From the NCBI GenBank assembly GCA_036244855.1, contig BQKZ01000046.1, forward strand, positions 127,760 through 191,759: a stretch of 64,000 nt of DNA, in the 5' to 3' direction. Of the stretch, positions 1-64,000 are shown piece after piece; position 1 is the first letter of the stretch, and each line of letters starts with the position of its first letter. Both the position numbers and the translations under genes were made by a program. This DNA is from Temnopleurus reevesii (taxonomy: Eukaryota; Echinodermata; Echinoidea; Temnopleuroida; Temnopleuridae). Below the pieces are notes generated by a model. The model was not told where the DNA came from and searched no databases. It worked only from the letters and a program-made list of their open reading frames with translations.

Positions 1-1187
1 AGATTTAATACAACTCGCAATATCTGCAATAATTTATTGTCATCCTTATATTATTCTTTTTTTTTTATTGTCATCAAATTCAGTAAATTCATCTCATTTA
101 TGAACTAAAGCTGAGACACGGATGATATGCAACTGAATCTTGATATGTCATTAAACGTGTAAGGTATTGTATCAAATATGAATATGCTTGCATCTGAATT
201 ACTTTCATTTCAAGAATTAAAAGGAGCTTATACTCAATAAAATTAAGATAATACAGCAAGAAGTGGCTAAGTACGTAAACTATTACTTGAGGGACATGTT
301 ATACAATGGCAGTTCTAATCAGTTTTGTCTGCTTAATCTTACCAAGATGCAAAGGAACTCGATCAATTATCATTCTTAATTGATATATGACTGCGTACTC
401 AAATAATTTACATAATAAAATATGTACATTTAGTACATTATACATGTCTCTACCAAATGGAAACATCGCATATTATTACATGATAACAATAAATGATGCA
501 ACATATGAATTTGTACATGAATAAATAACTCCCTTTAAAACAAACAGTAGGATGTCTACTGCGTTTGACAAAATCTGTGCGTGTGAAGTTCCTCAAGCTG
601 TCATAGCGCAGAAAAAATTAATGGATTAATGAATCCAATTTACGATGATACTAACTAGATAAAGTCCTAATGGTGCAGATTGCATGCTCGCTACTAAACG
701 AAAGCTAATACACACCATTGCTACATGCAGCTGGCCTTTCGATATTTTCTATTTCCACGTAGCTTTTATAACAAAATTATGATTAGATCATTCCAACTCC
801 CTTCTCTCTTTTTAGTGCAATAAAAATGCATTCAAACCCCGTAGCATATTCCAATAATCTGGCTACGAGTGATAGCGTAATAGAAGTTGTCAGTGATACA
901 TGAGCAGAAAATAAAATGGATACAATCGAACGACTTTTGGACTAGAATCTGAACGGAGATAAATATAATGTTTGTATTTTTCTTGAAAGACAACCGAAAC
1001 CACTCAAGAAAAATAAAAGTATTGCACCCATCCTGGTGCAAAATATTTGTTTGTTTGTATAAGCTTCCCATCCTCTGTGTTTGAACGATGTTAGGGTGTT
1101 TCCACGTTGTTTTCTCGGATGAATCTTTATAGAATGATAGAACTGATCCAAATGAAAATGTGTCAAAGATGATGGTTGCCATGGTAA
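1..1187 (-). other. Probable 3' UTR and gene end
   Basis: Downstream of the stop on the minus strand no further coding is evident. AATAAA signals on the minus strand lie at 69-64 and 38-33 and an ATTAAA at 9-4; none was seen nearer the stop. A 3' UTR of about 1.1 kb is therefore likely if exon 6 is right. The minus-strand frame across 832-1182 is treated as chance. Confidence 0.35.
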
Positions 1188-1232
1188 CTATAAGTAGTTT
1201 TCTAGCTCTGCCATTTCCGCTTCCTCGATCAA
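1188..1232 (-). CDS. Exon 6: C-terminus and stop codon
   Basis: The acceptor is CTATTTCCGCAG. Phase 0 reading gives residues 106-119, LIEEAEMAELENYL, then TAG (1190-1188). The acidic, helix-prone sequence continues the spacer of exon 5. Being short and joined over a 4.5-kb intron, this is the least certain exon. In favour are the strong acceptor, the matching phase and the composition. Another frame of the same exon stays open for about 115 codons on the minus strand, a length expected by chance in this AT-rich window. Confidence 0.55.
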   Translation of the reverse strand: MIEEAEMAELENYL

Positions 1233-4200
1233 CTGCGGAAATAGAAAATACAAAAAGAGAGACAAAAACACCATGAAAAGTGGGAAGTTTCGAAAACTAT
1301 TAGCGATGCGGTTTCTTAGGAAGAAAATATAAATGTAAACTAGATTGACATATTGATGATGCACAGACATTCTGATGTAGTATAGAATGCAGCACATAGA
1401 AAGTATCAGTTTGTAATATTACACGACCAATCTTTGAAATTGGCAAATCTGAGCCAGCCCCTATTAAAAGCCAATCTGAAGACTGTTTGTGTCATTGAAA
1501 ATGATGACTTCTTGGAAGAAGCATTCTCCATCTCATTGACCATGTTGAGAGATCTAAGATGATAAACCCACACACGTCACGACCGGCTTAAGATCTGATT
1601 TGCGAAATATATCATAGTAACGTTCAATATGGCCATTTTGAAAAATAAAATCTGTCGGGTTCTTGTTATGAAAACTTTTATAAACACTAATCACATTATC
1701 TAAATACATCAATCAGATTTACACCGGATATACACTCTAAAAACAAACTAATCAAATTTGATTAGAATCTAATCAAATTTGATTAGGAAAACAATACAAA
1801 CGGGGACACCTGGAAATCTAATAAAAATGATTAGAAAAATCTAATCATTTTTTTTTATGTGGAAATCTTATTATACTTACGAATAGGAAATCTAATCAAA
1901 ATGATTAGATTCAATTAAAAAAATTATTACAAGTCATATGTGATTATAAATCCATTTCAGAATGATTAGTTTCTATTCATAATAATATCATAAGACGATC
2001 TAATAAAAAAGATGATTAGGTTGTTTTAGAGTGTAGGGACGAATTGTTGACAAATCATTGACAAACTTGAGACTGGTCTGACTTCTCTATATGACTCGGA
2101 GTCCGATTCGATGTTCCGTCCAACGATAAAGCCTATATTATTCCATCCCCACTTCATTTTTAACTCGAGTATAAAAAAAACCTGAATAATATGCGTTCAA
2201 ATGCACTAGAGAGATATTGTTTTACTTTCTTCTATAGAATCTGGTCGTGAGCGAGTCGTAACGTGCACTCTAAATTAAGTTCGATATCCAAGACTATAAG
2301 ACTTGTTTTAACTCCGATGCATTGGTCTCTACCCACAGTCTTTCAGAGAATGTAGGTAGGAACCACACTTTCGGACTTAAATGGGCGATTCTGAACACTA
2401 CAGGTGATTATACTGAAATTATTGCAAAGCCGTAAATGTTGACGTCATGGGCTTAAAGAGCAAATTTTCATCTGGTCCAGTTGCGATCGTCTTGGAAATA
2501 TCGGAGGATCACTTCATAATTGTAGGGTAAACCTTATTTCAAATAAATTTTGTAAATGTATCTGATCTCATATCGTGGAGCAAGAAATTGTAAGTGTAAA
2601 CGGGGTATCAATCATTTATCGGTCTATAAAAATGAACCCTCCCTTTGATAGGGGTGATCCCACTTGATTTAGTGTCAAGCTAATAGAGCAGTCACACCAA
2701 CAGACTGATCCCACTCGGATCTAAAATCGCATCAACAAAATTGTAATAATTAATGTCTTATTTCATTTGAATTTCATGTCTGAAGGTATTTTTTTCTCAA
2801 TGCAATTGTACAAACTCATTGATTGAACAAAACATTAATTTATGGTTCATAGCTCGACTTTAAGATAATTCAGTTTGGCAAAAGGGATGGATTAGCCTGT
2901 ATGTGTGACTGCCTCTCAAGAGAGCTAAAATCATTATGCATCCATGACACAACGACATCGCTCTAATTCACAAATTATCGTTTAGGGATCAGAAAGTATC
3001 ATTCTGCATAATCCGTAGAACAGGGATGCATACGGCGCACTTTCTGACGAATGCCCTTTTACGGTACTTGACAGGCGATACAACTTTATTTCATTCGCAG
3101 TCACTAAGTATTAATGTAGCAGAGTGTCTACAATTTCAATGAAAAAAAATAAGACCATGTGTTGGATTCATTGTTTTTAAGTTGAAGAAATGAAACTTGG
3201 GAAGTGCATAATTCTATTTTGCCTTCAAGCTGTGATAACATTTTATTCTGAAGCAAACGCAATCATAATTCCCAAAGACACAATTTGATGCTTATTTCCT
3301 CACACATTAATCATGTGACGAACCAAATTTGATTTCATATCATACAACGTAATTTTTTACCGCAACTTTTACGCGTTCACCCTTCGGCATTTCATTTCAA
3401 GATTTGGTATTAGACAGGATCGTTTGTCATGCAATTGAAATGTTAATCAAACAAACCATTAAACCCGACTTGTTTAGGCCTACTTGATGCTTCAATCAAC
3501 GGATAGTAAAGGCAGATTGGGGGAGCAATGATTAAAAATCATATCAACCTTCCTTATCAACTGTAAAAGAAGAGTCTATTAAAAATAATTTTTTTTTTCA
3601 ACAGGAGTAGAAAAATTAAATTAATTAAAAATCCTTTTTTATTTTGTATTTGTTGTGTTATCTTTTATGACGGAAATAAAACAAAACAAAACAAAAACAA
3701 AAGAACAAACAAGTTTAAAGAAAATCGGACAAGTAATAAGAAAATTATCAACTTGTAAAAAATTTGAAAAACTGGGCAAATAAGTGACGATTTCAGACAT
3801 ATTGCCATTTTGATGACGTCATTGATCCACAACTAATCAATAATTTTGTGTTTATATTTATGTTGCAAAATACATCATTTTTACAGAAAAATGCAAAATT
3901 TGTATCAATGTAAGCATGTAAATAAGGGATCTGCATTATCTATCATGAATATCCTATATTGAAATCGTGGGGGAATCATATTTTTGGGAGAAAAGCGACA
4001 CTGATATTAATATAATAAATGGCCAATTGTGTACCTATGACGTCATCACTTGCCAATTTGTTTAATTTTTTTAAACATTCATAACTTTCATATTAGATGT
4101 CCGATCTTTTTCAAACTGTCTTTGTTTTGTTCATCTGATTTTTCTTCTCCTGTTAAATAGATATCAATTTTGGGTAGACTCTTCTTTTAAAAACATTGGC

Positions 4201-7200
4201 TAAATAAAAATGGTTATTGCACCCTTGAGTGATGAATTAAAACAGATTGATAGAAAAAAAATAGAGGAATTAATGAACGAAATCATCAAGAAAATTATTA
4301 ATATTGATGATTAATGTTTCCATCTTGGCCAAAAATAGTTATTTGTTTTTATGGTGAAATGAGAACTATCCGCAGAACAAAAAAAAGGTTGATATTGTCG
4401 ATACCCTTCTTGCAGTATATAGGGATGACTCAAACACTACGCCATTTGGAAAAGGTCGAGAATTCTAACCAAAAGTATTTTTATATCTCCATTTTATTGT
4501 AGATTGTTTGGAGATGTACAAATCAGATGCCTACAATTGACCTACACTGATAATACGTCTTGTCGTATTGCCTTTTCTTAGGACAGTATTAAAGTACACA
4601 AGACAAGTCAAGTCTTTATTGGTTATTTCTGTCGTAATTCTTGATCAGTGCTGATAGTGATTGCGGAAAACATCGAAAACAAGTTCACAAGATGAGAAGA
4701 ACGAGTATTAAGGCAATACAGCTGCATTGCAAGGTTTCACGTTTTCTTGGACACGATGTGTGATTTTTTTGGTCATCTTCATTTGGTTGTTACCCCCCAG
4801 AAAGCAAATATTGATACCTAGCCTCTCTTGCTTAAGAAAGTTTAATGATTTTGTGTCTAATTTGTTATGGTCACAGCAGATAAGTAAAGCATGAATATAA
4901 TTTGGAAATTTGTAAACCAGTCTTGGTCTGATATAGCCATACCCGACTGGGCAAAAATATTTCAGACCTTAGATACCAAGTTGAACTACTATTACTTTTT
5001 TATTTGCTAAATTTATCTTATCATCAGTTAGTATTTATTAATTTTGGATGGTTTTCTATTGTTTCATTAAGTCTAAAGACCACTTTGGTCACCCTCATTT
5101 CCGCTTTTATGATTTATTTTGGTCGACATATTACTTAGTCTAATTCCCATTTTGTCTAGTATCCATGTGTGTGAAGGCTTGGTCACACTTTTGGGTCTAT
5201 TCTAGGAAACGTACTCACATCGTACATGGAAGATTCATTAGGCTAATATTAGCCCGACGTTAACATTTTGCATAAATGAGCTCGATCGACTTTCTTACGT
5301 AGGAATAAGGCATAAATCCAAATATGTGACTGACAATAGGTTTTACTATAATTTAGATGAGAAGACGGTGAATCTAGTTTGGAGTTCTGTAGGTTTGTAA
5401 TGTCCTTCCGGGCAATACCCTACTTATTTCGACTAATATTCATTTTCATGACAAATTGGCTTGTGCTCCATTTCTTGAAAATGACGTACATATCTCATTC
5501 ACAATATATCATAGACTTACTTCACTCCTGGGGATAATGATTGAGCTCTTAATTGTGACTACAAGCTGAGTCATTTATTTGCCTTACATGCATAAAAGAG
5601 GAAAAAGTACTTTCATTGAAAATGTAGAAAACTTATTAAAAATCTTACGAGGTTTCCTCTTGTAAGAAGTAAAATTAAACAGTTGTAAAACATACAATTA
5701 AAGTAAATCAATATGTTGGCTTACGAATTTTATTTGAGTCTAATTCATAACCATATATCTTCTCACCCTCAATATGTTTCTCCTCCAAGGGAAAGGTAAG
5801 CTTTCCAAAAGCTCCTCCAGACTTCGGGAATCTGCTGAGTTCCTTTGATTGCTGTCCACAACATCATCATATATATCTCCAATCTCCGCTGATTGCTGAA
5901 AAAAAAGAGAATAAAAAGGGATTTGTTAATTGACTCTCCAAGACTGAGCAAAATTAATTCATGTAAATGGCATACATTTGAATAATCAATGTACACAGAA
6001 ATGAGTTGGATGAAGATTTATAGTAACCATGCTGAAATTCACACTTCTTTCAATAATGGAATTCTGCAGGAAAAGCATTTCGAAATCATATTGATCTTGC
6101 AAATAACCATGAGATAAATTTGTTTATCCTATGTAAGTTTACAAATTCAAAACATCCTGATGCTAATGTCAAAGCGAATATATGCATAGATAATGAACAT
6201 TCTAGTTAATATACGAACACCTAGAATAAATGTTAGCAGAATTCTGTTAGTTAACATGATAAGATACATCCAAGCAAAGCTTACAATCTATACACAGTTT
6301 AGGTTTGGATGCTCCAAGGCTTGTTTGTTTATTTGTTTTATTTCCGTCATAAAAGATAACACAACAAATACAAAATAAAAAGGAAAATATATACACAACA
6401 TACAAAAGGGCCGAAAACTAAATGGTCAATTAGTAGCTTGTTTCTTTAAGACGGACTCACATCATAGCATTTATAGCCAATATTGCCAAGCATTGATGGC
6501 GCTCCATGAACGCAGAAATGCAAAAGGTCGACGCTCAGCTGACGCTAACGCAAGCAAACTCATTCAACGTCGGTCAAGCATATTTCTACGTTCAGTATGT
6601 GTCATGAGCTCTTATCAAATGTTGACTATAAATGCCAATGTGGGAGTCAACCTTCAGATGGGCATGGCTCATCCCGATTATAAACACCAAAGATTGCTTA
6701 TCAAGCCTATGGCTGTAAGCAGGGCAGCTGAAATCGGTTAGCACAGATGTTCTTATGGAACTAAGCTAAATGAATTTACCACTTAACAAATACAACATTC
6801 TGGCAAATCCATAATATTATCATACTCGTGAAAATGGAATGAGATTCAAGGACAAGGTCATCGTTTAGCTGGAAAGCTACATCGTAGCTGAGCGATGGGA
6901 AGGTGGCCGAGAAACTAAATGTATTTTGGTATACAGTATTCAATACAGCGGGCAATACAGTACAGCTGGAACGACAGCATGTTCTTACAAACCCCAGTTT
7001 GCCATTAAGTGATCAATCCTCTAAACGTATTCTTATTCTTTCTCAAATCCTGTTCACTCTCGACGATACAACCCTATTAATAATGCAAAAAAACACAATC
7101 TTTTAATCCTTAAAGCACAATTATCATCTTTTTACTGCCAAATAGGAAAATCGTTCAAAGATTCCTTGAGATTGATGAAACTAAACAAATTAGTAATAAA

Positions 7201-7309
7201 CAGATAGTTAAACTAACACTGAAAATATTCCTATATTTTATTTCTTAATCAATAAATAATACTTGCATGTCACAAACACAAACGACGAAACATATGTCCG
7301 CGCGACATA

Positions 7310-7341
<32 letters not shown>

Positions 7342-7820
7342 TCGGAACGCTGTCACTAGCAATACACACACACTAAACATTTCAACATCAATCCAAATCT
7401 GCCACACCACACATGCTGTGTTCATATCTTCAATAGATAGAGCTAAATTACTTCTAACACAATTAAGTCTCTTACGCACATTAAAAAACAAAAACAAAAA
7501 CTCACACACGCATACACATACACAACACTTTAAACACCACTCAAAACCTGCATGCTAAACTGATAGATAGTGCTAAGTTATTTCTGAAACAATTAACACT
7601 CACATACACACACATACATACATTCATCAGATGCATCACACCATAAAAAACACACACACCCACACCCACAAACACACACAGCAATCCAAACCTGCCACAC
7701 AACACTGGCTGTGTTCATATCTTCAATAGATAGAGCTAAATTATTTCTAACACAATTAACTCTCTCACACACGTAAACACCTACACATACACAAATCAGA
7801 AGGCTCACAGAGTAAAATAC

Positions 7821-7856
<36 letters not shown>

Positions 7857-10800
7857 CACTTGCTGTTTTCATATCTTCAACAGATAGAGCTTAATTATTT
7901 CTGACACAATTAACTCTCTCACACACGTAAACACCTACACATACACAAATCAGAAGACTCACAGAGTAAAATACACACGCACACACACACACAACACTTG
8001 CTGTGTTCATATCTTCAACAGATAGGGCTAAATTATTCTGACACAATTAACACTCACACTCTTGTTCACTCACACGCACACACCCACATACACACAAACA
8101 ATGAATATGAGTAGATTGCTTAAACTGATACAGATTATAAGATGGAGACGGGGATTCCCCGAATGTTCACCGGGGAAAGTATGATCGAGTTATAAGATTC
8201 TAAAATCTTCTATTTTTCTATTCTTATCAGTAAATACTTGTTTTCATACTTTTCCACCATAATGTCTTTTTTCGTTTACAAACTTTGTAATTTTATCTAG
8301 TTTATAAACAAAACGGTAGCACAATCCCAAATGACCTATTCTCATAACATGGCATGGCTGAATATTTGAAATGAATCACACTCAATTACATTTTATCGAC
8401 TATTTATAATGACCCAAGATCGATATGAAATTATGTATGTAATCTTAGTGGAAATGAGAACACATTACTCATTATATAAATTAGTAAACATCTGGGCATC
8501 ATGGTTAAGTAAATTGGTGCCACATTCGTTTTAATTCCATGTTTCATAATTACATTCTTTGCTTCGATGAGAAATATCAACATTTGAGCTCCATGCATTT
8601 GTCAATTTTATTTTCTCGTGACGTAGAGACACATTAATCCAGATTAAATCTAAATCTATAACAATAATTTGATAACCTGTAAAATGTTCTTACACATGAC
8701 GAGCTCTCATTTAATACTCTAGTTATCGGTTAGTACTGTCAACTGTTACAGATTTTGCTTTGAAATATGATGGTGTGTGGGTGTTAATGTGTGATGATTT
8801 GTTGTGCGCGGGTGTAGAGTGGGTGATGCATAACTTAAGCGTGTGTGTTACGTGTATATTGTTACACAATTAAACATATCTATTTATATGTAATTCCACT
8901 GTTTACAAATATGATTTCCCAAATTTTAAAAATCACCAAACGAGGTTGTTGCGCAGCTCGGGAAAATGTATTAGACCAAGGTATTCTTATACGTTTAATT
9001 TGATCTTGCCGATGTAATTATCCACTCAATACTTGGCTTCTGTTAAAAAAATATACATCAAATTAAAACTAAATGAATGTTCAATTTTTTTGTTGACGTT
9101 ACCAATCAAGATCATGAAAATAAATATTTAATTAAGCAAATATATGCTCTTTTGTGCTTCTCTGAGATCATCATATCATAACTTAACTTGCTTTGAATAT
9201 TATTGATTATATTGCATGAATTTCGAACTCATAATCTGATCCCAAATCTTTATTACCATGGGTTAAAATACAACCAAAGGCAACAGATTGTCATCATCCA
9301 ACTTGAAAGTTTACTGCATCTATAATATAGCACATATTTAATCATAAATGTTGGGATGTTATAATTTGATCGTCTTGTGATATCAAGAAAATCTTTCTTC
9401 AATTTAGTTCATTATGATTTGAATTCCAAAAGCATATTAAAACCGCATAATTTTCTCTTCCAATTTGATGTATTGACCTTCAAAGCATCGCTTTCTCATC
9501 ATGACGCATTGTGATGAATGTTCGTATTTTGGCAACATTCTCAACAAAAAAATCCATGAGAAATAAATTAGCCTAAAATGTTCAGTCTAATTATCCAAAT
9601 TAGAGGCAAAGAGTGATATATAACTTTTGTATTGGCCATGAGGTTATACGTACGTCTGGAAGGCGAACGAATAGAAACGATTGTCCATCTACACTAATGG
9701 ATATTATCAAAGACTTTATATTTTGTTTCCTTCATTTTCTGTTCAAACCTCTTCAATCAGCTAAAACAATATTTTGTCAAGACGACGAGCGTATTCTCCC
9801 CACCCAACCAAAAGAGAATAGACCAATCCCCAGACGCTTCAAGTCATGAACGACAGGCAAGGCAGACAATGCTAACAATGTACATTAATGTTATGGAGAA
9901 AGACATTATGATGAACATGCAATGCAGAAGGGTATAAAAGATACATGTAACTCAATAGAAAAATGAGGAAAATGTGAGCTTTCATGTACTGTATGAATGG
10001 AAACCTGATAGACGTTATCAGTGTTCTATTTTGCATATTGGAGCGTGATTTTAAGGCAAATTATTCCTTAACTATTTTGACCATTATCTGTATCTTTATC
10101 TATATGCTATTCAAATTATCACAATTATGTTGAATGTGGGGTGGAAATACCCCATCAAAATCTGAGTTAAAAATTGCGTTAATATCTAACATGTGCACAG
10201 TGTATAAGTGTAGATTAGATTTATTTTACGGTCCTATGATATAGGTGCTGTCACCTATTTTGTCCAGATTTTGTCCAGTATGCTCAAAGTATCAAAGATT
10301 TCTCTAAAACGTCGGCATACGTTGAACGTTCTTTTTTTTTTAATTGCGAGGAAATCAAGGGTGTAAGCATCGGGCAATTATGACGAGTATATACAACACG
10401 ATATAAACTATTTTAGAAATTGAAATTAAAATTGCGTTCGACTTAACTTTTCGAAAATGGTTTATATCGTGTAATACATACCGTACAAAGTTTTGTTTAA
10501 GTTGCAATGTTGCAATTTGCACATTGTTACAAAGTTATACGCGGTTTGAACAGATTTTGATCACAGAAAAGGGAAATAAAAGGCTGAAGTAGAGGGTACA
10601 CTGCTAGCTCTGCAGAATGTGAGCGTGACAGAGTAGCCAGAGTATGCCTAACCTTCTGTAACAGAATGATAAAACCTTGGTGAATGATTTGGCTCTTGCG
10701 TGTGCTAGAAATTGGAAAATGGGTGTGTGATGGCACGAAATGATAATATAGGTGCACTACTGCACCTTTTTCGTAAAAGTTTAAAGCACCTTTTTCCTCA

Positions 10801-13800
10801 CTTTTCAATATTTTACAAAATATCAAGAAAAACACAACCGCGGCGGCTGTGGGGATCGAACCAACGACGTTTATGAAAAGGTTATGTGTACTGATATTTC
10901 GTAATGCCGAATCAACGTCATGTGATAATGGTTGCAAAGGAATGATTTTGTCATTTAGAACCATATATTTTTGTAAAATGCATCACGAATTGCCAAAATA
11001 AACGGCTAATGAACTTTAAATGAATATGTACCATGTATGTAGGTAGGAATGATACAATGAACTATTTCCATCTCATATATATATATATATATATATACAT
11101 TTTAATCATTTCGTTGTTAAAAGCTTTCATGTCTGTAGGTCTATGTAGTTTGTATTAGGGAGAAAAAGAGGTTAATGCTGATTAAACATCGTCTCTTCCA
11201 CCTGCCTCCGGAAGGAATGTATTGTGATAATACATGTCAAGAAGTATTCCTATTAACGAGCCTACTGCCGATTCTTTTCCAAAGTGACATTTATTATCAT
11301 TGAAAACATACTGATGTGCAGCATTACACTCTAACAAACTGACGGAGCAGAAAATATTCACATGGATCATCCTGCATTTAGGTGTAAAACGATAATCATG
11401 AACAGTCCACAAGGTTGACAAAATTCATCCCCCAGAATCCTTGCTCTATATTATGTAACTGTTATGAATTTATGAAGAAGTAATTGTTAGGAATAATAAA
11501 AGTGTAAATGTATAGCACTGGCGAAAAGATTCTCGTTTAGTTTTGTTATCATTTTTTAAGCAACTTGACATATCTCGGAATTAGTACACCCAGGTCGCAA
11601 ACAAAAAATTAGAGAGCACATCATTTGAAACCTTGAGTTATCTTTGTTGCCAAGTGAACAAGCTTTTTTTTGCATTAATGCAATTTATGAGTGTTTTACG
11701 ACGAATATTTGTCAATTGGTAAATTAAATCAAATCTCGTAAACGTCAGTAACCTAGTGATAAAGTGATTTTTATATCAAAAGGAAAATTGAGAAAAAATT
11801 ACAACGAGAAGAGTTGATCAAGGAACATCTAAGGCTGATGTATTCTATTCCATCTAAATAGCATCCATGTAGAGTCTTTACTGGTTTATAGTCAACAATA
11901 TGCAGCAATTAGAAATTTGAATATTCTTCTTCTTCATTTTCTGTTACTTCTCCTTCTTCTTCTTCTTCTTCTTCTTCTTCTTCTTCTTCTTCTCCTTCTC
12001 CTTCTTCTTCTTTTCCTTATTCTTTCAGGTATACACTTTCAAAAAACGAAAGATTTATTGCTGATTTTATGTATTTTTGTTGTATTTTATATGATAAAGT
12101 AAAATGTGTCTGCAAATCAATAAAAAGATAGATAAACAAATGAATATATCAAATAGATGAATAGATGTACATGAATATAGGTTTTACTAGCACATTTCCT
12201 ACTGTTCTTGAGCAACATTACGATTTGATAATTCATTATCACCGAAATCACGCACGCATCCTTTGCATTCTGCGCAAAATCAAATGCATAGAATGTAAAA
12301 TGTTTTGAAAATAGATTAAAACTAACTGGGGAAAACGAATGAATAAACAACCGCGGAGCTTCAAACAAACGTCTTTGTACTGGAATTTTTGCGCTTGAAT
12401 ATATACCTTATTTCATAATATGCATGATATAAAAAAATGGTTTAACCGATTAAAATGTTTTTATCTTTCTCAAACTAATTTCTAACTAATCTGTAACGAT
12501 TGGCAAATTTAGATGAGATAAACAAACCTATGGTTACAATCCCTTCTCACGCTAAAGTCATATGAATACTTGTGAATAAAGCTGATATCCTGTAGTCTTA
12601 CAATGCTCATAGGGGCAGTAAAGCCCTCCTCCCAAGACGAGCATCAAAGTATTATCCTTTCATTCAGATGGGATATCTTTTCTTCCTTCCGTCCGGTCAG
12701 GGGTAAGAAGGGCAAACGTACTATCAGCAAATCGCCTCGACGTACCGATGCATCTACATCTCCATTCATTATTAATGCACTGTCCCCATTGCCCAACTTT
12801 CTAGCATATTTTCATCTCGTCATTTAGGCTTGAACTGCCACTCCTTATTTGTTTAAATTGGTGCGGTGAGTATGAACTGGCAAGACGACCTTTTGATTGC
12901 ACCTAACCCATCTACATGAGAAAGTACCATGGTGAAACGAATCGACGGGTGGAAGTGGGAATAGCGCCCAAGAAGCAACCTATTTCACCGGCTCCATATA
13001 TTCCACCCAATTGCAGTGTCAAGAATATCGACGTTTGAACAACTTCTTTCATCCATTCAAACAATTAAATAATCAATCATTGCTTAAAGGCACTTTCGAA
13101 CATTGATATGGCATACGCAAGTAGCAATAAAAAATGTCTATTCACATTACGTTAACCAATGAAAACAATCACTTAGGAAATGGTTGTATCTATAGAAATT
13201 AGATTTCGGCACTTTCGAAATTGCTAATAAATGTGTTTCAAATATCACATGCTCTCCAGGTAAAATTGTCTAATGAAAACCTCAAGGAAAACATATATTA
13301 AAAAAAAAAAGTAGATATATTGTTCGTATTTTAGCAAACATCTACGTACACCCCTTGGTAATATAGTTATTAAAACAGAACTCAGTACAGGTCGCTCTTT
13401 TTTCGAGGAGTGGTGAAAAAATAGCACGGAATTGGGATGAATGAACGAATACGAAAAAATGGAGTGAATGGGAAAACTGAGTTTGAATATGTTTTTATAT
13501 GTTTTTTTTTGTCATTTCTTTACGTTTACCCATAGGTTGAAAGGCCTGTCCCAATACAGGGTCAAGAGATCCACCCGTTTGTACGGTATTTCATTTTTAA
13601 CTTTTTTCCTGAATCAATTTTCTTAGCGATGTCGTCATACATTTTTGGTGGGAGAACAGTTACACGTTATAATATAACTATTAAAATTGAGATGCAAATA
13701 TATGATGGTAAGTTTTCTATTCGATATTGCCTATCCCTGAAGCAATAATGGTTTGCCCTATGTACCATTGTATCATTTCTATTGTAAAGACCGAATTACC

Positions 13801-16800
13801 TATTGGTCAAGTATTTGTCGTAAAATGTATAAGTTAAATTAAATGTCTTGTCGAAGAATTAACGTAATAAAATGTATTTTTCAAAGTGATAAATAAAGAA
13901 AGAATAACATGAAAAAATAAGGGAAAGTTCTACGCAATCAGATGGGAACAAAAGATATTAATTATTCGAAATTCAAAACTTGAAAACAAAAACAGGAAAA
14001 AAGGACATGCTTCATAACTATACACATCTCTCCATGTCTATAGAACCAAATTGAATACATGAGTTTTTTAAGTAGTTAACATGCATTTATGTGTTCATGA
14101 ATATCATTCAGATTATGCCGTTAGTTCAAATAAAAACGTAATGAAAACAATAACCATAGCACATAAAAAGCCTTACAACAATGAAAAGCAGAATCGATGA
14201 AAACGCAGCTAATATCTTATATGAAATAAAAGGTAAAGAAAAAGTACAATGCTTTTATAGGATGACCATAAAATAAATTACATGGTTCATCAGCTGTGCA
14301 GGAGTCAGTGGCCAATTGCATGAAATGGTCTTAGATATCCTCCTCTTGCTAAGACGTCTTCACTTTTTGTGACATTCTCTTAATACAGACACAAATGTGG
14401 TCAAGTGATACACTCATTTTTTTTTCATATAACTGCTAGCTATAGGTAGTTGTTTAACATTGCCTGTAATTTTTCTTACTGGACATCTCCCGCTAAAAAG
14501 TTGGGCTACTTTAATTTAGGGGTAAAATCTTATTGTGGTATTCAATATCCATTGAAATGACTGGGTATTAACAGAGAATGACAAAAGGCGGACTCAAAAT
14601 CTTTAATTCCTTTTCTCGTATTTTGGTTTAGAAAACTAGAATTGACAATCTAGGTAAATATGGGTAAATGGCGCTATAATGACATAGAAACAAATAGTAC
14701 TTTTTTAATCGATGAATATAACAATGAATATATAGATAATTCATGATTTATTAATATACTTTGCCATCATACCGTCGTGCAATTTTGTTTGATTTTACTC
14801 AGATCGTCAATTCTACTTGTTGAGTGTATGCCCCCTTTATCTTGATCAGTTCAAGTCAAGCCTTAAGCAACGCTCTACTGATCTTACTTTAATGCAATTC
14901 TTCCCGTGGGAGGGGTGTAGATTGAATCTAGATACACCATTATCTGTCACCAGACTCTTTCGATTGCCCATTAACAACACTGATACGTAATGTCTCTTGT
15001 AGGGAAGGATCGACAGAAATATCTTCTCTCCCATAAAGAAACCCAACACAACAGATTTCAACAGATTTTAAAAAGTGTTTAAGGATTCTTAACAAACTGA
15101 TTTTTTTTTCCTGGTCACCCATCACCATTGTATCATATTGTAAAAGCACTTATCAATTTCCTGCCTATCTTTTCATGATGTATCAATAATGAAGTGCTAA
15201 TGACACTACCCACCATTTTATATCTATGGTGCCTGACACAAAAAGTTTCTCAGCGCTATATGTGCTTTATTACCCAACCTTTGGCAATAGCATTCGAGAA
15301 ATTTATTCTCTCCGATACTCATTCAACCTCACTTGAAAAAAAAACATTTCATGGCTGGAATTACAACCCAAGACCTTCTCATTAAATGACCCGAGTCTAA
15401 ATTAATATCGCCATCATCAAAAAATTTTTTTTTTAAATAAATATTGTTAAAAACGAATAAAAATACTTACCTGCAGTATATCCGGTAGAATCTGCTCAGA
15501 TTGTGGAATTTCAGCTTTTCTTTCTGAAAAAATAACGTAAAGATAACGAAACTGTGTGATCATTGTATTCAACTACACAAATTAATACAAAGAAAATTAA
15601 CATACACGTACTTTCACCTACCAATGAAGTGCTATTTCATAGAGAAAGAACAAAAAAAAAGTTCTTTTTAATGTAAATGTTATATTAAAAGGTTTCTATT
15701 TTATTCAAGTTAAAGAATATTGTCAAACTACAATATTTCCCCATCCTTTCTCTCTCTCCTTTTTAATTATATTATTATACACTGATCTTCTCAGTATCTA
15801 CTGCTAGTAACTTGTAAGATAGTATATATTAATAAAAGAATAGATGAATAAATATTAAGTACGTTTCATATACAGTTCAATAAAAAATTGTTTGGTTCTT
15901 TGGCAAAATAAATTTCAATACAATATGAGAATAATATCGCTAGTCGAGCGATACTTACTGCTGTGATAGATTCTGGCGCACTTTGTCCAGCATTCTGTAA
16001 ATGAAGAAAAATAAAAAAAAAAGAAACTTGTAAATAACAAACAATAATATTATTCGTTACAGACGTCATGTATTTAAGAATGAGTGAAAACTTTAAAACA
16101 ATTAAAACTAATACATTCAAACACTTTTGTTTATAAACATGCAAATTAATATAAAATATACAGAGTCCACAATTAATTATCATCTTTCGCTTGTTTTGTT
16201 ATATAGCCCCATTACACAATACAATATAATTATTACTCTATAATACCTCTTAATAATTTTTTTCTGTAATAAAAGGTAAGAACCGTATCATTATATCGAA
16301 TATTACTCATGCAAATGTAAGAAAGCACGAGACAAACATCCAGAAAAAAAAGAAAATGAAATCACTTACTTTGATTGCCTGTTCTGCATTTACATGCTGT
16401 GGAATCTGAAAAGAGAAATAAAACAAAATGTAATGTTGGTTTAAATTACTCTATTTGCGAAGTTATTCAAGGGTCTATAATTTAAGTTTGATATATAAAT
16501 GTACTTTGTTTTTATTGGTGATTGTGAGACAAACGAATACATTTATTTTTATCATCATTGTCCCGCAACGATTTAATTTAAAGCCTTTGAAAAAATGTAC
16601 TTTTAATTAGAAGTTTATTTCGTTCGATGAAAAATGCAATCTGAAATCAAATACACGAGTAAGAAGTAATGAGAACAAACCACTTTATGGCCATTAACCA
16701 CTTGATCTAAAAGGATACAAGATCAGCCAGATTTGCGACTTAACATAGTTTGCTATAAAAGCTGATTTAGGTAGATTTCATTGTTCTCAGGATTCGACAT

Positions 16801-17261
16801 AATTTTCTTTTTGTGTATGTCTCCGTGAAAGATAACCCGATTCGATTCTATTTCTTCATATCTGATTTAAATTTGAGATACCTATGTTCTATACTCAGTT
16901 TCCATGTGGCCTATGTAAGATTTCAATTGGAGTCAAGTTTATAGGCAGGTGTTTTTCGAAGGCAATGATACCCTTTTTGTATAGCAACCCTATAAAAAGA
17001 CACATTTTGTCTTTATAAGGACTTCATATGACCGCACACGTCATTCTCCTGTTCTATTCAAGTAAAGGAGATGGTCGTGTTTTAAACGACACATTTTCGT
17101 GCCAAATAAGAGGCAAGGTGAGAAGGCATGCACGCTTCAAGTTCAGACTTAAAAGGGTTCTATCTTAGGGTCCTGTCTACTGATTGGTTGTACACTGGTG
17201 TAGAAAGGGTTGGAAAGAGATAGTGGGAGAGATGGGAGAGAAGGAACGACCGGTCAGAATA

Positions 17262-17324
<63 letters not shown>

Positions 17325-20300
17325 GAGGGAGGGGGCGGCGAGAGTAAGTTAACAAAAACGAAGAATGCAAATCAGGTTATAGAAAAGGGAAAACATGAAG
17401 TAATGCTAGAAAAGTGTGTAATGGATAAAACAGAAGTTGGATTAGTTATTTGCAACCACTGGTGAACCGGAATTCGTAGTTATTAACTCTTCCTCTACGT
17501 ATGCACACTTAGAACACACGCACACACACGCACCCAAACACCACACATTCATAGGCGTGGAACACGTGCTCCCTCACCCACAGTAACTCATTACCCACAC
17601 GCACACACACAACAACACACCCAACAAATAATACATACACAAACACACACACATACACACCTATACTCTTTCCCTCTCTCACACTCTCACAAACACACAC
17701 ACACCCACACACACGCACACCTACACACACGCACACCTACACATACGTATCGACGTACTTTAACATAAATGTAGAATTCCGACACCAATTTTTTTACGCA
17801 AAGCTAAACTTTTTTTTTCCAGAGACAACGTTAGGAAAATAATGTGAGGGGGTAATATTCCGATTGAATTAAATCGTACTGGACTCCTCCCCCCCCCAAA
17901 AAAAAATAAAATGCAGTTGATGAACATTATTTGCAAATTATGCTACTAGACAAGCTCCCCCAGTAAAAAAAATAATGCGAAATTCATTAAGGAATGAATT
18001 TTTGTTTTTGTTTTGATATTACTCAACACAAAAAAATCGCTCAGATACAAATTAAGGGAATCTTCTTGAACCTGTCTACTTTCCACAAGGGTTCGCTACA
18101 GCCTAAATGTGACGTCTCTCACAAAATAAATCCTTCGTTTTACACTGATTTTCGCAGTGATTTAATAAATAGACTTGCTTTGCGTTTCTAGGTGTTTCTC
18201 TTTTCTCTGAACGAACATTTTGGTCCCGTAGTTGTCTTTTCTTTACAGAAGTGTGACATTTCGTTCTATACCGTTGTATTTGACACCACAGTGCAGAATG
18301 ACATAAAAATGGAGGTTTAGCGTCTTGTACTGCCTGTATAGACGCCGATTTATACGCGATGAAAACATATATCAATGAATACACAAATGTATAGATGATC
18401 AAAATAATATAGGGCACTTGAAGAAAATTTGTAAGGAGTTGGAAAATGAAGACTTGATAATTATAGCTCCAATTCCTCTACTCATATTTGATTATTTCAT
18501 GACGTTGGTAGAGCATAATGATGATAACTGTCCTTGAATGATAATGATTCTAGGACCGGAAAATATGGGTGAACATTAAACAAGCTTGGTTACAAGAAAT
18601 CATTTTACATCACTTATCAGCAAATTCATCATGATTATATAATAATGATAGATGTCGATCGTTTTTATGTTTAAAATAGGTACACTATCCCAACCATCAA
18701 CTTTATCATCAAGTTGTACACCATTCATATCACCCTATCATCAGGTCTTTTCATGTATATTACATTTATAAGGAATACTACCATAAACTCCGCTGCAACC
18801 TTGTAATAAGAACAGTGATGCGGTAAATATTGTGGTTGTTGTTATTATCATTGTTTCTTTTAAATGGCAATAATAGTCACTAATACATTCGCCTCAACAC
18901 AATCAATATCCTCGATACTAAAAAAAAAATATATATATGATACTTAACATAATCGTCAGTGTACTACGAACGCGCTGGACCACACACCGTTAAACACTTT
19001 CCTTTTCACACCAGGGAATTAGCATTCTTGAACACTTTTAGCCCTTTTCTAACTGCCCGTTTTCCGTTTTCTCTCAATCTGGTAAATAAAGTCCCATCAT
19101 CCTTTGAGGCTTCCAATTACGTCTGATTCTTTACATTATCTCCAGCAATTGAGCATTATATCGCTAAACCACTGGTCATATAGGGCCCCGGAAGCAACAC
19201 GATTCACCCCGACTCGTTGTTCTGAGGCAGTTAACTGTGACTTAACAAAGAGTCGGGGTGAGTCGTGTTGATTTCGGGGCCCTATATGTGACCAGGGCTT
19301 AAACCGCTGGTCTATTCTATTCGAGGTTATGTCTGATAAATCATCACGCATCTTCTTTATTCCTATTCAACTTTTAGTTCAGCTCAGAGAAACAGCGATT
19401 ACTCTACCTTTTTTAGGCAAACAAGGCCACTTTCCAGAATAGGAGGCTCACAATAGACAAAGTGCACCTATTTAGACGGCATGGAACCTCTAGCAGACAA
19501 ATAACAAGCAAGCAAACATGTGCTGGATGTTGGTAAATTTGAAAAAAAGAATTTGCCTCCGTTAGACCTGTCAATGTTCTTTAGATTTATGAGACCATGG
19601 GGGAATGTCCAGACACATCGGTTTTCAGAAATCAATATACATCAATTCACCACATTTGATTTATACTATAAATGTCAAGTTATAACCTTCATCGAATTAT
19701 GTATTTCATTAAATAGAAATATAGCATTGTTACAGATTGCCTATAATAATACAGTTGTTCAGTGAGTTCTTCATCAGGTCGAATCATCATACTGTTAATA
19801 TAATAAGATATATTTTGATCTTCATCTAGATACCCAAACAGTTTGGAAAAAAGTTGTACCATTGCACCTTGCAACACACGTGTATCATTGTTGAAACATT
19901 ATTGTATTATATTTTTAGAGTGCAATATTTGCAAAATATTTTCAATGCGCGGTAGCCGTTGGGTTCGAACCTACGCAATGATGGATAGCTTTATTCCAAG
20001 CCAAGCGCTCTAGAGACTGAATCATCCACTGCTCTCGACCGACGAAGGAATTCAAATGATATTCGTTATTCGTATTCATAATTCCTATCGTAGTTTTGCC
20101 GGTAAACAATAATTTGTCAATATATATTTCTTAAAAGGTATCATGCGCAAATCAGTCCAGCCGACTCACAGCTACTTTGCGTTTTTTTTCCTGCGTCGGC
20201 CCAGCTATTTGGGAACAAAACCCAAAACACTCCCTGACCCGGTCATACGGACTGACGCTTGGCCTACACTCCTTGAGAGCAAGTCGAACTTCAGTCCACC

Positions 20301-23300
20301 GTCTGTCGTGCGTCTATGATGTGCGTCTAAAAGCGCTGGACCGACGCAGGCTAAAAACAGAAAGGTGTGAGTCGGCCTTAAGATGGTTCAACTACTTTAC
20401 TATCACGGCTAAGAACAAATCGAATGGGTATTTCGATAAAGCATGTATCATGACAAACATGTCGTATGTGTGTGCTATGTAAATGGACCGTTGAAAAATA
20501 TACACTTACAATTACATTTTCACAACATAAATTCTAACAATCATGACTCGAGCTATATTTGGCCTTATAAAAGGTATTGGAACAACCAATTGACGTATAT
20601 ATAGAGAAATAATGATCTAAATTGTTCAACGACCTTCATGGGTCAGCACTTTAGTCGCCGGTATAGGAGTAGGAGAGGACATCGAGATTGAACACAATTC
20701 TATCGTTTGTATTGAATATCTTGGAACTATAGCTATATCATCATATCATACAAAAATGTATCGTTTACCACATAGCAAAATATCATAGTTGTATGAAATG
20801 ATTTTTGGTCGGTCAAGATGCACTCAAATTTTCCTCACATAGATCGCTATGTTTCTCTGTAATTATGTTTTATTATGTAATAATCATAAATTGAAGCCAC
20901 TTTAAATCGCACAGCGTTGTATTGCCAGACATTGCGTCATTGTAAAATGCACTCAAAAATGGAGATTTTCAAGTTGAAAGTATGAATTTTGAGAGGACTG
21001 ACACACATGATACAGTAGGGTGCAACCCCAAAGAAAATAGTATATACGCTAGTCTCCGACAGATCCATAATTTCAACTGGCAATTCAAAGAAACTGCATT
21101 CTATCGTTGCGCGCAACAAGCCTATACCACAATCAATGTGCGCAAAAGACGCTGACCGCATTAAAATTTATTGCGACGTCCTGGTAAATGATGACATAAA
21201 TTACGTATTTATGTCATTTATAAATGAATATTTATGATATAATACACTGGATTATACCATGAATATTTGTCATCAAAACGTCGCTTATGAAAACTTTTCT
21301 GTGAGGGTGTCTCGTTTTGAATTATAGCTACATTATTGCTAGTCACGTGATACGCGCGCTATAGTTCATGTAGTTCTACATCGAGAATCATTTGTCTATA
21401 ATGGATTAAAATTTGCTAAGATATATACATTGCGCAATAGTGATTTCATGTATTCATTATTTAACTATGGAAATAAGATCCTTCCCTGGTACAAGATAGC
21501 ATCAATGTCTTTCTATTATTCAATTATACGTTCCTACCATATCTCATTGTGAGTTTATATCTTATTGCCTTATCTGTCATGCCTTACATACCGTAGAGTA
21601 TCATCTTCATTCATATACAGTAATTCAAAGGAAACTGGTTATACCTCCTCATTCTTCTCATTTACCATACCTCTTTTCCACACACCAAGGGAAAGGGTGT
21701 AAAATGGCACAACACTCTTTTAGGGTCTAATATTGCATCTTTTTCATGAAGGTACTGCATTTTACCCTCGTTTAAAAAAATAAAAATGGAGTATTTTACC
21801 AATTATGTGAACACTAAATCTAAAGAACTATTGTCTGAGCTGTACCCTTACTGACCGATATACGTAAGGACATCAGAACTTTTGAAAATGTACAGCCACC
21901 GTTCACGCGTACGGAGTCTGTGTTTGATGTCTTATGAATCCGTCCATCGGTCGGGAACGGCGAGCAGCTCAGTCGGTAGAACGTGTTTGACTTGGAATGA
22001 GGCTATTCCTCATGACGTGGATTCGACCCCCGCGGCTGCCGCGTTTGTCAAAAGTATATATATTTTTAGCATTCACTTTTTCTAGTTGATTTTGCCTTCG
22101 TTCATTTCCCACCGAAATACCCAATCCAGTTTTAATGATTACCGTGTTAGATTAAAGTGAATTATGAATAGTTTTCACAAAATCTGCTTTTAGGCAGTTT
22201 TGAAGCTTACGCCTACTTTATTATTTCTTGCGAAGCTCCCAGATTAGTGCGATATTGATTTTTCTATCTTATGATTCCATGGTGATCTTATGAAAGGTAG
22301 CATGGAGAATAGCTAAAGGGGTCAAGTTTGAACTTTATCCGATGGTTTCCATAACACTCACCCAGTTTCATCCATGATTATAAATTTAATGACTTCTATC
22401 CTCAAAGCTTGAGGAAACCCATTACAATCAAGGTCATCAACAATCAAGAGAAACACCCTTAATTACGATATTCTCATCTGTCCGCTACTTTGCAACAATA
22501 TTCGCTAAATAACAAAATGGTTCGTTAATCCAACCGGTTTGGGAATTAATATAAAGGTTCGTTGTTCCGAATCTGAATTTTTAATGAAAGCAGACGCAAT
22601 GTAGCTCATGGAATAGCGAACATTCTTGTCCAGTTTCAGACATAAAACTGATAAGAATATCACAATACTTTTTTTTTTTCAAATTTCGGACAATTTTTCA
22701 ACGTCTTCAATATCAATTGCCCCGTATTTCTGCGTTCAACGCTGGGCAGATGTTGGTTTTAAACGTAATGGTGTGAGTCGGCCTTAAAACGCTCCCCAAT
22801 CTCACAGTATACGCTGATCGCTGCTGATCAGACGGTGGACCGACGTCCGGCTTGCGCTAAATTTAAGGAACGTACGCTGAACGTCATTTATATTGTCAAA
22901 ACGCTGGGTCGACGCAGGCTAAAACACAAAGGCCTTTAAAATTTGATGGAAATACCTAATTGGTCTGTAAATCAAAGCTTGAGGTTTATCACATCAATTT
23001 CAAATTTCGTATGTTTCACATTCATAGATGAATGATGAATAACAGAATAATAAGAGGTCTTTATTGGGGTATGAGTTTGTATATGTTATTTGTTGACTGT
23101 TATCCAATGCTTATTTAAAGGAACGGATTGAGTGCGTGCGAAAAGGAGAGATGGAAAGAGCGAATGGGTGGAGACAAGAGGTCGATGCGATGATAGTGAA
23201 GGGTTGAGAGAAGGAGATTGCATAGCAGACCAAGCGAGATGGAGAGATTTTGATATGTCATGGTCAAGTTCTGAGTATTAATCGTTTGCCATGCCTTAAG

Positions 23301-26300
23301 CCACATGGAAACAACGAAATCAATATCATTCCGACCTTTACGCAGAGATGCGAAGGTTAGCCAAAGGTTCCTGTGTTCTGCCATTCACAAAACAACATAA
23401 ACGATTGGAATTCCGATATTACTTTCTTTTCAGGGAATTGTCACAACCATATACCATATTCAGCCTTTTCAAAGCAGGAGTTTATGTGAACGGGGTTAGG
23501 TGTCAACAAGTTCCTCAGCTAAGCGATAATGGCTTGACATACAAGCAAGCATGCAATAAAGCAAAATAGGTCCCAAAATAATTTCTTCCTTCCCCCTTTC
23601 CGATCCTTTATTATTTCTAGGGGGAGGGGGGTACAAACCTCCTTAGCCGCTTGGACACCGGCCTGTTATAATAGGCTGATTTACTAATATATTAAAATTT
23701 ATGCTCGTTTCTTGCTAACGATGGTAGTAACGTGGTAATCCCGAAACCGGTTTACATTCATTGTTGCTAAGAAAGGCAAGCCTCGGGCAAGCTTTCCGGT
23801 CATCCAAAACACCCTTTGTGTATGAGGGACGCATAGATTTTGCGATCGACGAATTTCTAATTATTAATTCCATTGAATGTACCTTCATGATGTTGATATT
23901 ACGAAGCTCCAGTCATGCACTGAGGTACAGACCTCTAAAGGCCGACTCACACCTTTGTGTTTATAGCCTTGCGTCGGCCCAGCGTTTTTGAAAATTAAAA
24001 ACGCTCCCGCGTGCACTGCATACGCTGATCAGACGATGGACTAATGTTCCGCTAACTCTTAGGGAGCGTGCGCCGAACGTCATTCCACTGTATGACCTGC
24101 GTCTCTGCAAGTCAAAGGAGCGTTTTTAATTCTCAAAAACGCTAGGCCGACACAAGTTAAAATAGCAAAGGTGTGAGTCGGCCTTAAAGCTTGCAGTTGA
24201 TCTTTATATTATCCACCATTCATAAACTTCATCCTCAGAGGTGCATGTATTTGCACATTGTGACTAACAAATTCACTTCGAAAAAAGTAGTAGGAACGCG
24301 TTTTGGGAAAACGAAANCTGTCCACGATCCATCTTTAAGTCAGCGTATCCTCCGTAAATATTGCGTATCTAGTCCGTATTCATGCGTAACATGTACGTAT
24401 CGTGCGTATTGCAAAGAACGGCATTAAAAATCGAATACCTGCGCACTTTTACCTAAATTTTACGGATAGATACGGACGTTTCACGCAAAAATACGCAAAG
24501 ATACGGATCAATACGCATGATACGGAATAATACGCAAATTCTACCTAAATTCTGCGCAAAAGACCTTGCGTGGGAAATTTAAAATAATTGTGAGATTTTC
24601 AAAACTTTTTCGCGGAAGACCTCGATTCCTGCGCACTCCCACGGATTTTTACGGATGCACTTACGGATGATACGGATTGCTGCGGATTTTTACGGATGCA
24701 CATCCGCAGACATGCGTATCGCGCGTATCTGTCCGTCTGACCATAGCATTAGCAAGAAAACTTCAAACGTTAGATAATTTCCAACAGTAATTTCAGTTAG
24801 CACATATTTTCCACATCATGCTCGTGATATGAGCCAAGACTATTTCCCTTTAATTTTCCGACTATTTCATATCAATGAAGACGAAAATGTCAAATAAAGA
24901 AGTGAAACACGACAGAGAGATGAAGAGAGAAACGCGCAACAGACGGGAGCAACATGCAATGTCTGCCGACAACAGACGGGCAAGACGTGACCAGAAGATT
25001 GCCAATTGGGCTGGTCCGTGCCAGTGATGAAGAATTAAGTTGTGGGGTAATTTAAAAGCAGATCCCAGAGGGTCCTGTGTAGGATTGATGACAGTATACG
25101 TCATGTGATGTTCGTCTACGCTTACACATCAGAATATATGAGAAGAATACTCCCCTTCTCCGGAAAGAACCATTCAAATGCATGCCTTAAAGGTTTCACA
25201 AATCCACTGTCCTAAAATAGTTTGGAATAACTGCGAGAAATTAACATATGCGGAAAAATTCCAATGAGGCCAGTATAGGCAGGAGAAAATTATCTTTGCT
25301 AAAAATATAAGTGTATCTTCATCTTCAACTTAGTCATTACATTATGAGTCATGAATACATTCATGGCACACACTACAATGGTGCATTAAAAAGACAATTT
25401 ATTCAGTCAAATCTCTTGACAAATTAAATTTTGTTTCACGATCACGTGGTGAAGTCAACCTCTACAAAATAACGACGGATCAGCCTATCTCTAAAAGGAT
25501 CTGTTTGCCTAGCTGTGGAACATGTCTTGATGTTAATTGAAACTGTTGGCTGGTTCAGCGGTTTGACGTTGGTTTTTGGTCAGTTTATGTGAAAGGAAAA
25601 TCGTGATTGAATGTCAAAGTCCTTGCGAACTCTCTTCCTGCCGATATACAACCCCGTTCGTTAACCAATATGCTTGAAAAACACCGATTGGGGGTGCTTT
25701 TAGCTGACACATGTACTCTATTTTACAGGGGAAAAAAGTCTGATGAGAATCTACGTTTGGTGAACATCTACTGTTATTGAATACGAGACACTTATTCATC
25801 TTTCAAAAGTGCCCCAAACCCTCTGCTAAAAGATGACAACGCGGGGGCACTGACTCCCTTCACGTACTATTTGCATATCATCCGCAGGAAAAATCCCATC
25901 TTTAAATCTAACGTCACAGGTCTTATTTCATATTAATCTTGTAATAAATATCCATGTACTATTATCAGAATGTCGCTCGTCTAAGACATCGCCCGTAGAG
26001 TCGTAACCTACTAATAAGATAGTGCCTGATCACGTAAAAATATACTGTATACAATTTTATCTTTTTATTTAGGCGAGCAATACGAATTCTGAGGGGGGAA
26101 ATCTAGCGCACAGACAAGAATTGGCATCGGTATGCTATAAAAATTAAAGGTAGACGTTAGTTTGGTTGCATTTAGAAAGATGGGTCCATACATTCCGTTA
26201 CATCGTGTTGACACGTAATGGGGTAGTCACACGCGCTAGAATGATCACAAACGGACTTATCTTGATAAATCATTTAAATCACTCATTTCGATATAATAAT

Positions 26301-29300
26301 GCCTAATAAATTAAATCATTGGAAATTAACGTAAAACTTGAGGTTTCAGGCACAATAAAACAGTATTGATTACAATTTTGTCGATTCAGTTTTGTAATTA
26401 TATAGTCTGGCACGTGGGAATATTTCTCATTCAGTGATCTAAGAAATAAAGTGAATTCTAATACTGTATCCGCTCTTTACGGTTTCATAACACACCAATT
26501 AGCAGGGTTTCATAATTCGGAAATCAGTCCACGACAATGTTAGCATTATATAAAATGTGTAAATTATTTTTATTTCCTATTTTTTTTGTGATAATGCCAA
26601 ATGATTCGAATATGTAAGGTCTTAAAGGAGATTAGAGTTTAATTGGAAATGAGTGTGTAATCACGAAGTACTTAATCTTAGATTATAAGGACGAAGGAGC
26701 GTTAAATATTCAAACCGAATCTATTTTGAGATGTGCTCTTTAACATGTAAAAGTACAATCTAAAGCAACAGAAAGCATATGCAATGACAATATTGTCTAT
26801 TTCATAGTAATATGAAATTAGTATATTGAAATGGCCTGATAGTAGGAAGGCGGGAACGAGTCGAAATTCAATGGAAGTAAAATGTTTGAAAGAAATGACG
26901 GAATGCATCAATGATTAGATATATAGAAACCATGACAACTGAAAACAACGTTTTATTTTGGGTAATATCCGGAGTGGTCCTTGTTAAATAGGGCAACTTA
27001 ACAATTATTGAAATAGATCGTAGGAATGGAATGTAAGAAGCGATACAATTTCGTTTCCACATCCTTGATGAATGATATCCCTAGACATTCTGAGGCGAAT
27101 TCCCTTTTATTCGTGACTAGAACACCTAATCGAACTCATCGCAATAGCAGCAAGAATGTTGTCTCCCAACAGATGAAGCAAGGCGGGAGAAACAAGACCA
27201 TAAAAAAATGGCATATTTGATTCTTAATTCTCAAGAGAGATCTAGAGTTTCATTAATATCAGAAAATGAACACAATGAACAACTGCATCGAAATAACGTG
27301 AAATGCTTATTTAAGCTAATGCTCACATTTGTATATACAATTCAAATCATGAAGAAACAATTTTATATTTTATATTAAAAAAATAAATTGTTGGAGGAAT
27401 TCTTTTTTCTTGAAAATGGGGAAAATGGGGAGGGTATGTTTTCAATGTTTGAAGGAGAAAATTGCTATTCATATAGGTACTTTTGATAAAGATTGAGATT
27501 AAATCTGGTATAATGATACTTGCATACATATAATGATTAATAATACAATAATGAGTGACAACACTGGTACTTGAAATAGAAAAAGGCGAACGATACTATT
27601 TTGGCTTGTAAACTGATTGACCTGGCGAATTATGTCAAAGCTCCAAATGGCAAATGTCTCGATTGTTTGTCCAATATCTAGAGCAGAGCATGGCTTACGC
27701 GTCACTTTCAAAACTAGGCGACATCCGTATAACCAATATCGATATTTTCAGCCACATTGTTTTGGTTGTTCTCGGAACATGCCAGAGGTTTGTGACGTTC
27801 TACAGTGATATTTGATACCATCTACCAACTAAACTTGCACACGAAATCTAATCATTGCCATGCAACTAACAGATTGAGCTACAGCTACAGTGCAGACAAA
27901 CTTCCTTATTGGTAGTGGTTATTGGTAGTGGCAAGTAATAGGGTAACACAAGGCAACCCCACAATGATACAATTATGTTTCAGTGGTGGATGAAGGATGG
28001 AGGGGGATTGGGGGATGAGATTGGCTGCGGTAAGATTCTTCTCCGCAGACGGCTTGACAAACAAGCTAGCAAAAATATATCGTATTTATATATATTATGA
28101 GTGAAGGGGAAATGTGAGAGGGATCGGCGTCAAGCAAACAGACAGCAAGTATATAGAAGAGAGGAACAAGGCTTTTATTTCCGTAAAGCAGGATGGACAG
28201 GTCATTTATATCCTAAATAACCCATATCATTCTGTTGTTAGAATGCGAATCAGATCACTATACCTACCCGTCGACCATAAAGGGGAAAGGGTGGGGGAGA
28301 AACCCCCATTCCCCAGGATCTGCGTATATCTCAATTATCAATGCGATAACGTCAGGGAAAGTTTTATGTGAGGTTAACAAACCATCTCCTTTTTTATATA
28401 GATTTTTCTTTAGTTTGTTTTCTTTACATTGATGACAATGTGTTCCAAGCTAGGACTATCTAAGGTTGATATGAACTTAGTGTTAGTAATAGTTTTGACT
28501 CCCTGTTTTCAAACAATGTTCTATTATAGACCTCCTGAGGTGATTAAATCATCATATTTACTATCTTAGAATAAATTTACTATATCTTTATATAAAAAAG
28601 AAATGTCCATTTTTTTTAGACTGACCAGCAATCTGGTAATAAAATTAACAGATTTGCTCATCAATTCGTTAAAATTCTGGAATCTGATTAATTTTGACGA
28701 GAAAGGGTGCCCTGTGATCCTTTAAACTATGTAGTCAAACTACAAACTTTTTTTCTAAAGTCTTATGAACAGTGCGTAACCCGATAATGTAGGATATCGA
28801 GGTTATGATCACATATAGATTAAAGATGTCATAATGTTTATAAACCCCTTTAATGCAATCCCGCAAGTGTTCCCATTTTTGCTCCGTTCATTGAGCTGAA
28901 AACAGTTTGAAATCGGCACTTCTGCATGATGAACAAAAGTGGGAGGGAAATGAGAAAAGGCGATTACCATCACCATCGCGTCACTGGGTTGACTTGATCA
29001 ACTCTTGATGGCTTGAGAAGTGGTTTATGTTTACTCTCCGCCCTCCAATGAGTTTGCCTAATCATTAATACAATCTTCACCTCGGTTTCTTGCTTGCCTA
29101 TGCCTACAAACACTTTGGCTATTCACGAATAGCTCCTTAGAAAGGTGTATGCTTACTTAGCCGCACATGTGTCCATAATTATTAGCAATGTGAGAATATC
29201 ATACCGATTGTGCCAAATATATTTGTTACTTGGAAAGCAATAATGCCAGTGTTATCTATCAATATCACCGTGCTGCATCTACATGATCTATATCCTTGAT

Positions 29301-31856
29301 AATGCGATGAAATGAGGGGCAATTCAAGATACAATGAACTTTCAAGATAGATCACATAGCTGAAGCAATGAAAAGTAATTAAATTGATAAAGTATAGGTA
29401 TATGTAGAATGTTTGATTGATTAAAGCACTATTTTCATTTTCAGACTCTGCCACATCTTCGTATTTATGAAAAACGGAATGACGAACCTGATTGCACTTA
29501 CAAACATTTGAACCCTCAAAATGAACCCAATTTTATTTCACACTATCCAGCATATTGATATTGGGAAACTGAATGGTCAGAAGAAAAAAATCATCCTTTT
29601 AAATTGACCATTCAGAATAATAACCGTACCGTATATTCATTTGATTAGGTTTGCAGTTAAGGCTGCACATCATATATACATATTTTTTTAAATTGATTTA
29701 TTTCCATCTGAAAGGTGTACATCGTGATTCTAAGGCCCCGGTCACATAGAGGCCTGGAAGCAACACGAATCAACACGACTCTTTGATATTTCACAGTTAA
29801 ACTGCCTCAGAACAAAGAGCCTTGTTGAACCGTGTTGTTTCCGGGACCCTATGTGACCGGGGCTTAAGATTCTGATGCAGAACCGGTAGTCATGTAGCCT
29901 TAAATGAATGTGAATGTGCGTATAAAAATAGAAACATATCAATGTATCTGAAAACATGTCACATACATTGAATATTCATCTTTATTATGTTGACGACAGC
30001 ACATTGTGAAGTATAATCTTGCCTTGTTTATGTCTGGTTTATAAAAAACAGATACTTTTGAAAATTCTGAAAATAATAAACAAATATCTAACTCTTACTT
30101 TATATAATTCTATTTTTAAACAGCATGATAACAATACTTATTGTGGCATTAGACAAATTAACTCTAGTAGTAATGAAATTACCAAGGTTGATTCATTAAA
30201 ACGATACAAATTATCTTTTTCCATGAGTATAAGAAATAAATGAGCTCTTATCGTGGTTAAGAGAAGCATATTTTGTAAGTCTCTCAACACTCTAAATAAT
30301 CAACATCATTAATAATTCATCAAGGACTGTTCCGATATTTAAATGGCTGTGTTATTGTAATTGTTAATATTAACCATTTTTGGTGAATTCAATTCCATTT
30401 GATGCGGGTCACAGGCTGAATTTATTTATGAAAGTGCGCAGAAGCGAAACCACTATGTTGATTAATTTCGATTGATCATTTGGCGGTGCGGTAAAATGCA
30501 TTGTTCCGCATCATTTTACGACCTTGGTATACATACTTTAATTTTCGACGTAGGATGTATGAAATCATTAATGATTCAAAAGATATGGTGGCTAACATGT
30601 CATCGAATAAATAATCAAATTATGACGAATACATCCTTCTCTGTTCTCTATCAGTATCAAGAATGTTCATTTTTAATCATGAAAATACAATATATTTAAT
30701 CATTCAAATATAGGAAATAGCTGACTAATGCATTCATCGATATATTCAAATTTTCGGGGCTGAGGTATTATATTGTCAGGACCTTTAAAAAGTTAACAAA
30801 AATATTCATAAATATTTATGCTTTAATCAATAATTAAGATATTTGCAATTGTGCAAAAATATAGAATTGCATGTGCGACAGAATTCGTATATTGACTGAA
30901 ATGATTACAAAACCAAATATAAACGATCTGAAGAACTCTGATGTTATTTTAAGTCAGCGATGAAACACGAAGTCCTAATCAGGTGAATTAATGTCTAGTG
31001 TTACTCATACATACATGCCTCTATTCTTAAAAAAAGTTAGATATTGCGTCATGTGACATCAATTCATTTATCGTCAGCAATATAAATGGATGAAAATAAC
31101 TTATCTTCCATTTAAAAAGTGAATAATGAGAGTGTTTGATCTTGGGAACATTTTAATCTAGCCAATAATGAAAGGTGGCTGACGCCATGGTAATGGCAAG
31201 TCCTCGTCTTTTCGATATCTAAACGGGCATCCCCTTTCAATCTCGAGTGCATCATCAGCGGTTGTGACGTAACACAAGGCCCCAGAGACCCGCGAAGCAC
31301 GCATAAATAACATTGAATTCTATTATCTGGCACTCAATTATATTTCTCATTCTCATGTGAGACGCATGATCAGCTCGATTAGAAAAGTCAATAGAGTCAC
31401 TTCAGCTAATTAATTTCAATGTGATTGACCACCAAGCAACGTGAATTATAAGAAGGACGTTTAATTGTTTCACAATCATTTCTAATTGATTCTACTTTAC
31501 GTCGTAGGGGGTCCTGTCTACCCAGTTGCGATGTGGTAATGATGGTAAGAGGCGCACGTGGTTAGACAGGTTGGAAAGGAATTCTGTCAACATGCGTTAC
31601 CATCGTCTAAATTCAATACTCAATCCAAATTACCAGCATGTGCTGCAAAGCATTGGCCCTTTTTGGTCTTATGTTTTTAAAGATAAACCTTCCGAACGAT
31701 AATAATCATTAGCATATATTTTCATATTCGGATGCTGTTTGCATCTGTGCTGTATGAGGTGTTTAACCAATTAATATTGCACAATTTCAGCATCAATACC
31801 TCAAAATATAGCATTTTCTTTCTTTGCTGTCACGACATAAATCAAATAATAAATCT

Positions 31857-31897
<41 letters not shown>

Positions 31898-34800
31898 TTA
31901 ACAATCAGTATTGTTGGTGTTGGAAAGGAATGTCACAAAAATATCCGACGAAAATAAGAGCCCTTTTAATTTCTTTACCGTTACTATTTCTACACACTTG
32001 TTTGACTTGTCATGCTCCTGTTGAAAGCCTAACTACTAAGTATACCTATAACTTTATAAACATTATTGAAGAGATTTGTTAAAAAATAATGCAATTAAAT
32101 AGAAATCCCATTTTTCTTGACCAAATTACAAACTTCTAACGCAAATTGTGCAATTGCATGTACTAAACCCATATTCAGATAAAGAGAGAGAGTACTTTTC
32201 ATGTTATTCAAAACATGGTTTAATAACAACCATTATGTCGTTATATGTATCTTGCGCTACAGGTCTCCTCGGTCAAGCAGTTTTATTTAAAGGACCACCT
32301 ATTTAAATAAGAAATAGAAAAGAATGCACATTGTGTTTGGGGTTTTCCCTGCTAGTCAACACATTTATAATATCACTGTTACGTAATTACGTGATCTATT
32401 TAATATGGCTCTGATCTGAGATCTAGTTTGTAATCGAGCAGGCTTTGATCAATTGAAAAATAATGATTATGCACACAGTCATGATAGTCGTCATTCGTTT
32501 GACGCATATTCAACTGACCAGTTTTTCGTATTGATATATAATGATCTATTTCTATGAATTTTAATCTTTTTTTCCGGTGAAAACAAAATATATGAAATAA
32601 TATATACAGATATAAGAGCAGATGACGTGATGGGCTATATGCAGTAAGGCTGAAAATTGAATGATTTTAATTTTTGGGGTGACGCTAGATTGGATGGACT
32701 TTGGGCGATCTCAATTACTAAAACTTGAATAATATCACTGGAGATGGTGTGTGGTTGGAGGCAAATATGGTAATGAAATTAAAGGTGCGTCTATCGAGGG
32801 AGAAAGTGACCGCTCAAAGACGATAGGTCTAAATACACCGGAAATGTAGATCATCCAGTTATCTGCTTAAACAGACTTGGAATGACCACTTTATTAACGC
32901 TACAGTGAAGAAAGTAACAACCACAGCACATCATCATGATCATGTACATATTTCTGCTTAAATTCGTATATGATTTTTGATCTACTTTGCAATTTAATCA
33001 TATTTAAAAATCTTAAGAATTGATGGTGTCATCACTTTAATTCAATCTAATATTTGACAATTAGTTTCCAAATAAATCCCGTTAAATTATCACTTTTATT
33101 TTCTTCCATGGCTCCTCCGTCGAGCACGCTGTTTAACTGGAAGGCCCACAAGGTTTGACTTAAACGACAAATAAAAATAGAGTGAATACAGTTTCTAAAT
33201 ATGAAGAAAAATCGTACGAAATTATCATCAATTTTATTTATACAGGGCGACTTTGCAGGCGAAAGAAGTTATTAATTCAAAATCAAATCTAGGAATAAAT
33301 ACTAAGGTTCTTAACGATATGCATTTACAAAATTACACTCAATAATTTGATTTCTTTTTCTATTGGTATGGAGGTATTAATAATAATAATAATAATAATA
33401 GGGGTACTTTTAATGCGCCAGATTCCACATGAATAATGTGCTCAAGGCGCAGGACAGGAAAAATTTAAAGAAAAGTAGAAGCAATTAATATGAAGAGTGT
33501 ATTAGTCCTGTTTATCAAGAGAGCCATGGGAAATATTAATATAATACATGGACACCGATACGTGATGGCAACAGTTTCACCACCAAACCACTCGGGATTC
33601 AGTCAAAACCACTAAGTAAGACATACGGGTCAAAATGAATTGAAGTCTTATAGTGCAAAGCGTTAAACATGAATAATCCAAAGACGTTAATAGAATATCA
33701 TTCAAGCCTGCTACTACCAGCGCTCATATTCCCTCCAAGGTTCGTCCCCTACTCATTCCTCCAGTACTTGCCTTTTTATCGATCTCTTCGTCTTTCTCTT
33801 TGTGCCCCACATTGCTTTTTAACTGTCTCAATTCTAATCTCTCTTTCTTTCCAGAAACAAATGCCTCACAATCGTGTGTCTACATTCCACGTTACAGATC
33901 TAAAACCCTATTTTCATGTCATTTCATTTGACATGTCTTGCTGAAATTACCCGTTGGCATAGGAATCTTGGACAACCATACGTTCTGCTAAAAACCGAGA
34001 GACAAGGCTAATAGTCCGACGAGTCACTAAAAACAATTTGGCAATCTAGATATGCCTGCTTAATCAATCCCTCTATTGTTTGGGGCAATTTTATTTGAAA
34101 TGAAAGACTCTGTCGCTTAAGTCCTTTATAAAGGGATTCATTCGCCGAATGGAAGGTTACCATCATCAGACGCGGCCATTTTTATCACAGTGCACACTGA
34201 TCAGCCACCGAGTGCCTGAAAAAAAAAACATTTTGGAAAACGCACCACATCCATAATTCCTTAGTATAGGCCAAATTAATATTTTCTACAAACGTGAAAC
34301 AATAAAGATCGACTCACATCCTCCTTCATGTTTTTTTATCCTGCGTCGGTCCAGCGTTTTAAAAATAACAAAACGCTCACTGAACGCACAAATACACAGG
34401 TCATACTATGGACTGACGTTTGGCCTATGGTACTTGAGCGGAAGCCCAAAGTAAGTCCACCGTCTGATCCGCGTACAATTTGGGATCGGGAGCGATTTGG
34501 GCCCGATAGATGTGACTACCAATAAGTTAGCCATGCAAGCAATGGGGGAAGAATGTGAGGTCAGGCAAATTAGTAACTAAATATTTCCTAAATTATTCAG
34601 AAATCAAGTTTTACATGTGATTTTGCAACCGATCAATATTTGAAGCATTCATTTCAGACCAAGGTATAATTTATCTACTTCTTATACATTTTGTCTTTGT
34701 AGGTTGGTATCAAGTGTGGTAACCAAATGATTTTTCGTCACAGTCTGTGTTGAAACATCTTGGGTACTAACAGTGCATGGGTCAAATAAAGAATAGTGAT

Positions 34801-37096
34801 ATACTGGCGAATTCGACCCTCTCAAGGACGTTGCTTTCATAACACGTCTATTCTATTGGCACATCACACGTGTGAAGCAGCTAGAATCTCGGTTATTTGG
34901 AGTACATTACCAAAGAACAAATGAAAAAAAGCTGTTGAACTTCAGAAAATAATCCGGTGCACTACCTTTTAAGGTCTATGCATCATGAAGATGAATATAT
35001 TCTTGGTGAGACAGTCATGGATTATTACATTCTTGAAAGGCAAGGAAGCCTTTTGATTCCTCCGACAATCAGAACTTCAACGCATCTATAGGATTATATG
35101 ACATCATAGGAAACGTGACCTCAGACTTGTTCGTGAAATTTAGAGTAATCAAGTTATATTTGCTCCTTTATAGACATGTTAAAGGAGGATTCCAAGCCAA
35201 AAATATCTTGCTTTGATTGATAGCGCAAAGAACAGAAGAACAGATAAAAAAAAGGGTTTGAACGAAATGGGACAGTAGATTAAAAAAAATATGATTGTTT
35301 GAAAAAAACTAAAGATTATTAAAACAGTTATATTCTTATAGCAAATTGGCAAACTTTGGGTCACGTGAAATATGTTGATGCCGTAGGTTTACATTCGGTT
35401 AATTAGAGCATCTTCTTATTATCAGTTGTTTATTAAATCATATGTATTCAACAAATGTATTATTTCATCTTTTATACGAGACTTATTTTGAAGATATACA
35501 TTCCTTGATCATAATTGTTGAACTAAAGTCATCATTAAATAGCGCTTTGCTTTGAAGGGAAAAAAAGCAATGAGATATACCATAATAAGCCTATTGTAGA
35601 CATGTGACGAGCGCACCTCATCACCACGTCATATCACGTTATCCAAAGTTGCCAATTTGCTAAAAACATAACCGTTTGAATTATTTTCAAATATATTTAA
35701 AGTATCTATGACTTTCTAATTTATTATCCGATTTTACTCTTTCTCATCCTTTATTTTTATCTGCTTGTCTATTTTTTTAAATACTATTTTGGCGTTGAGT
35801 AACCGTTTAAGGGTCGAATCTTTATCCGTATAGGTGCATGACATGATACATGGGGGACAAAAAAATACACCTGACAGTTATATTTTACTTATGTGAATGT
35901 TTCACTACCTTGAACAAAGACAATGTCCAATGAGATGGAGTAGATGCCACATACGGCTAAACCATTTTTTTTTATTTAGGTGAAGTCAAGCCAGAGATTG
36001 GTATTTAAGATTTTCCGCTCCTAATATTTGATGTTTGAAACAAGAAATCAATTTCGAACGATTCTACTTAAACTGTTCTAATATTACGGAGATTACACAT
36101 GTTCGTATTTAAGTAACATCAGGCCGTCTCACAGGTGAGCAGTGGATGTGATTAGTTCTATTTACATATAGATAGTATCAATTAGTCACGTTTGATGGGC
36201 AAGTATTACCTCTGTATCAGCTTGTAAATCTTTTGAGAGAATCTACTCGCCATAACGTGAATCTGTTTACATTTCACCCAATACAACCCATCGCCTCCAC
36301 AAATACCCTTGCGTGGTTGGTAAGCCCTACTAATGTCCTACTGGCAAGCAGGTATTAAATGAAATCCCTCGCCCAACTTATTGCAAGTGTTAAAGTCTTC
36401 AAAATTTGATACTTGATCTAATGCAAAGTGTATCAGCATTTAGTATTCGAGCCCAAATTCAAACCGTTGGCGTGAAGTTCAATATTCATGACCCAAAGGC
36501 ATGCGATACCACGGTTCCCTCTTTTACTAATCTTCTTCCAAACAATACAATTCCTTTGATGACGATGCTCGACCAATCGAGAAATCCTCGGAGGGATTTC
36601 TGATTGACAGTACCTATATTGATCAAATAAGATTGCTCTCGATTGCATATGCCAAGTCAAAAATAAAAAAAGAAACAAGATGTTACTTTATGTGGATATA
36701 CTTGGAGATATATCATGATTAAACTGGACCGTCATGATTGAAATAAGAAAGAGGGAGAAGAAAAAGAGGAAGCTTCAGCAGAGCAAAACACAACCGAATC
36801 GATATAAAGTGACATTTAAGGCATTGACTGTAGATAGAACAAATAATCTGATATTATTTCATTTATTAAATTGTTATGCTGTATTATTATTTCAATATGG
36901 CTACGCTTGCCTGCATCCTGAATGCAGTATTATATATCAATAGAATAACGATTCAGTAGAAAAATCCTTATGACGTAATACGTAGAGGAAGAGCAAAGCA
37001 TCTGGTGAGTGGAAAAAAATAGACCGTCTTTATCTTCCTGGCTAGATTTTATGTAATTCAACAATACAATACTCAAACAATAAGCATATCTGCGAC

Positions 37097-37155
<59 letters not shown>

Positions 37156-40100
37156 CATTTAAAATTGCAACGTTTAGGAATGTAGTATCTGTGGGAGTTC
37201 TATACGATACGCATTCGAAATTTAGCAAATAGTTCGTGAATTGTAGAAAAAAAGAACAAACGATAAGAGCAAAACGGTTTGTTCTTGTACTGGAAAAAAA
37301 ACTAACATTTCCTAGTGTCTTCGTCATTTGGAAGTAACTTTTAACACATTACTGCTCAGCATTTGTTCGCAAGAAAATTCATATTTTCCCATTTTCAAAC
37401 ACGATTCTATACGCTAGTAATCCTGAAAAAATATATACATTCCGCTAAAGTCACATGGAAGTGTTTTGCAATTTATATCTTCGTCTGTGGATTCAAAATA
37501 ATTCATATTGTCATGGTAATGAATACATTTTGCAATGTAAGCACATTTTAATATCATGAAAAAAAGTTTTAAATGAACAACACATCTCTGGCAATCAGCA
37601 TAGCCTATTCCTACCTTTTGTCTTAATAATTAGCTATTTTAGAATGTTTGTCTGTGATAATTAATCCCCATTATATTCCGAATATTAAGGGGAAACCGAC
37701 ATGCGATAGTATTATCAAAAGAAATCACATTATGTTTTTGAAGCAACTGATAAATGATAAATGTAAGTGACAAGTCAAAGTGTAATTATGTATCAACATA
37801 TTGCAAACATGAAAGCCTCACCGACTGATTAGTTACCAATATCATTTACAAAAAAATTAAATATGTTTTAGGTTGAATCTATGAAGTATACTTGAAATTG
37901 CCATAACAGACATGTAGTCATGCGAATACGATAAAGCGATAAGAAAAATAAAATCGAATCACAAAACGGACTAAAAACCTATTCACGATGTTTACAGGAG
38001 GAAATTGGCTCATTTTCGAGTGTATCTGTGGGAAACATTTGAGAAGATAGTGGTTGGAAGGAAAATCTTAAGTTTCATTAAATGTAGTGTCAAGAACATT
38101 TGGTTGTTTTACAAGTTGCGAAGGTGCTTAGAAACCCTTCAGTAAACTCTAGACCAAATATAACAAATGAACCACTGGTTTGATTTAAATAACGTCAAAG
38201 TAGTGTCAAATTTCTGAATAATTGTTTACTCCCTCGCAGAATGCAGAGACCATTCGTAAGCATGATACTTGTCTGCATGAAACTTGTATTACGATTTTTA
38301 ACCCGCAGTTAGTAACACGTCATGAAAATGAACACTAAAATATAACTGATACGCACTTATGATTTATTAATTAGGGCAGCGACCTTCTTCAAACATACCC
38401 ATGAACTGCACACTTCTAAATGTCGGGTAAAATAAGGAATTCGTAATAAAGTTTGCGTAAAGTGAGGGAAGAACGGCACATCGCACAATTCGAAACGAAC
38501 ACATATCAAACACATTGCATATTAACTAGGAATTATTGTTCACAAATAGGTGTAAAATTACACCCACAATGCCATTAACGTTTTAATTGAGTAAACAAAG
38601 GTAAATACTTTCTTTACCCTGTTACAGAAAAAAACCCGAATTGTGTAGATTCATAACGGATAGATAAGATAGATAGATGAATTTTATTTCAACACGGTAT
38701 AAAAAAAAACAGATACAGAGTCTGGTTACATTGGGGCCGTGCCGCATTGAACTTAAACATATCGGGTAATAAACTATTTTGCTTCTAAACACCTTTTCCT
38801 CATTTCAAAACAACAAGAACAATCTAATGCTTGATCTCTTTTTAATTGTGAAATAATATGATTAAGAAATGCCACAAACGACCCATAAATGAAGGGGTGT
38901 ATATTGTATATATAATTCCTGATATCGTTCACGGCCCAAGCTAATGTTTGCTGAATGTGTTTGTAATTGACTACTGTGTGACGTGTTAATGCTCTTGACA
39001 CGTTACCATACACCAGTACCACGTGATGTCTCAGTTAATTACTGAGTCATTTAAGGTGTTGTCTCAACATTACATCATAGAGCCAATGAGAGATTTGCGA
39101 TTAATGCTACTACTTTCCTAGTAGTGGTGTCAGATCGGGTGAAATAATTGCTTTGGTATTTGCCATTTATTGATTGTCCTATACAATCGTCGCTTATGCC
39201 ATCATATCACATTGCGTGTCACCATTGCCATTAAGCGCTCCGACAAACACTTTCATTAATAACATACATAGATTATACCCCTTGTAAATTAAATTTAAGT
39301 TGCATATTTTTTTCTTTGCACATAAATGCGCAGGGATAATGCTTAGCTGATGGTTACATGTGCCTAAACTTCAAGCACAACCTAACAAATCCAGAATTAA
39401 CCAAGCATCTTCCTTGGATATTAAGGCCGATTCACACCTTTGTGTTTTTAGCCTGCGTCGGCCCAGCGTTTTTGAAAATTAAAAACGCTCCCGAGAGCAC
39501 AATATACGTTGATCAGACGATGGACTAAAGTTTGGCTTGCGCTCAATAAGCGTACGCCAAACGTCAGTCCAACGTTTGACGAACGTCGTTTCACTGTTTG
39601 TGCGTCCGGGGAGCGTTTTCAATTTTCAAATACACTGGGCTGACGCAGACTAAAAACGCAAAGGTGTGAGTCTGTCTTTAAATAAATTCAATCTCTGCTG
39701 GAAATAAATCAGCTATCAATGCAAATGTGTAGCTGAGCCGTCAAGATGTGTTTCCGATCGAATCCACATCTTCCATTTTATTTCCCCTTCTCACCCGATT
39801 CGCTCTCAACATATCTTCGTTTATCGAATATCATACACAACACCTAGATGGGTCATGTCTATTAACCTGCTCTCTACATAGATTTACACTCGCAGAAAGC
39901 ATCCAAGCATCCTTCGTAAATTTGTTTAATCCAAAATAAATCGGATTTCACTGAGTACCGAATGTGAATACTCATTGCTTGGCTGTGGCGTATTGCGATG
40001 TCGTACCTGAAAGGGGGTCCTAAATTTTTGACATAATGTTCGAACTCAAGCCTACCTGCTGTTTGCGTTCAACTCTAAATGTCATACAGTATTCTTAGCA

Positions 40101-42839
40101 ACATAGTGTTCAATACTATCTCGTTGAAATTACATTCTGCATCATTTTATATTACTGGTATTAAAAGCAAACTGAGGCAAAATTTGTCATAATTATGATA
40201 AATTGGAGACATTTCAACCACTGACTGTTCTAAGATAGACTGCACTGCAGCGGAAGTGGACAACCTTTACGCGTTATAAGAGCAATGCGATGATATTGGC
40301 GCCTAGTATTGAGATGAGGGAACCCCTTAAATGCATCCTTCCCCTATCAGGAAGACGACTTACAATATTGACACTACTTTCTCTTACGGTCGGGATAAAT
40401 ATAGCGTAATTCATCCCATAACGAAATGAATCGCTTCCGCATTCTGAGGTGAATCAATATCTTTGGTATACATCTAGCTGCCTGTGAGCCCAAGTGTTTT
40501 GATATCATAATTTCGCTTTTGTGGTTAGATGAGAATATATAGTGGGGTGTCTGCTGCAATGTATTAGGTGCCTGTGAGTGAATGACCAAGGTGGAAATAA
40601 TTACCCTGGATAAGTAATTTGTTATGAATATTTATGGAATGCCACTGACGCAGTGGCGAGGGAGGACCTTTCTTTCCAATCATCAAGATGATGGAATCAT
40701 GGGGAGGACATGAACTCAACTTCCTTCAAGATCACGATTTTCATCTCACTTAGGGGCCCCTTCATCACCCTATATGGTCCAACCCGTAGAATTCAACTAT
40801 ATCACATTTTATAGATAGTACGTTCGAAGTTTTAAAACACCTGAGCACTCACGTTTTGCCTAAAATAGTGTGTTGTTTCGTGCAAGAAATATTACATAAA
40901 ATTAGTTTTCAATTAGCTGTCGATCAAACGATGGAAAAGAGATTGCGGAGGTGAGAGGGAGGGCAGCATACAAAAAACACACCCACGTACACCCACATGT
41001 AAATACACACCCACACACCCACACCCACCCATCTATCCCCGAGCACAAGATTGACCTATTTTTATCTCTTTTTTTTTTGTTTAGAGATTTTAGAATTTTA
41101 CATTTATATATATTGCTTTTATTCTATACAAAGTTTTTTTTTCACTCTCGGAAATGACAGAAAGATTAAAAACTAGAAACTAGACAGAAACGATTTCCAA
41201 ACTTCCCATGAAATTGTTGGGGTATCTTGATAACATGTAATTGGAGATGAATCGACTGTATACCATGCCCACCAGCTAGTCATCACAATAGAATGTAATG
41301 GAATGGGATTAGAAGAGATCTAGTAACCCTTTCATTGGCTTAATCATCGAAAATCACAAATGTCATTCTTACATTAGATTAAACATATCTCAGTTCAAAT
41401 CCCATAACACGATTTTGTAACCGCATTTCGGTTAGAAGTAGGTCACATCATAATGATGATAAAAGGGAAGCCAAGGGCTATGCCATAGGAAAGCACATTT
41501 TTTACGTCGGGTTCGTGCTTTCAATGTTAATAATGATAATAGTGATCACCAAATAATTCATTCACTACATTACGAACAAAATGGACCGCTACCTACAGAT
41601 ATGGACCAATTTATGCGTTGATATTAATCAACCTGAACGAAACACACGGCATCAAAGAAAAGTCACACTGCACTTTTTGTCACGTGGTCTAGAGGCGTTT
41701 TGACAATTGCTACGGGTCAGTTGATAAGAGAAATATTTTAATGAAAATGTAAATATTATCAAATAAAAATCTGAATTTGTGAAGACTACCAATAAATTGT
41801 CAGAAATCTACCATTTCTTAATAAAAGCGTTTACGTCTGTATCATTTTGATACATTCTGATGTTAATTCCAATCATTGAATTACATGCTCGTATTAGATT
41901 AGAAAAACACCTTATTCCCTGGGGCCTGTAACATAGATATATAATCAATTTTTCCAATCAATTGCAAACTTTAGTACATCATTTGCCATTGATGTACTTA
42001 CTATTGATTGTAAATCTTTATGTTACGGGGCCCTGGTGTTGTTTATAGGCTTTTATTTTTTCCACTTTAGATGCCAAATAGATATTGAATAACACCATCA
42101 TCACATCAGGGTATACTATGGATATGAAGATTTGAAGATTTGAAGATGGAAGTTCAAGATAGGTAGAACATTATATTTTGGAGCAATAGAAGGTGACAGT
42201 TTACCTGAAAACTGCACAATAATAATAGGTCCATTTATATAGCGCAATCACTATATGCATATACTCTACTGCGCTTGATAATAGGTACCATATTATTACC
42301 CTGGCTATAACTGCCGAGCAAGCCAGTTTATTAGGCGCTCAAGCATTCCAAGGAATAAATTCCCGCCAGGTATCCATTTTTCACCTGAGTCGAGTGCAAC
42401 AAAGTGCGGGTAAATTTCTTGCTGAAGGAAATGAGCGCCCTGGGTGAGATTCGAACCACCGACCCTCTAGTTAAGAGGCGAGAGTCCGAACCACTACACC
42501 ACGACACATACTGATTGCATTTATACATGTTTATAAACGTGAGGTAACGACATACCGTATTCTATATTACTTTACGACGTCTTGTTTCTTTTTAACAAAA
42601 CAAAAATACTCTGCTAGAAACCTTTTGTTAGAGAGGTCAAAATCAACGTCCATATCACCATGGTTTTTACAACAGCTTCACTTGAACCTGTCAAACATGT
42701 CCAATATGTATATATATATATATATATATATGCATGTACATACATACGTAAAATTAATTCCAATGAGGCAGTGTACCGACAGAAGGAAAAGAAGAAGGAG
42801 AAGCGTAAGAAAGGAAAAAAGGGAGAAAAGAAACAGAGG

Positions 42840-42896
<57 letters not shown>

Positions 42897-45800
42897 CAGA
42901 TAGAGAAGAGAGAAATCGAGCTAGAGAGAGAGAGAGAGAGAGATAAGAGAAGAGAGAGGGAGAGAGAGAATGTATGTGTGTGTGAGGGAGAGTGTGTGAG
43001 AGAGAGGGAGAGAGATAATGTCTGATTTCAATAAAATGTCTTATTAAAGGTTTTGAAAAGGGAAATTGCAGACGTTGGTTCAAGGCAAGTGCGTGAGAAT
43101 CACAGTGTAAGTGTGTGGGTGCGTGTGTGTGCGTGTGTGTGCGTGTATGTATGTGTGTGTGAGAAATTGGCGATTGCCTGTCGTCCCATGTTATTATATG
43201 TATATATCCATATTCGTGTGCCAATTACTCTATTCGTTTGCATAAGCAAGACGTCATATTTGGTCATTCTTGTGTCCATGTATATACAACAAACCTTTTT
43301 ATACCGTATATCATGTTTGACGTGTCACAAGACCTCTTTTCAACAGTTTCAACAAGGTTCTTTGGTTGCTTATAAAGACGACCAACAACTTGAAACAACA
43401 TAGGGAAGTTGGATTGCAATTGGCAAAAATATATTATGACATCATATCGTCATGAATCAAGAATTTTATTTTGAAGAGTACAAACTACAGATGGATTATC
43501 TTTTAGATGAAATCTATTGTCATCTTAACTTGACTAAATCGAAAATGATAATGATGACTTTTAAGATGCAAAACCCTAGTTAAGAAAATAGAGTGAGTAG
43601 TCGAATACATGTAGTACATGATAGAACATGATACAGATAACAGAAAACAAAATTATGTATAAACAGGTAAAATTAGTAGTATACTAATATATACATATAT
43701 ATATATATATATCTATTGCAATCACCATCATATTAAATACACTGTTATTATAAGTAACGGGAGAATCAAATAAATAAGCATATAACATAAACTAAAAAGA
43801 AATACAAATTAGGCGCGAGATGGATTTGGTGGGGTATGGGGTGGTGGAAGATTTACTTAAGGGGTCTGGTCCTGCTTAAAGCCATAGAGGTAAACGTAAT
43901 AGCTTACCAGACGACCACGTTCATTTTCACTTTGTTTCATGTAACAACATTTGATAAGGGATTTATGAAAATATATCAGTGTCGTGGGGGCGCCGTGTCA
44001 TATCCTGAAATGAATCCTAAACTCCTACGTCATACATTGGCAACCCAACGAGACTTTAAGCTGACTTAGCATGCATGCAAGTCACTTAACAGATCGATGT
44101 GCAAGACCGGCAACCGTTTTCCCACTTCCGCATGAATTAAGATGCCATTTCCCTTGAATGAGTCAATTATGATCCGAAATCGTTACTAAGATAACTCCAG
44201 GGCAAGGCTAGAGGTGCCTTGAAAATATTAGACCATGTTGGCAGTCGTCATTATTTCATAGGGGTTTCACTATACGCCAGGTAACCGAGGGATGATGAGC
44301 GTATGTTGAATCTTCGCTCCATTGGTGGGACGTTAATATGGGATTGAACCGCTCCACTTCTCCATGTCCAATATATACCGAAATCTGTTTCTTTTGAATC
44401 TACGATTAGGACAATGTTTTAATCTAAATCTGGAGAGCAGTAGTTGATTTCCCCCAGATTATATCTGGAAATAGTAGAACGCTGGTAGATTTTTTCAACG
44501 TAATTGATAATGTTTGTATTATAGTAAAAAGAATGGGTGTTCGCAAGCCTGCAGATCCATCTTTATAACCCATCTGCAAGAAAACGTCATTGTATTAATA
44601 CCACTGTAGTACATGTTTTGTATTTACCAAAATAAAAGTAAGAAAGTACGGTCATGTTGGGTAGATTGGGTCATAAGACGGTTGATAGTTAAAAAAAAGT
44701 GTTTTAGTATTTTCGTGTATGAGAGTTAAGGTGTCTAGATGGTTAGGTTTTAATTCTAAACGATTAAATGTATAGGATTTATAAAAGAAAAGCTTCCAAT
44801 CTTTATCTTTTGTGTAGATTTGAATTGAATTTGAAGAAAAAAATCATGCCTCCCTTGGATAAATTTAGTACATCTGCCTAAGTAGTATCATTATAAATTT
44901 AGACAAAAATGCAAAATGTAAATTCCTTGATAAAATCATAGTGATTCTTTTAGACATTTTTGAATTTCATAAATTGTTGTCACAAAAAGAATTATCAATA
45001 GTTTGATTTTCAATCAGAGTGATATCTCGTTCAGAGTGTAAACATCAATGACACACAAGAACCTCTATCCCCTCCGTAAAGTCGCTCGGATCCCGAAGTA
45101 ATAATTCCAATCGATGCAAACCCCTCATCGCTACGGTGGATCAGGCGACAAGTACTATCCCTTATCACACCCGCAGTGCATTACAGAGAAGAAGTGAATC
45201 AAGATCTAATACTACAACCCCCGTCGGGTGTGAGTGATCCTTCTTTGTATGTTCTCTATTTCCTCCACTGAGGGTCATCTATTGTTACAGAAACAAAGTC
45301 CGTATTACATGTAATGAATATCTTTGTTTTCTACTACCCCTGCTGTAGATATGCCTTTGGCGCCAAAGTTGTTCAACATGATTGTTCATTCATAACATCC
45401 GATTGCTGGGTCAAATTTGGTCATGTACACACACATGATTTTTTTTTACTTTCTATGCACAACCAAGCGTCAGATATCATCATGAAAATATTAGACTTTT
45501 CCCCATGTGTATCTTGACCAATATTACCTGACCTGACAAATCTTTCTCGTTGGTGAGCACTGAAAGTCCAGTGAAATAGGAAAATAACTATAAACTGAAA
45601 ACAGCCACCGGTTAGTCATTATTACTCGCTTTTTCAAAGTATGACTTACAAGAAAAATATATTAACTAACTAAATTTGAGTATCAAGAAGTCAAAATCAC
45701 AAATTCGATCGAGAGAACTGAAATAACACGATATCTTAAATAGACAATAATTGTATAATATAGGTAATTTAGATAAATGAAAAATATGTATTTGTAAAAA

Positions 45801-48800
45801 AAAAAGAAGAATGTATGCGATATCAAGACATAAGCTTTCCCAACCGAGTTTGTGGCTCAGATGGGAGAGCAATAGTCATAAGAATGCGATAAATGTGGTG
45901 GGTTTGGGTGCAATTTCGGGCGTACATGTTCAAGTTTATTTTAGTAGAACATGTAGAAGGTACTCAAATTAGTATGAAATTATAATTGTTTGAAAAATCT
46001 AAGGTAGTATCGAATTAAATAAATACGAAAAGATAGTGAGTATAGTCCTACCGTATTGGTCTCTCGCATAACAAGTTGACGACCCCAGTTAAGAAATTGT
46101 ATTTGAATTCATCGGTCGTATTGTACTGTAAGGATTACATGCTGGCAGTAATCATTAATTTGATAAATGGCACATGTGTTTTCTGTATACTCAGATAAGT
46201 AAGTTATACATTCAACAAAAATGTAGACATATATCAGAATTACGATTTATCTCACTTTAAACAATCAAACATAATTCTTACGAAGGTTTAATACCAAATC
46301 GGTTTACGTTCATTCTAAATGAAAATCTTGATAGATTTGTACCCCATCTTACGAAATTAAAGGTAGAATACTTCTTTTTCAGCCTAAAATTTTACTTTCC
46401 AAGATTGTTGTGTTATGTTGGAGAGCTGTACTAAATGTTAGAACTTATCACAAATCAATTAAGCACAAATATTGGTCATGATAAGCGCATTTATAGTTAT
46501 TCAAATAATAATTCTTTTATTCGGGCCTCGAATTAATGGACCGTGTATCAAAAATTCAAAACAGCCGTTAACCCCTCGTTGACCAATAGCACAAGAGTCT
46601 CTCTCAGTGCGTATTCCGCATGGTGTGGCAGTGTATTGAAGCGCACGCTGTATGTGCTCTTACGTTGTTTTGTGTGTGGTAATACGATAGGAGTATCGCG
46701 ATACCGTTAGTGTCAAGATAAACTATGATAGAATAGATTTTTATTTGAATTAATATTCTGGACAATATTCGACCGAAATACTTCATATCAGTTATCATTT
46801 TAGCATATCCGAGGTACCAAACAAGTTGTAAACATAACCGCAATGTGTGCAAATGTAGTTTTCTACCTTTAAGCTTGCAAACACATTATTGAAACACATG
46901 AGTGATTCAATAATTAATCGATATTTATGTAACTCTCAAAGAGGTGAAGACACGTCGAGAAAACCCCCAAATTGGCACTAAATCAAGGAAGGAAGCGCGA
47001 AGAAAACCCCGAAAAAATAAAAATAGTAGGGAGGTTACTTAGTCGTAGCAAGCGACATTGACACGTGCTCTTAATCGTCTTCATCTTTCTGACACAAAGC
47101 GCATCTTCCTCTTTTCAATTGAAGCAAAATATCCTTTGGGGTCGAGGATAGAATAAGAAGTAATGGACCCTGAGGGAAGCGTCCGACTTAATAACCTCTA
47201 TGATGTATTTCGATTCTTTGTAATGCGGCCAAAAGCATTTAATGCATGCTTTCGAATGTTTTGGTTACATTTTACATATATCACGTCATAAAGGTATTTT
47301 CCTTGACTTTACATACTATAAAAACAATCATAATAGATGCAATTTATAAAGCGTCCATATCAAATTTACAAAGTGCTTAAGACTCTTAATATAAACATGT
47401 CTAATGCTGTCTTTTTCAAACGAAACCTACGGTATCATTCTTGTATGTTTGTTGATGAGTGGGAAATAGCATTAAGATGCTTATAATCTAATAATTTATC
47501 ATCATATTCCTCACGGTATGAGGTGGGAGAGAACCGACAATATGTGTTGACAATGATCAAATTCACGTTCTCCGGGTTACATCTATTTTGAATGATATTC
47601 AAACAATTTGTTGTGATAAATATTGCATGCATTAAGTTATCACCATTTTTTATATCCCCAATTACCTCATAAACTTGGAATGTGATCGCAGCATCGTGAC
47701 TTAATTCGAGGTGAGTATAATGCATTCGTGCTGCCATGATCCGATCGGCCTAAAACCTATTAACCTATTATCATGACATCAATTAAGGGATCATCTTTGG
47801 CCGACAAAACTTTCAATGATTGAGTTTCGGAGTCATTAAACACCGACGGGGGACTTTATCTGTTGGCATTTAGTCGTGAATAATTGACATGTCATCATGC
47901 ACTGGGGTCATGTCCTGAAGGGCAGAACATGAAGATGGAGGAGGGAATGTTTACTCAAAGAGTATCATTTGGATAAGCATGAAACATCATATTACTCATG
48001 TCATAAGGGTAAACGCATGTGATATGATGATATGATTAATATTGATTCGGCAGTCGTTGAAGTGAGAGATAGAGAGATGGGTGAACGGGAATGAGAGCGG
48101 AAAAATGAAATAAAAACCAAAAAATGGGCCATGGAGGGACTAAACGTGTAAATACTTGCCAAATTATAGTGGATTTTTTTAATGATGTAAAACACTTGGT
48201 GCTTTATTTATAGTACATTTAGATGTTACATAATATTCTATTTTGTTGTTACAGATTACAATCATCTTCATACACTGGTGTTGTTTTTACACTTTTCTAG
48301 TGTTGCCGATTATGAACACAAAATGTTTGTTTATCAACCAACCTGGGTTGTGTTTCATAAACTGTACAAAGGACTGGTGATCCTTTCTTCATTGCGATTC
48401 AGTGCCAGGAGTTATCATTGAGTATGTTGAGTGTAAGAAAGGATCACCAGTCGTTCGGACAGTCGTGCATATATATCCACGCACAGCTTTATTGAACCAC
48501 AACCAAGGTTTCCTCAGTTTACATAATTATGTACTGTATGCGCGATTGTAACATTCAGAAAAAAATGACTTTAGGATTAAAGATTCAACTTTGCACCTTA
48601 TTTATAGGTCAAACGAATGCAACACTCGTAGCACACGTTTTTTGGGTGCAACATTTTTTTAGGTGCAATATTGCATTTTGTGGTGAAAAATTTACCACAA
48701 AAGATGTGATTTTGGTAGTTTGAATAGTGCTCCGAGGATTCGAACCCTTGCATTTGAGGATGTGGGATTGCTTCTTAGCTTATCTACATGCGTCAAACTC

Positions 48801-51800
48801 CCACGCATATAACCATGGTTATGTTAAAAGATATTTAACAATAACTCCATAACATAAGACAGTGTCTGCTTAAAGACCGACTCACACCTTCGCGTTTTTT
48901 TCGGACCGGCGTTTTTTAAAATTAAAAACGCTTCCAGGACGCACAGCATACGCGGATCAGACGGTGGACTGACGTTCGGCTTGCGTTCAAGGAGCGTACG
49001 CGCCAGTCCACCGTATTTGTGGATACAGGGAGCGTTTTGCATTTCCAAATACGCTGGGCCGGCCCAGGCTAAAAACTCAAAGGTGTGAATCGGCCTTTAA
49101 GCTGTCAAAAGGTACAAATGTGTTTTTTTTTTCAGTAGCTTCGCCGTTTATGTACCTTATTTTCTAGGTGTGTACAAAAAGGGTGCAATAGCGCATCATG
49201 TCGAGTTTTGCTGCAGAATGCAATTTTCGTTTTTGCACCCTCTGCGCACCTTTTTTCTTAGTGTGTAAAATTATTTTATGCATGATGGAAACATGATATA
49301 ATATACGGATTTTGACTCAATTATAAGGCGGAATTATTGATTTAAAACTTAGACAATACGGAATTACAATACCGGAAATAATATCATCGTAATATGACAT
49401 TCAATAAAGGATGTGATTGACACAAATCCGATTACATTTTATAATGGCAAAATATAATCGTAGAGTAGAAGAATAACTCTTAACGTTCTACTTGATCACT
49501 CAACGTAATGCAAACCTATATTTACACAGGTAAACGAAATATAAATATGATAAATATACATCGTGACTTCGTAGTTAGATTTCTTTTCATTTTTACCATT
49601 ATACAAAATTAATATGCTGCCAATTTCTATCTTTAAATGTTTGCACGCTTTTTTTGTCTTAAATCTATTCTTGACTATGTGCAAAAGCAAACAAATATTT
49701 AACAAACACTATAAAACTCTGTATTCGTGTGTCACGAATCGATTGATATTCATTCAATATATTGAATTACACTGTTAAAGTGCAATCAAATCTTTGCGTC
49801 CATCGCTAACGTCAGCAAACACGTTCCGTGGACGCAGAAATACGGATGGAGGACGCGTGGCCGACGTTGTAGTCCAGTTGAGGACTGTGTGTTCTGATAG
49901 CCCCCACCTCTTCACAGTCTCTTACACTGAACACACAGGGGCTGCAATCACTCAACCACAGAGTCCTTACATAACCCTCTGATCGTGTTTGGAGGCGCGA
50001 TCAGAGTGGTATACAGATGACAGATCAGAGGGTTATGTAAGGACTCTGTGGTTGAGTGATTGCAGTCCCTGTGTGTTCAGTGTAAGAGAATATGCAGAGG
50101 CGGGTGCTATCAAAACACACAATCCTCAACTGGACTACCGAAGTTGAAGCCATTCTCCATGTGTTCAGCTTCAGCCACCGGATCTTTGCGTTGAAAGAGC
50201 ATTTTTCCTATAACACATTATATGAACGATGGGCAGACGTTTTTTTTTGTCTTATGTAAAATGTGTGATTGGGACTTCTTCCAAGTACACTCCAGATATA
50301 TAATATCAATATCCAAACATGATGTTCAAAATCCATAATATGCTGAAACTCTTCTGCCGGACTCACTCTTATTCTTGACGAATTCCTTGACTGTTTCCTC
50401 AGTCAGATAATGTATTTAAGTCATAACCATGCATGATCTGCTTCCTATTCATGTAACATCACCAAGTTCTTTTTAGCAGCGCGTTTTCATTTGCCATTCT
50501 AACCCATATTTCATATCAAATAGCGTTAAGAAATTTTGCCGCAGACCTATGATGTATTTAATTACACACCCATCAGTAAATAGCTATTTAAGGAACATTA
50601 ATTAATTAGAGTGATCGTTGGGTGACTGAAGGTTTACAGATTACCACCGTTTATACAGTCGATTTCACTTTATTCTTCCTATATTAATTGAAAAAAAAGA
50701 TCGAAGCAATTCAATTTCATATAGGTAAGCGTCAGCGGTGTTCTTTCTGGGTTTGTGTTTACCTACAAGGAACCATTGTACAAAATCAACTTATCGAAAT
50801 AATTACATCTGTAATGGACCGGTGGAATGTAATAAAAATCATCTAGCATGAATAGCTTCGGATAAGTATGAAACCATCTAATTCTAATTAAAGGGGAACG
50901 ATCAGTCCTTAGATAAAGAAAAATAAGGTTATTAAACTGTGAACATTTGACCCAGATCTCATAATCCCTGAGTTGACAACATTGTGTGACGTTATTGGTT
51001 ACAACTCTCCATTCATTATATACACAGTATTAAAAAAAGTGTTTTTTTTATCTGGAAAGAAGACAAAGTGTTGGTTTCCTCCAGCATATAGCCTGTTCTA
51101 GTTAATTTTAAGCGATTTTTGAAAGGTTCATGTTGAATCACGCTGCTAGATTTGATATTCATCCATATTTTGAACATGTATATTCAAGTGAATGTGAAGT
51201 TGTGCTGTATCTCGTCACAGATTGTGCCTAATTTGCCATCAGAGGACGTAAATGCAACTTAGAAAATTTATAACTTTTAACGGGATTTTGATCGCATTTT
51301 CTTAAGTAAGGTCATTTTATTCTTCTTCATCAACTAGGAGCACATCATTTCTAGGGTTTTGTTTCCCTTACCTGCTTACAATAAATGGGTAGTAAATCAT
51401 AAATAAATATATAGTGTGCTTGCATGCCTGAATCCAATATAATAATCAGTTTAGAATTTGAAACAAAAACACGTAATTTCATATGAGGGTCAAAAAGACT
51501 GTGAATGGCAGTTTTTTTTTGCTTAAAAAGAATAATTCAGCATCATTTCTGCTAAAATTCGAAAATTGTTTGACCCACATAAGTCATGTACAATATATGT
51601 ACAAACAATATCAGACCAAAATAGGATTTCTCGCAGCGTTTATTCACGGATTGACATATAAGGGCCTTTCAACTGATCACGCTCAAAAAGGCCTTAAGTG
51701 TGAAAATGTTTGTCTTCATTTTTCGTTCGTTCTCAAGGGATATACCCCCATTCCCTTCCTTTTCCTTATTTTCAAACTTGGAAATCTAATAAAAGTATAA

Positions 51801-54800
51801 AAGTTATGATATTATGGTCTTCATAATTTCTCAAACAGACACACCCACACCTAACTGCTCTCACACATTCTCCGACATAATAGCGTACACATTGATTTAC
51901 TCTTTTTGGATACGACATAATTTATATGGTTACGCATACTTATTGCACACATTTACCTAAGTCAATCAAAAGGAAATATACGCACGGGTATGCGTACACA
52001 AAAACCACATACATAAAAAAAATCTGCACACAAATACACTTACAAACACACGCTCACTCACACCCACATACACAAACGCAAACATGCAAATGCTTTATGG
52101 AAAACCGACAACGCCACAAATCGTAATAATCAACGCATGCCTTTTTTTTAGCGAACGTATGGTAAAACTAGGGCATTCGTACTAAAGGCCGGCTTACATC
52201 TTTGTATTTTAGACTGCGTCGGACAAGCGTTTTTGGAAATTAAGAAAACGCTCCCTGGACAATATACGTTGACCAGACGGTGTACTGACGTTCGGCTTGC
52301 GTTCTAGGAGCGTAGGCCGAACGTCAGTCCACCGTATGGCCTGCGTCTTGTGACCTCGATGACACACATGTTCACTAGCTCTAAGAGAATTAAACATTTT
52401 GCCTTGTACATTTTACAATCATCTTTTTAAGCTTGATTACATTTGACGAAAGCATTTGATCATCTCCAAAAGGCTCCCGAATGCAGATACATATCGCAAA
52501 AACGCGGATTTTCATTCTGGGAGATTATACCCTGATGCTTGTTGATCAGGTTGATGATAATGGAAACATCATGCCTGACTGAACAAACCCTCGCTGCAAT
52601 TTGTTCTCGCTCACTTCAGAACAAATAGAATTTTCAGAGAGATTAGAATGGCTATTCAGTCGTTTTCTTTTGGGTTACCAAATCAAATGGGGGAAAATTT
52701 TTATCTCATTTAATGAATTCGTGAGAATATAGAGAAAGGCAAATACTACAAGAAAAGTATAGCACGGCATGTATGAATAACTACAGGACTGATCAAATGA
52801 AATAGGTTTAATGAAGATGTACATTGAATTTGGAATTAATGCACATGAAATGTAAAATAAATTGAATATAGTGTTCTCCCTGATAAATTGCTGATTGCAA
52901 CAATCATCCAGATTTGAAAAAGTCTATACAATAGAATAACCTCATTTCTACAGTGGAATTGTCTTGTTGAAGAAAAAGTTATAGAAATGTGTGGGGGTGT
53001 CGTGGTGTAGTGGTTCGGACTCTCGCCTCTTAACTATAGAGGGTCGGTGGTTCGAATCTCCCCCAGGGCGCTAATTTCCTTCAGCAAGAAATTTACCCGC
53101 AGTTTGTTGCACTCGACCCAGGTGAAAAATGGTTACCTGGCATGAATTTACTCCTTGGAATGATTGAGCAACAAATGTTGATGAAACACCCCCTGAGTTC
53201 ACACTAAGGGGGAAAAATGCAACTTTGACGTATATGGGTGCAAAGTAATGCAGACACCGGGAACATCTTTTAGGATGCAACATTGCACCTAATTGTACAA
53301 AACACATGTATTTAAAAATGTGGCAGTTGTGGAGTTTGAATCTACTTCATGAATGATCGCTTCATTCCGAGGTGAGCGACTTACCGACTGATTTGTAAAC
53401 TATTCTTACACAAATTAGGAAAAAGAGCAATATTGCACCTTTCTGAAAGAAATGTAATATTGAAAGCAAAAGGGTGCTTCGGATGTGATGTGTGTATCAA
53501 CTCCCTTCCCAATCCTGTTTATGTTTCCGAAATCTTCAGTTCGAAGTTTCAAAGTAAACTATGCAATATGACTGTGATATTTATAACTATTAATAGCATT
53601 GCTATTTCATGCGAGCTCAAAAAAGATGAAAAGGTCATCTCACAAAATCAATGAAATAATTACCATTATAATCTTATTTATTATCCATATTTTCAATTAC
53701 CTCGCTTTTATTAAAATAATCTGTTTCACTCATTATAACAAGCGGTGAAGAAGAAAATGAATGTACACATTTCCCAAACAGAATGAGAAAATATAAGCTT
53801 TTTCTTGTATAAGCTTCAAGATGAGATTTATGTAAATCTAAATCAGAATATCATGAACGATTCCCAGTTTATGATAAACCCCACTTGACCTTTGTAAACA
53901 GCTCGAGGCTAATGAAAATGTGGCACAAAAATTATCATGATCGCCAAAATCTCTGGAAAATGCCCCTTGGATATCATACATACATTTGGCACTAGAAAGC
54001 CGTTGGTTCCCACAATTTCTCAACAACCAATGCATGCACGGTATAACAAAGAGGAGAGTCAACTCTAGAAATGTTCTCCTCTTCTTTTCTTGTACCGATA
54101 TTGTATGAGTTTGAATGCAATCTTGTGTACTGATTGAGACAATGGATCTGTACATTACAAAGGTTTGATGGATGAGACAATTTCTCTTGAAATGACCTTT
54201 CATTACAAAAAATCAGAGCTAAGATGCAGCACCCATGACTTATTATAACGTTAAGAGTGGAAGAGCAGTTATAAATGGTAGAACTATACCACTTCCAACC
54301 CCCCCCCCAAAAAAAACCCCCAAGATAGACTACTTAGTTACCCTGTCAAGGCATATCTGAATGGAATCATTTACCAAAAGGGTTTCAAAATTATTGGTAT
54401 TTGGAAATTGGTAAAAGAATTGTTCTTTTAGTCGTTACTCACATCACTGATCATCGGTGTTTTCCTCAGCAGGTCAGCTACTCCCGGAAAAATACTCTTC
54501 AGGATAATAACGAACTAAAAAATTGCCTCTGGAAATTGCCACTCAGAAAAATTATACCCTAACCCCTTGTCAACCAAATTTTGGACAAGTGTCCTAGGAC
54601 ACCAGCCCTGTGACAATTACCCTTAAGTCGTCTTTAACTAGGCATGGGCTAGTCCTGTCAAGGTTTTTCATATGTATTTACTTTGTTCATAGATGCTGTA
54701 TTTCTATCTTGACAAATAAATAAATTAAAATCAAATCAACTACCAGAGGGCATCTACCCTTAAACACCTTCATCCCAACATTGTTACCCCAATAAGGACA

Positions 54801-56699
54801 GGGTAGTTGTCAAGGGATGGATTTTAGGGGCCAACTGTCCAAGGTGTAGAATTGCTCATCTTAAAGCGAAGAATCAGGCTTTACACAGAAAAAAGCATTC
54901 CGAACATAGATCATATACATTATTCATATTGGAATAATTTTCCTATTGCAATCTAACGACTATAAAGACTTGATATGCGTTTGAATTTACTCACTCTATT
55001 TCCTTTAAGAATTCTGAAATAATTATGTCGAGGAAAGATGATGCATTACTATGGTAACCCATCGCAATGCGAGATGGATCATGATTGTTTTCTGAGGAGT
55101 ATGCCGGTAAAATTAAATCAAATATCGCCTGTATATCTAACAAAAAAGATAATTTCAGAAATATTAGATTAAAAGGAATGCATGGCATATTTCACATTGT
55201 TCCATTTTGTTTGTAATATTGAATGAGACACAAAGCTTTAAAAAGTAACAATGGACTATATGTCAATGTCAGAAGTAAAGGATATTCATCATAATCCATA
55301 TCCGATTACAGAAGAAACCTTTAAATGCTGGAATTCTACTTTATTTGTTTTGTACAGCACTGTTGGTATGTTGAATTGCTTGCTGGTAAAACCCGGTCTA
55401 TTATATTACTTGCAATTCTGTCCGTTCAAAAGTTGTTTTCTTTCCTTGGCCTATAGGTCTGAAAATGTATACGGTCAAAATACACAGAGTATCAAAAAAT
55501 AATTTTCACTTGTGAAAAATCTCTCAAAAATTCAGGGTAAATATCTAAATGATTGTTCATGTTTATGGATGTTCAATATCCTCATCTACCAAGTATCACG
55601 GAAAATCAATTCTCATTCATGCATATCCGATCACTGTTTGTTTATGTCCAGGGTATGAAAAATGCATTGCGCCAAACTGAGCGAACATGACTATTTCTTC
55701 CTCCAAAAAAATCGCTATGTCATGAATCTAAGATTATGTTATGACAGTTATTGATCGAATTGTCAATTCTAATCAAGGTCTATATGAATAAGATTAATAA
55801 AGCTGGAAAGAAATTCCGGCAAATTAGCATGAAATCACCACCAATCGATGAGTAAGAGAAATTTCTATGAATGGGAGTAATTGGTCCGAAGAGTAGTTTG
55901 GGATCGATTTGGACCGATTTTGGCGCAAGGTGGTTTTTTGACACCCTTGATATAAACAGTTGGTGTTCACCTAGGCATGAATGAAAATTGATGATGTAAA
56001 TTGCACCTAACAGATAGGATTATGGAGTAACTATATCCATGAAACTCTACTGATACTGAAATTGAAATAAATTTTTGACAGACATTTTAATGTGTAATTT
56101 ATTTTGACACACTATGTATACAGTAACTATTAATGGAGGCCGTGGAGAATAATAAAAATGATACAGAGGAATGTATTCAATGGATTGAATACATGCCTCT
56201 GTATCTGTATATCACTCACTGCATTATTTCGATACCTTTACTAACAAAACAGCCAGCAAATAAGTATCTAGTTAGTCAAACTAGACTTAAACGATTTGAG
56301 CTGTTAACGTTAACATGTCATATTTGTACGTATAATTTTGTGACAAATCCTGCGTTCTCTAGTATCATTAATTCATTTTGAAAGATTGTTTTACATATTG
56401 CTTAGAAATTTATGAGAAGTAACGTCATATTTGCTTACATTTATGAATTATAATTGATACTAAACTTTCACGTCAATTTATTTCCGTGCTAAAGCTATAC
56501 AAAGGATTTGGAGGATATAAAACATTTATATATCTTGTTAAAAAGTCCTAAAAGCTATAACGTTATAAGGTAAGTTTGTAAAAACGTAGAGACATATTTT
56601 ATTAATGAATATATTTTTTTATTTAAGAATCCACATACCTGAAACAATTAGGAGAAATGCCAGAATACCCGTTAGGAGAACCACCGTCACTTGTGCCAT
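1188..56699 (-). CDS. Spliced secreted peptide-hormone-like precursor, six exons (endothelin-type cysteine pattern)
   Basis: The predicted CDS joins 56699-56639, 16405-16370, 15994-15959, 15523-15471, 5895-5767 and 1232-1188: 360 nt, 119 residues plus stop. All introns are GT-AG and phases agree throughout (1,1,1,0,0). Residues 1-20 are a hydrophobic signal peptide. C25, C27, C34 and C38 form C-x-C-x6-C-x3-C, followed by K45-R46, a prohormone-convertase site. Residues 47-119 are an acidic spacer with a second dibasic pair, R100-R101. Cleavage after A24 and before K45 would release a 20-residue peptide with two disulfides. Endothelins share C-x-C...C-x3-C but have seven residues in the central loop; the apamin/tertiapin-type cysteine-stabilised helix is also similar. 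The likely role is a secreted signal acting on a receptor, which is inference. The homolog is not recognised by name. A competing open frame and two possible extra exons are noted separately. No transcript evidence is available. Confidence 0.66.
1233..1730. other. Intron 5, unannotated part
   Basis: AT-rich intronic sequence. I see no gene, RNA or clear repeat here. Confidence 0.5.
1733..2033. mobile_element. MITE with CACTCTAAAA inverted ends and TA target site
   Basis: The left end CACTCTAAAAACAAACTAAT pairs with the right end GATTAGGTTGTTTTAGAGTG. Both ends are flanked by TA (1731-1732 and 2034-2035), as expected for a TA-inserting element such as a Tc1/mariner derivative. The interior repeats CTAATCAAATTTGATTAG-type palindromes. 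There is no coding capacity; it lies in intron 5. Confidence 0.7.
2036..3563. other. Intron 5, unannotated part
   Basis: No gene, structural RNA or recognised repeat. The sequence is intronic, with only short chance frames. Confidence 0.5.
3564..4189. mobile_element. Foldback element with TAAAAGAAGAGTCTA ends
   Basis: The left end TAAAAGAAGAGTCTA is repeated inverted at the right end (TAGACTCTTCTTTTA). Further inward, CAACAGGAGTAGAAAAA matches inverted TTTTTCTTCTCCTGTT, and a TGACGTCA-containing segment near 3810 is mirrored near 4035. The similarity decays inward, as in an old foldback transposon. No transposase frame remains. A segment of its left arm (3631-3685) recurs inverted near 6335. 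Confidence 0.65.
4190..5766. other. Intron 5, unannotated part next to exon 5
   Basis: AT-rich, with no supported gene. Minus-strand AATAAA at 5734-5729 lies six bases past an in-frame TAG (5742-5740) and could serve a transcript that reads through the exon 5 donor. Confidence 0.4.
5767..5895 (-). CDS. Exon 5: acidic spacer of the precursor
   Basis: The acceptor has a long pyrimidine tract (TTCTCTTTTTTTTCAG); the donor is AGG/GTGAGA. The exon is 129 nt, phase 0 to 0, residues 63-105. The peptide is acidic, including EIGDIYDDVVDS and SLEELLESLPF, and ends PWRRNILR with a dibasic pair at R100-R101, which might release a C-terminal fragment. The donor keeps phase 0 into exon 6. If it were skipped, the frame would run to TAG at 5742-5740, with AATAAA (5734-5729) six bases later, a possible alternative end. 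The +1 frame is also open for most of the exon and ends in TGA. Confidence 0.66.
6333..6387 (-). repeat. Inverted copy of the 3631-3685 segment
   Basis: About 52 bp here (TTTTATTTCCGTCATAAAAG and onward) is the reverse complement of 3631-3685 with almost no mismatch. The two copies lie on either side of exon 5. They are probably the end of a dispersed element, as a loosely similar motif (TTTTATTTCAACACGG) occurs at 38678. Confidence 0.7.
6449..6654. mobile_element. Degenerate GGCCGACTCACACC palindromic MITE
   Basis: Starts AGACGGACTCACATC and ends GGGAGTCAACCTT, with recognisable remains of the family interior. It is strongly diverged, so probably an old copy of the family described at 39424-39677. 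Confidence 0.5.
7300..8100. repeat. CA-rich minisatellite with about 140-bp units
   Basis: A unit containing GCTGTGTTCATATCTTCAAC, AGATAGAGCTAAATTATTTC and ACACAATTAACTCTCTCACA is repeated about five times (near 7411, 7550, 7702, 7862 and 7999), separated by variable (CA)n tracts. The long frames on either strand are translations of the CA repeats. Confidence 0.85.
8101..10680. other. Intron 4, no feature seen
   Basis: AT-rich sequence without supported genes. A GTGTG-rich patch lies at about 8770-8855. Nothing else stands out. Confidence 0.5.
10690..10935 (-). mobile_element. tRNA-core element with GCACCTTTTT motifs, copy 1
   Basis: On the minus strand a B-box-like GGTTCGATCCCC (10862-10851) follows a degenerate tRNA-like body. 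The flank carries repeated TGCACCTTTTT-type motifs (10760-10800). It is diverged, belongs to the family best seen at 48545-49265 and 58950-59450, and has no coding potential. Confidence 0.45.
11076..11098. repeat. (AT)n microsatellite
   Basis: Uninterrupted AT dinucleotides, about 11 units. Confidence 0.9.
11950..12020. repeat. (TTC)n microsatellite
   Basis: CTT/TTC trinucleotide run with occasional CTCC interruptions. It produces an artefactual leucine-rich frame on the plus strand. Confidence 0.92.
12021..15470. other. Intron 4, no feature seen
   Basis: AT-rich intronic sequence leading to exon 4. The small frames at 12603-12827 and 14846-15149 show no domain, signal peptide or splice context and are treated as chance. 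Confidence 0.5.
15471..15523 (-). CDS. Exon 4: Lys-Arg cleavage site and start of propeptide
   Basis: Acceptor TATTTTTTCAG and donor CAG/GTAAGTATTT (an essentially perfect donor). The exon is 53 nt, phase 1 in and phase 0 out. It gives residues 45-62: KRKAEIPQ then SEQILPDILQ. K45-R46 is a dibasic processing site directly after the cysteine peptide. The frame starting with the first exon base is also open; the remaining frame stops at once with TGA. The next intron is about 9.6 kb. Confidence 0.68.
15959..15994 (-). CDS. Exon 3: 36-nt microexon with C-x3-C
   Basis: Acceptor CTTCATTTACAG and donor GTAAGTATC are good. Length (36 nt) and phases (1 to 1) are identical to exon 2. In phase it gives residues 33-44, KCWTKCARIYHS, holding the third and fourth cysteines as C-x3-C, followed by a short tail that ends just before the Lys-Arg site of exon 4. 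Intron 2 (375 bp) and intron 3 (435 bp) are short, so exons 2-4 form a tight cluster. Phase 0 is open too (NAGQSAPESITA). Confidence 0.66.
16370..16405 (-). CDS. Exon 2: 36-nt microexon with C-x-C
   Basis: Acceptor TTTCTCTTTTCAG and donor GTAAGTGAT are both near consensus. Read in phase 1, the exon gives residues 21-32, DSTACKCRTGNQ, holding the first two cysteines. It begins and ends in phase 1, so skipping it would keep frame but remove half the cysteines. The phase 0 reading (IPQHVNAEQAIK) is also open; the phase 2 reading hits TAA. The phase 1 reading is preferred because it follows exon 1 directly and builds a coherent cysteine framework with exon 3. Confidence 0.66.
17255..17336. repeat. 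(GA)n microsatellite
   Basis: Nearly pure GA dinucleotides, ending in a G-rich stretch. The Arg/Glu-rich frame across it is an artefact. Confidence 0.92.
17511..17745. repeat. (CA)n-rich tract
   Basis: Imperfect CA/CACG repeats with interruptions. The Val/Cys-rich minus-strand frame is an artefact. Confidence 0.9.
17746..19160. other. Intron 1, no feature seen
   Basis: AT-rich intronic sequence. A 104-codon minus-strand frame (18103-18417) has no signal sequence or domain and matches chance expectation. Confidence 0.5.
19163..19303. mobile_element. GGTCACATAG palindromic MITE, copy 1
   Basis: The left arm (GGTCATATAGGGCCCCGGAA, CAACACGATTCACCCCGACT) is mirrored on the right (AGTCGGGGTGAGTCGTGTTG, GGGGCCCTATATGTGACC), giving a hairpin of about 135 bp. 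AAACCACTGGTC at the left and AAACCGCTGGTC at the right form a possible imperfect target duplication. A second copy is at 29732-29867. Confidence 0.8.
19890..20045 (-). mobile_element. tRNA-core element, copy 2
   Basis: AGAGTGCAATATTTGC flanks a tRNA-like region whose minus strand has the B-box-like GGTTCGAACCC (19971-19961). It appears truncated, with no gene. Confidence 0.45.
20160..20379. mobile_element. GGCCGACTCACACC palindromic MITE
   Basis: The left end GCCGACTCACAGC and CCTGCGTCGGCCCAGC pair with the right-end GACGCAGGCTAAAAACAGAA and GGTGTGAGTCGGCC. The centre holds mirrored ACTGACGCTTGGCC and CTTCAGTCCACCGTCTG. It is non-coding. Confidence 0.85.
20380..21690. other. Intron 1, no feature seen
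   Basis: AT-rich, no supported gene or repeat family. Confidence 0.5.
21695..22075 (+). mobile_element. tRNA-core element, copy 3 (best A and B boxes)
   Basis: The plus strand carries an A-box-like segment (GCAGCTCAGTCGGTAGAAC, 21965-21983) and a B-box-like GGATTCGACCCC (22019-22030), 36 bp apart, as in a tRNA gene. The acceptor stem is not convincing, so it is not called as a tRNA. The left flank has the family's GGCACAACACTC and GTACTGCATTTTACCC segments. Confidence 0.55.
22732..22938. mobile_element. Rearranged GGCCGACTCACACC MITE
   Basis: A right terminus (GGTGTGAGTCGGCCTTAA, about 22769-22787) is followed at once by AACGCTCCC and the interior and right arm of another copy, ending CAGGCTAAAACACAAAGG. 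The second copy lacks its left end. This suggests insertion next to an existing copy, or recombination between copies. Confidence 0.75.
23939..24184. mobile_element. GGCCGACTCACACC palindromic MITE with TAA target sites
   Basis: Full-length copy with long near-perfect arms: AGGCCGACTCACACCTTTGT and GCGTCGGCCCAGCGTTTTTG are mirrored on the right. TAA flanks both ends (23936-23938 and 24185-24187). A 3-bp TWA duplication is typical of PIF/Harbinger elements. Confidence 0.88.
24335..24735. repeat. Inverted cluster of TACGGAT/TACGCA motifs
   Basis: The left half is rich in TGCGTAT and CCGTA; the right half in TACGGAT and TACGCA at 9-12 bp spacing, so the two halves are mirror images. About twenty degenerate motifs fall within 400 bp. 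The ambiguous base at 24317 is just outside. It may be a foldback element with subterminal repeats. Confidence 0.6.
24736..29731. other. Intron 1, no feature seen
   Basis: AT-rich intronic sequence. Frames of 60-90 codons here lack domains, signal peptides or paired splice sites. No further clear repeats were recognised. Confidence 0.45.
29732..29867. mobile_element. GGTCACATAG palindromic MITE, copy 2
   Basis: The 136-bp palindrome begins AAGGCCCCGGTCACATAG and ends CTATGTGACCGGGGCTTAA. It is flanked by the direct repeat GATTCT (29726-29731 and 29868-29873). The interior mirrors CAACACGAATCAACACGACT and a central TTTCACAGTTAAACTGCC. It is non-coding. Confidence 0.85.
29874..33370. other. 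Intron 1, mostly featureless
   Basis: AT-rich, with a T-homopolymer of about 30 at 31861-31890. No supported gene. Confidence 0.5.
33376..33470 (-). mobile_element. Possible SINE 3' tail fragment
   Basis: (AAT)n followed by GGGGTACTTTTAATGCGCCA and CTCAAGGCGCAGG resembles the (AAT)n plus TTTATATAGCGCA...TGCGCTT tail of the SINE at 42218-42510. No tRNA head was found nearby. Confidence 0.4.
34306..34522. mobile_element. GGCCGACTCACACC palindromic MITE (diverged)
   Basis: The left end AGATCGACTCACATCC, then CCTGCGTCGGTCCAGCG and mirrored ACTGACGTTTGGCC and AAGTAAGTCCACCGTCTG. The right end GATGTGACT is eroded. TAA lies at both edges. Confidence 0.75.
34523..37095. other. Intron 1, no feature seen
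   Basis: AT-rich intronic sequence with no supported gene, RNA or repeat. Confidence 0.5.
37098..37150. repeat. (AAT)n microsatellite
   Basis: About 17 AAT units, then ATTATTATC. The isoleucine run on the minus strand is an artefact. Confidence 0.93.
38655..38725. repeat. Possible retroelement tail
   Basis: GATAGATAGATGAATTTTAT, TTCAACACGGTATAAAAAA, then CAGATACAGAGTCTGG. It resembles the segments at 3631 and 6333 in form only. Confidence 0.3.
39424..39677. mobile_element. GGCCGACTCACACC palindromic MITE (reference copy, TTA target sites)
   Basis: The 254-bp element is flanked by TTA (39421-39423 and 39678-39680). Arms of about 70 bp mirror each other, and the centre is also self-complementary (TGATCAGACGATGGACTAAA against AACGTCAGTCCAACGTTTGA), so the whole copy can fold into one hairpin. 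No open frame. The family is dispersed about every 6-7 kb in this window. Confidence 0.9.
39678..41920. other. Intron 1, little seen
   Basis: Only a (CA)-rich patch at 40978-41035 stands out. The plus-strand frame across that patch is an artefact. Confidence 0.5.
41921..42033. mobile_element. GGGGCC-GTAACATA palindromic MITE
   Basis: GGGGCCTGTAACATAGAT at the left is mirrored by TTTATGTTACGGGGCCC at the right. Inner mirrored segments include TACAATCAATAG and its partner around GTACATCA/TGATGTAC. About 113 bp, single copy here. Confidence 0.75.
42218..42510 (-). mobile_element. tRNA-derived SINE, copy 1 (near full length)
   Basis: Reading the minus strand: the head GTGTCGTGGTGTAGTGGTTC has an A-box-like TGGTGTAGTGG, then CTCGCCTCTTAACTAGAGGG and a B-box-like GGTTCGAATC. 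The body includes AAATTTACCCGCACTTTGTT. The tail has AGCGCAGTAGAG, TGCGCTATATAAATGGACC and ends in (ATT)n. This is a Pol III SINE layout of about 290 bp. The minus-strand frame across it is not a gene. Confidence 0.85.
42706..42731. repeat. (TA)n microsatellite
   Basis: TA dinucleotide run. Confidence 0.9.
42842..43165. repeat. (GT)n and (GA)n compound microsatellite
   Basis: (GT)n at 42842-42885, then (GA)n to about 43015 with GT interruptions, and a second GT-rich run at 43110-43165. The long frames on both strands (up to 156 codons) are translations of these dinucleotides. Confidence 0.92.
43166..48340. other. Intron 1, little seen
   Basis: AT-rich with (AT)n at 43690-43712. A somewhat GC-richer patch lies at 45050-45300. 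No supported gene. Confidence 0.45.
48346..48504. mobile_element. Palindromic MITE with GGTTGTG ends
   Basis: The inner perfect inverted repeat GACTGGTGATCCTTTCTT/AAGAAAGGATCACCAGTC is 18 bp; the outer GGTTGTGTTTCATAAA pairs with TTATTGAACCACAACC. About 159 bp, non-coding. Confidence 0.75.
48545..49265 (-). mobile_element. tRNA-core element, copy 4, split by a nested MITE
   Basis: The right end is GCACCTTTTTTCTTAGTGTG, with repeated GGTGCAA/TTGCACC motifs on both sides. The minus strand has the B-box-like GGTTCGAATCC (48746-48736). A palindromic MITE at 48874-49096 interrupts it. The left boundary is approximate. Confidence 0.6.
48874..49096. mobile_element. GGCCGACTCACACC palindromic MITE nested in another element, TTAA flanks
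   Basis: AGACCGACTCACACC at the left is mirrored by GGTGTGAATCGGCCT at the right. TTAA flanks both ends (48870-48873 and 49097-49100). The interior matches the family. It lies inside the element 48545-49265, so it inserted later. Confidence 0.88.
49870..50137. repeat. Long hairpin, 115-bp arms and 38-bp loop
   Basis: The left arm 49870-49984 is the reverse complement of the right arm 50023-50137 with only about eight to ten differences. Perfectly matched parts include AACCACAGAGTCCTTACATA and ATTGCAGTCCCTGTGTG with one change. The loop also carries a third GATCAGAG. A 10-bp direct repeat, ATCTTTGCGT, lies at 49790-49799 and 50182-50191, a possible target duplication of the length made by Mutator-like elements. 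No other copy is visible in the window. Confidence 0.85.
50192..52180. other. Intron 1, no feature seen
   Basis: AT-rich, with a CA-rich patch at 51840-52090. The 105-codon plus frame at 51483-51800 has no recognisable domain. Confidence 0.5.
52186..52350. mobile_element. GGCCGACTCACACC MITE lacking its right end
   Basis: Left arm AGGCCGGCTTACATC, then GACTGCGTCGGACAAGCG and the mirrored centre GACGTTCGGCTTGCGTTC against GCCGAACGTCAGTCCACC. It breaks off after GGCCTGCGTCTTGTG. Confidence 0.8.
52988..53190 (+). mobile_element. tRNA-derived SINE, copy 2 (tail lost)
   Basis: GTGTCGTGGTGTAGTGGTTC, then CTCGCCTCTTAACTATAGAG and GGTTCGAATC match copy 1, as does the body with TTTACCCGCAGTTTGTTGCA. 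The (AAT)n tail is absent. The right side abuts the tRNA-core element starting near 53203. Confidence 0.83.
53203..53470 (-). mobile_element. tRNA-core element, copy 5
   Basis: Left end ACACTAAGGGGGAAAAATGC. The minus-strand tRNA-like body contains TCAGTCGGTAAG and the B-box-like AGATTCAAACTCC. The right side has ATTGCACCTTTCTG. It shares TCATGAATGATCGCTTCATT with copy 6. Confidence 0.6.
54443..54514 (-). CDS. Candidate exon B in intron 1
   Basis: Acceptor CAATTTTTTAG and donor GAT/GTGAGTAAC are good. The 72 nt are open only in phase 0 (24 residues, beginning FVIILKSIFPGVADLL). Candidate exon A leaves in phase 2, so A to B stops after a few codons unless a weaker AG 20 bases inside B is used. 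B would join exons 2-5 in their other open frame. Given its length and lack of homology it could be chance. Confidence 0.25.
54995..55136 (-). CDS. Candidate alternative exon A in intron 1
   Basis: The acceptor is CTTTTTTGTTAG; the donor is GA/GTGAGTAAA. The only open frame is phase 1 in, phase 2 out, so it joins exon 1 directly (47 residues beginning DIQAIFDLILPA and ending SEFLKEI). The peptide alternates acidic and hydrophobic residues. If the donor is not used, a stop follows after one more codon, giving a secreted protein of about 68 residues. It does not fit between exons 1 and 2, because phase 2 reaches a TAA in exon 2. It may be an alternative last exon, a regulatory exon or chance. 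Confidence 0.35.
56639..56699 (-). CDS. Exon 1: start codon and signal peptide
   Basis: Minus strand. The ATG (56699-56697) is preceded by A-rich sequence with A at -3 and followed by G, a good initiation context. Twenty codons give MAQVTVVLL then TGILAFLLIVS, a classic signal peptide with a short N-region and a hydrophobic core. The exon ends TTTCAG followed by GTATGTGG, a strong donor, leaving one base (G, phase 1). Both exon 2 and candidate exon A continue this phase openly. The stretch upstream is GC-richer than its surroundings and is likely 5' UTR and promoter. No single transcription start can be fixed. Confidence 0.72.
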
Positions 56700-57190
56700 T
56701 TCTTATTTTTTGGCTGTCCTATTCAACTCCTGACTACCAAGACCAAGCCGAAGTCCGGCGGCTTTCAATCCCCTCTTCGTGTGGCAATGTACTATGTTGC
56801 CTTCTGTCCAACCCTGACCCTTTGGCTACAAATCCGTGTCTTTATCGATTAATCTCGTCGTCTGCGACGTGCTTCTGAAGTTCTCGAAATTAGTTTTCCC
56901 TGATTTTTCCTCCCCAAAATTAGGGTATGTGAAAGAGCAAGAGCCACAAATAATGAAGAATAGAATTCCGATTTACCGGGCGAAGCGTTCGCTCTGGTGA
57001 GGGGGTAAAACTACAACGGGGCACTGAGATGGATAATGTGACGCGTTGTGTTTGTAGCAACGATGCTGGTCGAGAAAAAGTGATTTCATGCGGAATGCTG
57101 CGCGCGAAGAGGGGGAACACTGCGTTATCGTCTGTCTGACTTGGACGATACTGTGTGATTGGCTCTTACCCTGTCTACTCCCCGTTCTAG
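56700..57190 (-). promoter_or_regulatory. Probable 5' UTR and promoter, with CCAAT box
   Basis: This stretch is clearly richer in G+C and CpG than its flanks and lies directly upstream of the exon 1 ATG. An inverted CCAAT box (GATTGG on plus, 57157-57162) could bind NF-Y at about 460 bp above the ATG. No convincing TATA box was found. The start site and any 5' UTR intron are unknown. The weak open frames here are not supported as genes. Confidence 0.4.
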
Positions 57191-57199
57191 TCTGCTCTT

Positions 57200-58145
57200 A
57201 AAACGAAAGCATTAAAATCCTCAAATTTCAGATCATATATTAGGATAACAAGAGAAGAAGGCGTAATGTTTGCAAATCTGAGTATTTATATTGATATCTT
57301 CGTTACTGGTTCTTGGGAAGCGGGGGGCAATTAGATCTAGTAATCCGGATCAATGACAACAATTGCGTCCAAAGCTTTTCCCAGAAAATTGGCAGAAGGA
57401 AGGAAGAAGCGGAAGTGGGTGGATGTGTCACTTTAAGGATTGGAATAACAAAAAATGTCAGAAACTTGTTAAGGACTTAAACTTTATTCTGTTTATTGAA
57501 GCATATGTTCATTTGTTTAATTTCCTTTTTTTCATTTGGATATCCATTCATTTATGCATTTATGCAGTTATCAATTGGTTATTTTTTCTGATTTATTAAT
57601 TTATCTATCATTTGCGATGGAAACCATATAAGTTGTTTCCATGGAGGTATAGAAAACTCTTTTTGACTCACATTATTCCGGATTTAGCCGTTGACATACA
57701 ATCGCTAAAACATTTAAATTAATTCATAGTCCTGCCATGAACCCATTCAACTCACTTGGGTTGAGTGAAGTAGAATAATGCTGGATCTATGCTAAATGAA
57801 CATTACGCCATGATTGAAATTTGAACCAAAACACTCGTGCTCAAAGGCGAAAGTCAGAACTACTACATCGACGCTTGTTGAAATAAAAAAAAACAATATC
57901 AAACAAAAAATCAGATGAAAATAGTGAAAATCTTTAATCTTCAAATTTTTTAAAATCCTCGTGCAATAAATCTGAATTCAGCTATCTAAGGTAGATGTCA
58001 ATGTAGTATTATATATATTTTTTGTCATGTTTTTTTCTGTATTTTTGGTATTATTATCTATTTGGATACTGATGTGTGTTACACACAAACACACATAATA
58101 CACACTCACAATAGCGCAAATGTTTATTTTAAAGATATCTGGCCC
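57200..58145. other. Upstream flank, no feature seen
   Basis: Sequence 5' of the predicted gene. No supported gene or repeat. Confidence 0.45.
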
Positions 58146-58148
58146 AAT

Positions 58149-58325
58149 ACAAATGCTTATGATCACTATAATCATAACCATCATCATCACTATCCTAACA
58201 GATTCGTTCCTCCTCCCTTTCTCTTTTGGCACACATACAAATGCTTATGGTCACTATAATCATAATCATCATCATCATCATCACTATCATAACATATTTG
58301 TTCCTCCCCTTTCTCTTTTGGCACA
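58149..58325. repeat. Two-copy tandem repeat, about 88-bp unit
   Basis: ACAAATGCTTATGATCACTA through CTTTCTCTTTTGGCACACAT is repeated at 58237 with a slightly longer CAT run. The overlapping frames are artefacts. Confidence 0.85.
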
Positions 58326-58949
58326 CATACTAACACCAAAAACACACGCACACTTTCACGCACAGTCACGCAAATACACACCGTTGAATGCGCCCACTCA
58401 GTCCACCTAACTCTGCTCAGAACGACTAAACACACACACCCAAATATGAAGAGGATGGGAATACTGAACAAAGTACGGGTTGACCGTGAACAAACACAAT
58501 TATGAAGATGAATTGCAAGGGAAAATAGGATTTGTGATATACACTACCGGCAGCTGGAATTGGAAAATTGAATCTCATAAAATGTGATAGATTAGTCGAA
58601 GAGTATAACAGAGATCATGTTTTATAACGAAGAAAAATGACTATTTATTTTATAAAAATATACAAGAACAGTTAGATGTAAATTGATGTTTTATTTTGAG
58701 CTGTGCATACTTAGATTCACTATTTCAGAGAATCCAAGCGTGTATAAGCAGATAGAACATGAAAGAATATGTGGTAAAACTACATTCATCAATATTTCAG
58801 CTAAAGAACATGCTTAACCATGTTAACGTCGGATGTTTTATTTCTGTGGTGTCCGTGGTAATAATGTGAAATCATTAACATCTTTAAATAAATCTCACAT
58901 AATGCAAAACATAATTATAACATACCAGACATATTTCTATACATGCTTG

Positions 58950-59450
58950 GAAAAAAGGTGTAAAGTCTGTGTGCACCCTTTTTGGTGCAATATCAAATTT
59001 CTTTAAAAAGGGCGCGAAATTGCTCCTTTCTCTCAATATGCAAATTTTCTATAGAATATTTTGACATAGCGCCAGTAGTAGGAGCAGAGGAGCCGTGTCA
59101 TGAATGATCGCTTCATTCAAAGGCAGACGATATACCGAATTAGATATATATATGCTTTGTGAATATTCTGTTGTTAGGGAGTCATTGTTTGATATCTTGT
59201 AAAGTCGCCATCGACTTTGCATGGGAGCGTGACACAATAAGATGAGGTAGTATACCAAGCAATCCCACATCATAAAAAGTCTGGGTCCAAATGCTCTGAG
59301 TACTCCACAGAATGCTAAATTATGCCTTTGTGCTTCGATTTTTTTTTTCTCCAAAAGGTTAAATATTGCACCCCAAAAGACGCTTCCATTGCTGCATTTG
59401 TTTTCGCCTTCAAATGTCCAATGTGGCACCTTTCTTCCTAAGTGTGTACA
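58950..59450 (-). mobile_element. tRNA-core element, copy 6
   Basis: The left end GCTTGGAAAAAAGGTGTAAA pairs with the right end GGCACCTTTCTTCCTAAGTG. TTGCACCCC and GTGCACCC motifs lie inside. The minus-strand tRNA-like part includes ATTCGGTATATCG and GAATGAAGCGATCATTCATG. About 500 bp. The 154-codon minus frame over it is not a gene. Confidence 0.6.
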
Positions 59451-60402
59451 TCTGGCCCGTGACAAAACGCATATACACGCACCTTCACCTTCACCCACAC
59501 CCACAAACCCCACTTACGCACACAAGCACTCACACCCACACCCACATTGGTTGGGGGAGATAGACGAATACCAAGGATGATTTGTAAGGTTTAATGAATG
59601 GCATATTGCAATCTTTTATTCAACATAGCAAACTTTATCGATCGTATTTGTGTCTGCTTCTATAGAAAATGAAATTACATCAATGACAAGATTCAGCGAT
59701 AATTCTTTTCAAGCGGTAATTCGAGAAGGCTTTGAAACGGAACTTAATAAAATGCCTTGCTTCGAGTAGGAAAAGGCAAAGGACTGGCTAAAAGATACGG
59801 TACTACCACGTGCAGCGGAAAGTAATCAATATATTATCAAAAGAAAAACACCTTTCGCAGACTTTGCAATCATATGAAAGTATATCAATGAATGAGAGCA
59901 TAATTCTATCCGACAAGACTTTGATGTGACTAGAACCGTGTATCTATTATGTAGACGAATTCTGGCACTTACTAGATACACAGAACGGGGTTATCAAACA
60001 TGAATTTGCCATTAATACATCGATTACATTACTCATTGAAATATTATGTTACACCTCCACTATTATAAAACTATAGTAACCGCATGAAACGCTCATGCGA
60101 ATGTATTGAAACTATCAACAAAATAATTTGTCTCAAAACTATATTGAAAACTACGATGAATGGTGACTGAAATAATTCTTATAAAGTCCAACGTATGCGT
60201 TTAAAAGTTATATGAATCCACAAATCAAGACCACCCATTCTCTTGAGTCTGTTTCAAGTAAGAATGAGTGGAAATACGACGATGCATTAATACCACATAT
60301 TAATATTGATGTCACTACCTGCCCACCCAATAAGCTTACCGCAGAACATTACTGACACTTCAGGTTTGAAACAGTTCAACAAAATGGTAGGAAATCATTT
60401 CA

Positions 60403-60476
60403 TTTCCATAAGTTTTATCTATAAAGTGATTTTTATTTTCCATAAATTTTATCTATAAAGTGATTTTTATTTTCCA
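60403..60476. repeat. 34-bp tandem duplication
   Basis: TTTCCATAAGTTTTATCTAT followed by AAAGTGATTTTTAT is repeated twice with one mismatch. Confidence 0.88.
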
Positions 60477-61407
60477 AGGTATTTTGCATTTCTGCTCTTA
60501 CATCTAAATATAATTCCAATCTTTCTACTTTGGCCTCATCCATGTTCACATTACTGTTTTCTTTCATACAACCATGCCACTCGACTTGCTGCCTCACTGC
60601 AAATCGTGTTTAGTTGCGAGTGAATTGCATGGGCAGTGACTTAGGCGTACGATGTGTCCAGACAGCATTCGACTTTAGGTGACGGGGGAGAGATGGGGGT
60701 GGGATGGTCAGCTGGAAAGTCTCGAAAAATGTTTGTCGCACTATACGGCTCTACTATATGCTTCAAAACTTAGCTAGAAATGTTTAAACAAAAAGATTTG
60801 CGTTTACAGGGAAAATTTAAGAATGACCTAAAAAGCTAAATACCTAAAAGCATTCAAAATATTTGTCACCATGTGTGAACGACGTTCTCATACAGTTACA
60901 AGCTACATTTTATTTGGAGCATTAATTTTCATTTGAATTATTTAATTTGTACCTAAAAAGTAAGTACCCCTTTGAAAGTAGCACAACTTTTTATTAATTC
61001 GTCAAAATATTTTTACGAAACGGTCTCAACCAAATGCACTTGCCATAAAATAGCTTGTAAATGCAATATATTTTCTCAAGAGTGTCTCTCCCTTCGACAC
61101 GAGTTGCTTAAATGCCTATATTGATACAGAACGATTGTCAATATCTCAAACACAACATGGTGCAACATTGTGAACCTGTAACGACGACTTTCAACAGAAT
61201 GAAATACGGTAGCCATGTGAAAAGTTACATTTTCCCTTTGATTAGCATAAAAAGTGCTTCCAAAAAAAAAGAGGTACAGTGTATTGAGTTTCATGTACTA
61301 AAATCTATTAAGATAGATTAATAATATCTGGGCTAAATTTCACATGGAAAATTATTTTTAAGGACTTAATTTATAACATAAATGTTCTTGCTCAAAGCAT
61401 GAATAGT

Positions 61408-61461
61408 AAAATAATAACGAAAAGCTGATAATGGAGTTTAGCTTAAAGTAGTAACCGTCTA
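61408..61461. repeat. Direct duplication, partner at 62316-62373
   Basis: GATAATGGAGTTTAGCTTAA and AGTAGTAACCGTCTACGTC recur at 62316-62373 with a few changes, about 0.9 kb apart in the same orientation. Confidence 0.75.
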
Positions 61462-62613
61462 CGTCTAACACAGATCTCAGCATGTGACTGCTTGTGCTCC
61501 ATCTGTTTGCTGATTACCTATTTTTTACTTTTCAAAATTTTAAATTGATGTTTATTTTGCGTATTGTTGTTAAGAAAAGGGAAAAGTGCAATATATAATT
61601 TGTTTTAAGAAATTTGGAATGTGTGCATACGAAATGCACAATTTAAGCAATAAAATGTTACTTTTCGGTGAGGAGAGTGTAATTGATAAATGCATATAGA
61701 CGTATGGAAATCCAATGTGCTTGCATGTCGGTACACGGTCCATCGAGCAGAGGTATCACTTTGTTACGATTTGTCAATCACAAGATCGCGAAATAATGAA
61801 TACATACGGGTGTAATATGGATAATGGAATGCTTCAGACAAACTCTCTTGACTATATCTAAAGATATGGTTTTGACAGCATGGCTGAATGATAATTCAAG
61901 AGATTGAAGAAAGATTATATTGCGTTGATATTTTGCAGGTATTGCATCTGGCTCAAAGTAAAGAAAATAAAAGATTGTTAGCGATTATAATGATAGTAGA
62001 AAACGAACAAGGCAAATGATGAATAGGAAAGTAGTCTTGAAGCATTTTTAAAAGCAAAACTGTGCTTTGAAATATTTACAGGCTGTCCAATTTAAGTCTT
62101 TTAATTGAATAAAGTAGGTAAACTGTTTCGACATGTTGTCAACTGTTTGTATCTCATTGTTTTACCCATCTCTTTCTATTCTTAGGCTGGTGCCCCTAGA
62201 AGACGAATAACAAACCAAACTATTATCTGAATTAAACTATTTATCTGAATATCATTCTTGTAGGTGTCTGAAGTCTAACCCCCGCCCTATACCTTACCCC
62301 GGCCCCGGTTATAGTAAAATGATAATGAAAATCTGATAATGGAAATTAGCTTAAAGTAGTAGCCATCTACGTCATGATGAACAAACTGAAATTGAAACAG
62401 GAGGTGCTTCCACTCAATAACATAAATTGTTCTCATGGTCCTACAGAACTTTTGCTTTTTATGTTGTTGTATTATTTATGTTTTACTCTGTAAATGGAAA
62501 TCCTAACTATTCAGCTTTTAGCTTTAGATTAGCGTAACATTAAAAGAAATCTATAAATTCATAGCACATAACAAGCTTAAAATCTATTTTACCAAACGCA
62601 AAAGCAGTATCTA

Positions 62614-62680
62614 AAGGCTCAATCGGGTTTTTGCATTTTAAGCCAACGTTTGATCAGCGTTTGTAAAATTCAAAAGACGT
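62614..62680. mobile_element. GGCCGACTCACACC MITE fragment
   Basis: AAGGCTCAATCGGGTTTTTG, then CATTTTAAGCCAACG and GATCAGCGTTTG match a diverged left arm of the family. Confidence 0.4.
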
Positions 62681-62970
62681 TTATTTTAACACATACATAC
62701 GGAGGAAAGATGGTTAGCTTAAACTTCATGCGTGTGTATTTTCACCTCCAGCTGGTCGCCTTCAACGTCCGTCAAGTGTCTTCCTTCTGTAATTCTTTTA
62801 AACTACATTCAGGCTGGGTAGATGTTGGGTATCAACCCAAAGGTGTGTTTGAGGCCTATAATCCACTGTGAAATATTTAGCTCTAGTACATTATTCATAA
62901 CAACTTTTATTAATCCTTTAAGGTCTATTTTTGCATAATGATTGACAGATCAAAGCTAAGATGTTACCTA

Positions 62971-63216
62971 AGGCCCACTCACACCTTTGCATTTTAGCTT
63001 GCGTCGGCCCAGCGTTTTTTTATATTAGAAAAGCACACCGGACGCACAAAGTAAAAATGCCATTCAGTGGACTAACGTTTGGTATACGCTTCTTTAGAGT
63101 AAGCCGAACGCCAGACCACAGTCTGATCAGCGTATACTGTGCGCTCGGGGAGCGTTCTTAATTTTCAGAAACGCTGGGTCGAAGCAGGCTAAAAACACAA
63201 AGGTATGAGTCAGCAT
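62971..63216. mobile_element. GGCCGACTCACACC palindromic MITE
   Basis: Full-length: AGGCCCACTCACACCTTTGC and GCGTCGGCCCAGCG are mirrored by GGTCGAAGCAGGCTAAAAAC and AAAGGTATGAGTCAGC. The centre has mirrored GTTTGGTATACGC and CAGTCTGATCAGCGTATAC. Confidence 0.85.
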
Positions 63217-64000
63217 TTATCTCTACATCTTTTTATGTTATTCGGGCTTCAGGTTAGACAAGTTTCTCAATTGCATAGATAAGTGGAATTATTTGCAACA
63301 TTTTTACGAGCCTCTTGATCTGATTTCACTTCTCTCCATGCCATCTTTTGAAGATTAAAAATAATATAGATGTAATTCGGATTGAAACACACTTAACTTA
63401 GAAACTGACGTCAATCATGTTGACTCATATCGTGATACATAGATTTAATTCCAAACTACAACGCAATTTGATAGCCTTGTAGCACCCCAAGTGATAAAAT
63501 AACTTAATAATCAATAATCATTTTTGTAAGCTGGACACATCTGCTATTAAAGCCCGAGTACAGTTTTGGTAAAAGCAAATATTTTTATCGCCAAAATTTG
63601 TCTTTAAATCTACAAAATGAAAATTACTATGATGGACATGGTGCACAAAAAAATTGTGCGAAAATGAACGAGTTTTGGAAAAACTATAACCTAAAGTTTA
63701 CTAAATGTTTCAGCGTCGTGTCCCCCGACACTAATTAAATATTTTCTTTCTTGATAAAGGACAACTTCTCATGCACAGAATTGAATGAAAATTTCAGAAT
63801 TGTATGCCTTTTTATCATTCTATTGGCGAATCTCGGAAATAACTTTGTTATATCCAAGAGAGGGCGCTAGATATGATTTAACGGTCAAATTCAAATTTTC
63901 AACAACAACAAAAAATAGTTCGTAAGAAAATATGCTATGGTCTCAAAATGTGTATAAGAATCATATGTCATGATAAACATCCCAAAAGTTCACATTTTTT
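63217..64000. other. Window end, no feature seen
   Basis: AT-rich sequence with no supported gene or repeat. Confidence 0.5.

Follow-up and report, generated by a model that had tools for sequence, protein, structure and literature searches.

A six-exon gene of the sea urchin Temnopleurus reevesii probably encodes a conserved two-disulfide peptide prohormone

The minus strand of the window, the whole stretch of 64,000 nucleotides of Temnopleurus reevesii that we analysed (part of contig C46 of the 558-Mb genome), carries a small gene whose exons 2 to 6 are real, conserved coding sequence. With a candidate first exon upstream, this gene probably encodes a slowly evolving two-disulfide peptide prohormone of the echinoid, which would be processed as outlined below. 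The preliminary description had proposed six minus-strand exons that join in frame into 119 residues, and this arrangement held: the exons total 360 nt, coding for 119 residues and a stop, and are separated by five GT-AG introns. The exon lengths also bore out its figures of 12 codons for two exons and 43 for the longest. The predicted C-x-C-x6-C-x3-C framework, the KR six residues past the last cysteine and the acidic tail were all present in the joined protein.

The coding part of exon 1 (56699-56639, minus strand like all the exons, 61 nt) comprises the ATG and a putative 20-residue hydrophobic signal sequence, and ends in phase 1 at the donor CAG/GTATGT. Exon 2 (16405-16370, 36 nt, phase 1-1) encodes D-STACKCRTGNQ with the first cysteine pair, and exon 3 (15994-15959, 36 nt, phase 1-1) encodes K-CWTKCARIYHS with the second. 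These two exons are adjacent, and because both are 36 nt long and symmetrical in phase, skipping either one would preserve the frame. Exon 4 (15523-15471, 53 nt, phase 1 to 0) contains the KR cleavage site and the start of the tail. Exon 5 (5895-5767, 129 nt, phase 0) encodes acidic tail with a conserved LPFPWRRN stretch, and exon 6 (1232-1188, 45 nt including the TAG stop; LIEEAEMAELENYL) encodes the end of the tail. The introns measured 40233, 375, 435, 9575 and 4534 nt, with phases 1, 1, 1, 0 and 0. Splice sites were scored with approximate weight matrices. On these, the exon 4 donor scored highest of all minus-strand donors in the window, with that of exon 1 about sixth. Among acceptors, those of exon 2, exon 3 and exon 5 ranked second to fourth in the window (exon 2 second, exon 3 third). 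The donors of exons 2 and 3 scored lower, 3.9 and 2.6, though both start with GTAAGT.

Between exons 1 and 2, a search for the 43-codon exon gave poor candidates only; the homologs place this exon at 5895-5767. Intron 1 contained repeats at 23970-24103, 34342-34475, 39454-39587 and 52214-52347, and others at 42330/53037 and 49869/50023. They are short, dispersed and inverted, resemble small mobile elements (MITE- or SINE-like) and do not overlap any exon. At 7696-7997, a 154-nt unit occurs twice in tandem with 95% matches, within CA-rich sequence. The window has 26 stop-to-stop frames of at least 95 aa; the 10 that were searched for further genes gave no Pfam match at E 0.1, and Rfam gave no match in the window.

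The joined 119-residue protein matched four "uncharacterized" records from three sea urchins, with E values of 2.2e-49 to 3.7e-46. The loci are LOC105441013 of S. purpuratus, LOC121412051 of L. variegatus and LOC129255804 of L. pictus, and none has an assigned function. The ortholog alignment was gapless at every junction among exons 2-6, with a single gap inside exon 5. A query that lacked exon 5 still retrieved S. purpuratus LOC105441013 and L. pictus LOC129255804; as these two proteins carry exon 5 at the right place, the retrieval amounts to an independent test of the gene. Exon 5 showed 76% identity to S. purpuratus (tblastn, E 2.9e-18), and exon 6 showed 80% over 15 residues. The exon 2 peptide did not differ between T. 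reevesii, S. purpuratus and the two Lytechinus species, apart from Y in place of D in record P0004, and that of exon 3 differed from all four records at one residue (H for Q). The cysteine framework and the KR six residues past the last cysteine were retained in 4 of the 4 ortholog records. The loss of the four cysteines or the dibasic site in relatives had been named beforehand as grounds for abandoning the proposal, and both were conserved. The build of a prohormone within a small genuine gene was likewise supported, the cysteines, the KR and the acidic tail all being kept in sea urchins. The orthologs had 4 or 5 cysteines; in P0002 and P0003 the extra one precedes the motif on its N-terminal side.

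When 5.8 billion proteins were searched with a profile, the same four records alone were returned. Their E values (2.5e-61 to 1.4e-60) are inflated, because the window protein and three of those very records had gone into the profile. Such a search depends on words of five residues being shared, and genes with exons as small as these often go unannotated, so that absence of the gene outside echinoids is not shown by it. No second copy was found in the genome of T. reevesii itself: four of five matches at E <= 10 were the gene's own exons, and the fifth (E 4.25) was at chance level within a receptor-like open frame. The locus identifiers and the peptide strings were absent from the main text of the literature searched. 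The gene had been called hidden, which was partly right. The NCBI models are unnamed and their N-termini disagree, but models do exist in three urchins.

The predicted 20-residue peptide was identical to that of each urchin at 19 of 20 positions, whereas in the remainder of the chain, starting at KR, 57-60 of 76 aligned columns were identical. With Fisher p values of 0.06-0.11 per pair, the suggestion that the peptide is conserved beyond the rest of the chain is no stronger than suggestive. The tail was conserved too, so function could lie there. The bioactive product might be a piece of the tail, for example the part around LPFPW that precedes Arg-Arg, or the helical 18-mer that follows it at the C-terminus. 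The last 33 residues kept 27-29 identities with the urchins, which would be unusual for a mere spacer, and this second dibasic site (RR) was found in all five sequences. However, the cysteine peptide was the more conserved part, and no Gly for amidation precedes RR. We regard a tail-derived product as highly improbable and the cysteine peptide as the probable product.

The start of the protein was more difficult to establish. Upstream of exon 2 a stop lies at 13 codons with no ATG between, which rules out for this species a translation start of the kind given in the S. purpuratus model, immediately ahead of exon 2. Without an upstream ATG of its own, exon 2 needs an upstream coding exon if translation starts at ATG. 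Over 204 kb of the contig, we scanned both strands for first exons of phase 1 with a donor score >= 4.0 and hydropathy >= 1.8. The scan yielded four minus-strand candidates, two of which are one exon with two ATGs, and one plus-strand candidate. Exon 1, with a donor score of 6.2 and a peak hydropathy of 2.9, was the most hydrophobic of them. It encodes the signal-like sequence MAQVTVVLLTGILAFLLIVS, and its ATG lies in a strong start context (AAGAAATGG) with an in-frame stop two codons upstream. Among 20 Mb of simulated sequence, 3, 14 and 67 exons with donor >= 6 reached hydropathies of 2.8, 2.5 and 2.0. An exon like exon 1 (donor >= 6.0, hydropathy >= 2.8) is thus expected 0.006 times per 40.2 kb of one strand, under thresholds that were chosen after exon 1 had been seen; the expectation rises to 0.028 at hydropathy >= 2.5 and to 0.135 at >= 2.0 (donor >= 6). 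The 600 nt before exon 1 had a GC content of 0.443, a value that just 0.9% of all 600-nt stretches in the window attain, and the GC of the first 300 nt was as high in 2.1% of window stretches. This GC content suggests that a promoter or 5' untranslated region may lie at 57299-56700 on the minus strand. Against exon 1 stands its position 40 kb upstream of exon 2, which implies a long intron. Judged from these sequence features, exon 1 is very probably the true first coding exon.

The ortholog records complicated this assignment. Sequence comparison found exon 1 in none of the four. Exon 1 might therefore be foreign, with a true first exon that lacks a signal sequence, and the product would then be a small intracellular four-cysteine protein, perhaps a metal-binding one. 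Both L. pictus records begin with spliced upstream exons that do not resemble signal peptides, which agrees with that alternative. However, the N-termini of the four orthologs are mutually inconsistent, even between P0002 and P0004, which both derive from a single L. pictus locus, and none of the four had a convincing counterpart in the 204 kb of contig. In P0001 and P0003, T-rich codons and S-D stand directly before exon 2, and we infer that these N-termini may be read-through of the intron tract and TCAG acceptor before exon 2. In the five-sequence comparison, a hydrophobic stretch of 16 residues in the P0001 N-terminus weakly matched exon 1 (44%, E about 0.01). Together with the low chance expectation for exon 1, these observations make an intracellular protein quite improbable. 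A signal peptide and secretion had been claimed from the outset. The candidate exon is hydrophobic and rare by chance, but it is missing from all four ortholog models, and for this reason secretion is no more than likely.

If the prohormone is built as we propose, exon 1 would supply the signal peptide, and signal peptidase would cut before the first cysteine or a few residues earlier. A cut at S-T-A/C is plausible because it fits the -3/-1 rule, and it would leave CKCRTGNQKCWTKCARIYHS before KR. Two disulfides between the C-x-C pair and the C-x3-C pair would hold a short helix in place. Cleavage at Lys-Arg by a prohormone convertase would come next, followed by carboxypeptidase trimming, to give a basic, non-amidated 20-residue peptide whose action would be at a receptor on the cell surface. 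The acidic tail would serve as a propeptide for folding and sorting, or be released itself. The predicted 20-mer has a net charge of +5 and the tail a net charge of -11. With two disulfides, the calculated monoisotopic mass of the 20-mer is 2381.076 (2372.076 for S. purpuratus and Lytechinus), and that of a 24-mer beginning at Asp is 2755.220 (2746.220). In cysteine-stabilised helix peptides, Cys1 pairs with Cys4 and Cys2 with Cys3 around a helix. The predicted structure was of low confidence (mean pLDDT 59.7, pTM 0.23). The model of P0001 had a helix over Q42-E59, which includes C-x3-C, with C-x-C in coil; at this low confidence, the arrangement would be as expected of a cysteine-stapled helix.

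Among solved structures, the 55-mer version, the ortholog profile and the 20-mer had no significant match. The best PDB matches of the 20-mer were scorpion potassium-channel toxins, at non-significant E values of 1.9 and worse, so that its top resemblance was to a toxin and not to a hormone, a point against the hormone reading. The peptide might be secreted and cut as proposed and yet act directly on membranes or ion channels, in defence or in a venom-like manner. A net charge of +5 on 20 residues would suit such an action, as would the weak, non-significant likeness of the C-x3-C part to the scorpion K-channel toxins (E 1.9). Venom and defence peptides, however, usually duplicate and diverge fast, while here no second copy was found and the peptide is near-invariant. 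Direct action on membranes or channels is therefore unlikely. The receptor-ligand function of the predicted peptide is putative.

The gene had first been described as endothelin-like, and this survived only as an analogy of build. Mature endothelin has about 20 residues and two disulfides, is not amidated and arises by dibasic processing; it has the framework C-x-C-x7-C-x3-C, a hydrophobic C-terminus ending in Trp, and a second cysteine repeat in its precursor. The gene product shares with the vertebrate endothelin precursors (PF00322) the C-x-C...C-x3-C order, the length of about 20 residues, two predicted disulfides, the non-amidated end and the dibasic site. In contrast, the pairs are separated by x6 rather than x7, the peptide ends before KR in ARIYHS (ARIYQS in the urchins) with no Trp, and the window protein has only four cysteines in total and lacks a second repeat. 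No Pfam family was assigned to the 55- and 76-residue versions or to the four orthologs. A PF00322 search of the whole genome gave no match on the contig of this gene. Elsewhere it gave 21 weak matches at E <= 10 (best E 0.048), 8 of which were marked as over the family cut-off, two of them only with their neighbours. Three matches, at C2141:51322-51387, C5834:4912-4977 and C3546:35521-35586, had identical scores (E 0.198) and are probably copies of one repeat. That the product is nevertheless an endothelin-type ligand of ambulacrarians, a partner of some orphan bombesin/endothelin-group receptors, with its phase-1 intron a relic of a bombesin/endothelin/CCHamide ancestor, seems rather doubtful.

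Other known peptide systems offered partial likenesses. The CCHamide and GGNG precursors, and with them starfish Arnp25 and the brittle-star CCHamide-like precursors 1 and 2, resemble our predicted protein in placing a small disulfide peptide right after the signal peptide with a dibasic site behind it (PMC5627052, PMC4772807). Whereas those peptides, including the CCHamide-like ones of echinoderms, have two cysteines and an amidated C-terminus, ours has four cysteines and Ser instead of Gly before KR; the features of CCHamide or excitatory peptides (two cysteines, Gly before the dibasic site) were thus lacking. In the echinoderm bombesin-type genes, the peptide is split by a phase-1 intron, and an intron of phase 0 falls within the C-terminal region (PMC12002301). 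Here, similarly, intron 2 (phase 1) splits the peptide, and introns 4 and 5 (phase 0) lie in the tail. On the other hand, bombesin-type peptides are amidated, the one of starfish is without cysteine, and the echinoderm bombesin genes have three coding introns (PMC12002301), in contrast to no Gly before KR, four cysteines and five coding introns in our gene. The likeness in intron phase is a single feature and may be due to chance. No such peptide appeared in the portions of PMC9793003, PMC6586643, PMC5818035 and PMC6209648 consulted; in that of PMC9793003, two amidated four-cysteine candidates of a crinoid have a different design.

A search for receptors of the bombesin, endothelin and CCHamide type in the same genome had also been suggested. 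There were at least 149 class-A receptor matches, of which 80 loci were read, and four were picked by eye via a bombesin-type third-helix motif. Comparison with solved structures covered these four of the 80. Each of the four is one open frame of 377-397 codons. The best match was bombesin receptor subtype 3 for L060 on contig C997 (E 1.8e-47) and L082 on contig C566 (E 5.4e-38), the neuromedin-B receptor for L087 on contig C6920 (E 1.3e-40), and the gastrin-releasing peptide receptor for L098 on contig C1358 (E 2.2e-32). The endothelin B receptor was among the matches of L082 (2.1e-27) and L087 (1.5e-28), always below the bombesin receptors; it was neither among the best 60 matches of L060 nor in the L098 list at a cut-off of 1e-22. 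The search thus produced four loci of the bombesin/endothelin group, but an endothelin receptor was the best match of none of the four compared, and no clear one appeared in this sample. One further class-A match, at C5251:32652-33545, falls within an oddly long open frame (11205 aa) that might be an artefact or a masked region. Receptors of the bombesin/endothelin group in this genome are possible candidate partners of the peptide. In starfish, ten bombesin-receptor-like proteins (ArBNR2-11) are left without a known ligand, and the presence of the group here, judged by sequence likeness, agrees with that expanded orphan set (PMC12002301).

Taken together, these results make the gene a promising candidate for a hormone or neuropeptide that has so far gone unrecognised, because its peptide has hardly changed between urchin species and is without a described function. 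Sea urchins are model deuterostomes. Their neuropeptide lists come from screens for signal peptides in predicted proteins, according to PMC6209648, and in the present case a near-invariant peptide with two predicted disulfides lies behind gene models whose starts conflict. If secretion is true, the gene would add a peptide signal whose cysteine framework we found described nowhere, and a testable ligand for orphan receptors such as starfish ArBNR2-11 (PMC12002301). The time of origin of endothelin-like signalling would then become directly testable.
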